DNA of 64,000 nucleotides from Sphingosinicella ginsenosidimutans (GTDB taxonomy: Bacteria; Pseudomonadota; Alphaproteobacteria; Sphingomonadales; Sphingomonadaceae): contig NZ_VOQQ01000001.1 in assembly GCF_007995055.1 (NCBI RefSeq), forward strand, positions 1,364,001 to 1,428,000, given 5' to 3'. The position numbers and the translations under genes were made by a program. Shown here in pieces: positions 1 to 64,000 of the stretch (the first letter of the stretch is position 1; each line of letters opens with the position of its first letter). A model generated the notes under the pieces. The model had not been told where the DNA came from. It ran no database searches and saw only the letters and a program-made list of their open reading frames with translations.

Positions 1-437
1 CGGTCCTCCACGCGGAAGGGGAGGCGTTCATTGCCGCCATAGACCGAGGAGGAGGAGGCGTAGACGAAGTGGCGCGCTTGCCGGTGCCGCGCCAGTTCGA
101 GCATGTTGACATGGCCGACCAGGTTCGAGGCGGCATAAGCGGCCGGATTTTCGAGCGAGTAGCGGACGCCCGCCTGGGCGCCGAGATGGACGATGCGGTC
201 GAAATCGGCGCCGCCGATCGCCGCGTCGAGCGCAGCGGCGTCGGCGAAATCGACGCGGCGGAATGCGAATCGGCCGGAATTCACCTTCTCCAGCTCGGCA
301 AGCCGCGCCTGCTTCAGCGTCGGATCGTAATAATCATTGAGATTGTCGATGCCGATCACGGCCTCGCCGCGTTCCATGAGCCGGCGGGACACGTGGTAGC
401 CGATGAAGCCGGCGGCGCCGGTGACGAGAATGGTCAC
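1..437 (-). CDS. NAD-dependent sugar epimerase, UDP-glucuronate 4-epimerase-like (3' part cut by window edge)
   Basis: Only the N-terminal 145 or so codons lie in the window; the gene runs off the left edge. A GTG start at 437 gives a protein opening with the Rossmann motif TGAAGFIG, then an acidic strand end (GIDNLNDYYDP) and the active-site serine strand FVYASSSSVYGGNERLPF. The NDYYDPTLKQARL stretch is typical of UDP-glucuronate 4-epimerases of the extended SDR superfamily. The start is 10 bases after the UDP-sugar dehydrogenase stop, so the two are probably co-transcribed and act in sequence on a nucleotide sugar for surface polysaccharide. The catalytic YxxxK lies outside the window, so the exact substrate cannot be read. 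Confidence 0.85.
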   Translation of the reverse strand, partial: MTILVTGAAGFIGYHVSRRLMERGEAVIGIDNLNDYYDPTLKQARLAELEKVNSGRFAFRRVDFADAAALDAAIGGADFDRIVHLGAQAGVRYSLENPAAYAASNLVGHVNMLELARHRQARHFVYASSSSVYGGNERLPFRVED

Positions 438-447
438 GCCGCGGCCC

Positions 448-1725
448 TCACGGGATCCAGCGATCGAGGTCGGCGCGCAGATCGATGTCGCGCCAGATGC
501 CGCCGAGATCGGCGACCAGCGCATTCTCCGCCGCCAGCGCCTCGATTGCGGCGCCGGTCATGATCCGGTAGCTGCGGTGCGGCACCGCGGCCAGAATCAG
601 GTCGAAGGAGCCGGACGGCATCTCGGCGCTGACCTCCAGCCCGTGTTCGTGCCGGGCATGGTCCGGATCGGCGAGCGGGTCATGGATGGTGACGTCGTGA
701 CCGAGCCAGGCCAGCCGCCGCACGACATCGACCACCTTGGAATTGCGAAGGTCCGGCACGTCGGCCTTGAAGGTGAGCCCGAGCACGAGCGCCTTGCCGG
801 TCCGGCTCGCGCGCCGTGTGTGGAGCGTATCGGCAAGCCACGTGCCCATGCCGTCATTGATCGATCGGCCCGCCAGCACGACGCGCGGCAGGTGGCCGAC
901 GCTCTGCGCGCAATGGCTGAGATAATAAGGATCGACGCCGATGCAGTGGCCGCCGACCAGCCCTGGCCGGAAGGGAAGGAAGTTCCATTTCGTCCCCGCG
1001 GCGTCGAGCACGTCGAGCGCCGACAGGCCGAGCTTGCCGAAAATCTGGGTGATCTCGTTGACGAAGGCGATGTTGATGTCGCGCTGGGCGTTCTCGATCA
1101 CCTTCGCGGCCTCGGCGGTGCGGATGGAGGCGGCCGTGAAGGTGCCGCCGCTGGTCACCCGCCCGTACATGTCGGCAAGCCGCGCGGCGACGTCGTCATT
1201 CTCGCCCGCGATCACCTTGATGATCCGGTCGACCGTATGTTCGCGGTCGCCCGGGTTGATCCGCTCCGGAGAGTAGCCGAGGAAGAAATCGCGGCCACGC
1301 ACCAGCCCCGAAAGCCGTTCGATCGCCGGGCCGCAAACCTCCTCCGTGACGCCGGGCCAGACCGTGCTTTCAAACACGACGATCGGCCGCCGTTTGGGAT
1401 CGAGCAACGGGGCGACCGTCTCGGCGGCGCCCAGCAAGGGCGACAGATCGGGCCGGTTGGCGTCGTCCACCGGGGTCGGCGCCGTGATGATGTAGATGTC
1501 GGCGGGAGGCAGCTCGGCGGCTTCCGAGGTCAGCCGCAAGGCGGACTGCCGCAGCCGCTCGGCGCCGATCTCGCCCGTGCGGTCGTGGCCTTCGCGCAGC
1601 TCGGCGATGCGCTGCGCGTCGATATCGAGCCCGGCGGTGGGAAAATGCTCGGCAAGCGCGACGGCCAGCGGCAGGCCCACATAGCCGAGGCCGATGACGG
1701 CAATGGTGGGCGCAGCAGTCGACAT
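448..1725 (-). CDS. nucleotide-sugar dehydrogenase (UDP-glucose/UDP-HexNAc 6-dehydrogenase, TviB/WbpA type)
   Basis: This 425-residue protein has the usual length of the family. The NAD-binding motif GLGYVGLP is at residues 12-19, the central dimerisation helix follows, and the catalytic cysteine is Cys261 in the conserved stretch GGHCIGVDPYYL. The family oxidises the C6 hydroxyl of a UDP-sugar to a carboxylate with two NAD+. The overall form is nearer the UDP-N-acetylhexosamine dehydrogenases (TviB, WbpA) than the Ugd/TuaD group, though substrate is not certain from sequence. It is followed directly by the epimerase at 437, which fits a two-step route to an acidic sugar for capsule or exopolysaccharide. 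Confidence 0.9.
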   Translation of the reverse strand: MSTAAPTIAVIGLGYVGLPLAVALAEHFPTAGLDIDAQRIAELREGHDRTGEIGAERLRQSALRLTSEAAELPPADIYIITAPTPVDDANRPDLSPLLGAAETVAPLLDPKRRPIVVFESTVWPGVTEEVCGPAIERLSGLVRGRDFFLGYSPERINPGDREHTVDRIIKVIAGENDDVAARLADMYGRVTSGGTFTAASIRTAEAAKVIENAQRDINIAFVNEITQIFGKLGLSALDVLDAAGTKWNFLPFRPGLVGGHCIGVDPYYLSHCAQSVGHLPRVVLAGRSINDGMGTWLADTLHTRRASRTGKALVLGLTFKADVPDLRNSKVVDVVRRLAWLGHDVTIHDPLADPDHARHEHGLEVSAEMPSGSFDLILAAVPHRSYRIMTGAAIEALAAENALVADLGGIWRDIDLRADLDRWIP

Positions 1726-1796
1726 TGCGGGGACCGTTACAGAAGCCTTCGGCCAAGATCAAAGGAGGATGAGCCGGCGCTTCCCGGGCGCCGGGC

Positions 1797-1828
1797 AAAA
1801 AAATAGCGGCCCGAGAGCCGCTATTTTT
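1797..1828 (-). terminator. intrinsic terminator
   Basis: A perfect hairpin is formed by AAAATAGCGGC and GCCGCTATTTT around the loop CCGAGA. It is flanked by A residues on the left and T residues on the right, so it could work in both directions. On the minus strand it lies 18 bases after the stop of the 84-residue small protein and before the dehydrogenase gene. Confidence 0.8.
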
Positions 1829-1846
1829 CGTTCATCGCTCAGCCGA

Positions 1847-2101
1847 CTAGGGGCTGGACGGGCGGTCGCCACCATCGGAGGCGAGGGCAATGATGCCGGC
1901 GATGGCCGCAAGCACCGCAAGCAGCGGAATGACCCAGCCACCGGCGAGCTCATTCGCGTCGGTCGCGTTCGCGCCAGCGCGGGCGGAATGGGCCGTCGCG
2001 ACGGACAGTTTGGAGGCGGGGGCCGCGGTCTGCGCGAGCGCCGGCGTGCCGGCCATCGACACCGCGAGCATCGCCGCCAAAGATGCCTTCTTGAAACTCA
2101 T
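1847..2101 (-). CDS. small exported protein with C-terminal transmembrane segment, unknown function
   Basis: The gene encodes 84 residues. A longer in-frame opening exists upstream, but the ATG at 2101 is preceded by AGGGAG at good spacing and begins a clean signal peptide with a likely cleavage after ALAQ (residue 24). A second hydrophobic segment (about residues 56-76, WVIPLLAVLAAIAGIIALA) precedes a short polar tail ending DGGDRPSSP. No enzymatic motif is visible. Similar short proteins with a WVIP-type hydrophobic stretch are, from memory, common in sphingomonads, but their role is not known to me. It has its own terminator and is divergent from the M48 peptidase. Confidence 0.7.
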   Translation of the reverse strand: MSFKKASLAAMLAVSMAGTPALAQTAAPASKLSVATAHSARAGANATDANELAGGWVIPLLAVLAAIAGIIALASDGGDRPSSP

Positions 2102-2275
2102 GTCAAACTCCCTGTTGAGCTGGCGGTTACCGAACTGCCACAGCGTCCCTTTGATGACAAGCCCAATTCCGCGCCGCCCCGTGAAGACCATGCGACTGTT
2201 GCCGGATTGCGTACCTGCGGCAATTACGGTCTTCCGGTTGAGCACAGGACTGGGTTCCTGACCTGCAAGTGGTTT

Positions 2276-3328
2276 ATGTTCGCTTGCCGACGCCCAACGG
2301 TGATCCGCCGATTCGGTTCCAGAAAGAATCAGTTGTCATATCGATTTCTCGCCGTCCTGATCGCTTCGTTGCTGGCCGCCGCGCCGGTGGCGGCCGAAAG
2401 CCCGCTGGCCCAGTCGCTGACGGCGATGCGCGGGTTCGACCAGCGCGTGACGACGATCGGCTTCCGACTCGCCGCCGCGAGCGACGGCTGGTGCGCCGAT
2501 CCCGCCTGGCTGCCTGGTCTCGAACTTCACGAGATCACCCAATATGGCGCGGACTGGCGCGCGGCGGCGGTCGAGGCGTTCGGCCTCGATGACGATCCCG
2601 CGGTGCTCGCGCTGGCCGCAAACGGCCCGGCGGCCGGTGCCGGTCTCCAGCTCGACGATCATGTGACCAGCATCGACGGCGCGCCGCTGCCGGGCGCGGC
2701 CGGGGTCGCGCAGGGATCGTTCGATCGCGGCGCGCGAATCCTCGACGCGCTGGATGCGGCCTTCGCGGATGGCCATGCCTCGCTCGCCGTCCGCCGCGGC
2801 GATCGCACCCTGGCGATCGAGGTCGCGGCGGTCCGCGGCTGCCCGACCCGTTTCCAGCTGATCCCCGCGGCGCGACTGAACGCGCTGGCGGACGGCCAAT
2901 ATGTGCAGATCACGACCGCGCTCGCCGACTATGTCGCCGACGACGACGAGCTCGCCGCGGTGCTGGCGCATGAATTCGCGCACAATCTCCTGCATCACCG
3001 CGCCCGGCTCGATGCCGCGCATATCTCGCGCGGGCTGCTCGGCAATTTCGGCCGCAACGCGCGGCTGATCCGGGAGACGGAGGACGATGCGGACCGGCTC
3101 AGCGTCTATCTGATGGCGCGTGCCGGCTACGATCCGCAGGCGGCGGTGCGCTTCTGGACACGATTCGGCCGCCGCGGCCTCAGCTTCCTGTCGGCCCCCA
3201 CCCATTCGAACTGGCGCCAGCGCATCGCGCTGTTCGAGGCGGAGATCGCGAAGATTCGCGCGGCGGCAATCGCCGGACGGCCGCCCGACCCGGATTTCGT
3301 CCATCTGCCGCTGCCATCGGGCGGGTGA
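2276..3328 (+). CDS. secreted M48-family metallopeptidase with PDZ-like segment
   Basis: A signal peptide (hydrophobic stretch FLAVLIASLLAAAPVAA) is followed by a PDZ-like region (NGPAAGAGLQLDDHVTSIDG) and a zinc-protease core with HEFAH; counted from the ATG at 2276, the zinc ligands are His232 and His236 with catalytic Glu233. A downstream ETEDDADRLSVYLM segment supplies the third ligand in the manner of M48 enzymes. The start is uncertain: a TTG at 2333, preceded by AGAAAG, would give a tighter signal peptide. The domain order (PDZ before the protease) resembles periplasmic quality-control proteases of the BepA/LoiP type only loosely. The substrate is unknown. Confidence 0.85.
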   Translation: MFACRRPTVIRRFGSRKNQLSYRFLAVLIASLLAAAPVAAESPLAQSLTAMRGFDQRVTTIGFRLAAASDGWCADPAWLPGLELHEITQYGADWRAAAVEAFGLDDDPAVLALAANGPAAGAGLQLDDHVTSIDGAPLPGAAGVAQGSFDRGARILDALDAAFADGHASLAVRRGDRTLAIEVAAVRGCPTRFQLIPAARLNALADGQYVQITTALADYVADDDELAAVLAHEFAHNLLHHRARLDAAHISRGLLGNFGRNARLIRETEDDADRLSVYLMARAGYDPQAAVRFWTRFGRRGLSFLSAPTHSNWRQRIALFEAEIAKIRAAAIAGRPPDPDFVHLPLPSGG

Positions 3329-3400
3329 GGCCGGCCGCGGCGCGGCGCGGCTTCCGGTCGGGCCGTGAAGCCGCTATGCGCCCGCCAAAGGACCCATTTG

Positions 3401-4402
3401 ATGACGCAAGACAAGTTCCCGGTGCTCGTGACCGGCGGGGCCGGCTATATCGGCAGCCATGCCGTTCTCGCCCTGCTCGATTCGGGCTGGCCGGTCGTCG
3501 TGATCGACAATCTCACCACCGGTTTCCGCTGGGCCGTTCCGGCCGAGGCGACCTTCGTTCAGGGCGACATTGCGGATCGCGCGCTCGTCGGCGCCCTGAT
3601 CGCCGATCACGGCATCGGGGCCATCCTCCATTTCGCCGGTTCGATCGTCGTACCGGAGTCAGTGGCGGACCCGCTCGGCTATTATGAGAACAACACGGTC
3701 AAGAGCCGCTCGCTCATCGAAAGCGCGGTTCGCGGCGGCGTGAAGCGGTTCATCTTTTCCTCGACGGCGGCGACCTATGGCATCCCCGAAACCGTACCGG
3801 TGAAGGAGGACGCGCCGACCCGGCCTATCAATCCCTATGGCTGGTCGAAGCTGATGACCGAACAGATGCTTCGGGACGCGAGCTTCGCGCACGATCTCGA
3901 TCATGTCGCGCTTCGCTATTTCAACGTCGCCGGCGCCGATCCGGCGGGCCGGGCCGGCCAGTCCACCGCGGGCGCGACCCATCTCATCAAGGTCGCGGTC
4001 GAGGCGGCGACCGGCAAGCGCGACCATGTCGACATTTTCGGGACCGATTACGACACGCCCGACGGCACCGGCGTGCGCGATTACATCCATGTGAGCGACC
4101 TCGCCGCCGCCCATGTCGACGCGCTCGACCGGCTCGTCGCCGAGCCCGGCGCAAGCCACGTGATGAACTGCGGCTACGGCCGCGGCTTTTCGGTGATCGA
4201 AGTGCTCGATGCGGTCGATCGAGTCACCAACATGACGATCGATCGGCGGGTGTCGCCGCGCCGCGCGGGCGATCCGCCGGCGCTCGTCGCCGACAATGGG
4301 CGGATCCTCGCCACCCTGCCCTGGCGACCGCGGCGCGACGATCTCGACACGATCGTGGCCGATGCGCTCGCCTGGGAGCGCAAGCTCGCCGAACGCGGCT
4401 AG
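3401..4402 (+). CDS. galE: UDP-glucose 4-epimerase
   Basis: The 333-residue protein has the GalE signature GGAGYIGSH at its N-terminus, the SSTAATYG strand carrying the catalytic Ser/Thr, and YGWSK with Tyr146 and Lys150. A C-terminal substrate-binding region with NCGYGRGFSVIEV and RRAGDPP is present, as expected for interconversion of UDP-glucose and UDP-galactose. The ATG at 3401 is preferred over an upstream in-frame ATG at 3365 because AAAGGA lies just ahead of it and the Rossmann motif then starts near residue 10. It converges with the phosphoesterase gene and shares four bases at the stops. Confidence 0.95.
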   Translation: MTQDKFPVLVTGGAGYIGSHAVLALLDSGWPVVVIDNLTTGFRWAVPAEATFVQGDIADRALVGALIADHGIGAILHFAGSIVVPESVADPLGYYENNTVKSRSLIESAVRGGVKRFIFSSTAATYGIPETVPVKEDAPTRPINPYGWSKLMTEQMLRDASFAHDLDHVALRYFNVAGADPAGRAGQSTAGATHLIKVAVEAATGKRDHVDIFGTDYDTPDGTGVRDYIHVSDLAAAHVDALDRLVAEPGASHVMNCGYGRGFSVIEVLDAVDRVTNMTIDRRVSPRRAGDPPALVADNGRILATLPWRPRRDDLDTIVADALAWERKLAERG

Positions 4403-5175
4403 GCCGACATCGGCCCCGTCGACAGGAACCAGCGTTCGCTGCCTTCGAGGCCGATCGCGGTCAGGCGGCCGCTCGCATAGGCGCCGGTATCGATGCCGAT
4501 GCGGTTCGGCCGCAGATCGACCTCGTCGGCGATCGAATGGCCGTGCACGACGATCCGCCCGAAATCCTCGCGGTGCTGCAGGAAATCGTCGCGGATCCAG
4601 CGCAGGTCCGCGTCGGTCTGTTCCTCCAGCGCAACGCCCGGCCTGATGCCGGCATGGACGAACAGATAGTCGCCCGCCTCGATCCAGCGCTCGAAGCCGG
4701 CAAGGAAGTCGACATGGTCCTGCGGCACGGCGCGGTGCAGCCGCGCCAGCAGCGCTTCGAAATCGAGCGCGCGATACTCCTCCTCGCTGAATCCGTAGCT
4801 CAGGATCGTCTCGCGCCCGCCGATGCGGATCAGGAACCGCAGCGCCCTGAGGTCGCCCTTCAAGGCCTTCAGGAAGACCTCCTCGTGATTTCCCATGAGG
4901 AAGCGGCTCGGCACCGGCCCGTCGCGAAACGCCATGAGCCGTTCGACCACGCCGCGCGAATCGGGGCCGCGATCGATGAGGTCGCCGAGGAAGATGACCA
5001 GTGTGTCAGCCGGTCCGCGCGCGGCTGCATCGTCCTCGATCCGCGCGAGCAATTCGTCCAGCAGGTCGCGCCGGCCATGGATGTCGCCCACCGCATAAAA
5101 GCGGCGGCCCTGGGGCAGGCTTGCCGGGAGCGGCGAGGGCGCCGAGAAATATCGGAAGAGTTTGCGGACAGGCAT
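4399..5175 (-). CDS. PPP-family metallophosphoesterase (serine/threonine phosphatase or ApaH-like)
   Basis: The 258-residue protein carries the three dimetal motifs of the PPP family in order: GDIHG, GDLIDRGPDS and GNHEE, with later histidine motifs HAGI and VHGHS. Such proteins act as bacterial protein phosphatases (PrpA/B type) or dinucleoside tetraphosphatases; sequence alone does not separate them. The start at 5175 (MPVRKLF) gives a normal N-terminus. An upstream GTG at 5274 would add 33 residues of low-complexity sequence. Neither has a strong ribosome-binding site. Confidence 0.88.
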   Translation of the reverse strand: MPVRKLFRYFSAPSPLPASLPQGRRFYAVGDIHGRRDLLDELLARIEDDAAARGPADTLVIFLGDLIDRGPDSRGVVERLMAFRDGPVPSRFLMGNHEEVFLKALKGDLRALRFLIRIGGRETILSYGFSEEEYRALDFEALLARLHRAVPQDHVDFLAGFERWIEAGDYLFVHAGIRPGVALEEQTDADLRWIRDDFLQHREDFGRIVVHGHSIADEVDLRPNRIGIDTGAYASGRLTAIGLEGSERWFLSTGPMSA

Positions 5176-5329
5176 CGGATGGGGGGAGGGAAACTCGATC
5201 AAGCGGCTGATAGTTCCCGATGGCGCCAACTGCAAATGCTTCCGATTTGAACGCGCCACGACTTGAACCGCCACTGTTCCGTGATTATCCGTAACTCACG
5301 GCAACTTGAGATGCCGGGTGAGGGGCAAT

Positions 5330-5464
5330 TTGAGCGACGACTGGATCCTGGTGGCGGCGCTTTGCGCGACGCCGTTCGTCATATTCGGTATCTTCGAATT
5401 TATGGCGATGATGCGCCGGCGGCGCACCGAAGCCCTTGCGCGCCGTCCCAAAGGCCGTTCCTGA
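5330..5464 (+). CDS. 44-residue single-pass membrane protein, TTG start
   Basis: A short frame starts at a TTG preceded by GAGGGG and encodes one hydrophobic helix (WILVAALCATPFVIFGIFEFM) followed by a basic tail (RRRRTEALARRPKGRS). The acidic N-terminus, single helix and positive C-terminus would place the tail in the cytoplasm. A GTG at 5318 is an alternative in-frame start. No family is recognised. It fills an otherwise empty gap between the phosphoesterase and the next gene. Confidence 0.5.
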   Translation: MSDDWILVAALCATPFVIFGIFEFMAMMRRRRTEALARRPKGRS

Positions 5465-5537
5465 GCCGCGGTCCAGGCGCCATTGTTTCCGGCCGGCGAT
5501 CGGGCTAGCGCGGCGGCACCGGTCAGGGAGTCGCCGT

Positions 5538-6062
5538 TTGTCCTCCTTCGTCGCACGTATCCTGTTGGCCTGGCTGGCGCTTTGGTCGCTCGCGTCCCCG
5601 GCCGGCGCGGCCGTCGATATCGCCTTCTACTCGCGTGAGCTCGGCGGCAACAATTTTCCCCATGCCTTCGTCGTGCTCGACGGGACGCTCGATGCGACCG
5701 GCGAGCGCATCCACGCGAGCTATGGCTTTACCGCAAAGGCCGTCACGCCGGCCTTGCTCTTCGGATCGGTCGCCGGGGAGGTCATCGACGAAAGCCCGCG
5801 CCAGGTTGCGCGCAGCATCCGCCAGTTCGACCTCACGCTCTCCGACGATCAGTACCGTGCCGTCATGGCCGTGGTGGAGGAGTGGCGGAACCGGCCGCAG
5901 CCTTCCTACAATCTCAATCGCCGCAACTGCATCCACTTTGTCGCCGCGCTTGCGGCGGCGGCAGGCGTGACGGTCGATTATCCGCGCCGGCTGATGAAGC
6001 GCCCCCGATCCTATCTCGAGCATATTCGCGACCTCAATCCTCGGCTCGTCGCCCCCAGGTGA
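5538..6062 (+). CDS. secreted protein with possible permuted papain-like (LRAT/PPPDE-type) fold
   Basis: The 174-residue protein starts at a TTG preceded by CAGGGAG and has a signal peptide ending near SPAGAA. The mature part has an early histidine in PHAFVVLDG and a late cysteine in NRRNCIHFVAAL. This His-then-Cys order with N-C-x-x-F is what is seen in circularly permuted NlpC/P60-like hydrolases (LRAT, PPPDE and related families). The family assignment is my inference from motif order only; catalytic activity is not shown. It stands alone between the small membrane protein and the TPS operon. Confidence 0.6.
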   Translation: MSSFVARILLAWLALWSLASPAGAAVDIAFYSRELGGNNFPHAFVVLDGTLDATGERIHASYGFTAKAVTPALLFGSVAGEVIDESPRQVARSIRQFDLTLSDDQYRAVMAVVEEWRNRPQPSYNLNRRNCIHFVAALAAAAGVTVDYPRRLMKRPRSYLEHIRDLNPRLVAPR

Positions 6063-6084
6063 CTTTTCGTCGCGCTTTTCTTGG

Positions 6085-6112
6085 TTGGACCGGCCGACCG
6101 ATCTGCTATGAA
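6085..6112 (+). promoter_or_regulatory. possible sigma-70-like promoter of the TPS/CHAT operon
   Basis: TTGGAC and TATGAA are spaced by 16 bases and end about 40 bases before the tpsB-like start. Match and spacing are reasonable, but the call rests on pattern alone. Confidence 0.35.
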
Positions 6113-6153
6113 TCGCACAAATTCCGGATTCCATAAGAACATGGGGGGCATGG

Positions 6154-8001
6154 ATGGTTCTGGTGCCCGGGTTGAGTTTTGGCGGTGATGAGTCCGACAG
6201 GGTCCGCCCGGTGCGCGCCCGTGGCTGGACGACGCGTGCCGCGCTGGGGGCCGGCCAAGCCCTGATGTTCGCCACCGCGGCGCACGGCCAGGCCCTGCCG
6301 CCCCCGGCGCCGACAACCCCGCCGACGCGCGAGGAGATCGAGCGGCCCCAGCCGCAGGCGCAGGACAGCCGGCCACGCCTCACCGTCGACGGCGGGCTGG
6401 AGCGCGGACCCTGCGCGCTCGATCGGCCGGAATATCAGAACATCCGGTTCACCTTCCGCGAAGCCGTCTTCGATGACCTGCGCGGCCTGTCGGCCGACGA
6501 GCTGAGGCCGGCCTATGCCGATTATGTCGGCACCGAACAGCCGGTCTCGGTCATCTGCGCGGTGCGCGACCGCGCGATCCGCATCCTTCGGGATCGCGGC
6601 TATATCGCCACGGTCCAGGTGCCCGAGCAGCGCATCGCCGATGGCACCATCCACCTGCATGTCCTCATGGCCAAGCTGGTCGCGCTTCGCGTGCGCGGCA
6701 ATGCAGGGCGGGCCGAGCGGCTGATCGCCTCCTATCTCGATCCGCTCACCCACCAGGACGTCTTCAACCGCTACCAGGCGGAGCGCGCCCTCCTCCTCGC
6801 CAGCGACCTGCCGGGCTACAACGTCCGGCTGACGCTGCGATCCGCGGGGACGGCGCCGGGCGAGGTGGTCGGCGACGTGACGGTCGAGCATGTTCCCGCC
6901 GTCGTCGATCTCACCATCCAGAACCTCGGATCGCACGCGCTGGGCCCCTGGGGCGCCCTGCTGCGCGCCCAATTCTTCGGCCTGACCGGGCTTGGCGACC
7001 GCACCAGCATCTCGCTGTTCAGCACGTCGGATTGGGACGAGCAGAACACCGTTCAGATCGCCCACGAATTCCGCCTCGGCCGCCAGGGCCTCACCCTGGG
7101 CGGGCAGTTCACTTATGCCTGGGCGAGCCCCGATCTCGGCAATCCGGCGATCGACATCGATTCCAACACCCTCTTCGCGACGGTGCAGGCGAGCTATCCC
7201 TTCATCCGCCGTCAGTCGCAAAGCCTGCGCGGCTTCGGCGGGCTCGACATCGTCGACCAGGACGTCAAGTTCGGTGGCATCCCCATCAATCGCGACCGGC
7301 TGCGTGTTGCCTTCGCGCGGCTGACCTATGACGCCGCCGCGACCGACAATCCGGATCCCAGGTACAATGCGGCGACGCCGCTGTGGCGGATCAATGCGAG
7401 CGCCGAGCTTCGCCAGGGGCTCGACATCTTCAACGCCACCGATCCATGCGGACCCGCCTTCGTCAACTGCCTCCAGCCCGGTGTCGTTCCGCCGACCCGG
7501 TTCGAGGCGGATCCGACCGCGACGGTGCTGCGCGGCACGTTCGATGCCGAATATCGGCCCGCGCCGATGTTCACCATGGCGGTCGGGCTCCGCGGCCAGT
7601 ACAGCCGCCATCCGCTGCTGAGCTTCGAGGAGTTTTCGGGCGGCAATTACACGATCGGCCGCGGCTACGATCCCGGCGCGGTGCTCGGCGACAGCGGCGT
7701 CGGCGTGCAGGCCGAGCTTCGCTACGGTCGCAGCCAGCCGCGTCGCGTGAACGATCTCGCGCTCGAACCTTATGTGTTCCTCGATCAGGCCTGGGTGTGG
7801 AACCGCGATCGCGTCCTTGCCATCCGTCACGATCAGCTCACCTCGGCCGGGCTCGGCGTCCGGGCCGCCTATGGCAATCTCTTCCGCCTCGACGCGACGC
7901 TCGCGGTGCCGCTGCAGCGGACCGAGTCCCAGCTTCGGCGCGGCGACACGCGCTTCCTGATCACGCTCACCACGCGCCTGTGGCCATGGAGTCTGCGATG
8001 A
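6154..8001 (+). CDS. TpsB outer-membrane transporter, ShlB/FhaC/HecB family
   Basis: The 615-residue protein has an N-terminal signal region, a proline-rich linker (about 50-70), POTRA-like segments (about 85-245, with DRAIRILRDRGYIATVQVPEQ) and a C-terminal 16-strand barrel region. The L6 loop motif IGRGYDPGA, the form of the (V/I)RGY motif of Omp85/TpsB proteins, is present late in the protein. The family translocates one TpsA partner across the outer membrane. The stop overlaps the ATG of the next gene (ATGA), so translation of transporter and substrate is coupled. The start ATG at 6154 follows a G-rich stretch; nearby ATGs are possible alternatives. Confidence 0.92.
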   Translation: MVLVPGLSFGGDESDRVRPVRARGWTTRAALGAGQALMFATAAHGQALPPPAPTTPPTREEIERPQPQAQDSRPRLTVDGGLERGPCALDRPEYQNIRFTFREAVFDDLRGLSADELRPAYADYVGTEQPVSVICAVRDRAIRILRDRGYIATVQVPEQRIADGTIHLHVLMAKLVALRVRGNAGRAERLIASYLDPLTHQDVFNRYQAERALLLASDLPGYNVRLTLRSAGTAPGEVVGDVTVEHVPAVVDLTIQNLGSHALGPWGALLRAQFFGLTGLGDRTSISLFSTSDWDEQNTVQIAHEFRLGRQGLTLGGQFTYAWASPDLGNPAIDIDSNTLFATVQASYPFIRRQSQSLRGFGGLDIVDQDVKFGGIPINRDRLRVAFARLTYDAAATDNPDPRYNAATPLWRINASAELRQGLDIFNATDPCGPAFVNCLQPGVVPPTRFEADPTATVLRGTFDAEYRPAPMFTMAVGLRGQYSRHPLLSFEEFSGGNYTIGRGYDPGAVLGDSGVGVQAELRYGRSQPRRVNDLALEPYVFLDQAWVWNRDRVLAIRHDQLTSAGLGVRAAYGNLFRLDATLAVPLQRTESQLRRGDTRFLITLTTRLWPWSLR

Positions 8002-11000
8002 CGGCTTTCCAGTCCCGCACTTCCGCCGAACGCCTGCGCCGGCTGAACGCCCGGCGCAAGGGGCTCCTGCTGAGCTGCGCGTTCGGCACCGCAGTGGCGC
8101 TTGCGGCGCAGCCCGACGCGGCGAGCGCACAGGCGATCCAGGCCAACATGGATTTCAACCCGAACGCCACCCGCATCACGACGAGCGGGACTTCGGAGAC
8201 GATCAGCGTCAGCAACCCGAGCACGGTGATCAACTGGTCGCCGACCTCGACGCCGACCGGCGATTATGAATTCCTGCCCGCGGGCAACACCGTCACCTTC
8301 CAGCATGGCGGCGGCGATTTCGCGGTGCTGAACCGGATCAACATTCCGCAGCGCGTGCGGTTCGACGGCACTGTCATCAGCCAGATCATCGATCCGCTGA
8401 GCGGCGCCGGGACTCGCGGCGGGACGATCCTGTTTTCGGCGCCATCGGGAATCATCATCGGCAGCAGCGCCGTTTTCGACGTCGGCAGCCTCGTGCTCAC
8501 CACGCTCGAGGTGAACAATCTCGGCGGCGACGACGGCTATGGCAATTTCGACTTCGTCAACGCCGACGGGTCGATCGGCTTCTTCAATCCGGAGGGCGCC
8601 GGCGGGATCCTCACCGAGGCGGGCTCGCAGATCCGCACGAACGGCGCGCCCGGCGGCTTCACCGCCCTGATCGCCCCCAATATCGATCATTCCGGATCGA
8701 TCTTGGCGAGCGGCGCGGCGGCGTTGCTCGGCGCGGACGAGGCGACGATCAACCTGACGCCTGGCCAGTTCCGCATCTCGACGAGCTACAGCTACAGCAG
8801 CGATTCCGTGATCACCCGCTCGGGCTCGCTGATCGACGTCACCTCGGCGCCGGGCGGCCGGGTCGCGCTGGTCGCCCCGATCATCGACCATGGCGGCGCG
8901 ATCCGGGTCGATGGGCAGGCTGCGCTCGTGTCGGGCCGATCGGTCGAAATTTCATTGAGCGCGGCCAACGGGCTGTTCAACATCGCCGTGCCCGCGGGAG
9001 TCTCGACGTCCGGCGACAATCCTGGCTCGATCAACGTCACCGGCTCGATCGGAGGGCCGGCCAGCACCGGCGCGGGCGATCCGCACCGCATCTATGTCGT
9101 CGGGATCGCCCGGCCGTTCGATGAAGATCCGATCACGATCCTGCTCAACGGATCGATCGGCTTCGATCCGGCGGGCGCGAGCGTCCAGAACGGCCAGATC
9201 GTGATCTCCTCAGGCTATGAGGTCACCGACGGCGCGATCAACCCCGACGTCACCCGCCAGGAAATCGACGGGCCCTGCTGCACCGCGCCGCCGGGGCCCG
9301 GGAACATCCGGATCGACGGCGGCACCTTCACCTCGGATGTCGATGCCGCCGCTTACGGCTCGATCGCGATCCACGGCGGCACATTCACCAACATGACCGC
9401 GCGCGCGGCCGGCAGTACCGATCCTGCAAATCCGGAAGCCTTTCTTGCGGATACCGCGAACGCCCCGATCGACTTCAGCGGCAATCTCAGCGTCACGGTC
9501 GGCGGAGAGTTCAATCCCTACAGCTACGTCGACAGCTATGGCGGTTTCGCCCGGCTCACGGCGAACAATGGCCGCGAGATCCATATCGGCGGCGATCTTT
9601 CGATCCTCTCCAAAGGCTCATCCGGCTCGGGCAGCAGCGCTTTTGGCGGCGAGATCGATATTTCTGCCGATGAAGGCAGCAGCATCCGCGTCGATGGCGA
9701 TGCTCATCTCAACGCGGCGGCGATCGGGGTCGAGCTCGGTTATGGCAGCGGCGGCTCCGCCAGTGGCGGCGGGGTCTTCCTGTCGGCCGCGGCCGGCGGG
9801 ACCGTCCAGATTTCCGGCAGCGTCGATGTCGACGTGAGCGGAACGGGCGCGCCATCGACCGGCTACACCTATGGCTATGCCGGCGACGGACGCGGCGGCA
9901 TCGTCGGCGTCTACAGCGACGGCGGGACGGTGACGATCGGCGGTGCGCTGGCGATCGACGCGACCGGCACCGGCGGCGCCGCGCCGGGCCCGCTGAGCGG
10001 GTCCAGGACCGGGGCCTACGGATCCGGCGGCAGCGTCACCGTCCGGTCCACCGGGGACGGCGCGATCACGGTCAACGGCTCCACGACGATTCTCGCCTCG
10101 GGCACCGGCGGCGCGCTCGACGGGGGTTCCAGCTCCGACAACCAGGGCGGCCAGGGCAGTGGCGGATTCGTCGCCATCAGCGCCCGTGACGATGGCAGCA
10201 CCGTCTCGCTCAATAACGGGATCGGTGCCATCGACGTATCCGGCCATGGCGGCGACGGCCCGATCGGCGGGCGCGCCTTCGGCGGAACGACGATCGCTAC
10301 CGCGCAGAGCCCCGGCGCGAACCTCACGCTCGGCGGCCTGATCGCAATCGACGCAAGCGGCAAAGGCGGGCAGGGGCTCGCGTCCAACGGCGGGGACGGC
10401 CTCGGCGGCTTCGTGTCCTTCTCGGCCGACAGCGGTGGAATCGGCTTCGACACGATCACGGCGGACGCCAGCGGCATCGGCGGCAACGGCGTCGCCACCG
10501 GCGGCGACGGCTTCGGCGGCGGCGATGGCCCGCAGTTCGAGGGATCGAACGGCATCTACTTCCACGCCTCGAACGGCGGCGTCCTCGGCGGTCGCTTCGC
10601 CACCCTGACGGCGAACGGGCGCGGCGGCGCGGCGAGCGACGGTTCGGGCGGCCGCGCGACCGGCGGCACCGCCGAATTCTACGCATTCAACGGCGACTCC
10701 CCGAGCCTGATCACGCTGACCTCCGGGACGATCGACGTCAGCGCTGTTGGCGGCAGCGGCGCCAATGGCGGGGCCGGCGGTTCCGCAGTCGGCGGGAGCG
10801 CGGGCGCGATCGCCGAATCGCTCAACGGATCGCTGACGCCGACCTCCCTCTCCATCGATGCGACGGCGCGCGGCGGCGCGGGCGGCGCCAGTGCGACGGG
10901 GGCGGGCGGCGCCGGCGGTGACGCCACCGGCGGCCGTATTCAGATCGGCCTGCTCAGCGGGTTCGGCGATGGCGCGGCGGATGGAGCCTTCGTCGCGACG

Positions 11001-14000
11001 GGGACGACGAGCGCCGATGCGTCGGCGACCGGCGGCGCCGGCGGCAACGGCTCGACCACCGCGAATGGCGGCAGCGGCGGCAGCGCCGTCGGCGGCGACC
11101 TCAGTTTCTCCGGCGAAGGCGGGGTGATGACCACCGGCGACGTCGTCCTCACCGCGACCGGCACCGGCGGCAATGCCGGCGCCGGCGGTGATGGCGGCGC
11201 AGGCGCCGGCGGCACGGCCAACCTCAATCTCACGGTGCGAACCGCGCAGAACCCACCAAGCTTCCGGATCGGACCGCAGGCGTCGAGCGACGGCGTCAGC
11301 GCGATCATCGGGAGCTATACCGCGAGCGCCAACGGCATTGCCGGTACCGGTCTCAATGACGGGGTTTCGACCTACGGGACGCTCGGCTTCGACGTGACGA
11401 GCAGCCGCGTCCAATTCGGCACGATCGCGCTGTCGCTGGTCGGCGACGGGCCGGCGGATCCGGCCGACACGACGACGATCAACGTCAATGACAGCCAGTT
11501 CGACATCACCGATGGCTTCTCGCTGACGACGCCCGGCCTCGTCGACATCGAGGTCGTCAATTCGCTCGCCACCGACAATGGCGATTTCGACGTCAGCGCG
11601 CGCGGCGTCACCTTCAACGCACTCACCAGCTCGTTCGAAGTGCAAGGCGACGCCAGCTTCAATCTCGCCGGCGGCGTGCTTGGACAGCCGCTGACCGGCA
11701 ATGCGTTCACGCTCGTCGCCGACGCAAGCTCGGTCGATTTCCTGGGACAGCTCGCCATCGACGTGAGCGCCACCGGCAGCAACGGCGACGGCGGATCGAT
11801 CTCGGTCGAGGCACGCAACGACAGCCTGTTTTCAGCCGGCACGTCGAACTGGCGCGCGGTCGGGACTGGCACGAGCGGCGGCTTCGGCACCGGCGGTTCG
11901 ATCCTGGTGACCGCCGGATCCGGGAGCACCGTCGATCTTGGCGGCGGCTCGATCACCGCGAACGGGATCGGCGGCAATGGCGGCAGCGGCGCGGGCGGCA
12001 ACGGCCGTGGCGGTAGCATCCTTGTCACCGCGCTCACCGGCGGCACGGTCGCCGCGACCGGTCTCAGCCTCAGTGCCAGCGGCATCGGTGGCAATGGCTT
12101 CGGCGGCGGCGGTGGCCTGGGCGGCACGGTGCTGGTCCAGGCGAGCGGCGGCACGCTCGACTTCGCAGGAACGGTCTCGCTCGCGGCAACCGGCATCGGC
12201 GGTGGCGGTTCTCCTGGCGCCGGCGGCAGCGGCGTCGGCAATCTCGCCGAAGTCCGGGTCGACGAGGGCGGCAGCCTGACCTTCGACCAGCTGGTCATCG
12301 ACGCAACCGGTATCGGCGGCAACGGATCGGTGGGCGGCGCCGGGTTCGGCGGCTTCAGCGACGCCGCGCCGCAGGAGATTGCCGGCGGCGCCTTCTTCCT
12401 GGTCGCCGGCGGCACGGCGACCGGCAACAATGTGACCCTCGCCGCGGCCGGCATCGGCGGCGACGGGCTCGGCGGTGCGGGCGGCGACGGCCTTGGCGGC
12501 TTCGCGCAGCTCGGCGATCTCGGCGGCGATATGGCCAGCGACATCGATATCGGTGCGGCGTCGATCGACCTGTCCGGCTTCGGCGGCGCGGGCGGCCTGG
12601 AGTCCGAAGGCAATGGCGCTGACGGCGGCAACGCGCTTGGCGGCGACGTGCGCGTCCTGGCGGCCAATGGAACGCTTCGGATCGGGTCCCTCAATGTCGT
12701 CGCCACCGCGACTGGCGGACAGGGAGGCGACGGCGTCGTGACGCCGGCTGGTCCGGGCACCGGTGGAGCGGGCGGCTCGGCCGCGGGCGGCACGATCCTG
12801 GTCGGAACCAGCGCCGCGACGGGCAATGCGGCGTTCGACATCGCCTCGCTCGATGGGAGTGCCAGGGGCGGCAATGGCGGCGACGGCGGTGCGGCCGACG
12901 GCGGTGGTCGCGGCGGCGATGGAAGGGCCAGAGTGGTCCAGCTCGTCGCCAATGGCGGCACGATCAACGCCGGCAATGTCGAGCTGACCGCGGGCGGAAC
13001 CGGCGGTGCCGGCGGGATCGGCGGCGTCGGCGCCGGCGGCCTGGCGGGAACGGACCTCACCGGCGGCGCCGACGCGACGGTCGATTCGCTCAACGTCTCG
13101 GCCTCGGGCCTTGCCGGCGGCGGCACGACCAGCGACGGCTCCCAATATGGCCAGATCCTGATCGGTGTGGATTCGAGCAGCCTCACGCTCGGCCAGGCCG
13201 TGCTGAGCGCCTTCGGGCAATCGCCGTCGGAGGACTTTTCCGGTCCTTCGGGACTCTCGGTCAATGGCGGGCAGGTCACGATCACCGACTCGCTCAGCCT
13301 GAGCACGCCGGGTGAGATCGACGTGAGCGGCAACGGCACGGTCTCCGGGGCCGGCAACGCCCTGTTCAGCGCGGATCGGATCAGCTTCTCCGACGGCGCG
13401 ACGGTGAATCTGGGCGCCATCGACGCGACAGCCTTTGGCGACATCGTCGTCGGCGAAGGCGCGACCGTGCAGGCGGCGAGCAATGTCAACTTCTTCGCCG
13501 GCGGCACCGCGCAGATCGCGGGCCGTGTTTCAGGCGACGGGATCAACATCAGCTCGGCCGACATCGACATCGTGGATTCCGGCTTCCTCGGCGGCGCCGG
13601 CACCGGGACGATCAACCTCGACGTCAATCCGGGCGGCGGCCAGACCGTGATCGGCGGCAACGAGGATGGGCCCGGCTACACGCTCGACAATGGCGAGGCG
13701 CAGCGAATCCGCGCGGCGACGCTTCGGATCACCGTGCCGGTGACCGGCACGAGCCCGACGCGGGCGCCCGATGTCCTGATCCGCGATCTCACGCTCAACG
13801 GCACGCCGTCGCAGACCGGAAACGGTGCGATCGGGACGCTCGAAATCGATGTAGGCGGCGGCCTGGCCTCGGGCTCCAGCGGGATTCGCCCCGCGGCGGC
13901 GCCGCAGCCTGGCGAAGGAATTGCGCGGATCGAGGGCGATGTGCTGATCCGCAACGCGACCGCGGACAACCGTATCCTCATCGAGGCGGACGGGCTGCTC

Positions 14001-14777
14001 ACCATGGTCACGCCGGACGGCAGCCTGAGAATCCAGGACAGCGCCGGCAATCCGACGGGGCTCATCGGCCTCGCGTCGAACAATATCTGGGTCGGGACGC
14101 AGGGGCTTCTCGACCAGCTCGCCGCCGATGCGAACTTCTCCGGCCGCGACACCGCGCTGCTCACCAATGACGGCGAGGAAGTGCCGCGCGGCTATATCGA
14201 GGGTGGCGACGTCCAGATGTTCGTTCGCGATACGCTCTTCGTCCAGAACAGCGGGAATGCCGACACGTTCGGCGGGATCACCGTCACCGGCGATCTTGCG
14301 ATCACGCCGTCCGGCAGCTCTCCGCTCGATGTGCGCGCCTTCGGACGGCGGCTCAATCCGGACGGCAGTTTCGAGACCAACAGCGATTTCTTCCGCACCG
14401 TCGCGTTCGAGCAGGGTTATGGCGGCGGCTTCACGAGCGGCGCGCAGTTCAACCTGTGCGAAATCGCGTCGGGCGTCTGCCCCGGCGAGGTGGTTGAGCC
14501 CGAGCAACCGATCCAGCCGCCGACGTCCGACCAGATCGAGGAGCCGGTCGAGGGCACCGGCGACGAGCCGACCCAGCCCGTCGTCAACGTCAATGCCGAG
14601 TTCGACGAGAACAGCGTCTTCGACAGCAACGAGCTGATCGAAGAGCCGGTGACCAGCGGCGGGGACACCGGCCTCTGGTCCGAAAATCGTGATTGTGGCG
14701 AACGCGACGAAAATTGCGCCCAGGACGGCAACGGTCAGGGTTCAGGCAATCCCGGTGGGGGCAGCAATGGCAATTAG
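7998..14777 (+). CDS. giant TpsA-type filamentous haemagglutinin-like exoprotein
   Basis: This 2259-residue protein begins with a long twin-arginine-free signal peptide (RRKGLLLSCAFGTAVALAAQ, cleavage near ASAQA). A TPS secretion domain follows (about residues 50-280), with GGDFAVLNRINIPQRVRFDG, GTILFSAPSGIIIG and a PGGFTALIAPNI-like motif. The bulk (about 450-1850) is glycine-rich beta-helix-like sequence with dozens of degenerate units of the form G-G-x-G-G-x-G-x-G-G-x-A-x-G-G. The C-terminus (2150-2259) is acidic and proline-rich (PEQPIQPP, EEPVEGTGDEP) and ends in a Cys pair (DCGERDENC) and a GNPGGGSNGN tail. No cell-wall anchor, toxin or autotransporter barrel is visible. It is the presumed cargo of the upstream TpsB and is a likely adhesin or biofilm protein. 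The true start at 7998 overlaps the tpsB stop by four bases. Confidence 0.9.
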   Translation: MTAFQSRTSAERLRRLNARRKGLLLSCAFGTAVALAAQPDAASAQAIQANMDFNPNATRITTSGTSETISVSNPSTVINWSPTSTPTGDYEFLPAGNTVTFQHGGGDFAVLNRINIPQRVRFDGTVISQIIDPLSGAGTRGGTILFSAPSGIIIGSSAVFDVGSLVLTTLEVNNLGGDDGYGNFDFVNADGSIGFFNPEGAGGILTEAGSQIRTNGAPGGFTALIAPNIDHSGSILASGAAALLGADEATINLTPGQFRISTSYSYSSDSVITRSGSLIDVTSAPGGRVALVAPIIDHGGAIRVDGQAALVSGRSVEISLSAANGLFNIAVPAGVSTSGDNPGSINVTGSIGGPASTGAGDPHRIYVVGIARPFDEDPITILLNGSIGFDPAGASVQNGQIVISSGYEVTDGAINPDVTRQEIDGPCCTAPPGPGNIRIDGGTFTSDVDAAAYGSIAIHGGTFTNMTARAAGSTDPANPEAFLADTANAPIDFSGNLSVTVGGEFNPYSYVDSYGGFARLTANNGREIHIGGDLSILSKGSSGSGSSAFGGEIDISADEGSSIRVDGDAHLNAAAIGVELGYGSGGSASGGGVFLSAAAGGTVQISGSVDVDVSGTGAPSTGYTYGYAGDGRGGIVGVYSDGGTVTIGGALAIDATGTGGAAPGPLSGSRTGAYGSGGSVTVRSTGDGAITVNGSTTILASGTGGALDGGSSSDNQGGQGSGGFVAISARDDGSTVSLNNGIGAIDVSGHGGDGPIGGRAFGGTTIATAQSPGANLTLGGLIAIDASGKGGQGLASNGGDGLGGFVSFSADSGGIGFDTITADASGIGGNGVATGGDGFGGGDGPQFEGSNGIYFHASNGGVLGGRFATLTANGRGGAASDGSGGRATGGTAEFYAFNGDSPSLITLTSGTIDVSAVGGSGANGGAGGSAVGGSAGAIAESLNGSLTPTSLSIDATARGGAGGASATGAGGAGGDATGGRIQIGLLSGFGDGAADGAFVATGTTSADASATGGAGGNGSTTANGGSGGSAVGGDLSFSGEGGVMTTGDVVLTATGTGGNAGAGGDGGAGAGGTANLNLTVRTAQNPPSFRIGPQASSDGVSAIIGSYTASANGIAGTGLNDGVSTYGTLGFDVTSSRVQFGTIALSLVGDGPADPADTTTINVNDSQFDITDGFSLTTPGLVDIEVVNSLATDNGDFDVSARGVTFNALTSSFEVQGDASFNLAGGVLGQPLTGNAFTLVADASSVDFLGQLAIDVSATGSNGDGGSISVEARNDSLFSAGTSNWRAVGTGTSGGFGTGGSILVTAGSGSTVDLGGGSITANGIGGNGGSGAGGNGRGGSILVTALTGGTVAATGLSLSASGIGGNGFGGGGGLGGTVLVQASGGTLDFAGTVSLAATGIGGGGSPGAGGSGVGNLAEVRVDEGGSLTFDQLVIDATGIGGNGSVGGAGFGGFSDAAPQEIAGGAFFLVAGGTATGNNVTLAAAGIGGDGLGGAGGDGLGGFAQLGDLGGDMASDIDIGAASIDLSGFGGAGGLESEGNGADGGNALGGDVRVLAANGTLRIGSLNVVATATGGQGGDGVVTPAGPGTGGAGGSAAGGTILVGTSAATGNAAFDIASLDGSARGGNGGDGGAADGGGRGGDGRARVVQLVANGGTINAGNVELTAGGTGGAGGIGGVGAGGLAGTDLTGGADATVDSLNVSASGLAGGGTTSDGSQYGQILIGVDSSSLTLGQAVLSAFGQSPSEDFSGPSGLSVNGGQVTITDSLSLSTPGEIDVSGNGTVSGAGNALFSADRISFSDGATVNLGAIDATAFGDIVVGEGATVQAASNVNFFAGGTAQIAGRVSGDGINISSADIDIVDSGFLGGAGTGTINLDVNPGGGQTVIGGNEDGPGYTLDNGEAQRIRAATLRITVPVTGTSPTRAPDVLIRDLTLNGTPSQTGNGAIGTLEIDVGGGLASGSSGIRPAAAPQPGEGIARIEGDVLIRNATADNRILIEADGLLTMVTPDGSLRIQDSAGNPTGLIGLASNNIWVGTQGLLDQLAADANFSGRDTALLTNDGEEVPRGYIEGGDVQMFVRDTLFVQNSGNADTFGGITVTGDLAITPSGSSPLDVRAFGRRLNPDGSFETNSDFFRTVAFEQGYGGGFTSGAQFNLCEIASGVCPGEVVEPEQPIQPPTSDQIEEPVEGTGDEPTQPVVNVNAEFDENSVFDSNELIEEPVTSGGDTGLWSENRDCGERDENCAQDGNGQGSGNPGGGSNGN

Positions 14778-17700
14778 GCTCATCCGGCCGGCAATCGCGC
14801 TCGGCGCGCTTCTGGCTTCGATCGTCGGGGCAGCCCCGGCCCAGGCGCAACCGATCAGCGTTCGGGACGGCTTCCCGATTGGCGGCGGCGGCGACGTTCT
14901 TTGCTCCGCCCAGTCGATGGTCACCGATCGGGGCCTCGTCGACATGTTCGACAGGGGCTATTCGATCGTCTGCCGCGATGCAGCGCTTCCGGTCGGCCGG
15001 GTCTATGCCCTGCGCGCCCGCAGCGGGGATCCCGTGGCACGCCTCGCCGCGATCCGCGACGAGCAGGCCAGCTGCCAGCCAGCGGCCCAGACCGCGCTTG
15101 CCGATGTCGGCTCGGTCGACACGCTTTCGTGCCGGCTCAAGTCCGGAGACGTCACCTACAACGTCTATTCGATCCGGCGCGGCGGGACGGTCTATGTCGG
15201 CGAAGGCCTGGGCGGCTATGACAGCGCGGTCCGGCTCGCGCTGCGCAGCGTCGTGACCGATCGCCCCGTCGCCGGTGAGGTCTCGATCGCAACCACCGGC
15301 GCCGGCGATCCGGCGGCCTTCGCGCGGCTCCAGGCCGGGACGCTCGACCGCGAGGCGGCGCTCGCCGAAGCCTATCGCCGCAACAATGCGGGCAGCTACG
15401 CGGAATCGGCCGAATTCTTCTCGGTCATCGGCCAGAACCGGAGCGATACCGACCGCGCCGAAGCGCTGGTGAACGAGGCGCTGCAGAAATCGAATCTCGG
15501 CCGCTTCGGCGAAGCCGACGTGCTCTTCGCGCAGGCCCAGGGCATGGCGGCGAGCGATCCGGTGACGGCGCGCCGTTTCCGCAACTATCGCGTGATCCAC
15601 CTGCTCAATCAGGGACGGGTTGACGCCGCGACGGCGGAACTCGATCGCCCGCTGCCGCCGCCGCCGGTCAATGCCGGCGTGAGCGAACTGGTCATCGATG
15701 GCGACACCGCCCGGCGGCTCAGCGCGGAGGCACCCGGCGCGCGGCGCCTGACCGGTGTCGGCGAAGGTCTCTCCGATCAGGATCGCATCCAGATCCTCGA
15801 CAGCCAGGCGCTGCAACTGCGCGGCACGGTGCTGAGGCTGCAGAACCGCAATGCCGAGGCCGTCCAGCCGTTCACCGAGGCGCTCGATCGCCTGGTCGCG
15901 ATCCGCGGCGGGCGCATCGCCGCGACCGTCTGGATGCGTGCCCAGATCCTCGACGAGCTCGCCGCCATCGCGGAGACGCGGGGGGATCGCGCAGCCGCCG
16001 AACAGCAATATCAGGCAGCGATCGCGCTGCTCCAGACCGCCTATCCGGGCTCGGCCGCCGTGCTCAGCGCGCAGGGCCGGCTCGCGGGCTTCTACGCCCG
16101 CACCGGCGATTCCGCCAATGCGATCGACCTCTACCGCCAGATCGTCGCGGCGAGCCAGGATCGCAACGAATCCTCACCGGCCCTGCGCCGCGCGCTCACG
16201 CCCTATTTCCGGCTGCTCGCCGCGCGCGGCGAAGATGCCACCGCGGTCGCCGACATGTTCGCCGCAGGGCAGGTGCTGATCCGCCCCGGTGTCGCGCAGA
16301 CCCAGGCCGTGCTGGCGCGCGAGCTTTCCGGGGGGAGCGACGAGGCGTCGCGCCTGTTCCGCCAGTCGGTCAACCTCACCCGCGACATCGAGCGGGCGCG
16401 CGTCGAGCTGGCCCGGTTCGATTCGGCGCAAAGCCCGACCGCGGCGGACATCGATCGCGCCGCGGCCTTGCGCGCCTCGCTCCAGCAGCTCCAGGAACAG
16501 CAGGCGGCGACGCAGGCCAGCCTCGCGCAATTCCCGCGCTATCGCGCCGTTTCCGACAATGCTGTGACGCTCGGCGATCTCCAGTCGCTGCTGGCGCCGG
16601 GCGAGGCCTATTACAAGATGATCGTCCTCGACGACGACAGCTACGGCATCTTCGTCACCCACGATTCGTCGCGCGCCTTCCGGATTCCCGCCTCGCCAGC
16701 GGCGCTCGATCGGCAGGTGGACCAGCTTCGCGCGACCATCTCGATCGTCGAGAACGGCCAGCAGCTGACCTATCCGTTCAATCTCGAGCTCGCCTCCAAT
16801 CTCTATGACGAGCTGTTCGCGCCGGTCGCGGCGAGCGTCGGCGGCGTCCATCATCTCATCATGGAGCCGGACGGCGCGCTGCTGCGCCTGCCGCCCAATC
16901 TTCTGGTCATGGATCATGCGGCCGTCGCGGCCTACCGGGCCCGGGTCGCCGCCGGCGGGGACGATTTCGATTTCCGCGGCGTGCCCTGGCTCGGGCGCGA
17001 CCGCGACATCAGCACCGCGGTGTCCGCCCGCTCGTTCCGCGACGTGAGGCGTGCGCCGCCCAGCCGGGCGCGCGGCGAGTTCCTCGGCTTCGGCCAGAAT
17101 GCGCCGGCGACGAACCTGCTGTCCACGGCCACGGGCACCCGCGGTATCCTGGGCGCGGGCGGCGGCGACGATTGCTCCTGGCCGCTCGCCGCGTGGAGCC
17201 ATCCGATCTCCGCCGACGAGCTCTATACGGCCCAGCGCGCGATCAGCGCCGATGCGGTGGGGCCGAGCGACATCGTGACCGGCGAAGCGTTCAGCGACAC
17301 CTCGATCAAGGCCCGCGGCGACCTCGATCAATATCGCATCCTCCAGTTCGCGACCCATGGCCTGGTCAGCGCGCCGCGGCCCGAATGCCCGGCTCGCCCG
17401 GCGCTCCTCACCAGCTTCGGCGGCACGGATTCGGACGGTCTGCTCACCTTCTCGGAGATTTTCGACCTCAGACTCGACGCCGATCTCATCATCCTGTCGG
17501 CCTGCGACACCGCCGGCCGGGCCAGCGTCGCGGCGACCGCGGAAGCGGGCCTCACGACCGGTGGCGGCTTCGCCCTGGACGGCCTGGTGCGCGCCTTTGT
17601 CGGCGCCGGCGGCCGGATGATCGTCGCCAGCCACTGGCCCGTCCCGGACGATTTCAACGCGACCCAGCGATTGATCACCGGCCTGTTTACAGCGCCGGCC

Positions 17701-17859
17701 GGGACCGGCACGGCAGCGGCGCTGCGCACCGCACAGCGCGGATTGATGGACGAGGCGCAGACGTCGCACCCATTCTACTGGGCGGCGTTTGCGGTGATCG
17801 GTGACGGCGCGGCGCCGGTCATCCGGCCCGTCCGCCAGCAGACCGCGTCGGCCCGCTAG
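14767..17859 (+). CDS. secreted TPR-CHAT domain protein (caspase-like peptidase)
   Basis: The 1030-residue protein starts with a signal peptide (IRLIRPAIALGALLASIVGAAPAQAQ). An unassigned Cys-containing N-terminal region (30-190) is followed by helical TPR-like repeats (about 205-500), a coiled-coil stretch (about 530-590) and a C-terminal CHAT domain (about 600-1010). The caspase-type dyad is intact: His864 in LQFATHGLV and Cys913 in LIILSACDTA. The family includes separase-like proteases that cut a specific partner. The start lies inside the last codons of the TpsA gene (11-base overlap), so the two products are made together. By context the CHAT protein could process, regulate or anchor the exoprotein; this is inference. 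Confidence 0.9.
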   Translation: MAIRLIRPAIALGALLASIVGAAPAQAQPISVRDGFPIGGGGDVLCSAQSMVTDRGLVDMFDRGYSIVCRDAALPVGRVYALRARSGDPVARLAAIRDEQASCQPAAQTALADVGSVDTLSCRLKSGDVTYNVYSIRRGGTVYVGEGLGGYDSAVRLALRSVVTDRPVAGEVSIATTGAGDPAAFARLQAGTLDREAALAEAYRRNNAGSYAESAEFFSVIGQNRSDTDRAEALVNEALQKSNLGRFGEADVLFAQAQGMAASDPVTARRFRNYRVIHLLNQGRVDAATAELDRPLPPPPVNAGVSELVIDGDTARRLSAEAPGARRLTGVGEGLSDQDRIQILDSQALQLRGTVLRLQNRNAEAVQPFTEALDRLVAIRGGRIAATVWMRAQILDELAAIAETRGDRAAAEQQYQAAIALLQTAYPGSAAVLSAQGRLAGFYARTGDSANAIDLYRQIVAASQDRNESSPALRRALTPYFRLLAARGEDATAVADMFAAGQVLIRPGVAQTQAVLARELSGGSDEASRLFRQSVNLTRDIERARVELARFDSAQSPTAADIDRAAALRASLQQLQEQQAATQASLAQFPRYRAVSDNAVTLGDLQSLLAPGEAYYKMIVLDDDSYGIFVTHDSSRAFRIPASPAALDRQVDQLRATISIVENGQQLTYPFNLELASNLYDELFAPVAASVGGVHHLIMEPDGALLRLPPNLLVMDHAAVAAYRARVAAGGDDFDFRGVPWLGRDRDISTAVSARSFRDVRRAPPSRARGEFLGFGQNAPATNLLSTATGTRGILGAGGGDDCSWPLAAWSHPISADELYTAQRAISADAVGPSDIVTGEAFSDTSIKARGDLDQYRILQFATHGLVSAPRPECPARPALLTSFGGTDSDGLLTFSEIFDLRLDADLIILSACDTAGRASVAATAEAGLTTGGGFALDGLVRAFVGAGGRMIVASHWPVPDDFNATQRLITGLFTAPAGTGTAAALRTAQRGLMDEAQTSHPFYWAAFAVIGDGAAPVIRPVRQQTASAR

Positions 17860-17871
17860 GCGGCGGCGCCC

Positions 17872-18306
17872 TCAGACGAGCTCGGCGTCGAGCGTCATCG
17901 GAACGCTGGCCAGCGCCTTGGACAGCGGGCAATTGGCCTTGGCGGTCTCGGCGAGCTCGCGGAACTGGCGGTCCTCGATATTGGGCACGCGGGCGCGCAT
18001 CACCAGCTTGATCCCGGTGATGGCGAAGCCACCCTCGACCTGTTCGAGCGTGACCTCGGCGCTCGTGTCCATCCGCTCGGCCGTATAGCCGGCATTGCCG
18101 AGCGCGAGCGAGGTCGCCATCGTGAAGCAGGCGGCATGGGCGGCGCCGAGCAGCTCCTCGGGATTGGATCCGGCGACGCCCTCGAACCGGCTGGCGAAAC
18201 CGTATGGATAATCGGCGAGCGCGCCGCTCGCGGTGGAAATCGTCCCACGGCCGTCCTTCAGCCCGCCTTCCCAGCCGACCGACGCCTTCCGGTTGATCTT
18301 CAACAT
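17872..18306 (-). CDS. OsmC-family peroxiredoxin
   Basis: The 144-residue protein matches OsmC/Ohr architecture: an N-terminal beta region with GRGTISTASGAL, the first redox cysteine Cys60 in AAHAACFTM, and the second, Cys126, in KANCPLSKAL. These proteins reduce organic hydroperoxides with thiol cofactors. The residues around Cys60 and the YPYGFASRFEG stretch place it nearer OsmC than Ohr. It converges with the CHAT gene with 12 bases between stops. Confidence 0.92.
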   Translation of the reverse strand: MLKINRKASVGWEGGLKDGRGTISTASGALADYPYGFASRFEGVAGSNPEELLGAAHAACFTMATSLALGNAGYTAERMDTSAEVTLEQVEGGFAITGIKLVMRARVPNIEDRQFRELAETAKANCPLSKALASVPMTLDAELV

Positions 18307-18392
18307 GGCAACGCCCTTCCTCCTCGCGAATCGGGAGCAGGATCATAACCCCGGGCGACGCAGCCCGCGCGGATGAAATCAAAGAGGGGAAG

Positions 18393-18468
18393 TGGTGCCC
18401 AGGGGCGGAATCGAACCACCGACACCGTGATTTTCAGTCACGTGCTCTACCAACTGAGCTACCTGGGC
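18393..18468 (-). tRNA. tRNA-Phe (GAA)
   Basis: The 76-base reverse complement folds as a full cloverleaf with acceptor GCCCAGG paired to CCTGGGC, D-loop AGCTCAGTTGGTAGAGC, anticodon loop CTGAAAA (anticodon GAA), T-loop GGTTCGATTCC and an encoded CCA end. Confidence 0.97.
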
Positions 18469-18494
18469 ATTTCCGCGAATGCGGAAAGCGCGGC

Positions 18495-18686
18495 CTATAG
18501 AGGGGCGTCGGGCTCTCTGTCCAGTATTTCGTCGGCGCTCGGTCCGGGCACGCGATAGGCGTCGCCGAGCCAGTTCAGCAGATCGCGGTCGCGGCAACCT
18601 TGGCCGCAGAACGGCTTGTGCTTCGGCATCGCCGGCTTGCCGCACAGCGGGCAGGCATTTTTGTCAGCTTTGGGCGCGGTGGACAT
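18495..18686 (-). CDS. yacG: DNA gyrase inhibitor YacG, zinc-binding
   Basis: The 63-residue protein has the two zinc knuckles of YacG: CPLCGKP and, after about 11 residues, FCGQGCRDRDLLNWL. The W-L-G-D-A-Y-R motif and an acidic C-terminus are typical. YacG binds GyrB and blocks DNA binding. The start overlaps the end of the RNase E/G-like gene by 23 bases, so the two are translationally linked, as is usual in this order of bacteria. Confidence 0.93.
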   Translation of the reverse strand: MSTAPKADKNACPLCGKPAMPKHKPFCGQGCRDRDLLNWLGDAYRVPGPSADEILDREPDAPL

Positions 18687-19644
18687 GCCCGGCGGATATG
18701 GCGAGCGCGGGCTCGGCCCGCAAGACGATCGGCGCCCCCGCCTGCCGTTCCAGCGCGGCGATCCACTCCGGCTGTGCCTCGATCCTGGCGATAACCGGCG
18801 GGGCGGCACTCAAGGTGACGGGCCCGCGCCCGTCGATCCGCCCGGCGCGCCGCGCGAGCGCGCGCGCCGCCGCGCCGGCCGGGTCTGCCCGGATGAGCTC
18901 GGGGATCGACGCGCGGGTGCGTCGGCGCACGATCTGGAGAAAGCCGAAGCCGTTGACCGCGGTGCGCTCGAAGGGCTGGGCAAGGATGCGGTCCACCGCC
19001 GCCGCCGCGGCCTGCCGATCGGCGCGGCCGCCCGCGGTCGGCAGATCGATGCCGATCGATCCGGCGATCCCGAGACGGCGAATCGCGCGGCTCGCCGCCG
19101 CCGCGCCGGCGACGGCCAGCGCCGCCGGATCGAGCGTCCCATCGACATCGAACAGGGTCATGGCCGGCGTCAGGCTCATCCGAAGCGCGCCGCCCGGAAA
19201 GGCGATCTCGCCGCGCGCCGCCTCCTCCAGCAGCTCCGACCAGCCCGACGCCTCGAAGCGATCGGGGCCGTGCGGCGGGAGGGGCTCCGGCGCCCCGATC
19301 CGGTCGTGCAGGGTCGGGCCCGGATGGAGCGGCGCGTCGGTCGCCCGCGCCTTCGCCCGCTTGGGCCGGCCAGGCTCGGCAACTGCCTCGCGAAGAATCT
19401 CGGCGTGAAACGCGGCGCCTTCGGTCAGGATCTTGGGGAGCGGTTCGATCAGCGCCTCTTCGCCGTGGTCGAGGACGGCGAGGCCGCGGCGCCGGGGGAT
19501 GAGGATGGTGGTGAGCCGGGCGGGGCAGACCGCACCGGCGCGCACGGCGCCGGGCAGCTCGATCGCCGCCTCGACGATCGCGCCATCTTCCACCAGGATC
19601 GCGCGGTTCTCGCCGATCCCGGCCTCGTAGAGCCATTCAGCCAT
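18664..19644 (-). CDS. RNase E/G-like protein
   Basis: The 326-residue protein corresponds to the catalytic-core type of the RNase E/G family without the long C-terminal scaffold. It shows the N-terminal S1-like opening (AEWLYEAGIGENRAILVEDG), a DNase I-like segment with the metal-binding FDVDGTLDPAAL, and the RNase E/G strand GSIGIDLPTAGGRADRQ. It is shorter than true RNase G (about 490 residues) and lacks an obvious zinc-link CPxC. It sits between maf and yacG. Exact substrate role is not clear. Confidence 0.82.
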   Translation of the reverse strand: MAEWLYEAGIGENRAILVEDGAIVEAAIELPGAVRAGAVCPARLTTILIPRRRGLAVLDHGEEALIEPLPKILTEGAAFHAEILREAVAEPGRPKRAKARATDAPLHPGPTLHDRIGAPEPLPPHGPDRFEASGWSELLEEAARGEIAFPGGALRMSLTPAMTLFDVDGTLDPAALAVAGAAAASRAIRRLGIAGSIGIDLPTAGGRADRQAAAAAVDRILAQPFERTAVNGFGFLQIVRRRTRASIPELIRADPAGAAARALARRAGRIDGRGPVTLSAAPPVIARIEAQPEWIAALERQAGAPIVLRAEPALAISAGHVHRAQS

Positions 19645-19650
19645 GGCCGA

Positions 19651-20217
19651 TCAGTCCAGCGGGTAGCCGGCGGCGCGAAGGAGCGCGCGCGTCTCGAACA
19701 GCGCCAGGCCCATGACGCCCGAGAAGGAGCCGCTGATGGCGCGGATCAGCGCCTCGGCCTGCCCCTGGATGGCGTAGCCGCCAGCCTTCCCACGCCATTC
19801 ACCGCCGGCGACATAGCCGTCGACTTCTTCGGAGGACAGCCGCTTGAAGGCCACGGTCGTGGTGGAGAGGCGGTGGCGTGCGCGGCCGTCGGCGTCGATC
19901 AGGGTGATCGCGCAATGAACCTTGTGCCGGCGGCCGGACAGCAAGGCGAGGCAGGCGCGGGCGTCTGCCTCGGCCTCGGTCTTGGGCAGGATGCGGCGGC
20001 CGGCCGCGACGACGACGTCGGCGGCGAGCGTCAGCGCGCCCGGCTCGGCCACCGTCGCCGCCTTGGCCGCCGCGACGCGCCGCGCATAGGGCGCCGGAAG
20101 CTCGCCGGCGAGCGGCGTCTCGTCGATGTCGGCGGGCACGATCGCGTCGGGCTCGACACCGAGGCGCCTCAGCAGCTCGAGCCGTCGCGGGGAAGAGGAA
20201 GCGAGGATCAGCCGCAC
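19651..20217 (-). CDS. Maf-family nucleoside triphosphate pyrophosphatase
   Basis: The 188-residue protein opens with the Maf signature LILASSSPRRLELL and has the conserved ADIDE, a KTEAEA segment, HKVHCAITLID and GYAIQGQA motifs. Maf proteins hydrolyse non-canonical or modified NTPs to NMP and pyrophosphate, and some subfamilies act on dTTP/UTP. It lies between infA and the RNase gene on the same strand, with six bases to the next start, so it is part of one operon. Confidence 0.93.
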   Translation of the reverse strand: MRLILASSSPRRLELLRRLGVEPDAIVPADIDETPLAGELPAPYARRVAAAKAATVAEPGALTLAADVVVAAGRRILPKTEAEADARACLALLSGRRHKVHCAITLIDADGRARHRLSTTTVAFKRLSSEEVDGYVAGGEWRGKAGGYAIQGQAEALIRAISGSFSGVMGLALFETRALLRAAGYPLD

Positions 20218-20271
20218 ATGCCCTGCCTTGTCCCGACGGCGCCCGCGCGCCCGACACGGGCCCCGCGGCGC

Positions 20272-20490
20272 TTATTTGAAGCGATAGGTGATGCGGCCCT
20301 TGGTGAGATCATAAGGGGTCAGCTCGACCAGGACTTCGTCGCCGGTCAGCACGCGGATGCGGTTCTTGCGCATCTTGCCGGCGGTATGGCCAAGGATTTC
20401 ATGGCCGTTTTCCAGCTCGACGCGGAACATGGCGTTGGGCAGCAGCTCCACCACCCGGCCGCGCATTTCGAGAAGTTCTTCCTTGGCCAT
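20272..20490 (-). CDS. infA: translation initiation factor IF-1
   Basis: A 72-residue single S1/OB-fold protein, [13 protein letters not shown] at the N-terminus and [16 protein letters not shown] at the C-terminus, nearly identical in form to IF-1 throughout bacteria. It binds the 30S A site in initiation. It heads the run infA-maf-RNase-yacG on the minus strand. Confidence 0.98.
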
Positions 20491-20522
20491 TCACATCCTT
20501 GGGTCTGAGGGGACGGACGCCC

Positions 20523-22514
20523 TTAACGGGTCGGCGCCGAAATGGGAAGCCGCGACTGCCCATTGGCGGTCGCTGCGACTTGCGGCGCGTTGGTGCGGGC
20601 GGGATTGTAACGCGCCAGAAACGCCGCGACATGCTCGAAATAATCGTTGAGGTCGCGCGAGCGCTGGAAGCCGTGGCCCGCCTGCGGATAATAGACCGCC
20701 TCAACCGTTGCGCCGTTGCGGCGAAGCGCCTGTTCCATCCGCCGCGCCTGATCGATCGGGACGCGACTGTCGAGTTCTCCATGAGCGATAAGCACCGGCA
20801 CATGCATTCGTTCGGCGTGCTGGAGCGGCGAGATCGTGCCGAGGTCGACCGGCGGATCGCCCCGGATCAGGTCTCGGAAGCGGCGAAAGTAGCGCGGCGC
20901 CGAAAAGAGCGACCGGTCATGGCGCATCATCGTCTCCATGTCGGTTGGCGCGGCGAAGGCAATCGCGCAGCGATAGCGCTCGGGCTTGCGGATCGGCATC
21001 CACAGGGCGGCATAGCCGCCATAGGAGCTTCCCATGACGCAGACCCGCGCGGGATCGATCGTTCCCGCGCTGGCGAGCCAGTCCACCCCGTCTTCCATGT
21101 CGTCGATCATGCCCGATCCGAACTGCCCGATGCCCCGCTCCACCTCGGCTCGACCGGCGCCTGTCGAACCGCGGAATTGCGGCTGGAAGACGGCATAGCC
21201 CTGGGCGGCGAGGAACTGGACCTCGGGGTCGAAGGTCCAATGATCGCGCTCGAACGGACCGCCATGCGGAAGCAGAACGAGCGGGAGCCGCTGCGGGGCA
21301 GCGCCTACCGGCAGCGTGAGGTAGCCGCGCAAGGTCTCGCCGCCCCGGGCCCGATAGCTGACCACCTGCATCGGCGCGAGTTGTCGCTCGACGAGGCGAC
21401 CGTAGGGGCTCGCAAAGATCTTCATCCTGCGCGACACGCGGTCGAAGACATAATAGGTACCCGGATCGTCGGGCGATGAGGAATGGATCAGCAGCCGGTT
21501 GCCGTCGCGGCTTCGGCCAGCGAGGACGTTGATCCTGTTCGGAAAGGTCGCGTCGATCTCGCGCTGCAAGGAGGCGCGTGCGGGATCGAGCCAGCGGATA
21601 TGCGGCGTCGCGTCCTCGTAACGCACGCCGAGCAGCGTGCCATTTTCATCGGTCACCAGATCGGTCACGTCGGCTTCCGGCGCCTCAAAGACCTCGCGAC
21701 CGGTCTGGCCGCTGGCAAAGTCATATTCGAACACCGCGAAACGACCGGTGGGGCCGTTGGTGAGGACGAGGCCGTTCTCGCCCGAAGCGAGGAACAACGC
21801 CTTTTCCACAATGACGTCCTCATCGTCGGCCCGGCCGAAAGGATAGCGGTGCCACGGCGCGTCGGCGCTGGCGCGGTAGAGGATTCGCGTGCGCCCATCG
21901 CGATCCTCCGTGCCCGCTCGGACGGTACCGGTGCGATCCGCGAACCATTGGGTGATGCCGTCGCGCGGCCGCTCAACGAGCGTCGAGTCACCGGTGGCGA
22001 GATCAACGCGGTAGACGCCGGGCCAGTCGAGCGCGCCCGTTTGGCTGGACAGAAGCAGGAATCGACGCGCCGGATCGAGGTGAATGACCTGATCGAAGAG
22101 ACCGCCGTTTGGGCCCAGGATGCGATCCTGGTGGGCGTCGAGATCGTCGAGCAGCACCCGAATCACGGGAACGCGGAGGCCCGTCCCCTGGAAGCGCGCG
22201 ACGGACGTCGCTTTGATCAGCAGCCGGGAGTCCCCGGCCCAATCGACGTCGAGAAAGGTGTAGCCGTTCGACTGCACCAACCGCGGCGTCTGGCTGGCGT
22301 CGCCGTCGGCGTCGTAGATCGCGATCGCATTGGCGTCGCCGTTGCTGACGACCGCGGCGATCCTGTGGCCATCGGGCGACAGGGCGGCATCGCTGATAAA
22401 GGGGGCCGCCGCGAGCTCCTCCGCCGTCGGCGGTCGTGTCGGGGGCTCGGCCGCTCCCGTCGCCGAGCAGGCGAGCAGCAGTGCGGCCGCGCAGGCCATC
22501 AGTCGATAGATCAT
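20523..22514 (-). CDS. S9-family (prolyl oligopeptidase/acylaminoacyl-type) serine peptidase, secreted
   Basis: The 663-residue protein has an N-terminal export signal with a possible lipobox (ALLLAC at residues 11-16), a WD/beta-propeller-like region (about 35-400) and a C-terminal alpha/beta hydrolase domain. The nucleophile is Ser497 in GSSYGG, with Asp in the GELDSRVP region and His in QAGHGF near the end. An oxyanion segment HGGPFERDHWTF is present. S9 enzymes of this type cleave short peptides. It is divided from hppA by a terminator and is likely transcribed on its own. Confidence 0.92.
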   Translation of the reverse strand: MIYRLMACAAALLLACSATGAAEPPTRPPTAEELAAAPFISDAALSPDGHRIAAVVSNGDANAIAIYDADGDASQTPRLVQSNGYTFLDVDWAGDSRLLIKATSVARFQGTGLRVPVIRVLLDDLDAHQDRILGPNGGLFDQVIHLDPARRFLLLSSQTGALDWPGVYRVDLATGDSTLVERPRDGITQWFADRTGTVRAGTEDRDGRTRILYRASADAPWHRYPFGRADDEDVIVEKALFLASGENGLVLTNGPTGRFAVFEYDFASGQTGREVFEAPEADVTDLVTDENGTLLGVRYEDATPHIRWLDPARASLQREIDATFPNRINVLAGRSRDGNRLLIHSSSPDDPGTYYVFDRVSRRMKIFASPYGRLVERQLAPMQVVSYRARGGETLRGYLTLPVGAAPQRLPLVLLPHGGPFERDHWTFDPEVQFLAAQGYAVFQPQFRGSTGAGRAEVERGIGQFGSGMIDDMEDGVDWLASAGTIDPARVCVMGSSYGGYAALWMPIRKPERYRCAIAFAAPTDMETMMRHDRSLFSAPRYFRRFRDLIRGDPPVDLGTISPLQHAERMHVPVLIAHGELDSRVPIDQARRMEQALRRNGATVEAVYYPQAGHGFQRSRDLNDYFEHVAAFLARYNPARTNAPQVAATANGQSRLPISAPTR

Positions 22515-22560
22515 CTGCCCCCGATCCTTTTGCCAGGACCGATGCGATGATTAGAGCCTG

Positions 22561-22607
22561 AAAGGGAAAAGAAAAGGGCCTGCATTCCCCTTCCGGAACG
22601 CAGGCCC
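22561..22607 (-). terminator. intrinsic terminator after hppA
   Basis: GGGCCTGC-A-TTCC pairs with GGAA-C-GCAGGCCC around a short CCTTCC-type loop. On the minus strand it is followed by a pyrimidine-rich run rich in T (complement of 22561-22575). It lies about 25 bases past the hppA stop. Confidence 0.8.
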
Positions 22608-22630
22608 TCGCAACAGAGCGGAAGAACAGA

Positions 22631-24757
22631 TCAGCCGGCGGCGTGACCGGCCAGCGCCGCGAGCAGGAGCAATGCGACGATGTTGGTGATCTTGATCATC
22701 GGATTGACCGCCGGGCCGGCGGTGTCCTTGTAGGGATCGCCGACCGTGTCGCCCGTCACCGCGGCCTTGTGGGCTTCCGAGCCCTTGCCGCCGTAATGGC
22801 CGTCCTCGATATACTTCTTCGCATTGTCCCAGGCGCCGCCGCCCGAAGTCATCGAGATGGCGACGAACAGGCCCGAGACGATCACGCCGAGCAGCAGCGC
22901 GCCGAGCGCAGCGAAGCCCGAGGCCTGACCGGCAACCGCGGTGATGATGTAGTAGACCGCGATCGGCGCGAGCACCGGCAGCAGGCTGGGCACGATCATC
23001 TCCTTGATCGCGGCGCGGGTCACGAGATCGACGGTGCGGCCGTAATTCGGCCGGGCCGTCCCCTCCATGATCCCCGGATTGTCGCGGAACTGCGCCCGGA
23101 CATCCTCCACCACCGATCCGGCAGCGCGGCCGACCGCGGTCATGCCGATGCCGCCGAACAGATAGGGCAGCAGCGCGCCGAGCAGGAGGCCGACGATGAC
23201 GTACGGGTTGGAGAGCGAGAAATCGACCGGGACGCCGGGGAAGAATTCCCGAAGATCGGTCGTATAGGCGCCGAACAGCACCAGCGCGGCGAGCGCGGCC
23301 GAACCGATCGCATAGCCCTTGGTCACCGCCTTGGTGGTGTTGCCGACCGCGTCGAGCGCGTCGGTGCGATCGCGCACCTCATCCGGCAGGCCGGCCATTT
23401 CGGCAATGCCGCCGGCATTGTCGGTGACCGGCCCATAGGCGTCGAGCGCGACGACCATGCCGGCGAGCGCGAGCATCGCGGTGGCGCCGAAGGCGACGCC
23501 GATGACGCCGGCCAGCTGATAGGCCGCGATCACCGCGACGACGATGATGATCGTCGGCAGCGCGGTCGATTCGAGGCTGACGGCGAGCCCCTGGATCACG
23601 TTGGTGCCGTGACCGGTCTGCGAAGCCCGCGCGATCGAGCGGACCGGGCGGAAGTTGGTGCCCGTATAATATTCGGTGATCCACACGAGAGCGCCGGTCA
23701 GCGCGAGGCCGATCAGCATGCAGATGAAGAGCTTGGTGCCGGTGAGCGCGATCGTCGCGCCGCCGACGCCGGCGATGGTCGCGATCGTCGCGTCCATGTC
23801 GCCAAGCACATATTGGGTGGCGAAATAGACGGCGATGGCGCCGAGGATCGCGGCGGTCCAGAAGCCCTTGTAGAGCGCGCCCATGATCGACTGCTTGCCG
23901 CCCAGGCGCACCATGAAGGTGCCGAGGATCGAGGTGACGATGCACACGCCGCCGACGATCAGCGGAAGCGTCATCAGCTTGAGCAGCAGATCGGAGGATT
24001 CACCGGCGATGGTGAGCGCGACCGAGACCATCGTCACGCCGAGCGTCACGACATAGGTTTCGAACAGGTCGGCGGCCATGCCGGCGCAGTCGCCGACATT
24101 GTCGCCGACATTGTCGGCGATCGTCGCGGGATTGCGTGGATCGTCTTCCGGAATGCCGGCCTCGACCTTGCCGACAAGGTCGGCGCCGACGTCGGCGGCC
24201 TTGGTGAAGATGCCGCCGCCAAGGCGCGCGAAGATCGAGATGAGCGAGGCGCCGAAGGCGAGCGCGACGAGCGCGTCGACCACGGTGCGGTCGTTGGGGG
24301 CGTGGCCGCCCGGGCCGATCAGGTACCAGAAGAAGCCCGAGATCGCGAGCAGGCCCAGGCCGGCGACGAGCAGGCCCGTGATCGCGCCCGAACGAAAGGC
24401 CATGGTGAGCCCGCCCTGGAGCGAGGTCCGGGCCGCCTCGGCGGTGCGCACGTTCGCCTTGACCGACACGTTCATGCCGACGAAGCCGGTGACGCCCGAA
24501 AGGATCGCGCCGATCGCGAAGCCGACGGCCGAGATCGGCCCGAGGAACCAGGCGACGAGGGCGACGACGATCACGCCGACGATCGCGATCGTGCGATACT
24601 GGCGGGCGAGATAGGCCCGCGCGCCTTCCTGGACGGCGGCGGCGATGTCCTGCATCCGCTCATTGCCGGCAGGCGCCTTCAGGACCTGCAGAATGGTGAC
24701 GATGCCATAAAGCACTGCGAGCAGGCCGCAGGCGATGGCGATGTACACGACGTTCAT
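22631..24757 (-). CDS. hppA: membrane-bound proton-translocating pyrophosphatase, K+-independent type
   Basis: The 708-residue protein has about 16 hydrophobic segments and the diagnostic cytoplasmic loop [18 protein letters not shown]...[27 protein letters not shown]. The motif [10 protein letters not shown] carries lysine where K+-dependent enzymes carry alanine (GNTTA), which in this family marks K+ independence and, by family knowledge, a proton pump. It couples PPi hydrolysis to H+ export. The start is ATG at 24757 with CAGGGGG upstream, and a strong terminator follows. The 115 bases between this start and the thiL stop show no further gene. Confidence 0.97.
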
Positions 24758-24872
24758 TCAACGACCCCCTGGATTTCGTAAAAATGGTGCAGCGCCGCAG
24801 AGCGGGCGTGCCCGGTAGTGGCGCGCGGTGTAGAGAGGAAGCACGGCAAATTCAATCGCGCAAGCGCCCCGT

Positions 24873-25820
24873 TCACGCGCCATGCTCGAAGCCAAGCCGC
24901 GCCGGCAGCGCCAGCTCCTCGCCGCCATCGATCAATGTGAGGCCGGCCCCGCTGGCGAAGCGGCCGATGCGGGTGAGCGGAAGGCCGATCTCCTCGGCGA
25001 GCGCGAGCAGGCGCGCGGCCATGCCGGGGGGCGCGGCGAAAAGCAGCTCATAATCGTCGCCGGCCGCCGCGGCGTCGAGCCGCGCGTCCCGATCCGCGCC
25101 GCGCAGGGCCAGATAGTCTTCGGAAAGCGGCATGGCGTCGAGTGCGAGGGTCAGGGCGCATTCGCTCGCCACGGCCATGCGCTTCGCGTCGATCAGGAGA
25201 CCGTCCGAAACGTCCATCATCGCCGAAACGAGCGGGGCGAGGCGCAGGCCGGCCTCGAGCCGCGGGCGCGGGGTCCGATATCGCTCGATGAGGCCCTGCG
25301 GCCCGGCCTCGCCCGTCTGGAGCAGGGCGAGGCCCGCGCCGGCATCGCCGATCGTCCCGCTGACCCACAGATCGTCGCCGGCCTTCGCGCCCGCCCGGCT
25401 CGGCGCCGGGCCGTCGGCGCGACCGATCGCGGTGAGGCCGAAGGCGCGCGGCGCGCCGCCGGGCATCGCCACCGTGTCGCCGCCAAGGAGCGGCAGATCG
25501 AAGGCGGCGAGCGCGGTCCCGAGGCCCCGGGCGAAATCGCGGTCCCAACCGGCCTCGCCGAGCGCATAGCCGAGCAGGACCCCGATCGGCCGCGCGCCCT
25601 TTGCCGCGAGATCGGACAGGTTCACCGCGAGCAGCTTCCAGGCGACCTCCTCGGCGGGATCGTGGGCCAGATAGTGGACGCCCTCGACGATCATGTCGTG
25701 GGTCAACACCAGCGAGACGCCGCCGATGTCGAGCACCGCGGCATCGTCCATCAGCCCGCGCGCCGCCGGATCGTGGGCGAGCGCCCGAAGCGAATCGATG
25801 AAGGCGGCTTCGGCGATCAG
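24873..25820 (-). CDS. thiL: thiamine-monophosphate kinase, non-canonical start
   Basis: The protein has the ThiL/PurM-like motifs: the DDAAVLDI metal-binding opening, THDMIVEGVHY, NLSDLAAKGARP, GGDTV and MMDVSDGLLIDAKRMA, ending normally. It phosphorylates TMP to TPP. The first in-frame ATG is at 25751, but homology-type sequence (AAFIDSLRALAHDPAARGL) continues upstream to about 25820, where a CTG sits six bases after AGGA. No ATG, GTG or TTG occurs in frame before a stop at 25880. I therefore place the start at the CTG and give the ATG at 25751 as the fallback (292 residues). An inverted repeat directly upstream may have removed the original start. Confidence 0.85.
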   Translation of the reverse strand: MIAEAAFIDSLRALAHDPAARGLMDDAAVLDIGGVSLVLTHDMIVEGVHYLAHDPAEEVAWKLLAVNLSDLAAKGARPIGVLLGYALGEAGWDRDFARGLGTALAAFDLPLLGGDTVAMPGGAPRAFGLTAIGRADGPAPSRAGAKAGDDLWVSGTIGDAGAGLALLQTGEAGPQGLIERYRTPRPRLEAGLRLAPLVSAMMDVSDGLLIDAKRMAVASECALTLALDAMPLSEDYLALRGADRDARLDAAAAGDDYELLFAAPPGMAARLLALAEEIGLPLTRIGRFASGAGLTLIDGGEELALPARLGFEHGA

Positions 25821-25840
25821 CTTTCGTCCTGTCTTCGATC

Positions 25841-25907
25841 GTCCCGAGCGCAGTCGAGGGGCGCCGGCACGGAGTGATCATATACGCCCCTCGACTTCGC
25901 TCGGGAC
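25841..25907. repeat. REP-like inverted repeat between nusB and thiL
   Basis: Two 23-base arms (25841-25863 and 25885-25907) are reverse complements with a single mismatch and enclose a 21-base loop. The core is GTCCCGAGCGAAGTCGAGG. It can form a long RNA hairpin between the two coding regions. Its 3' arm lies 13 bases from the nusB stop. Confidence 0.85.
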
Positions 25908-25920
25908 AAGCGGCGTCGGC

Positions 25921-26376
25921 CTATGTCCGCACCTCCTTGGCGATCGCATCGAGGAGGCCGTTCACGAAGCCGGTCTCGCGCGCGTCGTAAAAGGCCTTGG
26001 CGACGTCGACATATTCGCTGATCGCGGTGGCGACGGGCACATCGGCGCGCGCGGCGAGCTCATAGGCGCCGGCGCGAAGGATCGCCTTCATCGGCTTGTC
26101 GAGCCGCGCAAGCGTCCATCCGGGGGCGAGCTTGCCGGTGATCAGGGCGTCGAGCTCCTCGCGGCGGGCATCGGCGCCGGTCACGAGATCGTCGAAGAAA
26201 TCGACCTCCGCCTCGGCATAATCGACATCGTCGATGGTCGCGCCGAGGCGATGATGGTGAAATTCGTGGAGCAGGCTCGCGATCGGCGTGCCCTCCATCT
26301 CCTGCTGATAGAGCGCCTGCACCGCGGCGAGGCGGGCGGCGGAGCGCGATTGCGAGCGTTTCGGGGTCGTGGACAT
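25921..26376 (-). CDS. nusB: transcription antitermination factor NusB
   Basis: The 151-residue all-helical protein shows the NusB opening RSAARLAAVQALYQQEM, the conserved LDKPMKAILRAGAYEL and ISEYVDVAKAFYDARETGFVNGLLDAIAKE at the end. It acts with NusE in rRNA antitermination. The ATG at 26376 is chosen; an ATG at 26388 just after the previous stop is possible. It lies directly after the hydrolase gene and before thiL. NusB-ThiL adjacency is common. Confidence 0.95.
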   Translation of the reverse strand: MSTTPKRSQSRSAARLAAVQALYQQEMEGTPIASLLHEFHHHRLGATIDDVDYAEAEVDFFDDLVTGADARREELDALITGKLAPGWTLARLDKPMKAILRAGAYELAARADVPVATAISEYVDVAKAFYDARETGFVNGLLDAIAKEVRT

Positions 26377-26390
26377 GGCCCGGGCCATAG

Positions 26391-27290
26391 CTAAGCCGTC
26401 TCGGCGATGAAATCCCGGATCGCCGCAATGACGAAGGCGGGATGCTCCCAGGGAATGAAATGGCCCGCATCGGGAGTCGCGGCGAGGGCGAGATCGTCGA
26501 CCAGCTCGTGGAGAGACTCGAGCTGGACGGGGAGCAGCGCCTTGTCGCGCAGCCCCCAGATCACGAGGACGGGCATGGTGAGGTGCGGGAACGGTGCGAG
26601 CGTCCAGGCCGGCGCCCCGGCCGCCTCGCCGATCGCCGGGACGACGATCTCGCTCGCCCGATACCAGTTGAGCATGGCGGTCAGCGCGCCGGGCGCGGAC
26701 CATTGGTCGAGATAGGCTTGCCGCTCTTCGGCGGGGATCCGGGTGAGATCCGTGTGGGCGCCGAAGGTCTTTTCGTAGAAGGTTTCGATGCCCATCGCCG
26801 CGATGGCGCGCTCCATCCCCGGATCGCGGAAGGCGCGGATATATTGCGAGGCGGCGCGCTGGTCCGCATCCTCGATCAGGCTTTTCTGGAAGATGAGCGG
26901 GTGCGGCGAATTGGCGATGACGAGGCGCGCGATCCGATCGGGATGGCGCAGCGCGGCGAGCCAGGCGATGGCCCCGCCCCAGTCATGGCCGACGAGGGTG
27001 AAGCGATCGACGCCGAGCGTATCGGCAAGCGCGATCAGATCGGCGAGGATCGTCTCGGTCCGATAGGCGTCGACGCCTTCCGGCTTGTCCGATCCTGCGA
27101 AGCCACGCTGGTCCGGCGCGACGACGAAATGGTCGCGCGCGAGATCGGGCGCGACCGCGCGCCAGGTGCGGTGCGATTCGGGAAAGCCGTGAAGGAGGAT
27201 GATCGGCTCGCCGTCCCGGGTGCCGCCAGTCTGGACGTTGAGCGTGACCCCGGTCGGGAGGGCGATGCGGTTGGCCTGGAGACTTGTCAC
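26391..27290 (-). CDS. alpha/beta hydrolase, epoxide-hydrolase-like
   Basis: The 299-residue protein has the oxyanion motif HGFPES, the nucleophile elbow GHDWGG with Asp103, and a C-terminal acid and histidine in the WGLRDKAL and DAGHFIPWEHP region. An aspartate nucleophile with HGFPE is the signature of epoxide hydrolases and haloalkane dehalogenases; cap-region tyrosines favour epoxide hydrolase. The physiological substrate is unknown. Confidence 0.88.
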   Translation of the reverse strand: MTSLQANRIALPTGVTLNVQTGGTRDGEPIILLHGFPESHRTWRAVAPDLARDHFVVAPDQRGFAGSDKPEGVDAYRTETILADLIALADTLGVDRFTLVGHDWGGAIAWLAALRHPDRIARLVIANSPHPLIFQKSLIEDADQRAASQYIRAFRDPGMERAIAAMGIETFYEKTFGAHTDLTRIPAEERQAYLDQWSAPGALTAMLNWYRASEIVVPAIGEAAGAPAWTLAPFPHLTMPVLVIWGLRDKALLPVQLESLHELVDDLALAATPDAGHFIPWEHPAFVIAAIRDFIAETA

Positions 27291-27340
27291 CCAAGGCCTC
27301 CGCGCGTCCCCCGCGTCGATCTAGGCGATGAATCCGTGCC

Positions 27341-27363
27341 GGCGCCGCTCCGCTTCGCTCGGG
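27341..27363. repeat. half copy of the REP-like repeat
   Basis: This stretch matches the right arm of the 25841-25907 repeat at about 20 of 23 positions, including CTTCGCTCGGGAC, and lies in the gap between the pirin stop and the hydrolase start. No clear partner arm is seen. Confidence 0.55.
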
Positions 27364-27390
27364 ACGAGCGGGCTTTGTGCCTTCCAGCCC

Positions 27391-28290
27391 TCACGGATAG
27401 GTGACCGTCAGCGGCACCTCGGGGAGCGGGATAAACTCGTCATGGTCGTCGGGCGGCAGCGCGAAACGGCCGGCACGCCAGTCCGCTTTGGCCTGCTCGA
27501 TGCGCTCGGGCCGCGAGGAGACGAAATTCCACCAGACATGGCGCGGTCCGTCGAGCGGCGCCCCGCCGCACAGCATGACATGGCCGCCGCTGGCCGAGCG
27601 AAGGGTGGCGGCGATGCCGGGCCGCAGGACATATAGCGTGCTCGGCGACAAAGGCATTCCGTCGAGCGAGGCTTCGCCTTCGGCAAGGAAGACGGCGCGC
27701 TCGTCCGCCTCGTCATCGATCGGCATCGCGCCGCCGGCGGCAAGCGCGATATCGGCGTAGATGGTGTGGCTGTGCGCGGTGACCGGCGAGGTCGCGCCCC
27801 ACAGGCTCCCCATCACGATCCGGGCGCTCGCGCCGGAGCCCTCCACGAGCGGAAGATCATCCTTCGCGACATGCTCAAAGGCCGGGTCCATCTCTTCCTT
27901 GTCCGAGGGAAGCGCGAGCCAGGTCTGGATGCCGGAGAGGTCCGGTCCCTCCGGGCGGAGCGAGGCGGGCGAGCGCTCGCTGTGCGCGATCCCCTTGCCG
28001 GCAGTCATCAGGTTGACGGCGCCGGGCTCGATCGTCGCCAAGGTGCCGAGCGAATCACGATGGTCGATCGCGCCGGCAAAGAGGTAGGTCACGGTGGCAA
28101 GGTTGATGTGCGGATGCGGCCGCACGTCGATCCCGGTCCCGGCAGCGAGCTTTGCCGGCCCCATCTGATCGAAGAAGATGAACGGGCCGATCGTCCGCCG
28201 CTCGCGCTTGGGCAGCACGCGATGAACCTTGAACCCGCCGAGGTCATGGGTGGACGGCAGCAGGGTCTGGAGGAAGGGATCGTCGCTCAT
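27391..28290 (-). CDS. pirin family protein
   Basis: The 299-residue bicupin has the pirin metal-site pattern PHPHINLATVTYLFAGAIDHRDSLG followed by the MTAGKGIAHSE motif, which supply His/His/His/Glu ligands in the N-terminal cupin. The C-terminal cupin is present but lacks the same ligands. Some pirins are quercetin 2,3-dioxygenases and others act as redox sensors. The role here cannot be told. The start ATG at 28290 and length are standard. Confidence 0.9.
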   Translation of the reverse strand: MSDDPFLQTLLPSTHDLGGFKVHRVLPKRERRTIGPFIFFDQMGPAKLAAGTGIDVRPHPHINLATVTYLFAGAIDHRDSLGTLATIEPGAVNLMTAGKGIAHSERSPASLRPEGPDLSGIQTWLALPSDKEEMDPAFEHVAKDDLPLVEGSGASARIVMGSLWGATSPVTAHSHTIYADIALAAGGAMPIDDEADERAVFLAEGEASLDGMPLSPSTLYVLRPGIAATLRSASGGHVMLCGGAPLDGPRHVWWNFVSSRPERIEQAKADWRAGRFALPPDDHDEFIPLPEVPLTVTYP

Positions 28291-28364
28291 TCCACCATCT
28301 TACGCGCCCAGCGCGGCGAAGCGAAGTGGCTGTGTCGCTCGCGGTCCGGAGATCAAGGGTGAGG

Positions 28365-28649
28365 TCACTCCCCCGGCGCGCTCGCCCGGATCGCCAGTGC
28401 GTGGATGCGCTCCTTCAGGAGATCGCCGAGCGCGGCATTGACGGCGCGCTGGCGTTCGAGGCGGGACTTGCCGGCGAAGGCGGGGGATTCGATGATGACG
28501 GTGAAATGGCTCTCGCCGCTGCCGTCATGGCCGGCATGGCCGCGATGCCTGTCGCTGTCGTTGACCACCTCGAGGCGCGACGGGGCGAGGGCGGCGTTGA
28601 GGCGGGTCGCGATTTCGGCGGCGACGGCGCCGGTGAAAGTCGATGGCAT
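28365..28649 (-). CDS. BolA-family protein
   Basis: The 94-residue protein has the BolA fold signature: ATRLNAALAPSRLEVVNDSDRHRGH, then SHFTVIIESPAFAGKSRLERQRAVNAAL and the C-terminal IHALAIRA. BolA proteins pair with monothiol glutaredoxins in Fe-S handling or act in stress regulation. The start at 28649 lies 39 bases from the divergent J-domain gene, so the two share a promoter region. Confidence 0.92.
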   Translation of the reverse strand: MPSTFTGAVAAEIATRLNAALAPSRLEVVNDSDRHRGHAGHDGSGESHFTVIIESPAFAGKSRLERQRAVNAALGDLLKERIHALAIRASAPGE

Positions 28650-28688
28650 CGCGCCTATATAAGTGGGTCGCATGAGAAAGGGCAGAGC

Positions 28689-29276
28689 TTGGCGACGAGC
28701 GAGAGAAAGCAGAGATTTCACGGCCGCGTCGAAGGGCGATCGGATCGGTGCGCCTGGCAGGGCTGCGACGCGCCGGGCGAATTCCGCGCGCCGGGCGACA
28801 CGCGCCCCGGCTTCGACGGGCCGGGCGACTGGCGCTGGCTGTGCCTCGATCATGTGCGCGAGTTCAACAGCGGCTACAATTGGTTCGACGGCATGACGCC
28901 GGAGGAGATCGCGGCCGCGCAGAACCCCTATGGCGGCTGGGATCGCGAGACCCGGGCCTTCGCGTCGAACGGCGCCGACCGGCCACCCAAATGGGCCGAT
29001 TTCACCGATCCGCTCGATGCGATCGGCGCACGCTTCCGCGCGTCGCGTCCGCAGGAGCGGAGGGACGGTCGGCCATTGTCCGATGCCGATCGCCGGCATC
29101 TCAGAACCCTCGGCCTCGAGATCGACGTCGATCGCCGGGCGCTGCGCACGCGCTATGCCGAGCTGCTGCGCCGCTACCATCCCGACCGCAATGGCGGCGA
29201 CCGGACGCACGAGAAAGCGTTGAGCCAAGTGATCGAAGCTTATACGGCGCTCAAGAGCCGGCCGGCCTTCGCCTGA
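28689..29276 (+). CDS. J-domain protein (DnaJ-like), TTG start
   Basis: The 195-residue protein starts at TTG 28689, with GAAAGGG upstream and sequence [16 protein letters not shown] after it. The N-terminal two thirds hold a possible two-Cys motif (CAWQGCD) and the C-terminal third a J-domain-like segment with [16 protein letters not shown], including the HPD tripeptide, and [10 protein letters not shown]. It is directly upstream of cobST, 20 bases before cobS; in sphingomonads this gene order is familiar to me. A role as a co-chaperone for the cobaltochelatase proteins is plausible but not shown. Confidence 0.85.
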
Positions 29277-29296
29277 CCCACATCAAGAGAAACGAC

Positions 29297-30301
29297 ATGG
29301 CAGACATTCCCAACGTCAACCCCGACAGCCGCGCCGCGACCGTGATGGACGCGCCCGACCGGATGGTGAAGGTGCGCGATCTGTTCGGAGTCGATTCGGA
29401 CATGGAGGTGCCTGCCTTCTCCGAGGCCGACGAGCGCGTGCCCGATCTCGATCCCGCCTATGTCTTCGATCCCGATACGACGCTCGCCATCTGCGCCGGC
29501 TTCGCGCGCAACCGCCGGGTGATGATCCAGGGCTATCACGGCACCGGCAAGTCGACCCATGTCGAGCAGGTCGCCGCGCGCCTCAACTGGCCGCTGATCC
29601 GCATCAACCTCGACGCGCATATCAGCCGCATCGACCTGATCGGGCGCGACGCGATCGTGCTTCGCGAGGGCCAGCAGGTGACGGAGTTCCGCGAAGGGCT
29701 GCTGCCCTGGGCGCTGCAGACGCCGACCGCGCTCGTCTTCGACGAATATGATGCCGGCCGGCCGGACGTGATGTTCGTGATCCAGCGCGTGCTGGAGACC
29801 GAGGGCAAGCTCACCCTGCTCGACCAGAACCGGGTGATCCGCCCGCACCCCTATTTCCGCCTGTTCGCGACGACGAACACCGTCGGCCTCGGCGACACGA
29901 CCGGCCTCTATCACGGCACCCAGCAGATCAACCAGGGCCAGATGGACCGCTGGAACATCGTCGTGACGCTCAATTACCTGCCTGCCGAGACCGAGGCGCG
30001 GATCGTCCTCGCGAAGTCCGGCGAATATGATCATGAGGGCGGCCGCCAGGAGGTCGAGCGGATGATCAAGGTCGCCGAGCTCACCCGCCGCGGCTTCGTC
30101 AACGGCGACATCTCGACCGTGATGAGCCCGCGCACCGTCATCTCCTGGGCGCAGAACGCGCTCATCTTCGGCGACATCGGCTTCGCCTTCCGGCTTTCGT
30201 TCCTCAACAAGTGCGACGAGGCGGAGCGCGGGATCGTCGCCGAATATTACCAGCGGGTGTTCGGCAAGGACCTGCCGGAAAGCGTGGCCGGGAAGGCCTG
30301 A
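29297..30301 (+). CDS. cobS: cobaltochelatase subunit CobS (AAA+ ATPase)
   Basis: The 334-residue protein has a MoxR-type AAA+ core with Walker [10 protein letters not shown], Walker [10 protein letters not shown], sensor ATTNTVG and the family stretch [23 protein letters not shown]. CobS and CobT form the ATPase part of the aerobic CobNST cobalt chelatase, inserting Co2+ into hydrogenobyrinate diamide. The start is an ATG after AAGAGA. It is 9 bases upstream of cobT. Confidence 0.96.
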
Positions 30302-30310
30302 TCCGGCCCC

Positions 30311-32143
30311 GTGTCAGACAATTCCCCCCTTGAGGCCTTTCGCCAGGCGCTGGCCGGGGCGACTCGCGCGATTGCGGGCGATGCGGAGGTCGAGCTTTCG
30401 TTCACGAGCGAGAATCCGTCGGTTTCAGGCAAGAGCGTCAAGGCGCCGATGCCGGGACGGGTGCTCGGCGCCAGGGAAGTGGCGGAGGCGCGGGGGTTCG
30501 CCGATGCGGCGGCGCTGCGCCTGCGCTATCACAATGCGAAGCTGCACGATCGCGGCGCGCCGATCGAGGATGTGCCGCGGGCCATCCATGACGCGGCTGA
30601 GCAGGCACGGTGCGAGGCGCTCGGCGCGCGCAGCATGGCGGGGGTGCGGGAGAATCTCGCGCACCTGACCGAGCTTCGGCTGCGGACCGATCCGCTGGTG
30701 CGGGCGCGCACGCGCGAGGAGGTGCCGCTCGGCTCGGCAATCGGCCTCATCGTTCGCGAGCGGCTGACCGGGATGGCCCCGCCCGAAGAGGCGCGCGCGC
30801 CGCTCAAGCTGGTGGCCGACTGGATCGAGGAGAAGGCCGGCACCGATCTCGACGCGCTCGGCCTCGCGCTTGACGATCAGGCGGCATTCGCCGATCTGGT
30901 GGGCAAGGTCCTGCGCGATCTCGATCTTGTCGAGGGCGAGCCCGACGCGCCGGCCGAGCCCGAACAGGGCGACGAAGGCGAGGGCGAGGACGACCAGCAG
31001 AAGGAAGGCGACGAGGGCGACGAGGACGAGAGCCAGGACGGGGCCGGGCGCGGCGAGGCCGAGATACGCGGCGAGCAGGAGGAGGCCGAAGGCGAGGACT
31101 CCGAGCGCGACTGGTCGGAGGAGGAGCTGTCCGAAGGCGCGGAGGGGGTCGGCGAGGAAGGCGACGAGGGCATGGTTCCCGTCCGGCCGAACCGGCCGCT
31201 TTCCGATCTGCCGCCGCAATTCGATTACCGGATCTTCACCCGCCAATATGACGAGGTCGTCCGCGCGACGGATCTGTGCGACGAGGAGGAGCTGGGGCGG
31301 CTGCGCGCCTATCTCGATCAGCAGCTGACCCATCTCCAGGGCGCGGTCACCAAGCTCGCAAACCGGCTCCAGCGGCGGCTGATGGCGCAGCAGAACCGAT
31401 CCTGGGATTTCGACCAGGAGGAAGGGCTGCTCGATGTCGCCCGGCTGGCGCGGGTCGTCGTCAGCCCCGGCCACAGCCTGTCCTACAAGGTCGAGAAGGA
31501 CACCGAGTTCCGCGACACGATCGTCACCCTGCTGATCGACAATTCGGGATCGATGCGCGGGCGACCGATCTCGATCGCGGCGATCAGCGCCGACATCCTC
31601 GCCCGCACCCTCGAGCGGGTCGGCGTGAAGGTGGAGGTGCTCGGTTTCACGACCCGCGCCTGGAAGGGCGGCCAGAGCCGCGAGAAATGGCTCGCGGAGG
31701 GACGGCCGCCGGCGCCGGGCCGGCTCAACGACCTGCGGCATGTGATCTACAAGCAGGCGGACGAACCCTGGCGGCGCGCGCGCAAGAACCTCGGCCTGAT
31801 GATGCGCGAGGGACTGCTCAAGGAGAATATCGATGGCGAGGCGTTGCTCTGGGCGCACGAGCGGCTGATCGGGCGGCCCGAAGAGCGCAAGATCCTGATG
31901 GTGATCTCCGACGGGGCGCCGGTCGACGATTCGACCCTGTCAGTGAACAGCGGCACCTATCTGGAGCGGCATCTCCGTCAGGTGATCGGCTGGATCGAGG
32001 CTCGATCGCCCGTCGAGCTGGTCGCGATCGGTATCGGCCACGACGTCACCCGCTACTATAGCCGCGCGGTGACGATCATGGACGCCGAGCAGCTGGGGGG
32101 TACGATGATCGAGCAGCTCGCCGGCCTGTTCGACGGCGAATAG
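30311..32143 (+). CDS. cobT: cobaltochelatase subunit CobT (VWA protein)
   Basis: The 610-residue protein starts at GTG 30311. It has an N-terminal helical region, a highly acidic low-complexity linker (about 215-290, many EGE/DEGE) and a C-terminal VWA domain with the MIDAS motif DNSGSMRG at Asp410. Known CobT proteins have exactly this layout and bind CobS. CobN, the large tetrapyrrole-binding subunit, is not encoded in this window. Confidence 0.95.
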
Positions 32144-32159
32144 GGGGAGGCGGGGGGCC

Positions 32160-32825
32160 ATGTTCAGCACGATCCCCGATGTGCTCGACCAGCGCGAGAT
32201 CGAGGAGCTCCGCGGGATCGCGGCGCGTGCGGCCTTCATCGACGGCCGCGCAAGCGCTCCGGGAGCGCCGCTCAAGAACAATCTCGTCGTCGGCGATCGC
32301 GGCCTGCTCGAGCGCTCCGCGCAGATCGTTGCCGACGCCCTGTTCCGGAATGAGGATTTCCGGGTACTCGCCTTTCCCAAGGCGATGATGCCGCCCATCC
32401 TCACCCGCTATGGCGCGGGGATGTATTACGGCACCCACGTCGATGCGGCGTTCATGCCGCATCCCGGCCGGTCCCTTCGCAGCGACCTTTCCTGCACCGT
32501 CTTCCTCAGCGACCCGGCGGATTATGAGGGCGGCGCGCTGGTGGTGCGACTCGGCACCGAGGAAGTCCGGCTGCGCGCGCCGGCCGGGGCGGCGATCGTC
32601 TATCCCTCGACGACGCTGCACCGGGTCGAGGAGGTGACTCGCGGCGAGCGCCTTGTCGCCCTCACCTTCATTGAAAGCCGCATCGCCGATGCCGAGCGCC
32701 GCGACCTGCTCCACGAACTGAAGGAGATCGGTGCCATCGCCGGCCCCGCGATGGATATCGACACCTATACGCGACTCCAGCGCGTCGAGGAGAACCTGTT
32801 CCGGCGCTGGGCCGATCCCGACTGA
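32160..32825 (+). CDS. PKHD-type Fe(II)/2-oxoglutarate dioxygenase (PiuC/YbiX family)
   Basis: The 221-residue protein opens MFSTIPDVLDQREIEEL and shows the Fe ligands in YYGTHVDAAFM (His-x-Asp) and STTLHRVEEV (His), with the 2-oxoglutarate arginine in TRGERLVALTF. PiuC-like proteins are Fe2+-dependent hydroxylases often linked to iron-siderophore receptors, but no such receptor is next to it here. Start at 32160 follows GGGGGAGG. Confidence 0.92.
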   Translation: MFSTIPDVLDQREIEELRGIAARAAFIDGRASAPGAPLKNNLVVGDRGLLERSAQIVADALFRNEDFRVLAFPKAMMPPILTRYGAGMYYGTHVDAAFMPHPGRSLRSDLSCTVFLSDPADYEGGALVVRLGTEEVRLRAPAGAAIVYPSTTLHRVEEVTRGERLVALTFIESRIADAERRDLLHELKEIGAIAGPAMDIDTYTRLQRVEENLFRRWADPD

Positions 32826-32830
32826 ACATG

Positions 32831-32865
32831 AAAAAGGGCCGGCCGCTGGCTGCTGCGGCCGGCCC
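32831..32865 (-). terminator. intrinsic terminator between convergent genes
   Basis: GGGCCGGCCGC pairs with GCGGCCGGCCC around TGGCTGCT. On the minus strand the stem is followed by TTTTT (complement of 32831-32835), so it ends the 125-residue protein gene; it may also slow transcription from the plus side. Confidence 0.75.
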
Positions 32866-32904
32866 CTGCCCTCGTTACGCAACGGGAGGGCGCCTCTCGT
32901 GGGT

Positions 32905-33282
32905 TCAGCGGCGGCAATCGCCCTTGTCGATCGCGTTGCCGAGCAGGGCGCCGGCCCCGCCGCCGATCAGCGCGCCGACCGTGCGGTCGCCGCGACCGGC
33001 GACGCTGGAGCCGAGCAGGCCGCCGGCGATCGCGCCGATGATCGTGCCGGTCGTGCCGTCGCTGGTGCAGCGGCGACCGTAATAGCGGCCGTAATCGCGA
33101 GCCTGGTAACGGCGCTGCGCATGAACGCGATTGTCGAAGCGCTGCGCCCGGTGGCCGCGATAGCTCTGGCCATAATAGCCATGCCCATTATAGCCGCGAT
33201 TGGGCTGGGCGACGGCAGCGGCCGGCATGGCGGTAAGCGCCGTGGCGGCGATGGCGGTGGAAAGAACGATCTTCTTGAACAT
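32905..33282 (-). CDS. secreted glycine-zipper (2TM) protein
   Basis: The 125-residue protein begins at ATG 33282 after AAGGAG and has a signal peptide ending near AAAVAQ. A Tyr/Gly/Arg-rich stretch (RGYNGHGYYGQSYRGHR) is followed by a glycine-zipper region (GTIIGAIAGGLLGSSVAGRG, GALIGGGAGALLGNAID) as in SlyB/RcnB-like envelope proteins. A C-terminal Cys (KGDCRR) and an earlier one (RRCTSDG) could form a disulfide. Such proteins insert in or near the outer membrane. Function unknown. Confidence 0.85.
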   Translation of the reverse strand: MFKKIVLSTAIAATALTAMPAAAVAQPNRGYNGHGYYGQSYRGHRAQRFDNRVHAQRRYQARDYGRYYGRRCTSDGTTGTIIGAIAGGLLGSSVAGRGDRTVGALIGGGAGALLGNAIDKGDCRR

Positions 33283-33392
33283 GTCATCTACTCCTTCAGT
33301 CGCTTCGGCAGGCACTGGCCGGCGACGACCTGACAGCGCTTCTCGCATGCACCGCTTGAGTCGGGACTGAATGTGATCGTCAGCGATTGTTC

Positions 33393-34424
33393 ATGAAACT
33401 AGCCACTTTTCTGAACGGATTGGCGGTCAGGTTCTTCCGCCTCTTGCTCGGGATCGCGGCGATCGGCCTGCTCGCGACTTTCATCGCGCCGGAAACCGGG
33501 CCGCATATGGCGAGCGTCCGGGTGGCGACGATGTTCGCCGAGCCGGTCGCGATCGATCCGGCCGATCCCGCCCGCCGCCGGATCGGCGGACTCATCTACC
33601 GCCGCGGCTGGGTGCTGACTGGCGACGATCCATGGTTCGGAGGGATTTCGGCGATGCATGTCGCCGACGGCGCGGTGCTGGCGATCGCGGACACCGGCAA
33701 CGCGTTTCGCTTCCGCCTGCCCGACCGTGCCGGGATCGCGCCGGTCCGGATCACCTCGCTGCAAAATCATCGCGCGGGACAGCGCTGGCGGAGCCGCGAC
33801 GCCGAATCGGTCGCCGTCTTCGGGGACAAGGCGTGGATCGGCTACGAAGGCACCAACCAGGTCTGGCGCTACGGGCTCCCGCGCTTCCGGCCGGAGCGCT
33901 GGGCCGCGCCGCCGCCGATGCGCCGCTGGGGGGAAAATACGGGGGCCGAATCGCTGGCCCGGTTCGCCGACGGCCGCTTCCTTGCGATCGCCGAGGATCC
34001 GAGCGACGATCGACCGTTCAGCCAGGCGGCCCTGTTCAGCGGCGATCCGACCCAGCCGGGGACCCGTGTCGGCACGCTGCGCTATCGCAGGGTGCCGGGG
34101 GCGCGGCCGACGGACACCGCGCAGCTCCCCGACGGGCGGCTGTTGATCCTCAACCGGCATTTCGGCCTGCTGACAGGCCTCTGGGCAAGCCTGGTGATCG
34201 CCGATCCGGCAGGCGTTCGCCCGGGCGGGACGATCGAATGGCGCGAAGTGGCGCGGCTGGCGCCGCCGCTCACGGTCGACAATATGGAGGCGCTGAGCGT
34301 CGGTTGCGATCGCGGCCGCACGATCGTCTATCTGGTGTCGGACAACAATCTGCTGCCGATCCAGCGGACATTGTTCCTGGAATTCGAGCTGGCGGCGCCC
34401 TTTGCGGGGCGCTGCCCCGGCTGA
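33393..34424 (+). CDS. esterase-like phytase-domain protein, exported
   Basis: The 343-residue protein has an N-terminal hydrophobic anchor (FFRLLLGIAAIGLLATFIA) and a body in the style of the phytase-like esterase family: GGISAMHVADGAVLAIADTGNAFRF, DAESVAVFGDKAWIGYEGTNQVWRY and NTGAESLARFADGRFLAIAED. These blade-like repeats suggest a beta-propeller. Catalytic activity is not documented for most members. The ATG at 33393 is used; a TTG at 33387 is possible. Neither has a clear ribosome-binding site. Confidence 0.75.
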   Translation: MKLATFLNGLAVRFFRLLLGIAAIGLLATFIAPETGPHMASVRVATMFAEPVAIDPADPARRRIGGLIYRRGWVLTGDDPWFGGISAMHVADGAVLAIADTGNAFRFRLPDRAGIAPVRITSLQNHRAGQRWRSRDAESVAVFGDKAWIGYEGTNQVWRYGLPRFRPERWAAPPPMRRWGENTGAESLARFADGRFLAIAEDPSDDRPFSQAALFSGDPTQPGTRVGTLRYRRVPGARPTDTAQLPDGRLLILNRHFGLLTGLWASLVIADPAGVRPGGTIEWREVARLAPPLTVDNMEALSVGCDRGRTIVYLVSDNNLLPIQRTLFLEFELAAPFAGRCPG

Positions 34425-34721
34425 TCAGGCCGCCGCGGCCTCGCCCTGCTTCTTGGCGATCTCGCGCTTCAGGCGGCGCGCCTTGAGGCTCAGCTTGTCG
34501 TCGCCCGTCTTGGCGAGCCAGTTGTCGAGGCCGCCGACATGCTCCACCGACCGAAGGCCGGCGGTCGAGACCCGCAGCTTGACGCTACGGCCCAGCGAAT
34601 CGGACATCAGCGTGACGTTCTGCAGGTTCGGCAGGAACGTGCGCTTGGTCTTGTTGTTGGCGTGGGAAACATTGTGTCCCACCTGCCGGCCCTTGCCGGT
34701 CAGCTCGCAAATGCGCGACAT
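34425..34721 (-). CDS. rpmB: 50S ribosomal protein L28
   Basis: The 98-residue protein starts [27 protein letters not shown], diagnostic for L28, and contains [10 protein letters not shown] and [20 protein letters not shown]. It converges with the phytase-like gene with no bases between the stops. Confidence 0.97.
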
Positions 34722-34889
34722 GTCGAATCTCTTCCAAAGGAAATCGGGGCCAGAAGGCCCCTGAAAGCCGGGCGCAGATAGAGGGGATACGGAGATTCGT
34801 CAACCGCCCCGCGCATCACGGTTTCGTTGCGCGGCGGAAACCAAGTCGCCCCGCGCTCGTTGTCCCTGCCGAACCGAACGGAGAAGACC

Positions 34890-35126
34890 ATGCGCGCCTT
34901 CCTGCTGCTCGTCGCCCTTTTGATCCTGGTCGCGATCGGCCTCGTCTATTTCGGGGTGGTCACCGTCCGCAGCCAGGACAATGCGGTCACCCTGCAGACC
35001 CACGATGTTGAGGTCGGAACCACCACCCAGAACGTCCAGGTGCCGGTCGTGCGTATGGAAAACCGGCAGGTCGCGGTGCCCAGCGTCGGCGTCGCCAACG
35101 AGGCCGCGCCCGTCAACAGCCAATAG
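34890..35126 (+). CDS. small membrane-anchored protein, unknown function
   Basis: The 78-residue protein starts at ATG 34890 after GGAGAAG. A single N-terminal helix (AFLLLVALLILVAIGLVYFGVVTV) is followed by a polar exported tail of about 50 residues rich in Val, Gln and Thr. No catalytic motif is seen. It precedes tadA by 31 bases on the same strand. Confidence 0.7.
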   Translation: MRAFLLLVALLILVAIGLVYFGVVTVRSQDNAVTLQTHDVEVGTTTQNVQVPVVRMENRQVAVPSVGVANEAAPVNSQ

Positions 35127-35157
35127 CCTTGCGTCCGATCAGCGTCTAGGCGGAGGC

Positions 35158-35616
35158 ATGAGCTTTCCGCTGCCCGATCCGATGCGCGCCGCGCTCGACC
35201 GTGCCCGCGCCGCCGCGGCCGAAGGCGAGGTGCCGGTGGGCGCGGTCGTCGTGCGCGACGGCGAAATCGTTGCGAGCGCCGGCAATGCCCCGCGGGCGCT
35301 GCATGATCCGACCGCCCATGCCGAAATGCTGGCCCTGCGCGCGGCCGCTCACCGGATGGGCCGGGAGCGGCTGGAGGATTGCGACCTGTGGGTGACGCTG
35401 GAGCCGTGCGCGATGTGCGCCGGCGCGATCGCGCTCGCCCGGATTCGCCGACTCTATTACGGGGCGGCGGACCCCAAGGGCGGGGCGGTCGAGCACGGGC
35501 CGCGCTTCTTCTCGCAGCCCACCTGCCACCACCGCCCCGAAATCTACGCCGGGATCGGCGACGGCGAGGCGGGCGAGATGCTTCGCAACTTCTTCCGGGC
35601 GCGGCGCGACGCTTGA
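35158..35616 (+). CDS. tadA: tRNA(adenine34) deaminase
   Basis: The 152-residue protein has the zinc-deaminase motifs His54-Ala-Glu56 and Pro-Cys84-Ala-Met-Cys87, with the TadA-type substrate stretch EVPVGAVVVRDGEIVASAGNAP. TadA makes inosine at the wobble base of tRNA-Arg(ACG). The ATG at 35158 follows GGCGGAGG. C-terminal residues (FFRARRDA) fit the family. Confidence 0.95.
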   Translation: MSFPLPDPMRAALDRARAAAAEGEVPVGAVVVRDGEIVASAGNAPRALHDPTAHAEMLALRAAAHRMGRERLEDCDLWVTLEPCAMCAGAIALARIRRLYYGAADPKGGAVEHGPRFFSQPTCHHRPEIYAGIGDGEAGEMLRNFFRARRDA

Positions 35617-35652
35617 TGCGCTCGCCCTGTCGCGGCTAGGGTAAACCCGGCC

Positions 35653-36987
35653 ATGCACGCCGTTCCTCCGCCAGCGCCCTTTCCCTGGATCGACATCGTC
35701 GTCATCCTGCTGCTCATAGTCGTGAACGCCCTGTTCGCGATGTCGGAGCTGGCGATCGTCTCCTCGCGCCGGGCGCGGCTTCGGGCGATGGCCAAGCAGG
35801 GCCGGCGCGGCGCCCAGACGGCGCTGGACCTCGCGGCCGATCCGGGGCGGTTCCTGTCGACCGTTCAGACCGGCATCACCCTGATCGCCATCGTCTCGGG
35901 CGCCTATTCAGGGGCCAGCCTTGGCGGCCCGGTCGCCGAGCGGCTGGCCTGGCTCGGCCTCGACGCGGAGACCACGCGCACCGTCGGCTTCGGCATCGTG
36001 ATCATCCTCACCACCTATGTCTCGCTGGTGATCGGCGAGCTGGTGCCCAAGCAGTTCGCGCTCCGATCGCCCGAGCCGATCGCCGCGATCGCCGCGGTGC
36101 CGATGCTGTGGCTTTCACGCGCCACGGCCCCCTTCGTGTGGCTGCTCGACCGGACGAGTGCGCTCATCTTTCGACTGCTCGGGCTCGCGCGCGAATCGGC
36201 GGACCAGGTCACCGCCGAGGATCTCCACATGGTCGTCGCCGAGGCGACCAGCGCAGGCGTGCTGGAAGAGAGCGAGCGGGCGATCATCTCCGGCGTCGTG
36301 CGGCTCGCCGACCGGCCGGCGCGCGAGGTGATGACGCCGCGCACGGAGGTGGACTGGATCGACGTCGACGCGGATCGCGAGGCGTTGCGCGCAGCGCTGC
36401 TTGCGATGCCGCACAGCCGCCTCCCGGTCGCCGAGGGATCGGTGGACCGGCTGATCGGGGTCGTCCAGGCACGCGACATCGCCGCGGCTCTGCTCGACGG
36501 CGCTCCGCTTGACCTGCGGGCGATGGCGCGCGCGGTGCCGATCGTTCCCGATCAGACCGACGCGATGGATGCGCTCACCGCGCTTCGCGACGCCGAGGTG
36601 CCGATCGCCTTCGTCCACGACGAATATGGCCATTTCGAAGGCATCATCACCCCGACCGATCTGCTCACGGCGCTGGCCGGCGCCTTCGTCTCCGACCAGG
36701 ATGTCGACACCGATCCGCCCTTCGTCGAGCGCGACGACGGCAGTTGGTGGGTCGCCGGCGCGGCGCCCGCGGACCAGCTCGCCGACCGGCTGTGCATCCG
36801 CCTGCCCGACGATCGCGACTATGCGACCGCGGCCGGCTTCGCGTTGTCGGTGCTGAAGCACCTGCCGGAGGTCGGCGAGCGATTCAGCTATGACGGGTGG
36901 CGGTTCGAGGTCGTCGACATGGACGGGCGCAAGATCGACAAGCTGCTGGCGAGCGAGGCGCCGCGGGCGCGGCGCGCCGCGCGCTGA
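35653..36987 (+). CDS. CorC/HlyC-type (CNNM domain + CBS) membrane protein
   Basis: The 444-residue protein has an N-terminal DUF21/CNNM membrane domain with about four helices (about 10-190, AMSELAIVSSRRARLRAM and GELVPKQFALRSPEPIA), a CBS pair (about 220-345, EVMTPRTEVDWI and GIITPTDLLTAL) and a C-terminal CorC_HlyC/transporter-associated domain (about 355-435). Family members are linked to Mg2+/Co2+ export or simply called hemolysins. It is convergent with the ATP-grasp gene, 13 bases between stops. Confidence 0.92.
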   Translation: MHAVPPPAPFPWIDIVVILLLIVVNALFAMSELAIVSSRRARLRAMAKQGRRGAQTALDLAADPGRFLSTVQTGITLIAIVSGAYSGASLGGPVAERLAWLGLDAETTRTVGFGIVIILTTYVSLVIGELVPKQFALRSPEPIAAIAAVPMLWLSRATAPFVWLLDRTSALIFRLLGLARESADQVTAEDLHMVVAEATSAGVLEESERAIISGVVRLADRPAREVMTPRTEVDWIDVDADREALRAALLAMPHSRLPVAEGSVDRLIGVVQARDIAAALLDGAPLDLRAMARAVPIVPDQTDAMDALTALRDAEVPIAFVHDEYGHFEGIITPTDLLTALAGAFVSDQDVDTDPPFVERDDGSWWVAGAAPADQLADRLCIRLPDDRDYATAAGFALSVLKHLPEVGERFSYDGWRFEVVDMDGRKIDKLLASEAPRARRAAR

Positions 36988-37000
36988 CGGGCAACGATTA

Positions 37001-38320
37001 TCACAACCATTTCGCGCAGGCCGATCTCCAGGATGCGCCCGGCGTCGCGCGATGCTCCCCGGCGATGAGCGCCTCGCCGATGTCGAGGCGGTAGCGCATA
37101 TCGGGAATGTCGATGCGGCGCACGCGGCGATAGGCTTCGTCGCGCGCCTGTTCGATCGTCGGTGCGGTTCCGGTCACGACCATCGTCCAGCCATAAAGGC
37201 CGCTGGTCACCAGCCGGCCGCCGGCACTCCCGATCTCTCCGAAATGGATGTGCCTGCGGTCTTCGGGCGTCAGATCGTCCGGCAGGAAGACGGGGAGCCC
37301 GACGGGGGCGTCAATCTCCTTGCGGGAGTAAGGGAAAGGCGGCGTGGTCAGCACGACGCCGACGGAAAAGCCGGGATGCGTCCTGAAATCCGCGGCGCGC
37401 GCCTTCGTCATCATCGCCAGCAGCTCGGCCCATTTCGTCGCCTGCAGCGGGTCGAGAACGGCATAGCCCGGATAGCCGAAGCGGCAGGTGAACTCGAGCG
37501 GCCAGATCCCCGCCTCGTTCACGATCGTGTTGAGGTTCACATAGCCGACATGGCCATGATCGCGAAGCAACGGCCCGACCCGGGCCAGCGACCGCTCGAA
37601 GAAGCGGTCGCTGCGATCGAAGGTTGCGACCGTGCCCATCTCCCCGGTCAGCTCGCCGAGATTTCCGGTGAAGAAGCGCTTGTGCTCCCAGTCGAGGCAG
37701 GCGGGCCTCAGGAAATCGCGGCCGTCGAAATAGGCGCCGACCCCCATTTCCAGGCCGTCGATCCGGTCCATCAGGATGAAGCGGGTCCCCTCCCCGATCC
37801 CGGGCGCGCGCGCCGCGAGGATCGCGCGGATGTCCGCTCCGTCCGGCCAAGTGCCGACATGGTTGTCGCTCGATGCGAAGCCGGGTCCGCTGAACTTCAG
37901 GACATAGCGGCCTGGGCGGGCGGCGATGAAAGCGTCCGCATGCGCCACGCTTGAGAATTCCCAGGTGCCGGCAACGGCAAGCCCCAGGTCCGCGAGAAGC
38001 TGCTGCGCGAAGGCCCGGTCGTTTTCGAGCCGGTCGCCGAAGGCGCTGCCGCCCACCACGTTGAAGCCCTCGGCGCGAAGCGAATCCTGAAGGGCCCCGA
38101 GGCCGTCGGACACCGCCTCGAACAGGATGATGCCGTCGGGCCCGGCGGCACGGATCCAGTCGAGCTCGCGCCGCCAGTCCGGGCTGTGGGCGACCAGCCC
38201 GGCGAGGGTGCCGCGCGCCTTCTCCTCGGCGATCGCGACGCGCACCTCGTGCCCCGCCGCCTGCAGGCGCAGGTAGAGCGCGGCCAGATCGCAGGTCTCC
38301 GTGACGCCCAGAAATCGCAT
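37001..38320 (-). CDS. PurD-like ATP-grasp ligase, divergent paralogue
   Basis: The 439-residue protein resembles phosphoribosylamine-glycine ligase in layout: an N-terminal Rossmann-like part, a segment GGSAFGDRLENDRAFAQQLLADLGLAVAGTW matching PurD's linker to the ATP-grasp domain, and an ATP-grasp region (about 120-320). The usual PurD motifs are poorly kept (no GLAAGKGV, instead LKFSGPGFASSDN). It is divergent from the oxidase-methyltransferase pair and is probably not the housekeeping purine enzyme. It may ligate a carboxylate and an amine in a specialised pathway. Start chosen at ATG 38320. Confidence 0.75.
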   Translation of the reverse strand: MRFLGVTETCDLAALYLRLQAAGHEVRVAIAEEKARGTLAGLVAHSPDWRRELDWIRAAGPDGIILFEAVSDGLGALQDSLRAEGFNVVGGSAFGDRLENDRAFAQQLLADLGLAVAGTWEFSSVAHADAFIAARPGRYVLKFSGPGFASSDNHVGTWPDGADIRAILAARAPGIGEGTRFILMDRIDGLEMGVGAYFDGRDFLRPACLDWEHKRFFTGNLGELTGEMGTVATFDRSDRFFERSLARVGPLLRDHGHVGYVNLNTIVNEAGIWPLEFTCRFGYPGYAVLDPLQATKWAELLAMMTKARAADFRTHPGFSVGVVLTTPPFPYSRKEIDAPVGLPVFLPDDLTPEDRRHIHFGEIGSAGGRLVTSGLYGWTMVVTGTAPTIEQARDEAYRRVRRIDIPDMRYRLDIGEALIAGEHRATPGASWRSACAKWL

Positions 38321-38466
38321 GGCCGCTCCGACTCGATCCGCCGATAACATTCGAAGGCGGAAGATGGGCGCATCGATCCGACGGGGATCGTCGTGGGACG
38401 ATGATGGAACGACGACGCCGCGGCGACGGTTGAGTGGGCAAGCCCAGCAGAAATGGACCGATCCCG

Positions 38467-39357
38467 ATGGCGAGTTTGCCCGATTTCGACGCCCAGCCGC
38501 GTTCCCTTTTCCTCAATGATGATGTCCAGCAGCGCCTTGCGCGGTGGAACCACCGCCGGCTTGCGCCTGCCTTTCCGGGCCCCGACTGGGAACGGGCCCT
38601 GGCAAACGATCATGCGATGCTTCAGCTCGAGGGCGCGTTCATCGAAGCGCTGCGCGGCCCCGTGCGCGAGCGCGCCTCGGCCGCCCCGCGCGATCCCGCC
38701 AATTTCGTCCGCTGGTTCGAAGCGCTGAAGGAGGAGGGACCGGGCCAGGGCGACCCCCTGTTTCCCTGGCTCGCCGAGGAAGCGAGCCTCGACGACATGC
38801 GCTGGTTCCTGACCCAGGAGGCCGCCGGCGAGGCCGGCTTCGACGATCTCGTCGCCTACACCCAGGTCAAGCTGCCGGACCGCGCCAAGCTGGAGCTTGC
38901 CCGCAATTACTGGGACGAGATGGGCCGCGGCACCGCCAAGGGCATGCATGGGCCGATGCTGAACAAGCTGGTCGCGGCGCTCGAGCTGCGGCCGACGATC
39001 GAGACCACCGTGTGGGAGAGCCTTGCGCTCGCCAATGCGATGACGGCGATGGCGACCTCGCGTCGCTATGCCTGGCATGCGCTCGGCGCGCTCGGCGTGA
39101 TCGAGCTGACCGCACCCGGCCGCTCCGCGCATACGGCCGCCGGACTGCGACGATTGGGGGTGAGCGGCAAGGCGCGACATTATTTCGATCTGCACGCCGT
39201 GCTCGACATCAAGCACAGCGATGCGTGGAATCGCGAGGCGATCGCTCCACTGGTGGCCGAAGATCCGCGCCGCGCGGTCGCGATCGCCGAAGGCGCTCTG
39301 ATCCGCCTCGAGGCGGGCCGGCGATGCTTCGAGCGTTATCGCGGCTGGCTCTGGTGA
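38467..39357 (+). CDS. heme-oxygenase-like diiron oxidase (iron-containing redox enzyme family)
   Basis: The 296-residue all-helical protein has the pattern of the HDO superfamily: DLL-free opening, then FLTQEAAGEAGFDDLVAYTQ, ELARNYWDEMGRGTAKGMHGPML, and a later HYFDLHAVLDIKHSD. Conserved Glu and His residues in these helices would supply the diiron site. HDOs catalyse N-oxygenation, desaturation or C-C cleavage in small-molecule pathways (UndA, SznF and BesC types). The stop overlaps the next start as GTGA, so both are translated together. An alternative GTG start is at 38434. Confidence 0.8.
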   Translation: MASLPDFDAQPRSLFLNDDVQQRLARWNHRRLAPAFPGPDWERALANDHAMLQLEGAFIEALRGPVRERASAAPRDPANFVRWFEALKEEGPGQGDPLFPWLAEEASLDDMRWFLTQEAAGEAGFDDLVAYTQVKLPDRAKLELARNYWDEMGRGTAKGMHGPMLNKLVAALELRPTIETTVWESLALANAMTAMATSRRYAWHALGALGVIELTAPGRSAHTAAGLRRLGVSGKARHYFDLHAVLDIKHSDAWNREAIAPLVAEDPRRAVAIAEGALIRLEAGRRCFERYRGWLW

Positions 39358-40295
39358 GTGCCGAGGAGGCCCTGCTCGGGCTGCTCCGCCATCTCGAGTC
39401 GCAGCGATATGATTTCGTCGCGACGACACCCGCGACCCATGAGCGGGTCCTCGCCCGCGACGAGACGGACGGGGCCGACAGGCTGCGCGCCTTTTTCGGG
39501 TGGAACCGCGCTTTCCGGCCGGAGCAGCTGCCCGTACCCGTGCTGACCCTGCTGCGGGCCGCGCGGTCCCTCGCCGCCGAGGGCGATCGCGTGCGCAGCG
39601 GGGTGCGCGTCGCCCGGCTTGGAGATCGCCTCTTCCTTCACTCGGCCTTTCCGACCGACAGCCCCGACGCCGTCTTCTTTGGTCCCGACACCCATCGCTT
39701 CGTGCGATTCGCCGGCCAGGTGCTGGCGGCCGATCCGCGCCCTGTCTCCCACCTCGTCGATCTGGGCGCGGGCAGCGGCGCGGGCGCGATCGCGCTGGCG
39801 GGCCACGTCCCGGGCGCGCGGCTGACGCTGGTCGATCGCAATCCGGAGGCGCTGCGTTTGGCCGGGATCAACGCGCGCGCCGCCGGGCTCGCGGTGAACC
39901 TCGTCGAGGCCGGATCTCTGTCGGCCGTGGATGGCGAGATCGACCTGGTGATCGCCAATCCGCCCTTCATGGCGGACGCGGCCGGGCGCGCCTATCGCGA
40001 CGGCGGTGGCCGGCATGGCGCGGATCTGTCACTCGCCTGGGCAGGGGAGGCGGCCCGGCGCCTCAAGCCTGGCGGGCGGTTGATCCTTTATACCGGCGCC
40101 GCGATCGTCGGCGGCGAGGACCGGATGGAGCCGGCGCTTTGCGCCCTGCTCGCCGGCCTCGGCTGCACCTGCAGCTACGAGGTGATCGACGTCGACATAT
40201 TCGGAGAGGAGCTCGATCGCCCCGCCTATCGCAACGTCGATCGGATTGCCGCGGTCGGGCTGGTTGCCGAAAAGACCGGGGCGCGGACCTCCTAG
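39354..40295 (+). CDS. class I SAM-dependent methyltransferase, NPPF type
   Basis: The 313-residue protein starts at GTG 39354, overlapping the oxidase stop. It has motif I VDLGAGSGAGAIALAG, motif II TLVDRNPEAL and the catalytic IANPPFMAD. The N/D-P-P-[YF] motif is typical of enzymes that methylate planar nitrogen (glutamine, adenine, guanine). An N-terminal helical domain of about 150 residues precedes the SAM fold, as in HemK/RsmC-like proteins. Substrate is unknown; coupling to the oxidase suggests a small molecule. Confidence 0.8.
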   Translation: MSAEEALLGLLRHLESQRYDFVATTPATHERVLARDETDGADRLRAFFGWNRAFRPEQLPVPVLTLLRAARSLAAEGDRVRSGVRVARLGDRLFLHSAFPTDSPDAVFFGPDTHRFVRFAGQVLAADPRPVSHLVDLGAGSGAGAIALAGHVPGARLTLVDRNPEALRLAGINARAAGLAVNLVEAGSLSAVDGEIDLVIANPPFMADAAGRAYRDGGGRHGADLSLAWAGEAARRLKPGGRLILYTGAAIVGGEDRMEPALCALLAGLGCTCSYEVIDVDIFGEELDRPAYRNVDRIAAVGLVAEKTGARTS

Positions 40296-40846
40296 CCGGC
40301 CTTCGCGAGCGCGTCCTCCAGCCTGGCCCGAAGCGCCGGATCGTCCGGCGGCGTATCCGGCGCGAACCGGGCGACGACCGCGCCGTCGCGCCCGATCACG
40401 AACTTCTCGAAATTCCAGAGTACCTCCGGCTCGGGATGGATCGGGATGCCCTTGCTCGCGAGCCGATCGCGCATCGCCGAGCCATTGGGGCTTTTCGAGA
40501 CGGGCTGCGCGGCGGTCAGCGCCGCGTAGAGCGGGTGGCGCTCCGTGCCGGCCACGCTGATCTTCGCGAACATCGGAAAGGAGACATCATAGGTGGTGCG
40601 GCAGAACTCGGCGATTTCCGCCTCGGTCCCCGGCTCCTGCTGGAGGAAATCGTTGGCCGGGAAGCCGAGCACGACGAGGCCGCGGTCGCGATAGTCGCGA
40701 TAGAGTGCCTCGAGCCCCTCATATTGCGGCGTGAGCCCGCATTTGGAGGCGACGTTGACGACGAGAAGGACCGAGCCGGCATAATCGCCGAGACTGGCCT
40801 CGCGGCCGTCGATGGTCCTCAGCGGGATGTTCTGGATGCTCGTCAC
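40292..40846 (-). CDS. glutathione peroxidase-family thiol peroxidase
   Basis: The 184-residue protein has catalytic Cys36 in NVASKCGLTPQY, the FPANDF loop and WNFEKFVIGRDGAVVARF near the end. It is a cysteine-type (not selenocysteine) glutathione or thioredoxin peroxidase. It converges with the methyltransferase (four bases shared at the stops) and lies 9 bases after the NTF2-like gene. Confidence 0.95.
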   Translation of the reverse strand: MTSIQNIPLRTIDGREASLGDYAGSVLLVVNVASKCGLTPQYEGLEALYRDYRDRGLVVLGFPANDFLQQEPGTEAEIAEFCRTTYDVSFPMFAKISVAGTERHPLYAALTAAQPVSKSPNGSAMRDRLASKGIPIHPEPEVLWNFEKFVIGRDGAVVARFAPDTPPDDPALRARLEDALAKAG

Positions 40847-40855
40847 GGCGCGCTC

Positions 40856-41347
40856 CTAATAGGTGATGCCCTTGGCGGCCAGCCGCTCGTGAAGCCGCGG
40901 GTCCACCGCGTCCTCATGCGCCTTGCGCACCTGGACGAGGGAGGCGAGCGGCGCCTCGATATAGTGGATCGCCTTCCACCCGTCCGCCTTGCGGCGCAGG
41001 ACCATGCTGATCCTCACCGGCCCGCCGAAGGGCTTGGGATAGAGCCGGTTGCCGGGCAGGTAGGTGCTCCAGTTGCAGTGGAAGAAGGCGATGGCGACAT
41101 CGGTGCCCGCCTGCACGGCGTGGAGATCGCGCCAGGTCAGCAGCCGCTCCGCCTTGGTCCGGTCGACACCCCAATAGGATTCGATCGCGGACCAGCCGAT
41201 ATGCGGCTCGCATTCCTCGGCGAGGTAGAGGACGTCTGCTTCGTCGGTGTCCCACAATGCGCGCATCCGCGCCTGATCATAGACGTTCCAGGCGTCGAAA
41301 TAGGCGTCGAGGAATTCGGTCAGTTCACGATGCAGTTCGGTGGTCAT
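40856..41347 (-). CDS. NTF2-like/SnoaL-type protein
   Basis: The 163-residue protein starts at ATG 41347 with its ATGA overlapping the aldehyde dehydrogenase stop. It has the cone-shaped NTF2 pattern of an N-terminal helix pair (LTEFLDAYFDAWNVYDQARMRALW), then strands VAIAFFHCNWSTYLPG and ISMVLRRKADGWKAIHYIEAPL. Such proteins are small-molecule binders, dehydratases or isomerases, or partners in aromatic oxidation. It is the last clearly linked gene of the catabolic operon 44761-40856. Function unknown. Confidence 0.72.
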   Translation of the reverse strand: MTTELHRELTEFLDAYFDAWNVYDQARMRALWDTDEADVLYLAEECEPHIGWSAIESYWGVDRTKAERLLTWRDLHAVQAGTDVAIAFFHCNWSTYLPGNRLYPKPFGGPVRISMVLRRKADGWKAIHYIEAPLASLVQVRKAHEDAVDPRLHERLAAKGITY

Positions 41348-42819
41348 CCATTCATCCCCAGTTTGCGCAGGTTGAGCGGCCGGCGCGGAATGCTGACCGC
41401 CTTCTGGCGCGTGTAGAAAGCTTCGGCGGCGCGGCCGCCCTCGGCGCCGACACCGGATTCGCGATAGCCGCCGAAAGGCGCGCGCAGATCGCGGATCATC
41501 GGCGTGTTGCACCAGATCGTGCCGGCGCTGATGCGTTCCTGCGCCGCCATGATCCGCGCAATGTCGCGCGACCAGGCATAGCCGACCAGGCCGAAGCGCG
41601 AGTCATTCGCGGCGGCATAGGCGTCCTCGTCGCTGTCGAACGGCATGACCGTCGCAAACGGACCGAAAATCTCCTCCTGGCAGAGCCTTTGCGCGTTCGA
41701 ATCGACCTCGACGATGGTCGGCTGAAAATAGAAACCGCGATCGAATCCGTGCGCACGGCCGCCGCCGGCAAGGATTCGGGCGCTCTTGTCGCCCGGCGCG
41801 GGCACGAAGCCCATGACGTGGTCATAATGACGGCGCGTCGCGAGCGGACCGATCTCGGTCGCGGGATCGCGCGGATCGCCGACGCGGACCTTCTTCGCGC
41901 GATCGACGAAGGCCTCGATGAAGCGGTCGTAGATGCCGCGCTGGACCAGCACCCGCGATCCGGCGAGGCATTGCTGCCCGTTGTTCGAGAAGATGCCGAT
42001 CAGGGCGCCGTCCAGCGCGGCTTCGAAATCGGCATCGTCGAAGATGATATTGGCGGATTTGCCGCCAAGCTCCATCACCGCCGGCTTCAGGGCGGCGCCT
42101 GCGGCGGTCATGATGATCTTGCCGGTGCGGGTGCCGCCAGTGAAGGAGACGCAGTCGATCCCCGCGTGCCGTACCAGGGCGTCGCCGGTGGTCGCGCCGC
42201 CGCCGTTGACGAGGTTGACGACTCCCGGCGGCAGGCCTGCGCCCTGGATCACTTCGACGAGGCGGGTGAGGCCGAGCGGGTCCTGCTCGGCCGGTTTCAG
42301 CACGCAGCTGTTGCCGAAGGCGATCGCCGAGGCGACCTTCATCGATCCGAGCGCGAGCGGCGAGTTCCATGGCGCGATCAGCGCCGCGACGCCGACCGGC
42401 TCACGGCGCACATATGTGAGATAATTGGGCTCCTGTTCGTAGAGCTCGGCCGTCGCCTGCCCGATATAATCGGCGAAGAAGCGGAAATTGCCGGCGGCGC
42501 GGACGATCTGGCCGTTGCGGATCTGCGCGTAGGGAATGCCGGTATTGGCGCATTCGATGTCGGCGATCTCGTCGGCGTGGGCGTCGATCGCGTCGGCGCA
42601 TCGGCGGAGCACCGCCTGCCGCTGTTCGACGCTGGCGGCGCGCCAGTCCCCGCGCTCGAATGTCGCGCGGGCCGACGCGACGGCGCGGTCGACCAGCGCT
42701 GTCTCGGCTTCCGCGAATTCGGCGATCGTCTCTTCGGTCGACGGGTCGACCACGACGATCGGGCCGCCGCTTCCGCTCACATTCTCGCCGTCAATGATCG
42801 CGGCCGCCGGGCTGGTCAT
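41344..42819 (-). CDS. NAD(P)-dependent aldehyde dehydrogenase (semialdehyde type)
   Basis: The 491-residue protein has the ALDH core: APWNSPLALGSMKVASAIAFGNSCVLKPAEQ, VSFTGGTRTGK, catalytic Glu in VMELGGKSANIIFDDAD and catalytic Cys in NNGQQCLAGSR, with EEIFGPF near the end. It is most like aldehyde dehydrogenases acting on hydroxymuconic or related semialdehydes. Start at ATG 42819 overlaps the previous stop by four bases. It probably oxidises an aldehyde made from a product of the upstream monooxygenase. Confidence 0.9.
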   Translation of the reverse strand: MTSPAAAIIDGENVSGSGGPIVVVDPSTEETIAEFAEAETALVDRAVASARATFERGDWRAASVEQRQAVLRRCADAIDAHADEIADIECANTGIPYAQIRNGQIVRAAGNFRFFADYIGQATAELYEQEPNYLTYVRREPVGVAALIAPWNSPLALGSMKVASAIAFGNSCVLKPAEQDPLGLTRLVEVIQGAGLPPGVVNLVNGGGATTGDALVRHAGIDCVSFTGGTRTGKIIMTAAGAALKPAVMELGGKSANIIFDDADFEAALDGALIGIFSNNGQQCLAGSRVLVQRGIYDRFIEAFVDRAKKVRVGDPRDPATEIGPLATRRHYDHVMGFVPAPGDKSARILAGGGRAHGFDRGFYFQPTIVEVDSNAQRLCQEEIFGPFATVMPFDSDEDAYAAANDSRFGLVGYAWSRDIARIMAAQERISAGTIWCNTPMIRDLRAPFGGYRESGVGAEGGRAAEAFYTRQKAVSIPRRPLNLRKLGMNG

Positions 42820-43571
42820 CTGGATCCTTCCGAACTGAGGGTCTGGGTGAGGCGTGCGCGCCAATCGGAGGAATCGGGCGGCGTCGCACCGATGAGGTCG
42901 CACAGCCGGAGCGCAAGGCAGAGGTTGGACGAGATCACCGGCGGCCCGCCCGCTTCCCCGCCAACGAGCGCGAGCGAGGGCATGCCGGTCCCGCTCAGCA
43001 GGACCGCGTCGACCTCAGCGCGGCGCAGCGCGTCGACCGCGGGGCGCGCATCGGCGCTGCCAAGCGCATAGATACTGCGGGTGTCGCCGCTGCCGGTCTC
43101 GATCGCCCGCGACTCGACGATGTCGAACCCCGCATTGCGCCAGAACGCGACTGCGGCTTCCGAAAGCGCCGGCGGATATGGCGAGGCGAGCGCGATCCTC
43201 TGCGCGCCGAGGCGGCGGAGCTGCCAGCAGATCGCGGCAGTCGCGGTGACGACGGGGTAGCCGAAGCGCTGCTCCGCGCCGACGACGATCCGCGTGACCC
43301 GCTCGGGGTTCAGCAGGTAGGATGATCCGGTGCAGGCGAAGCCGAAGGCCTGCGGGCGCAGGCTGTCATATTGGGCGAGCGTATCTTCGAGGCGCTCCAG
43401 ATAGAGGCTCAGGCGTTCCAGCGGGTCCGGCGAGGACGCGGTGAGCCTGGCGACCGCCATCGCGACCGACGGCGGCATCAGGATGCGCATTTCCGCCTCG
43501 ACGGTCGGATTGGCCTGCGGCGCGCCGATGCCGACGAAGCCGGCGCGGCCATAATCCCGGCGAGCGCTCAT
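42816..43571 (-). CDS. Asp/Glu racemase superfamily protein, maleate-isomerase/arylmalonate-decarboxylase-like
   Basis: The 251-residue protein opens GFVGIGAPQANPTVEAEMRILMP and has the first catalytic cysteine Cys80 in GFACTGSSYLL. The second active-site position, expected as SCT or GCG, reads SGTGMPSL, with Gly194 where a cysteine should be. It could be a decarboxylase or non-racemising member of the superfamily rather than a maleate isomerase. It is in a four-base overlap with both neighbours. Confidence 0.8.
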   Translation of the reverse strand: MSARRDYGRAGFVGIGAPQANPTVEAEMRILMPPSVAMAVARLTASSPDPLERLSLYLERLEDTLAQYDSLRPQAFGFACTGSSYLLNPERVTRIVVGAEQRFGYPVVTATAAICWQLRRLGAQRIALASPYPPALSEAAVAFWRNAGFDIVESRAIETGSGDTRSIYALGSADARPAVDALRRAEVDAVLLSGTGMPSLALVGGEAGGPPVISSNLCLALRLCDLIGATPPDSSDWRARLTQTLSSEGSR

Positions 43572-44761
43572 GCGATCGCGGCCGCGCGCTGGAGACCGGC
43601 GATCATCGACGTGCGCAACAGGTGCGCGCGCGCCGCCACGGGATCGTCCGCGATCCGCTGCAGCTCGGTGAGCATTGCACGGCGGCGGGCGGGATCGCGC
43701 TCCTGCATCCGCGCGCGGTTGCGATCCGCCTGGACCAGGATCTCGGACTCCGCGATCGGCCGCCGCCGCCTTGTATAGCGATCGAGCCGGTCGAGCGGCG
43801 CGCCCTCCATCACCTCCTTCACGGTCGCGACCAGCTCGAACGCGTCATGGATGCCGCCATTCATGCCCATCCCGCCGGAGGGCGAATTGACGTGCGCGGC
43901 ATCGCCGGCGAGCAGCACGCGCCCCGCGCGGTAATCGTCGACGATCCGCATGTGGATCCGGTAGGGCCGGACTTCGTCGACCGAATGGCCGCACTCGCTC
44001 GGCGCGATCTCCTGGAGCTTGCGGGCGATGCTTTGCGGGGCCAGCGCGTCCTCGATGGTCTCGTCGCCATCGGGATAGAGGCTGCAACGCCACAGGTTCG
44101 GCAGGCGCAGCAGGCTGAACGTTCCGCCCTGCTTCCAGACATAATTGACGTTGGAGAGGCCGGGCAGGTGCGACTCGAACGGGAACCGGGTGGTCGCGAG
44201 GATCGTCGTCTCGGGATAGGTCTTGCCTTCGAACGCAAAGCCCAGCGCCTGCCGAACCGCGCTGCGCGACCCGTCCGCACCGATAAGGAAGGCGCCGGAC
44301 ACCGACTCCCGTCCTTCGGCGTTCGCCACGGTGACATGGACGCTGTCGGCGTCCTGGGTCACGTCTTCGATCGCCCAGCCCATCCGCACATCGCCGCCTC
44401 CGGCCAGCACGCGATCAAGCAGAAGGCGGCACAGCTTCGATTGTTCGCACTGCAGCCGGTAGGGATGGCCGGTGGCGTCGGCGATGGCGGAGAGATCGAA
44501 GACCGCCCGCTCGCCCGACGGGTGCATCCTGACCTGCCATGTCGACCCGACAAGGCCCTGCGCTTTCAACGGCTCGGCGATTTCGAGCGAATCGAGCATG
44601 TCGAGCGTCGGCGGATGGAAGGTGGAGGCGCGCAGATCCTCGGGCAGCGTCTCGGCGGCCTCGAACAGGACAAAGGGGATGCCCGCCCGCTGCAGCAGCA
44701 GCGCGGCGGTGAGGCCGACCGGCCCTGCGCCCGCAATCACCACCTGCTCGTTGTGCCCCAC
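43568..44761 (-). CDS. FAD-dependent aromatic monooxygenase (PHBH family)
   Basis: The 397-residue class A flavoprotein hydroxylase has the dinucleotide motif GAGPVGLTAALLLQRAG at 11-27, the LIGADGSRSAVR segment and RVLLAGDAAHVNSPSGGMGMNGGIHDAFEL. It is of the MhpA/phenol-hydroxylase type, inserting one oxygen atom with NAD(P)H into an aromatic or heteroaromatic ring. First gene of the operon monooxygenase-racemase-like-ALDH-NTF2, all joined by four-base overlaps. An operator-like element lies 24 bases upstream. Confidence 0.9.
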   Translation of the reverse strand: MGHNEQVVIAGAGPVGLTAALLLQRAGIPFVLFEAAETLPEDLRASTFHPPTLDMLDSLEIAEPLKAQGLVGSTWQVRMHPSGERAVFDLSAIADATGHPYRLQCEQSKLCRLLLDRVLAGGGDVRMGWAIEDVTQDADSVHVTVANAEGRESVSGAFLIGADGSRSAVRQALGFAFEGKTYPETTILATTRFPFESHLPGLSNVNYVWKQGGTFSLLRLPNLWRCSLYPDGDETIEDALAPQSIARKLQEIAPSECGHSVDEVRPYRIHMRIVDDYRAGRVLLAGDAAHVNSPSGGMGMNGGIHDAFELVATVKEVMEGAPLDRLDRYTRRRRPIAESEILVQADRNRARMQERDPARRRAMLTELQRIADDPVAARAHLLRTSMIAGLQRAAAIA

Positions 44762-44785
44762 TCCACACCTTCCCTTGCCATCTGA

Positions 44786-44805
44786 TTTGTATTAGATATA
44801 AGACT
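44786..44805 (+). promoter_or_regulatory. operator-like element, site A
   Basis: TTTGTATTAGATATAAGACT lies between the divergent monooxygenase and methyltransferase genes. It keeps TTTG, the AT-rich centre and GAC of the element shared by seven sites in the right part of the window. Confidence 0.6.
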
Positions 44806-44884
44806 ATTCAGCCGGCGTAAATGCCTTGCCGAAAAGGATGCGGGGCACGCATAATCCCGGTGGCCGCAGCGGCGGGAGAGGAAC

Positions 44885-46093
44885 ATGGCTTCGACGAACG
44901 TCACCCAGGACCGGCGCAATTCCACCATCCCGGACATCGAGTCGCTCGCCCGCCCGACCCTTGAGGAGCGCGGCCGGCAGCGCTTCGCCAGCGCCCTGCG
45001 CCGCTTCGCGATCCAGGACATGCCCGAACGGCTCCGCGACGATTTCGAAACGCGGGTGAAGCCGGCAGCGGAGGCCAAGGGCGCCCGCTTCGATGATGCG
45101 CGGGCGATCGACGAGGCGATGGAGCGCCGGGCGTCCTACCGTTTCTACAGCACGCTCCGCTACAACGCGCAGGAGATGTGCTTCCTTTCGGTGCAGGATC
45201 CGGTCGAACGCGCGCTGCCCGAGATGATCGCGGTTGCGCGCGACGCGGCGGAGCGCAGCCCGGCCGGCGGCACGCTCCGGCTGAACCCCGATCTTGAAGT
45301 CCCGCGCTACGTGACGGCGCTGGACGTCCACCTGACGCCCGGCTGCTTCCATTCCGAATGGGTCGAGGACGATGTCGCGCAGGGCGCGGTGGTCAGCCTT
45401 GGCTCACGCGTGTTCACGGCGAGCATGAACCATCGCAGCTGGGGCGGCGTCGCGCGGGTGATCAGCCGCTGGGTGAAGCATGTCCGGCCGGATTTCCGGC
45501 CGCTCAGAATCCTTGATCTCGGCACCTCCTCGGGCAAGAACCTGCTTCCCTATGTCGAGGCCTTTCCGGGGGTTGAGGCGCATGGCGTCGATGTCGGCGC
45601 GCCGCTGCTGCGCTACGGCCATGCGCTTGCCGAGCATGAGGGCGTGCCGCTGCACTTCAGCCAGCAGAACGCCGAAGCGATGGATTTCCCGGACGCGCAT
45701 TTCGATCTGATCGTCTCGAGCTTCTTCTTCCACGAGATTCCGACGACGGCGACGCGCAACGTCCTGAAGGAATGCCGGCGCCTGCTGCGGCCGGGCGGAA
45801 TGATGGTCCACCAGGAACTGCCGGCGACCGGGCTTGTCGATGCCTGGGAGGATTATTTCTGGAACTGGGACACCGAGAACAATAACGAGCCCTTCTACAC
45901 CGCCTTTCGCGCGAAGGATCCGATCGCCTTGTGCGCCGAGGCCGGGTTCGACGCCGCCCGCAGCTTCGCCCAGATCCTGCCGGACGTGAACGCCTATCCC
46001 GATCGTCATGCCGAATTCGGCTGGGACGAGCCGGGCCGGCCGCGGCACGGCAAGGGCGGCTGGTACGTGTTTGGCAGCAGCCTGCCCGAATGA
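44885..46093 (+). CDS. class I SAM-dependent methyltransferase with long N-terminal domain, paralogue 1
   Basis: The 402-residue protein has about 195 residues of N-terminal sequence ahead of a SAM fold: motif I ILDLGTSSGKN, motif II GVDVGAP, and later FDLIVSSFFFHEI and RLLRPGGMMVHQEL. The N-terminal part shares with the protein at 58046 the marks SYRFYS...NAQEM, SVQDPVER and LDVHLTPG. This shared long N-domain is not one I recognise. It precedes the MFS carrier in one unit. The ATG is preceded by GGGAGAGG. Confidence 0.85.
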   Translation: MASTNVTQDRRNSTIPDIESLARPTLEERGRQRFASALRRFAIQDMPERLRDDFETRVKPAAEAKGARFDDARAIDEAMERRASYRFYSTLRYNAQEMCFLSVQDPVERALPEMIAVARDAAERSPAGGTLRLNPDLEVPRYVTALDVHLTPGCFHSEWVEDDVAQGAVVSLGSRVFTASMNHRSWGGVARVISRWVKHVRPDFRPLRILDLGTSSGKNLLPYVEAFPGVEAHGVDVGAPLLRYGHALAEHEGVPLHFSQQNAEAMDFPDAHFDLIVSSFFFHEIPTTATRNVLKECRRLLRPGGMMVHQELPATGLVDAWEDYFWNWDTENNNEPFYTAFRAKDPIALCAEAGFDAARSFAQILPDVNAYPDRHAEFGWDEPGRPRHGKGGWYVFGSSLPE

Positions 46094-46151
46094 GCCCGGC
46101 CGGCGCCGACCAAGATCATTGGCGCAGCGGCGCCTTCCCGGGAGGATCCAA

Positions 46152-47486
46152 GTGAGTTTGCAGACCAAGAGCGCGGTCTATCGCTGGTACGTCGTCTTCC
46201 TTCTCCTGCTCGTCTTCATCCTCTCCTATTTCGATCGCTACATCCTCTCGCTGCTGGTCGATCCGATCAAGGAGGTGATGCACCTCAGCGATTTCCAGAT
46301 CGGCCTGCTGCTCGGCCCCGCCTTCTCGCTGTTCAATGTCGCGGTGACCTTGCCGCTCGGTTGGTATGCCGATCGATCGAGCCGCAAATGGCTCCTGATT
46401 GCCGGCATCGTCATCTGGTGCACGATGACGGTCGCGAGCGGCTTCGTGATGAGCTTCGTGCCGCTGCTCGTCTTCCGCCTCGGCCTCGGTCTCGGCGAGG
46501 CGGTGGTGAGCCCCTGTTCGGTCTCGATGATCAGCGACTATTTCAGCCGCGAGGGGCGGGCGAGGGCGATCAGCGTCTACATGGCCGGACCCTATCTCGG
46601 CGCCGGCCTCGCCTTCCTGGTTGGCGGCCATCTCGTGGGCTGGCTCCACGAGATCGGGCCGAGGACGCTGTTTGGGCTCGGCCCGTTCCAGCCCTGGCAG
46701 GCGGCCTTCCTGCTGGTCGGCGCACCCGGCATTATCTTCGCGCTCCTGATGCTGACCGTTGTCGAGCCGCCGCGCACCGAGAGGATCACCACCTCCGCCG
46801 AGGAAGAGGCGCGGGTCAGCGCATTGCGCTACATGATGGCGCGGTGGCGCGGCTTCGGCGCGCTCACCCTGGGCGCCACCTGCAATTTCGCGATGAGTAC
46901 GCTCACCTTCTGGAACGTGCCCCTGTTCCAGCGCGTCTACCACTGGGACGTGGTTGCGATCGGCACGGTTACCGGCCTGTTCTACTTCACCGCCGGCCCG
47001 ATCGGGACGGCGCTCGCGCTCTGGGCCAGCAACGCGCTTGGGCGCAAGCATGGTGACGGGGCGATGCGCGTCCTGATCCTCGGCCTGTTCATCACGGTCC
47101 CGGCGAGCGCGCTTTACCCGGTGATGCCGACCGCGCAGCTATCGATCATCCTCATGTTCATCGCCTTCATCGGCAAGGCTGCGGCGACGGCGGGCGGGCC
47201 GGCGGCGCTCTCGCTGATCACGCCGGGTGAGCTGCGCACACGGACGGTCGCGATCTTCAACACGATCATCACACTGATCGGTCCGCTGCTCGGGCCGCCG
47301 CTGATCGGCGCCGCGACCGACTGGACGGGCAACCCCGCCTCGATCGGGATCGTGCTGAGCGGTTTTGTCCTCTTGATCGGCCTGCCGACGCTCATCCTCG
47401 TGTGCATCGGCCTCAAACATTATCGAGAGACCGCGGCCGAGCTGGCCGGGCGGCTCGATCGCAAGCCTGCGACGGCGGCGGCCTAG
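46152..47486 (+). CDS. MFS transporter
   Basis: The 444-residue protein has 12 hydrophobic segments. It has the MFS loop motif GWYADRSSRKWLL between helices 2 and 3 and a second-half element LGRKHGDG. The RRWYVVFLLLLVFILSYFDRYILSLLVDPI-type N-terminus resembles the ACS family (anion:cation symporters for organic acids and aromatic acids). It likely imports the locus's substrate or an intermediate across the inner membrane. The start is GTG 46152 with GGGAGGA upstream. Confidence 0.9.
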   Translation: MSLQTKSAVYRWYVVFLLLLVFILSYFDRYILSLLVDPIKEVMHLSDFQIGLLLGPAFSLFNVAVTLPLGWYADRSSRKWLLIAGIVIWCTMTVASGFVMSFVPLLVFRLGLGLGEAVVSPCSVSMISDYFSREGRARAISVYMAGPYLGAGLAFLVGGHLVGWLHEIGPRTLFGLGPFQPWQAAFLLVGAPGIIFALLMLTVVEPPRTERITTSAEEEARVSALRYMMARWRGFGALTLGATCNFAMSTLTFWNVPLFQRVYHWDVVAIGTVTGLFYFTAGPIGTALALWASNALGRKHGDGAMRVLILGLFITVPASALYPVMPTAQLSIILMFIAFIGKAAATAGGPAALSLITPGELRTRTVAIFNTIITLIGPLLGPPLIGAATDWTGNPASIGIVLSGFVLLIGLPTLILVCIGLKHYRETAAELAGRLDRKPATAAA

Positions 47487-47605
47487 GAGGCCGGCAGCTC
47501 CCGACGACGCCGGCGACGATCGCGGCCCACGCGCCGGATCCATCATCATGCGCCCCATCGCCCGAGCCGCTGAACATGCCGCTTGATTTCGCGCGGCTCA
47601 GCTGA

Positions 47606-47625
47606 TTTGATATAAAGATAGGACA
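47606..47625 (+). promoter_or_regulatory. operator-like element, site B
   Basis: TTTGATATAAAGATAGGACA lies 23 bases before the FAD dehydrogenase start in a 162-base gap that holds no other gene. It is an AT-rich island in a GC-rich context. Confidence 0.65.
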
Positions 47626-47648
47626 TTTCGTCGGACGAGGACGAGTCA

Positions 47649-49091
47649 TTGGCGGACGGATCGCGCGAGAGTTGGGATGTGGCGATCGTCGGCGCCGGAT
47701 CGGCCGGGCTTCCCTGCGCCATATTCGCGGCGAGGGCCGGAGCGCGCGTGCTGTTGCTGGATCATGCCGACCAGCCCGGCGGGTCGCTGTGGGTCGCCAC
47801 GGGGCAGATGAGCGCGGCCGGGACCCGGCTGCAGAAGGCGCGCGGGATCGAGGACACGCCCGACCTCCATTTCGAGGACGTGATGCGGATCAGCCGCGGC
47901 ACCGCCAATGCCGAGCTCGTGCGCCTTGCGGTCGATCATGCCGCTGCCACCTTCGACTGGCTGATGGACGAGGGTTTCGAGCCGCTGCCCGATCATCCGG
48001 TCACCGGCTTTGGCCATGAACCCTATCGTGTCGCCCGCTATTATTGGGGCGAGAAGGGGGCGCTCAGCATCAAGGAGGTGCTTGTCCCGATCGTCGAGCG
48101 GCTGGCGTCCGAGGGCAGGATCGACATGCGACTGGGGCATGAGGTCACCGAGCTGGTCCAGGACGAGGGCGGCGCGGTGACCGGCCTTCGGGCGCGCGGA
48201 CCCGATGGCGCGACACAGGAGTTCGCCGCCGGCGCGGTCGTGCTCGCCTCCGGCGGCTATGCCGGCGATCCGGCGCTGTTCGAACGGCTGAACGGCTATC
48301 CCCAATATAACGCCGCGCCCTACCCCTGGTGCCGGGGCGCGGCGCTGAAGCTGGGGGAGGCCGTGGGCGGCTTCGCGCGGGGCGCCGAAAACCTGTTCGT
48401 CAATTTCGGGACCCTGTTCGACACCGACGAATTCCCGGCCAAGGCGACCGGGCGGATCGAGCACTTCCCGGAACGGCGCCAGCCCTGGGAAATCTATGTG
48501 AACGCTGCCGGCGACCGCTTCGTTCGGGAAGATATCGACAGCGTCGATGCGCGCGAAATGGCGCTGTTTCACCAGCAGGACTATCGCTACTGGATCATCC
48601 TCGACAGCCGCATCCTTGCCGAAGCGCCGCCGATCGTCGTCGGATGGACGAAGGAGGAGGTCGCGGACGCCTTCGCGCGCGGCGGCCCGGCCTTCCTCAC
48701 CTCCGGCACGCTCGCGGATCTCGCCGCCAGGGCGGGCATCGATGCCGCCGGCTTGGAGCGAGCCGTCACCGGCTATAATTACGGCGTCGCGACCGGCGCC
48801 GACTTTTTCGGGCGGAGGCACCTGCCGCGGCCGATCGCGGAGCCGCCATTCCATGCGATCCGGATGCAGGCGAGCGCGATCTCCAGCACGGTCGGGCTCG
48901 CGGTCGATGGCGAGCTGCGCGTCGTGCGCCGCGACGGCAGCCCGATCCCGAATCTCTACGCGGCGGGCGAGGCGCTCGGGTCGAGCCAGACCATGGGCAA
49001 GGCGGCCTGCGGCGGCATGATGGTGACGCCGGCGATGACGTTCGGGCGGCTGCTCGGCGAACGGCTGGCCGCGAAGGGAGGCCGCAAGTGA
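47649..49091 (+). CDS. FAD-dependent dehydrogenase/reductase (fumarate reductase/KstD-like flavoprotein)
   Basis: The 480-residue protein opens DVAIVGAGSAGLPCAIFAARAGARVLLLDHADQPGGS, the FAD-binding motif, and ends with NLYAAGEALGSSQTMGKAACGGMMVTPAMTFGRLLGERLA, the C-terminal FAD/substrate region of the fumarate reductase/3-ketosteroid dehydrogenase group. The family carries out C-C double bond formation or reduction. No heme or membrane segment is seen, so it is soluble. The start is TTG 47649. Its stop overlaps the next GTG by four bases. Confidence 0.85.
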   Translation: MADGSRESWDVAIVGAGSAGLPCAIFAARAGARVLLLDHADQPGGSLWVATGQMSAAGTRLQKARGIEDTPDLHFEDVMRISRGTANAELVRLAVDHAAATFDWLMDEGFEPLPDHPVTGFGHEPYRVARYYWGEKGALSIKEVLVPIVERLASEGRIDMRLGHEVTELVQDEGGAVTGLRARGPDGATQEFAAGAVVLASGGYAGDPALFERLNGYPQYNAAPYPWCRGAALKLGEAVGGFARGAENLFVNFGTLFDTDEFPAKATGRIEHFPERRQPWEIYVNAAGDRFVREDIDSVDAREMALFHQQDYRYWIILDSRILAEAPPIVVGWTKEEVADAFARGGPAFLTSGTLADLAARAGIDAAGLERAVTGYNYGVATGADFFGRRHLPRPIAEPPFHAIRMQASAISSTVGLAVDGELRVVRRDGSPIPNLYAAGEALGSSQTMGKAACGGMMVTPAMTFGRLLGERLAAKGGRK

Positions 49092-49927
49092 CTCTGCCGA
49101 TCCTCACCGCCCTGCCGGGCGAGCGCCGCGGCTATGTCGATGGCCCCGACGGCCAGATCCACTATCGCAGCCACGGCGAAGGACCGCCGGTGCTGCTCGT
49201 CCATCAGGCGCCCTGGGCGTCGATCCAGTATCGCCACGCGCTGCCCCGGATGGCGGCGGCGGGCTTTCGCGCGATCGCGATCGACCTGCCGGGCCACGGC
49301 ATGTCGGACCCGCCGGCCCACCCGTCGATCGCGGCCTATGGCGAGAGCCTCGCCGCGCTCCTGCGGGGCCTCGGGCTCGGCGCCGCGGCGGTGATCGGCC
49401 ATCGCGGCGGCGCTCTGGCGGCGGCGAATCTCGCCGCGTCGCATCCCGAAATGGTTTCGGGGCTGGTGCTCGATAATGCGCCTTATCTGTCCGCTGAGGA
49501 GCGCGCCGCCCGAATCGGCCGCTTCCCGGACCGGCAGGATATTGCTCCAGATGGCAGTCATTTGGTGGAGCGATGGGCCTGGGTCCGGCGTGTCGGCGAC
49601 CCGGACTGGAGCGACGAGACGGTCCATATTTCCGTGCTCACCTATTTCGCGCACGGCCCCTGGAAGGAACATGGCCACGGCGCGATACCGCTGCACGATC
49701 CGGCGCCCGACATGGCGGCAGTCGCCGCTCCGACCTTGGTCATCGCGAGCCGCACCGATCCGCTGTTCGGATCCGGCGCACGCCTGCTAAATGTCAGACC
49801 TGATTGGGAATATTCGGAACTTCCGGGCGGCCCTGGAATGGTGCTCGATCGCCCGGACGAGTGGTGCGCGGTCGTGATTCCGTTCGTGGACCGGCTGTTC
49901 GCGGGCCTGCGGCCGGATGCCGGTTGA
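49088..49927 (+). CDS. alpha/beta hydrolase fold protein with Arg at the nucleophile position
   Basis: The 279-residue protein has the fold marks VLLVHQAPWASIQYRHALP, AIDLPGHGMSDPP and a C-terminal GPGMVLDRPDEW region. The nucleophile elbow reads GHRGG (residues 104-108), so Arg106 stands where Ser, Asp or Cys is expected. It resembles a group with HQTP-type oxyanion loops and GHHTG-type elbows. It may be a lyase or cofactor-free enzyme rather than a hydrolase, or an inactive fold. Overlaps the upstream flavoprotein gene. Confidence 0.78.
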   Translation: MTLPILTALPGERRGYVDGPDGQIHYRSHGEGPPVLLVHQAPWASIQYRHALPRMAAAGFRAIAIDLPGHGMSDPPAHPSIAAYGESLAALLRGLGLGAAAVIGHRGGALAAANLAASHPEMVSGLVLDNAPYLSAEERAARIGRFPDRQDIAPDGSHLVERWAWVRRVGDPDWSDETVHISVLTYFAHGPWKEHGHGAIPLHDPAPDMAAVAAPTLVIASRTDPLFGSGARLLNVRPDWEYSELPGGPGMVLDRPDEWCAVVIPFVDRLFAGLRPDAG

Positions 49928-50016
49928 GCCGACCCCCGCGCCGATCGAGCATGGACGGACCATGGTCGGCCCCGAGATTGAAAGGTCAATGCAAAAATCG
50001 GTGGACAGCCGCATTA

Positions 50017-50036
50017 TTTGATATAGAAATATGACA
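50017..50036 (+). promoter_or_regulatory. operator-like element, site C
   Basis: TTTGATATAGAAATATGACA, the best copy of the shared element, lies 82 bases before the TonB-dependent receptor start in a 191-base gap. Its halves TTTGATAT and ATATGACA form an imperfect palindrome around AGAA. Confidence 0.7.
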
Positions 50037-50118
50037 ATTATAACGGCAGGCGCCCGCATCCGGCCAAGGGATCGGGCGCAGTGTGGGCCGCGGCTGAGGG
50101 AGCGAAAGGGCAGCAATC

Positions 50119-52485
<2,367 letters not shown>

Positions 52486-52504
52486 GATATCATTCGAATG
52501 GGCA

Positions 52505-52532
52505 GGCGCGGGAGGCAGGGGCCTTCCGCGCC
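52505..52532 (+). other. intergenic hairpin after the TonB receptor gene
   Basis: GGCGCGGGAGGC and GCCTTCCGCGCC pair around AGGG, 19 bases after the receptor stop. There is no T-run, so it may stabilise or attenuate the message between receptor and enzyme genes instead of ending it. Confidence 0.45.
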
Positions 52533-52548
52533 GCGCTGAAGAGGTGTC

Positions 52549-52851
52549 ATGGCGGATGCAGGCAAAGGCGGCGTGAAGCTGCCGCGGGTGAGCAAGGGCA
52601 AGCGCCCGCGCTTCTTCGACGATCCCGCCATCGACCAGATGATGACCTTCATGCTCGAATTGATGAGCGAGGTCACGGCGCTGCGCGAGCGGACCGACAC
52701 GATCGAACGGCTGCTCGACGAGAGGGGTTTTGTGGCGCGCGCCGATATTGAAGCCTATCGGCCCGACGCGGCCGGCGAGGCGGAACGATCGGCCTGGGCA
52801 CAGGCGTTCATCCAGCGGGTCATGCGGTTCCACGAACCAGGCGCGTCGTGA
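52549..52851 (+). CDS. small helical protein, paralogue 1, unknown function
   Basis: The 100-residue protein has a basic N-terminus (KLPRVSKGKRPRFFDDPA), a helical hairpin-like region (MMTFMLELMSEVTALRERTDTIERLLDERG) and an acidic C-terminus. It resembles the protein at 59167 in the helical segment (A/S-N-D-RIDRLERL against RTDTIERLLDE). It overlaps the start of the flavoenzyme gene by four bases, which suggests a subunit, adaptor or chaperone. No known family. Confidence 0.65.
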   Translation: MADAGKGGVKLPRVSKGKRPRFFDDPAIDQMMTFMLELMSEVTALRERTDTIERLLDERGFVARADIEAYRPDAAGEAERSAWAQAFIQRVMRFHEPGAS

Positions 52852-54827
52852 CCAGCTATCCATCCCTGTTCTCGCCGGTTCGCGTCGGCACCCACACCCT
52901 TCCCAACCGCATCGTCCATGCTTCGACCTCGACCCATTATGCGGTGGGCGGCCGCGTTACCGACCGGCTGATCGATTATTACGTGAATCGCGCGCGCGGC
53001 GGCGCGGCGATGCTGGTCAGCGAGCCGATGGCGATGCTGAGCTGGCAGGCGCAGCCGACCCGGCCGCATGTCCTCTCGGGCGTCAATGCCGACCTGCTGC
53101 CGCGCTGGGCCGAGGCGGTGGCGAGGGCCGGCGGCCTGATGCTCGGCCAGATCCAGGACAATGGCCGCGGCTTTCGCGCCGGGCACCGCAACCTGGAGGC
53201 GCGCGGCGCTTCCGCCCTGCCCGACGATCTCAGCTGGACGGTGCCGCAAGTCCTGGAAACCGGCGAGGTCCATCGAATGATCGACGAGTTCGCGACCTCC
53301 GCCGCGACGCTCGCAGGGGCAGGCTTCGCCGGCGTCGAGATTTCCGCGGGGCACGGTCACCTCTTTCACCAGTTCCTCGCCGCCCGATCGAATCGCCGCG
53401 AGGATGAGTTCGGCGGCGACCTCGAAGGCCGGGCGCGGCTGTTGCTGCTCCTGATTCGCGCGATCCGCGAACGCTGCGGCGCGGATTTCCTGATCGGCGT
53501 CAAGTTGCCCGCCGAGGACGGAATGGAAGGCGGGATCGATCTCGACCAGGCCGAGCGCATCACCGCGCTGATCCATGCCGCCGGCGACATGGACTATCTC
53601 ACCTATTGCTGGGGGAGCCATTCGGACACGCTCTACACGCACCTTCCCGACAATCATGGGCCGCGCATGCCCTATGTCGAGACGATCCACCGGCTCGGCC
53701 GCGCGGCGGCGCCCGGAATCCCGCTCGGCGCGCTCGGCCTGATCACCGATCCGAACGAGGGCGAGCGGATCGTTCGCGACGGTCTCGGCGACCTCGTGAT
53801 GCTCGCGCGGCCTCTCGTCACCGATCCGGCCTGGGGGGCGAAGGCGCGCGCGGGGCGCGAGGCCGAAATCCGCTACTGCGTCTCGTGCAACACCTGCTGG
53901 CACATGATCACGTCGGGACGTGGTCTCCTGTGCGACAACAATCCGCGTGTCGGCGCAGCGGACGAGGCGGACTGGCGCCCCGCGCCGGCGCCGGAACGAA
54001 GGCGGATCGCGGTCGTCGGCGCGGGGCCGGCCGGGTTGGAAGCGGCCTGGGTCGCCGCGGCGCGCGGGCACGACGTCCATGTCTTCGGCGCGTCGGACGC
54101 GCCCGGCGGGAGCACGCGGCTCCACGCCCTGCTTCCCGGCGGCGAGGGACTGAGCAGCGTCTATGATTACCAGACGCTTGCCGCCGGTCGCCATGGCGTG
54201 AAGCTCCGCCTGGGCGAAAGCGCGGACCTCGACAGCCTGCTGTCGCTGGCGCCGGACGCGGTGGTGCTTGCGACCGGCGCGACGCCGAGCTGGCCGGCCT
54301 GCTTCCCGCGTGAATGGCTGGACGAGGGGCTCGTCCCCGATCTGCGCGCCGCGGTGCGGCTGTTCGACGCGCATCGCGCACGCAACCCGGGGACCGCGGT
54401 GATCTATGACGAGGATCATGGCGCCTTCACCTATGATGCGGCGGAAATGCTGCTCGACCGGTTCGAGCGCGTGGCGATCCTGACGCCGCGCGAACGGCTG
54501 GCGAGCGACGAATCACTGGTCGTCCGGCAGGGCGTCTATCGACGGCTCTATGAACGGGGCGCGCTCATCCTCACCTCGGTCCGGCCGCTGCCGGACTCGC
54601 GGCTTGAGGACGGGCAGGTCGCTTATGCGAACGTCTATAGCGGGGCGACCGGCCGGATCGACGATGTCGCCTTCCTCACCTACGCGACGGCCCGCGTGCC
54701 GAACGACGCGCTTGCCGCGCCGCTGCGCGCCGCCGGGATCGAGGTGAGGGTGGTCGGGGATTGCCGGGCCCCGCGCGCGCTGCTCAGCGCCACGATGGAA
54801 GGCCACCGGGCGGGCAACGAGCTTTGA
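52848..54827 (+). CDS. OYE/2,4-dienoyl-CoA reductase-like FMN-[4Fe-4S]-FAD oxidoreductase
   Basis: The 659-residue protein has an N-terminal OYE-type TIM barrel (about 1-340), an iron-sulfur motif C344-x2-C347-x2-C350-x11-C362, and a C-terminal FAD/NAD(P)H domain (about 385-655) with VVGAGPAGLEAAWVAAARGHDVHVFG. The layout is that of DCR and trimethylamine dehydrogenase. The likely reaction is reduction of a conjugated double bond or N-demethylation. The start is GTG 52848. In one unit with TonB receptor, small protein and SDR. Confidence 0.92.
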   Translation: MTSYPSLFSPVRVGTHTLPNRIVHASTSTHYAVGGRVTDRLIDYYVNRARGGAAMLVSEPMAMLSWQAQPTRPHVLSGVNADLLPRWAEAVARAGGLMLGQIQDNGRGFRAGHRNLEARGASALPDDLSWTVPQVLETGEVHRMIDEFATSAATLAGAGFAGVEISAGHGHLFHQFLAARSNRREDEFGGDLEGRARLLLLLIRAIRERCGADFLIGVKLPAEDGMEGGIDLDQAERITALIHAAGDMDYLTYCWGSHSDTLYTHLPDNHGPRMPYVETIHRLGRAAAPGIPLGALGLITDPNEGERIVRDGLGDLVMLARPLVTDPAWGAKARAGREAEIRYCVSCNTCWHMITSGRGLLCDNNPRVGAADEADWRPAPAPERRRIAVVGAGPAGLEAAWVAAARGHDVHVFGASDAPGGSTRLHALLPGGEGLSSVYDYQTLAAGRHGVKLRLGESADLDSLLSLAPDAVVLATGATPSWPACFPREWLDEGLVPDLRAAVRLFDAHRARNPGTAVIYDEDHGAFTYDAAEMLLDRFERVAILTPRERLASDESLVVRQGVYRRLYERGALILTSVRPLPDSRLEDGQVAYANVYSGATGRIDDVAFLTYATARVPNDALAAPLRAAGIEVRVVGDCRAPRALLSATMEGHRAGNEL

Positions 54828-54841
54828 CAGGAGAAACGCGC

Positions 54842-55693
54842 ATGTATCCCGATCTCGAAGGCAAGGTGGCGATCGTCACCGGTGCCGGTCGCCGCAAGGG
54901 CCTTGGCGAGGCGATCGCGCGCAAGCTCGCCGCGGACGGCGTCCGGCTGCTGATCCATGATCTTGGACGCACGCAGGGCGCTCTCGCGCCGGAGCACGGG
55001 ATCGGGGCGGTGGACGAGCTGGAAGCGGTCGCCGAGGATCTGCGCGCGATCCATCCAGACATCGCCACCTTCGCCGCGGACATGCGGGTCGAGGAGGAGG
55101 TGAAGGCGCTTGTCGCTCATGCGGTCGAGCGCTTCGGGCGGCTCGACATCCTCATCAACAATGCCGGCGTCGGCTATCTCTTCGGGCCGCTCGTCGATGC
55201 GACGCAGGAGATGTGGGACACCGTTCTCAACGTGAACCTGCGCGGCGCCTTCTTCGCGACCAAATATGCGGTGCGCCAGATGCTGACCCAGCCGGTCCAG
55301 GAAGGCTGGGGCCGGGGCCGCATCGTCTCGATCGGGAGCCGCGGCTCGAAATCGGGCTCCGCGCTGACCTCGTCCTACATCGCCTCCAAGCACGGCCTTG
55401 TCGGCCTCACCCGCTCGGCCGCGATCGAGCTCGGGCCGGAGCAGATCACGGTCAACGCCGTCTGCCCCAATCACGTCACGACCGGGCTCGGCGCGTGGCA
55501 GAACGAATATATGGCCAAGGCGCGCGGTCAGAGCGTCGAGGAGTATCTGGCGGCGATGCGGTCACGCATCCCCCTGGGCCGGACGGGCACGCCGGACGAC
55601 ACGGCCAGTGCCTGCGCCTTCCTCTGCTCGGGCCAGGCGCAATTCATCACCGGCGAGGCGATGAACGTCTCGGGCGGCGAGGAAATGCATTGA
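54842..55693 (+). CDS. SDR-family oxidoreductase
   Basis: The 283-residue protein has the classical SDR marks: TGAGRRKGLGEAIARKLA, NNAGVG, Ser in the SIGSRG strand, and Tyr179-x3-Lys183 in YIASK. A long insertion after strand 2 (HDLGRTQGALAPEHGIGAVDEL) is like the dehydrogenase part of multifunctional beta-oxidation enzymes. The start ATG follows AGGAG. It is the last gene of the receptor unit and converges with the GlcG-like gene. Confidence 0.9.
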   Translation: MYPDLEGKVAIVTGAGRRKGLGEAIARKLAADGVRLLIHDLGRTQGALAPEHGIGAVDELEAVAEDLRAIHPDIATFAADMRVEEEVKALVAHAVERFGRLDILINNAGVGYLFGPLVDATQEMWDTVLNVNLRGAFFATKYAVRQMLTQPVQEGWGRGRIVSIGSRGSKSGSALTSSYIASKHGLVGLTRSAAIELGPEQITVNAVCPNHVTTGLGAWQNEYMAKARGQSVEEYLAAMRSRIPLGRTGTPDDTASACAFLCSGQAQFITGEAMNVSGGEEMH

Positions 55694-55701
55694 GGCCACA
55701 A

Positions 55702-56109
55702 TCACGTGGTCTCGGCGAGCGCCGCCAGACCGGCCTCGCCGATCCGCTCGTCCTGGTCGGGCGTGCCGCCGGAAATGCCGATCGCACCGACGCACTGGCC
55801 ATCGACGACGATCGGCAGCCCGCCGGCCATCGGGAGATAGTCGGTCAGCCGCAGCAGCGCGGGCTCCGCCGCGATCCGGTCGGCCAGGCGGCGGCTCGGT
55901 GCGCGGATCAAGGCAGCGGTGCGCGCTTTCTGTTCCGCGACCTTCGGGGTCATCAATCCGGCGCCATCGAGGCGCAGCAGCGCGAGCGGGTGGCCGCTAT
56001 CGTCGGTCACGGCGATCGACATGGCGAGACCATCGGATCGGGCCGCGGCGGCGGCGGCATCGAGAATGGAACGGGCTTCGGCCTCGCCCAGCACGGCTTT
56101 GTGTCTCAT
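55702..56109 (-). CDS. GlcG/HbpS-family (DUF336) protein
   Basis: The 135-residue protein has the family layout of a single alpha/beta domain: LGEAEARSILDAAAAAARSDGLAMSIAVTDDSGHPLALLRLDGA, then KARTAALIRAPSRRLAD, PIVVDGQCVGAIGISGG and DERIGEAGLAAL. These proteins bind heme or small ligands or occur in degradation operons with no known reaction. It is divergent from the GntR regulator gene, with a partial operator between them. Confidence 0.9.
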   Translation of the reverse strand: MRHKAVLGEAEARSILDAAAAAARSDGLAMSIAVTDDSGHPLALLRLDGAGLMTPKVAEQKARTAALIRAPSRRLADRIAAEPALLRLTDYLPMAGGLPIVVDGQCVGAIGISGGTPDQDERIGEAGLAALAETT

Positions 56110-56169
56110 CGGAAATCCTTTGCGATCGGCGGATGGAAACGGTGAAAAAAAGGAGCGCGCCGGCGGTTC

Positions 56170-56189
56170 TTTGATATAGCCGCGCGAGC
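56170..56189 (+). promoter_or_regulatory. operator-like element, site D (left half only)
   Basis: TTTGATATAGCC keeps the left half of the shared element, while the right half is GC-rich and degenerate. It lies 18 bases before the GntR-family regulator start, so it could serve autoregulation. Confidence 0.45.
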
Positions 56190-56207
56190 CGAGAGGGGAG
56201 AAACAGG

Positions 56208-56990
56208 GTGCTCGTCGAAAAAGGCGAATCGGCGGTTGCGATCGACCGCATGCAGGCGGTGCCGCTTTATCATCAGATCTTCCTGCAGCTGCGCGAGGAG
56301 ATCACGAGCGGCGAGCGGACCTATGGCTCGCGTATGCCGACCGAGCAGGAATTGTCGGCCCAGTTCGGTGTGTCGCGGATCACCGCGCGCCGGGCGCTCG
56401 ATGAGCTCGCCGAGCATCATCTCGTGGAGCGCAAGCGCCGCGTGGGCACGCATGTCATCTTCCGCTCGCCGGTGAAGCCGTTGCAGGGCAACATCGCCCA
56501 GGCGCTCGAATCGCTGCTCAATTTCGGTCGCGCGACGCAGGTCAAGCTGCTCGAGGTCGATCGCGTGCCGGCGCGTGCGCCGATCGACGAGGCGCTCGGC
56601 CTCGCGGAGGGCACGACCGTGCTCCGCGTGGTCCGCGACCGTTGGCTGGACGGCCAGCCGCTGGCCCATTTCGTCAGCTACACCCCGATGGACATCGGCG
56701 CACGAATGACCCGCGCCAAGCTCAAGTCGACGCCGATGCTGACGCTCATCGCCGAGGCCGGGGTCACCATCGGTTCGGCGACGCAGACCATCTCCGCGAC
56801 GCTCGCCGACGCCGCTTTGTCGTCGAGCCTGCACGTCGACATCGGATCGCCGGTGCTCCGCGTCAGCCGCACGGTGCTCGACACCAGGGGGCGGCCCGTC
56901 CAGCACATTCTCGGCCAGTTCAGGCCGGACCGCTACCAGATCAGGCTCGATCTCAATTCCTCCTCCAACATCGGTCCGGAGCTCATCTGA
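56208..56990 (+). CDS. GntR-family (HutC/UTRA) transcriptional regulator
   Basis: The 260-residue protein has an N-terminal winged helix-turn-helix (about 15-85, VPLYHQIFLQLREEITSGERTYGSRMPTEQELSAQFGVSRITARRALDEL) and a C-terminal UTRA ligand-binding domain (about 95-245). It is the only DNA-binding regulator gene recognised in the right part of the window and is the natural candidate to bind the seven similar sites. HutC-type proteins usually repress and let go on binding an intermediate. Start is GTG 56208 after GGGGAG. Confidence 0.95.
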   Translation: MLVEKGESAVAIDRMQAVPLYHQIFLQLREEITSGERTYGSRMPTEQELSAQFGVSRITARRALDELAEHHLVERKRRVGTHVIFRSPVKPLQGNIAQALESLLNFGRATQVKLLEVDRVPARAPIDEALGLAEGTTVLRVVRDRWLDGQPLAHFVSYTPMDIGARMTRAKLKSTPMLTLIAEAGVTIGSATQTISATLADAALSSSLHVDIGSPVLRVSRTVLDTRGRPVQHILGQFRPDRYQIRLDLNSSSNIGPELI

Positions 56991-57003
56991 CCGCCCGCGT
57001 CAT

Positions 57004-57023
57004 TTTGATATAGAAATATAACA
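57004..57023 (+). promoter_or_regulatory. operator-like element, site E
   Basis: TTTGATATAGAAATATAACA, one base different from site C, lies 42 bases before the VOC protein start. Confidence 0.65.
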
Positions 57024-57065
57024 AATCGTTTGCTACGTCCAGCCATCGGCCTGAAAGGAACGCTG

Positions 57066-57998
57066 TTGGGCGACTGGACCACCTCCACCGATCCGCTGCT
57101 GCTCAGGATCGCCGCGACGACCGTCGCGACCCCGGATCTCGACGCGAGCGAAGCCGATTATGCGCGGTGGCTCGGCTACCGGACGATCGAGCGCGGCACC
57201 GTCGACGCGGCGCTTGCCGAAAGCTGGGGCACGCCGGCGGCGGCGGGCGAGCGGACCTGCGTCCTGGTGCCGGCCGGGGAGGACGATGTGTTCATGCGGC
57301 TGGTCGAGGCCCCTGCGGTGCCCGGATACCGGCCGCTGACGACCTTCGGCTGGAACGCCTTCGAGATCATCGTCGATGATGTCCACACGCTCGCGGCGCA
57401 GCTCGCGGAGTCGGGCTTTCGCCATCTCGGCGGCCCGCGCGCGCTGCAGTTCATGCCGTCGATCGTGGCCATGCAGGTGGCTGGGCGCGCCGGTGAATGC
57501 CTCTATTTCACGATGGAAAGCGGCGATCGCGCGACGTCGATCCTTCCGCCGCCGAGCGGCTTTGTCGGCCGCACCTTCATCGTCGTCGCCGCGGGCGAGG
57601 ATTTTCCGACGATGCTACGCTGGTATGTGGACCGCTTCGCGCTTCGCGAGCGCCCGGTTCGGCAGAGCAGGGTGGAGATCATCCAGCAGGCGCAGGGGCT
57701 GGGTCCGGACGAGACGATCGAGCTCAGCGCCATCGGAATGCGCGAGCGCGGCAACCTGATCGAGCTGGACGGCTACCCGACAGGCCCGAACAGGATCGCC
57801 GCGCCGCGCCCGCGCGCGCCGGGGCACCTGCCCCCCGGCAATGCAATGGTGAGCATCGAGATCGCCGATCTCGAACCGCATGCGGCGCTGGCGCTGACGC
57901 CGCCCTCGCGCCGCGCCGGCGCCCCCTATAACGGCCGTCGCGCCTTCACCCTGCGCGGCCCGGCAGGTGAGCTGATCGAGTTGATCGAGACGGAATAA
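57066..57998 (+). CDS. VOC-superfamily (glyoxalase/dioxygenase-like) protein, two-domain
   Basis: The 310-residue protein has two VOC-like halves: LRIAATTVATPDLDASEADYARWLGYRTIERG with NAFEIIVDDVHTLAAQLAESGFRHLGGP, and FVGRTFIVVAAGEDFPTMLRWYVDRFAL, ending AFTLRGPAGELIELIE. Metal ligands (His/Glu) are not all clear, so enzyme type is uncertain. TTG 57066 follows AAAGGAA; an upstream TTG at 57030 is less likely. It is single in its unit between two operator sites. Confidence 0.75.
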   Translation: MGDWTTSTDPLLLRIAATTVATPDLDASEADYARWLGYRTIERGTVDAALAESWGTPAAAGERTCVLVPAGEDDVFMRLVEAPAVPGYRPLTTFGWNAFEIIVDDVHTLAAQLAESGFRHLGGPRALQFMPSIVAMQVAGRAGECLYFTMESGDRATSILPPPSGFVGRTFIVVAAGEDFPTMLRWYVDRFALRERPVRQSRVEIIQQAQGLGPDETIELSAIGMRERGNLIELDGYPTGPNRIAAPRPRAPGHLPPGNAMVSIEIADLEPHAALALTPPSRRAGAPYNGRRAFTLRGPAGELIELIETE

Positions 57999-58017
57999 TT
58001 GTATTATAACTAGGACA
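57998..58017 (+). promoter_or_regulatory. operator-like element, site F
   Basis: ATTGTATTATAACTAGGACA, a weaker copy, overlaps the VOC gene stop by one base and lies 28 bases before the second methyltransferase start. Confidence 0.55.
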
Positions 58018-58045
58018 TAAAAACAGCGGCACAGGAGGCCTGGAC

Positions 58046-59167
58046 ATGAAGGTTCGCGATCTTGATCACGCGGTGTTGCCCCGCGCCACCGCCGAAGAGC
58101 GCAGCCGTCAGGGCGCCGTAGTCGCGCTGCGGCGCCTGCTCAATCGCCATGTCCGGCCGCGCAATGTCGAGGTGTTCGACAGCGAGGCGGCGCCGGCCTT
58201 CCGCGAATTGCACGGCCGCGCCCCGCAATCCCCCGCGGAGGTCCAGCAGGCCTTCCTGCTCTCGCCGAGCTATCGCCTGTGGAGCGCGACCAACCGCGCG
58301 GCCCAGGAAATGATCTGGGTTTCGGTCGGCGAGCCGGTCTATCGCGATCTCGATCGCATGACCGAGGCGACGCGCGAACTGGTCGAGGCGCCTGAAAAGC
58401 TCGGAAGCCTCAATCTCGATGCCGCCTACGATCCGTCGCCGGAGGTGGCGGGGGTCGACATCCATCTCCAGCCGGGCGGCTATGCCTTCGATCGCGGCGG
58501 CTATGACGTGGCTGCCGGCGCGCTCTACGAATGCGGCGGCAATGTCTTCTCCTTCGGGCAGGGAATCGGCCGCGGCGACAGCAAGGCGGGCGTCGTCGTG
58601 CGGTTGCTCGACGAGGCGTTCGGCGGCTTCCGGCCGAAGAAGATCCTCGACATCGGCTGCTCGGCGGGGGCTGCGTCGGCCGCTTATGCGGACCATTTCC
58701 CCGATGCCGAGGTTCACGCGATCGACATCGGCAGCGCGATGCTGCGCTATGCCCATGCCCGCGCGGAATCGCTCGGCGTCGCCGTGCATTTCCACCAGAT
58801 GGACGCCGCCGCCATGGCGTTCGACGACGAAAGCTTCGATCTCGTCGTGTCGCACAATCTCATGCATGAGATCGGGGAGGAGAAGCGCCGGGCGATGATC
58901 CGCGAATCACGCCGCGTCGCGAAGCCCGGGGGCGTCGTGATCCACCAGGACGTCGCCATCCGTAACCTGCCGACGATCGTCCACGAGGTCGAGCGCGACT
59001 GGGACACGCACTTCAACGGCGAGGTCCACTGGAACACCTATCAGACGGCCGACCTGATCGCGGACATGCGTGCGGCCGGCTTCGGCGAGACGATCGTCGA
59101 GCATGATCTCGCGGCGATCCACGGCGCCAATCGCTGGTATGCGATCAGCGGACGCAAGCCCGCCTGA
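58046..59167 (+). CDS. class I SAM-dependent methyltransferase with long N-terminal domain, paralogue 2
   Basis: The 373-residue protein has about 195 residues before the SAM fold, then ILDIGCSAGAASAAYADHFPDAEVHAIDIG, FDLVVSHNLMHEI and RRVAKPGGVVIHQDV. The N-terminal part shares SYRLWS...AAQEMIWVSVGEPV and VDIHLQPGGY with the protein at 44885, so both are one uncommon family. Its stop overlaps the start of a small helical gene as TGATG. The ATG follows AGGAGG. Confidence 0.87.
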   Translation: MKVRDLDHAVLPRATAEERSRQGAVVALRRLLNRHVRPRNVEVFDSEAAPAFRELHGRAPQSPAEVQQAFLLSPSYRLWSATNRAAQEMIWVSVGEPVYRDLDRMTEATRELVEAPEKLGSLNLDAAYDPSPEVAGVDIHLQPGGYAFDRGGYDVAAGALYECGGNVFSFGQGIGRGDSKAGVVVRLLDEAFGGFRPKKILDIGCSAGAASAAYADHFPDAEVHAIDIGSAMLRYAHARAESLGVAVHFHQMDAAAMAFDDESFDLVVSHNLMHEIGEEKRRAMIRESRRVAKPGGVVIHQDVAIRNLPTIVHEVERDWDTHFNGEVHWNTYQTADLIADMRAAGFGETIVEHDLAAIHGANRWYAISGRKPA

Positions 59168-59475
59168 TGACCAGCTCCGTCGAAGCGCTCTCGCAGCTTA
59201 TCGCGACCGCCCGCGGCAACCGGCCGCAAAGCCTCGCCTCGCGCGAGGCGGAGGAGGTGCTGAACGTCACGCTCGCGCTGCTGATCGAGCTCGCGGTCTC
59301 CAACGACCGGATCGACCGGCTCGAGCGACTGGTTGCCGAGCTCCGCGGCGAGCCGGTCGAGGCGCTGCGCGACCTGCGTTACGACGGGGAAGTCGCCGAG
59401 GAGCGCCAGGCGGCGACCGACGCCCTGCTGATGCGCGCGCTGCGGATCATGCTCGACCCGCGCGGGCAGGACTGA
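59167..59475 (+). CDS. small helical protein, paralogue 2, unknown function
   Basis: The 102-residue protein is mostly helical (LNVTLALLIELAVSNDRIDRLERLVAELRGEP) and resembles the protein at 52549 in this segment. It is translationally coupled to the methyltransferase by a TGATG overlap. Both small proteins lie next to large enzymes in the same regulon. No family is known to me. Confidence 0.65.
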   Translation: MTSSVEALSQLIATARGNRPQSLASREAEEVLNVTLALLIELAVSNDRIDRLERLVAELRGEPVEALRDLRYDGEVAEERQAATDALLMRALRIMLDPRGQD

Positions 59476-59481
59476 CCTTCG

Positions 59482-60408
59482 TCAGCCCTGCTGCGCCCGC
59501 CAGTTGTCGACGAGCTGGCCCGCGGTCGCGAACCAGGCCTCGGGACGGGCCGCGATTCGGCCCAGCAGCGCTTCGAATGCGTCCATGCGATAGGGCAGGC
59601 CGGTGATGTAGGGCGTGAGCGTCAGCGGCAGCACGCGCCCGCCATATTGGGTCGATTCCGCCGCCAGCCAGTCGAACGCGTCCTCCACCTGTCGGGCGAC
59701 GCTGTCCATCGATTGCTGCTGCACCGCGATCAGCTGGCGATCCGAAAGCTCGTGGTTGAACGGCAGGCTGACGATCGTGCCAGCGGACGTCGTCGCGACG
59801 TAAGGCAGGTCGTCATTCACCCAGTCGCACATATAGTCGAACCCAGCCTCGACCAGCAGGCGCGGGGTGTTCCAGCTCTGCGAGCGTGCGATCGACTGCC
59901 AGCCGCGCGGACGGCTTCCGATCGCGGCGGCGAGCGTGTCGCGCGCCTTCTCGATCAGCGCGCGCTCCTCTTCTTCGGGAAGGCCGGTCGCGATCGTACC
60001 GTTCATGTCGGTCGAATGGGCGATGATCTCGTGGCCGCCGGCGCGGATGTCGGCGATGATCGTGGGATAGCGCTCGGCGATCGCCGCATTGACCGCGACG
60101 GTGACGCCGACGCCCGCCTTTGCGAAGGCGTCGAGCAGCCGATAGAAGCCGACCCGCGTCCCATATTCGCGCGCTGTATAATGGCGGTAGTCGGGATAGG
60201 GCGTCTGCATGTGGCCCGGCGCCCGGAACGGCTTGTCCGACGGCACGATCGGAAACCATTCGAGGTTGACCAGCACGGCGACCGCGACGGCCTTGCCGTC
60301 CGGCCAGGCGACCGGCCTGCGCGTCGGCATCGGCGAGGCGGCATAGAGGTCATGGTCCATGCCCAGGCGGCGCCTGGGATATTCCAGATAGGCGGGATCG
60401 AGGCTCAT
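59482..60408 (-). CDS. NodB-fold polysaccharide deacetylase/allantoinase-like hydrolase
   Basis: The 308-residue protein has the NodB/PuuE pattern: VAVAVLVNLEWFP, RVGFYRLLDAFAKAGVGVTVAVNAAIAERYP, AGGHEIIAHSTDMNG with the His-x4-His pair, and GWQSIARSQSWNTPRLLVEAGFDYMCDW. There is no signal peptide, so it is cytoplasmic and more like PuuE allantoinase and cyclic amide hydrolases than chitin deacetylase. It overlaps the upstream gene by four bases. Confidence 0.85.
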   Translation of the reverse strand: MSLDPAYLEYPRRRLGMDHDLYAASPMPTRRPVAWPDGKAVAVAVLVNLEWFPIVPSDKPFRAPGHMQTPYPDYRHYTAREYGTRVGFYRLLDAFAKAGVGVTVAVNAAIAERYPTIIADIRAGGHEIIAHSTDMNGTIATGLPEEEERALIEKARDTLAAAIGSRPRGWQSIARSQSWNTPRLLVEAGFDYMCDWVNDDLPYVATTSAGTIVSLPFNHELSDRQLIAVQQQSMDSVARQVEDAFDWLAAESTQYGGRVLPLTLTPYITGLPYRMDAFEALLGRIAARPEAWFATAGQLVDNWRAQQG

Positions 60409-61331
60409 GCGTCGGCCTTTGCGTAACGGGAGGCGTCGGCGGCGACGGCGTCATAGCCGTTCGCCAGGAAATGATCGGCGATGTCGCCGGAGCGAGTGAT
60501 CCAGGCCCGGCCGTCTGCGGCGATGTGGCGGAGCACCTCCTCGAACGGGCCGATCCGGTGCGGCTGGCCGATCAGATAGGAATGGAGGGGAATGCACATG
60601 ACGGTGCCGTTGCTTTCCCCTTCCGCGGCGAGGCGGTCATATTGGCGGATCAGCGTTTCGGCATATTCGCGCGGGCTCATATTGTAGACGAAGAAGCCGT
60701 AATGATCGTTGACCTCGATGCTGTAGGGCATCGACACGAGCCGCCCGCTCTTCACATGGACCGGCGCCGGCTGATCGTCATGATAGAGATCGCAGGTATA
60801 GGTCATGCCATATTCGGCGATGAGATCGAGCGTGCGCGGCGTGTGGGTGAGGGCGGGGGCGAGCCAGCCCTTGATCGTCTGCCCGGTCGCCTCGCGGACG
60901 GTGCGGATCGAATCCTCGATGATCGCGCGCTCCTGCGCCTCGTCCATGCCGTAGCTGTAGCGGGTGTTATAGATGCCGTGGCTGAAGAACTCCCAGCCGC
61001 GGTCATTGGCGTCGGCGACGACTTCGGGATGATGCTGGCACAGCGCGACCGAGAGCGAGACCGAGCCCTTGAAGCCGTGCTTTTCCATCACCTCGGCCAT
61101 CCGCCAGTGGCCGACCCGGTTGGCATAGTCGCGATGGCCATAGCCGACCACGTCGGGATGCGGCCGCGGCCAGCTCTTGCGCTGCGGATTGGCCGGCGGA
61201 TCGATCTCGTAAAATTCGAGATTGGGTGACACCCAGACCGCGACCGCCTTGCCGTTCGGCCATTCGATCCGGGCGCGGTCGCGATAGGGCCGGAAATCGT
61301 AAAGGCCGGGATCGGCCGCGCCTTCGTTCAT
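60405..61331 (-). CDS. second NodB-fold hydrolase, allantoinase-like
   Basis: The 308-residue protein is a paralogue of its neighbour: KAVAVWVSPNLEFYEID, RVGHWRMAEVMEKHGFKGSVSLSVALCQHHPEV, GWEFFSHGIYNTRYSYGMD and GWLAPALTHTPRTLDLIAEYGMTYTCDLYHDDQP. The first His of the usual GHE motif is Trp here (GWE), so metal binding is doubtful; metal-free PuuE-like catalysis remains possible. The two may act as a pair or on successive substrates. Confidence 0.84.
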   Translation of the reverse strand: MNEGAADPGLYDFRPYRDRARIEWPNGKAVAVWVSPNLEFYEIDPPANPQRKSWPRPHPDVVGYGHRDYANRVGHWRMAEVMEKHGFKGSVSLSVALCQHHPEVVADANDRGWEFFSHGIYNTRYSYGMDEAQERAIIEDSIRTVREATGQTIKGWLAPALTHTPRTLDLIAEYGMTYTCDLYHDDQPAPVHVKSGRLVSMPYSIEVNDHYGFFVYNMSPREYAETLIRQYDRLAAEGESNGTVMCIPLHSYLIGQPHRIGPFEEVLRHIAADGRAWITRSGDIADHFLANGYDAVAADASRYAKADA

Positions 61332-62008
61332 TGCCGCGCCTCCAGCCAGTCGATCACCGACTGGACCGGCTCGACATCGGCATATTTGAGCTGGAGATCG
61401 GTGAGGTTCGCGAAATGATAGCTTTCATGCTTGTCGGCGCAGGTCTCGATCGGGACGATCGTGCGGTAGCCGTGGCTCAGCGCCTCGACCGCGGTCGCGC
61501 GCACGCAGCCGGAGGTCGATCCGCCGGTCACCACCACCGTGTCGACCTTGTGCCAGACGAGATAGCTTGCCAGCGGCGTCTCGAAGAAGGCCGAGGGCAT
61601 TCGCTTGGTGAAGGTGAGGTCGCCCTCCTGGATGTCGCAACGCGGATCGTAGGCGTGGCGCTCGCTGTCATATTTGATGTTCTGGAGCGAATCGGGCGTG
61701 TCGGTCCGCGTGCCCCAGACGCCTGCGTCCGCGGCGTCCTCCTTGTAGGCGACGCGCGACCAGATCACCGGCATCCCCGCAGCGCGCGCGAGGCGCGAGA
61801 TGATGTTGATATATTCGATCTGCCGCGGGTCGGTCTCATAGGCGGTCTTGAACAGGTCGAGCCGCGTATAGGCCTGCTGAAGGTCGACATTGACGATCGC
61901 GAGCTTCTCGCCGAACCCGAACTTGTTGCGGGCCGGATTGGCCATCACCGCCTCGAACAGCTCGCGCGCGGTCTTGTCTTCGCGGATCATCTTGGTGCCG
62001 AGAGTCAT
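61328..62008 (-). CDS. isochorismatase-family cysteine hydrolase, N-carbamoylsarcosine amidase-like
   Basis: The 226-residue protein has the catalytic triad Asp42 (NVDLQQAYT), Lys135 (FTKRMPSAFF) and Cys168 (GGSTSGCVRATAVEAL). The TSGCVRAT stretch is close to N-carbamoylsarcosine amidohydrolase. The family hydrolyses amide or carbamoyl C-N bonds. Its ATG overlaps the stop of the HMG-CoA-lyase-like gene (TGATG), and its stop overlaps the next start. Confidence 0.9.
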   Translation of the reverse strand: MTLGTKMIREDKTARELFEAVMANPARNKFGFGEKLAIVNVDLQQAYTRLDLFKTAYETDPRQIEYINIISRLARAAGMPVIWSRVAYKEDAADAGVWGTRTDTPDSLQNIKYDSERHAYDPRCDIQEGDLTFTKRMPSAFFETPLASYLVWHKVDTVVVTGGSTSGCVRATAVEALSHGYRTIVPIETCADKHESYHFANLTDLQLKYADVEPVQSVIDWLEARQ

Positions 62009-62961
62009 CAAATGGTCTCCAGTGGGATCGAAGCCGGCTCCGGGACGAATCCAAGCGGCAGGCCGGCATCCGGGGTGAAGCCGTAGAGCGGTTCGCCGGG
62101 CAGCGCGTCCGCGAGAATGCGACGCACGCCGAGCAATTCTTCGAGATCGATGCCGGTGCGAAGCCCCATCGCCTGCAGCATGAAGACGAGATCCTCGGTG
62201 ACGACATTGCCGCTGGCGCCGGGCGCGAAGGGGCAACCTCCGATGCCGCCGAGCGAACTGTCGATCGTCTCGATGTCCATCTCCAGCGCCGCGAGCACGT
62301 TGGCGAGGCCGAGGCCGCGCGTATTGTGCAGATGGATGCCGGTCAGCGCGTTGGCGCCGACGACCCCGCGCACTTCCCTGATCATCTCCTTGACGGCGCG
62401 GGGATCGGCATAGCCGGTCGTATCCGACAGGCCGACCTCGTCGCAGCCGGCGGCCATCAGCTGCTCGGCGAGTCTCAGGATCTGGCGCAGCGGGATCGCG
62501 CCTTCGATCGTGCAGCCGAAAACGGTCGAGAGGCTGCCCTCGAAATGCGGACGCTTCGCCCTTGGCTGCGCCGCGATCAGGGTGGCGATCGCCGCCGCTT
62601 CGGCAAGCACCTGGCCATGGCTGCGGCGCAGGTTCGCCATGCTGTGCGATTCGGAGACCGAGAGGGGCAGGGTGATCTTGTCCGCGCCCGCCTCGATCGC
62701 CGCCTCGGCGCCGCGCAGGTTGGGCACCAGCACCGCGACCGTCAGGCCGGGAATGGTCTTGGCGAAGGCGACGATTTCGGCGGTGTCGGCCAGCTGCGGC
62801 AGCAGCGTCGCGGGGACGAAGCTGCCGACTTCGATCTCGCGAACGCCGGCGGCGGCCTCGGCGGCGATCCACGCCTTTTTCGCCTCCGTCGGCATGACCG
62901 CGGAGATGCTCTGGAGACCGTCGCGCGGGCCCACTTCGCTGATCAGAATATCGGTCCGCAT
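62008..62961 (-). CDS. hydroxymethylglutaryl-CoA lyase-like TIM-barrel enzyme
   Basis: The 317-residue protein has the DRE-TIM motifs of HMG-CoA lyases: EVGPRDGLQ near the start, EVGSFV, GCTIEG, GCDEVGLSDTTGYADP, HLHNTRGLGLANVLAALE and GGIGGCPFAPGASGNVVTEDL with the C-terminal flexible cysteine loop. Members cleave HMG-CoA or related 3-hydroxy-3-methyl-acyl-CoAs such as citramalyl-CoA. First gene of a four-gene minus-strand unit under site G. The ATG follows AGAGG. Confidence 0.92.
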   Translation of the reverse strand: MRTDILISEVGPRDGLQSISAVMPTEAKKAWIAAEAAAGVREIEVGSFVPATLLPQLADTAEIVAFAKTIPGLTVAVLVPNLRGAEAAIEAGADKITLPLSVSESHSMANLRRSHGQVLAEAAAIATLIAAQPRAKRPHFEGSLSTVFGCTIEGAIPLRQILRLAEQLMAAGCDEVGLSDTTGYADPRAVKEMIREVRGVVGANALTGIHLHNTRGLGLANVLAALEMDIETIDSSLGGIGGCPFAPGASGNVVTEDLVFMLQAMGLRTGIDLEELLGVRRILADALPGEPLYGFTPDAGLPLGFVPEPASIPLETI

Positions 62962-62981
62962 CAAACCTCTGCTTGCTTTAT

Positions 62982-63001
62982 TGTCATATATCTATATCAA
63001 A
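62982..63001 (-). promoter_or_regulatory. operator-like element, site G
   Basis: Read on the minus strand, TTTGATATAGATATATGACA matches the best copy at all but one base. It lies 20 bases before the HMG-CoA-lyase-like start and 50 bases before the divergent CoA-transferase start. Confidence 0.68.
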
Positions 63002-63051
63002 TCACCGGACGTTGTCGAGACATGGCGGCGCGATAAAGCGGAAAGCCGGGG

Positions 63052-64000
63052 ATGATGGATCCATTGCCACTTGAGGGGCTCAAGGTCGTCGAATTCACGC
63101 ATATGGTCATGGGCCCGTCGGTCGGGCTCATCCTCGGCGATCTGGGCGCCGACGTGGTGAAGGTCGAGCCGGAGGGTGGGGATCATACCCGCCGGCTTCT
63201 CGGCTCGGGCGCCGGTTATTTCCCGATGTTCAACCGCAACAAGCGCAGCATCTGCCTCGATCTCAAGAGCGAGGCCGGCAACGCCGCTGCCCGCCGCCTG
63301 GTCGAAGAGGCGGACGTGATGATCGAGAATTTCCGCCCCGGCGCGCTGGCAAAGATCGGGCTGGGGCCGGATGCGTTCGCCGAGAGCAACCCGCGGCTCA
63401 TCTATTGCAGCGCCAAGGGATTCCTGGCGGGTCCCTATGAGAACCGGACGGCGCTCGACGAGGTCGCGCAGATGATGGGCGGCCTTGCCTATATGACCGG
63501 CCCGCCGGGACGCCCGTTGCGCGCGGGGGCATCGGTGATCGACATTGCCGGCGGCATGTTCGGGGTGATCGGCATCCTCGCCGCGATCGAGCGGCGCCAC
63601 CGCACCGGCCGGGGCGGCCATGTCAAATGCTCGCTGTTCGAGACGACAGCGTTCCTCGTTGGCCAGCATATGGCGCAAAAGGCGGTCACCGGCACGCCGG
63701 CCGCGCCGATGCCGGCGCGCGTCTCCGCATGGGCCGTCTATGACGTGTTCGAGACGGCCCGGCCCGATGAGCAATTGTTCGTCGGCGTGGTCAGCGACGG
63801 CCAATGGGCTGCGTTCTGCGAGGCGCTCGGCCTCGACGAGTTCGGGAGAGATCCCGCGCTTGCCCTCAACAACGATCGGGTTCTCCAGCGCGACCGCATC
63901 ATCCCGGTCCTGCGCGAGCTCTTCGCCGGGATGACGCGCGACGAGCTGATCGATCGGCTCAGCGCGATCTCCCTTCCCTTCGCGCCGATCACGCGGCCGG
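63052..64000 (+). CDS. CaiB/BaiF (class III) CoA-transferase (3' part cut by window edge)
   Basis: About 316 codons are in the window and the frame is open to the end. The N-terminus PLEGLKVVEFTHMVMGPSVGLILGDLGADVVKVEPEGGDHTRR, then FNRNKRSICLDLKSEAGNAAARRLVEEADVMIENFRPGAL, is typical of the family. A candidate catalytic Asp (about residue 136, ALDEVAQMMGG) is present. It moves CoA from a donor thioester to an organic acid. Divergent from the lyase gene; the pair lyase plus CoA-transferase is common in citramalate- or itaconate-type routes. Confidence 0.92.
   Translation, partial: MMDPLPLEGLKVVEFTHMVMGPSVGLILGDLGADVVKVEPEGGDHTRRLLGSGAGYFPMFNRNKRSICLDLKSEAGNAAARRLVEEADVMIENFRPGALAKIGLGPDAFAESNPRLIYCSAKGFLAGPYENRTALDEVAQMMGGLAYMTGPPGRPLRAGASVIDIAGGMFGVIGILAAIERRHRTGRGGHVKCSLFETTAFLVGQHMAQKAVTGTPAAPMPARVSAWAVYDVFETARPDEQLFVGVVSDGQWAAFCEALGLDEFGRDPALALNNDRVLQRDRIIPVLRELFAGMTRDELIDRLSAISLPFAPITRP

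What the first reader, a model, noticed from the sequence alone, without database searches (positions are those of the whole stretch)
44786..63001. Seven near-identical AT-rich operator-like sites define one regulon
Elements near TTTGATATAGAAATATGACA occur at 44786, 47606, 50017, 56170 (left half only), 57004, 57998 and, on the minus strand, 62982. Each lies 18-82 bases before a gene start, always with the TTTG side away from that gene. The halves TTTGATAT and ATATGACA form an imperfect palindrome, as expected for a dimeric repressor. The only DNA-binding regulator gene recognised among them is a GntR/HutC protein at 56208, whose own promoter has a partial site. Together they make a regulon of about 18 genes. 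I saw no copy in the left 44 kb by eye.
Basis: partly seen in the sequence, partly recalled or inferred. Interest (0 to 1): 0.82.

Follow-up and report, generated by a model that had tools for sequence, protein, structure and literature searches.

The report
GntR-controlled regulon for an orphan catabolism
Six matching DNA switches in this sphingomonad genome are most likely the binding sites of one repressor protein that jointly controls about 21 genes for taking up and breaking down a still unknown, probably nitrogen-containing compound, and switch and repressor travel together through many related bacteria.

Summary
Confirmed and extended. Six full sites lie at the stated places; 56170 is a left half only. 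Pattern scans of the 3.04-Mb genome find three further places, all weak. The dyad is 22 bp, centred at 11.5 rather than 10.5. A matrix built only from the six window sites finds sites before the same operons in relatives. The GntR/HutC protein at 56208 is very probably the binder: motif in 12 of 22 genomes with gntR against 19 of 375 without; no site in 20 regions holding related enzymes but no gntR, sites in 10 of 11 regions from gntR genomes outside the training set, two of them on another contig than gntR. Sites head operons, not internal genes, and sit where a -10 would be. The enzymes suggest cyclic imide to half-amide to substituted maleate to malyl-CoA type ester to pyruvate plus acyl-CoA (inference). 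The operator departs from the usual HutC GT-N4-AC. Binding, effector and substrate are untested.

The parts
44786..44807 (+). operator 1 (variant), between divergent mono (start 44761) and mt1 (start 44885)
   Evidence: near-identical site at the same place in G008
47606..47627 (+). operator 2, 23 bp before frd
50017..50038 (+). operator 3, 82 bp before the TonB receptor gene
   Evidence: TGGACA at -14
56170..56179 (+). left half site (TTTGATATAG) in the gntR promoter
   Evidence: full-length score -9.1 bits; G008 has TTTGATATAGCCGCTGAACA at the same place
57004..57025 (+). operator 4, before voc
   Evidence: CTGACC at -16
57998..58019 (+). operator 5 (most divergent variant), 28 bp before mt2
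   Evidence: TTGATC at -16
62980..63001 (-). operator 6, between divergent hmgl (start 62964) and coat (start 63052)
   Evidence: TCGACA at -16
56208..56990 (+). gntR: GntR/HutC-type regulator (GntR wHTH + UTRA)
41344..44761 (-). mono-amdase-aldh unit: FAD monooxygenase (43568-44761), EutA/arylmalonate-decarboxylase-like (42816-43571), aldehyde dehydrogenase (41344-42903)
   Evidence: operon grouping inferred from spacing
44885..47486 (+). mt1 (SAM methyltransferase) and mfs (MFS transporter)
47649..49927 (+). frd (FAD_binding_2 flavoprotein) and abh (alpha/beta hydrolase)
50119..55693 (+). TonB-dependent receptor, 100-aa protein, OYE-type flavin reductase, SDR
57030..57998 (+). voc: no Pfam hit; predicted two-module VOC fold
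58046..59475 (+). mt2 (SAM methyltransferase) and a 102-aa protein
59482..62964 (-). hmgl (62008-62964), isoch (61328-62035), pda2 (60405-61331), pda1 (59482-60408)
63052..64000 (+). coat: CaiB-type CoA-transferase, runs to position 64191 outside the window, followed by LeuC-like (64188-65585) and LeuD-like (65585-66226) genes

Best explanation
The six sites are operators of the GntR/HutC-type regulator encoded at 56208. A dimer binds the 22-bp dyad (family form wTTGnTATA-N4-TATnnCAAw), which lies where the -10 region would be, so that RNA polymerase is kept off; a small catabolic intermediate bound by the UTRA domain releases it. One signal then switches on uptake (TonB receptor, MFS) and eight transcription units, about 21 genes. 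Shown here: the sites, their conservation, co-occurrence with gntR, absence in the gntR-less regions examined, and placement at operon heads. Inferred: binding, repression, effector, operon grouping. Likely task of the enzymes (about 0.4): ring opening of a cyclic imide or similar ring by the PuuE-like proteins, hydrolysis of the resulting amide by the isochorismatase-fold enzyme, hydration of the substituted maleate by LeuCD, CoA transfer, and cleavage by the HMG-CoA-lyase-like enzyme to pyruvate plus an acyl-CoA.
For: Matrix from the six window sites finds sites at all six corresponding places in G008 and before hmgl, voc and others in eight further clusters. 172 sites over 20 bits in 80 named loci against 4 with the reversed matrix (some loci contain training sites). 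In 397 family genomes motif and gntR co-occur, 12 of 22 against 19 of 375, p=2e-9. 0 of 20 gntR-less enzyme regions have a site, 10 of 11 regions from gntR genomes outside the training set do, p=2.5e-7 with regions taken as independent. Enzyme operon plus site on another contig than gntR in G597, G429 and G356. Upstream of gntR in 41 of 62 distant loci against 26 of 1111 random windows of the same loci. Operon heads against internal genes: hmgl 32 of 34, coat 30 of 32, voc 15 of 17; oye 0 of 17, sdr 0 of 22, pda1 0 of 38, hbps 0 of 15, mfs 0 of 6. TTGACA-like hexamer 14-17 bp before the site in 69% of 29 hmgl, 91% of 11 tbdr, 57% of 14 voc promoters. GntR and UTRA domains.
Against: No binding or expression data. 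The operator is not the usual HutC GT-N4-AC. gntR itself has only a half site here and none was seen in eight close clusters. Ten of 22 gntR genomes have no match to the consensus within 3 mismatches, though the seven of these whose regions were scanned with the matrix hold sites in most cases; G440, with gntR but no pda2, has none. In 15 of the 20 gntR-less regions the gene order differs and in three hmgl/coat/leuCD are not in the stretch, so their promoters are mostly not the same promoters; only L214 and L218 keep the divergent hmgl/coat pair. The -35-like signal is weak or displaced for frd (peak at -22) and mt2.
Confidence: 0.86

Rival explanations
1. The sites are bound by another regulator encoded elsewhere, and gntR is only a passenger of the cluster.
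For: No binding data; gntR has only a half site in its own promoter here; the operator is atypical for HutC; a LysR gene lies about 10 kb to the right (L005:11932-12843).
Against: Sites follow gntR across genomes and onto other contigs and are absent in 20 gntR-less regions; distant gntR genes (43-47% identity) mostly have the dyad directly upstream; no other regulator was recognised among the ten left-flank ORFs scanned or in the cluster.
Confidence: 0.06
2. The element is a promoter element of a special sigma factor rather than an operator.
For: Constant orientation toward hmgl, voc, frd and AT-rich core; a sigma-factor-like gene lies to the right (L005:11145-11717).
Against: It is a dyad, near-perfect in distant genomes; it occurs in both orientations before mt2 and gntR; the TTGACA-like hexamer before it is of the ordinary sigma-70 kind and sits at varying distance; it tracks gntR.
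Confidence: 0.04
3. The sites are Pho boxes read by PhoB.
For: Six of the 19 motif genomes without gntR carry TTTGTTACA-type matches; the two checked lie near a phosphate ABC permease and a Porin_O_P gene, and such sequences score 22.6-26.1 bits with the matrix. That they are Pho boxes rests on recalled consensus plus these neighbours.
Against: Position 8 is T in 131 of 131 sites of at least 24 bits near gntR where the Pho-like ones have C; ours is an inverted repeat; the regulated genes are not phosphate genes.
Confidence: 0.01
4. Same regulon, other substrate: a hydantoin- or allantoin-like ring opened by the PuuE-like proteins, the carbamoyl group removed by the isochorismatase-fold enzyme, rather than a maleimide-type imide.
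For: Closest solved relatives are PuuE allantoinase and N-carbamoylsarcosine amidohydrolase; a distant cluster of the same regulator family has hydantoinase/caprolactamase-like genes.
Against: The usual partners LeuCD, CoA-transferase and HMGL suit a substituted maleate or malate; PuuE and RutB curated cut-offs are missed by far.
Confidence: 0.25

Closest known systems
GntR/HutC-subfamily repressors (HutC, NagR/YvoA, DasR, PhnF)
   Same: GntR winged helix plus UTRA domain; sequence relatives YvoA and DasR in the PDB; dyad operators that are not perfectly symmetric, as reported for NagR dre-sites (PMC4333415, passages)
   Different: No equivalog cut-off reached. Operator has G4 and C19 14 nt apart, where most HutC sites have GT-N4-AC (PMC4494728, passages)
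SdhR and other GntR/HutC exceptions (FarR, NagQ)
   Same: PMC4494728 lists them as HutC-type with unusual sites; the SdhR site is also long, AT-rich and palindromic
   Different: Spacing and sequence differ by eye; regulated genes differ; SdhR orthology was not tested
Cyclic imide hydrolase pathways (Pseudomonas putida YZ-26 imidase; HxnM/HxnN of Aspergillus nidulans)
   Same: Imide ring opening then amide hydrolysis; the imidases are related to PuuE through HpPgdA (PMC9304392, passages)
   Different: pda1/pda2 are closer to PuuE allantoinase (3cl6) than to HpPgdA (3qbu) among solved structures (pda2); the amidase is of another fold (HxnN is FAAH-like); LeuCD, CoA-transferase and lyase follow here
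Itaconate/mesaconate-type C5-dicarboxylate degradation (CoA-transferase, hydratase, citramalyl-CoA lyase)
   Same: CaiB-type CoA-transferase whose best models include succinate-glutarate and succinyl-CoA:mesaconate transferases, then a lyase
   Different: LeuCD-like hydratase, HMGL-type lyase and a hydrolytic nitrogen-removing front end here

Membership tests
GntR family, HutC subfamily | N-terminal GntR winged helix-turn-helix | tested here: met
   PF00392 70.4 bits against cut-off 27
GntR family, HutC subfamily | C-terminal UTRA effector domain | tested here: met
   PF07702 109.1 bits against cut-off 23.8
GntR family, HutC subfamily | operator of the form GT-N4-AC | tested here: not met
   131 sites: G4 and C19 are 14 nt apart; the usual form and its exceptions from PMC4494728 passages. 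Membership by domains stands; the operator is a variant
GntR family, HutC subfamily | control of its own gene | tested here: inconclusive
   half site in G000 and G008, none seen in eight close clusters; site in 41 of 62 distant loci; 28 of 69 overall at 20 bits
GntR family, HutC subfamily | DNA binding released by a small effector | not testable with these tools
   needs purified protein
Known HutC/PhnF/NagR/TreR regulators | curated equivalog score | tested here: not met
   best PhnF 110.8 of 156.8, HutC 108.5 of 220
Pho box | TTTGTTACA-type sequence (C at position 8) near phosphate genes | tested here: not met
   T8 in 131 of 131 sites; no phosphate genes in the regulon
PuuE allantoinase | curated PuuE score (TIGR03212) | tested here: not met
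   120.2 and 115.5 against 424.6
Cyclic imide hydrolase | ring opening of imides | not testable with these tools
   family link only
Isopropylmalate dehydratase family (LeuCD) | subfamily score | tested here: met
   large subunit 685 of 531 (NF009116) but 558.8 of 560.25 for leuC TIGR00170; small subunit 247.3 of 167. Substrate not determined
HMG-CoA lyase subfamily | subfamily score (NF004283) | tested here: met
   278.6 against 246. Substrate not determined

The most novel reading that the evidence does not exclude
An undescribed, widespread catabolic regulon of Alphaproteobacteria for substituted maleimides or related five-ring imides, such as the maleimide and hematinic-acid fragments of chlorophyll and heme. 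A GntR regulator with a non-canonical wide operator controls uptake, two-step hydrolysis to an alkylated maleate, hydration to an alkylated malate and CoA-dependent cleavage (for hematinic acid: pyruvate plus glutaryl-CoA). Different modules (TonB receptor and flavoenzymes in sphingomonads; an ABC transporter, a PrpB-type lyase and hydantoinase-like proteins in Roseibium) have come under the same type of switch.
Probability: 0.2. Interest if true: 0.8.

Novelty: new variant of a known kind. Interest (0 to 1): 0.55.

Why it matters
It pairs a regulator with its operator across many genomes, ties about 21 genes of unknown joint purpose into one unit, and gives a short list of testable reactions for enzymes now named only 'polysaccharide deacetylase', 'isochorismatase' or 'HMG-CoA lyase'. 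The operator adds a well-sampled exception to the usual HutC site geometry. If the imide reading is right, it would be a genetic handle on how bacteria finish the breakdown of pigment or heterocycle fragments.

Tried and rejected
Pho boxes were considered after six genomes gave TTTGTTACA-type hits, and rejected. A first GntR alignment took one relative on the wrong strand and was discarded. A comparison in which gntR was the only gene family found in all 15 regions (queries from 6 of the 15) was not used as proof, because the regions had been fetched around gntR or site hits. Ten literature searches for the enzyme set, for imidases, for maleimide or hematinic-acid catabolism and for the regulator brought no description of such a cluster or regulon (open-licence PMC only). 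Six papers were seen in passages, the rest as search listing. A regulator in gntR-less clusters was looked for and not recognised: 8 ORFs of two such regions gave an aldehyde dehydrogenase, alpha/beta hydrolase hits, an aconitase C-terminal domain and otherwise nothing. A protein search with pda2 returned names such as 'polysaccharide deacetylase' and 'allantoinase' among the 120 of 3142 hits listed. The predicted fold of voc says glyoxalase/dioxygenase superfamily and no more.
Full report
OBSERVATION. Four match the consensus with 0-3 mismatches, 44786 has 6, 57998 has 7, and 56170 is a left half only. Shuffles of the window expect no match at 3 mismatches. Leave-one-out scores of the six are 19.3-34.9 bits, against 12.3 for the best other place in the window. 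In the whole 3.04-Mb genome the consensus, a degenerate pattern and a dyad-core pattern together find the six places and three weak others (loci scoring 16.5, 4.9 and 1.9 bits). These were pattern scans, not a full matrix scan.

ANATOMY. The matrix also hits the reverse strand two bases off at five of the six sites, which puts the dyad centre at 11.5. With 131 distinct sites of at least 24 bits from 80 named loci, pairs 3-20, 4-19, 8-15 and 9-14 are complementary in 88-98%, G4 and T8 are invariant, and most of the information lies between positions 0 and 23. The 22-bp matrix was trained on 34 sites, some of which lie in these same loci; the scan used only the six window sites.

WHAT THE SITES STAND BEFORE. 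In the window they head mt1-mfs, frd-abh, tbdr-100aa-oye-sdr, voc, mt2-102aa and hmgl-isoch-pda2-pda1. Two lie between divergent genes: 44786 is also 24 bp before the mono-amdase-aldh unit, and 62982 is also 50 bp before a CaiB-type CoA-transferase followed by LeuC- and LeuD-like genes beyond the window end. That makes eight units and about 21 genes plus gntR; operon grouping is inferred from spacing.

CONSERVATION. In eight more clusters with GntR 65-79% identical, sites recur before hmgl, voc, tbdr, frd and mt2, though not every unit in every genome: G423, G442 and G379 show none before frd and mt2, and the mono/mt1 site is weak in G423 and G442. In 32 hmgl promoters the site is 0.76 identical pairwise and the 25 bp upstream 0.37. 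Across the 80 loci there are 172 sites over 20 bits, against 4 for the reversed matrix. Within 250 bp of a start: hmgl 32 of 34, coat 30 of 32, voc 15 of 17, tbdr 11 of 13, frd 9 of 12, mt2 11 of 17, mono 2 of 2, mt1 1 of 1, gntR 28 of 69, leuC 12 of 33, isoch 3 of 41; hbps 0 of 15, mfs 0 of 6, oye 0 of 17, sdr 0 of 22, pda1 0 of 38; aldh could not be tested.

WHICH REGULATOR. In 397 genomes of the family, gntR (E<=1e-40) is in 22 and the consensus motif (up to 3 mismatches) in 31; the overlap is 12, p=2e-9. Of the 19 motif genomes without gntR, six have the TTTGTTACA type; two of these were checked and lie near a phosphate permease and a Porin_O_P gene, hence Pho-box-like. The pda2 gene is in 72 of the 397; 21 of these have gntR and 51 do not. 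I fetched 20 of the 51: 0 sites over 20 bits. Seventeen of the 20 stretches also hold hmgl, coat, leuC and leuD, but mostly in another gene order; only L214 and L218 keep the divergent hmgl/coat pair. Eleven regions from nine gntR genomes outside the training set hold 25 sites in 10 regions; some of these had been seen as named loci. The exception, G440, has gntR but neither pda2 nor a site. In G429 and G356 the enzyme operon with its site is on another contig than gntR, as in G597. In 62 loci (of the 80; 17 close clusters and one with too little upstream sequence were left out) 41 have a site of 16 bits or more within 400 bp upstream of gntR, against 26 of 1111 random windows of the same loci; five of 62 reach this with the reversed matrix. 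Some of the most distant ones have near-perfect palindromes (AATGATATAATGATATATCATT in L182).

MODE OF ACTION. TTGACA-like hexamers (4 of 6 or better) stand 14-17 bp before the site in 69% of 29 hmgl, 91% of 11 tbdr and 57% of 14 voc promoters, with 0-27% in control windows for these three. frd instead peaks at -22 (78% of 9), and mt2 shows 33% of 9. In the window four of six sites have one (TCGACA, CTGACC, TTGATC, TGGACA); 44786 and 47606 do not. This puts the -10 region inside the operator and would explain the preferred orientation. Repression by occlusion is the natural reading; it is inferred.

PATHWAY (INFERENCE). pda1 and pda2 resemble PuuE allantoinase, a family related to cyclic imide hydrolases (PMC9304392, passages). 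isoch resembles N-carbamoylsarcosine amidohydrolase. LeuCD-like, CaiB-like (models for succinate-glutarate and mesaconate CoA-transferases) and HMG-CoA-lyase-like proteins follow. Imide to half-amide to substituted maleate to malate to its CoA ester to pyruvate plus acyl-CoA would use this whole set. In Roseibium (L188) the related regulator sits beside an ABC transporter, a LeuC-like, a PrpB-like and hydantoinase/caprolactamase-like proteins, a different toolkit for a possibly similar task. The hematinic-acid example is my own chemistry, not a result. A hydantoin-type substrate is not excluded.

KNOWN OR NEW. The protein is HutC-type by domains but reaches no equivalog cut-off. Its operator is outside the usual HutC geometry (PMC4494728, passages), as a few known exceptions are. 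Ten searches of the open-licence library found no description (listed in Tried and rejected). Verdict: a real regulon, well supported by comparison, a new variant of a known kind; substrate, effector and binding are open.

Noticed in passing
L118:7289 (G628), L119:7538 (G436): TTTGTTACAGAAATATGACA-type sequences, found by similarity to the operator, lie near a phosphate ABC permease and a Porin_O_P gene and look like Pho boxes; a trap for matrix scans with this operator.
   Followed up: partly
L114:8033 (G590), L116:7961 (G317): TATGTTATAGAAATATAACATG, a near-perfect palindrome resembling the operator, in two genomes where no gntR relative was found; owner unknown.
   Followed up: no
L209-L228: Genomes of the same family without this gntR keep the same enzymes (17 of 20 stretches with hmgl, coat, leuC, leuD), mostly in another order and with an extra aldehyde dehydrogenase, an alpha/beta hydrolase and a conserved protein of about 160 aa; no regulator recognised.
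   Followed up: partly
52549-52851 and 59167-59475: Two small proteins of about 100 aa without any Pfam or NCBIfam hit, each in a regulon unit and conserved in related clusters; by eye their C-terminal parts look alike.
   Followed up: no
57030-57998: Protein without Pfam hit, predicted with pLDDT 92 as two VOC modules; best solved match maize glyoxalase I (TM 0.62-0.68). Role unknown.
   Followed up: partly
L005:4769-11717 (window 66769-73717, outside): Just beyond the regulon lie an ORF that reads like an oligopeptidase (by eye, no Pfam hit), a TonB receptor, a FecR-like ORF (by eye) and a sigma-factor-like protein, on the minus strand.
   Followed up: no
L188:10726-20696 (Roseibium aggregatum SY-2-12), L167: Distant relatives of the regulator sit with ABC transporters, LeuC-like, PrpB-like or PrpD-like and ring-opening hydrolase-like genes, a related but different gene set.
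   Followed up: partly
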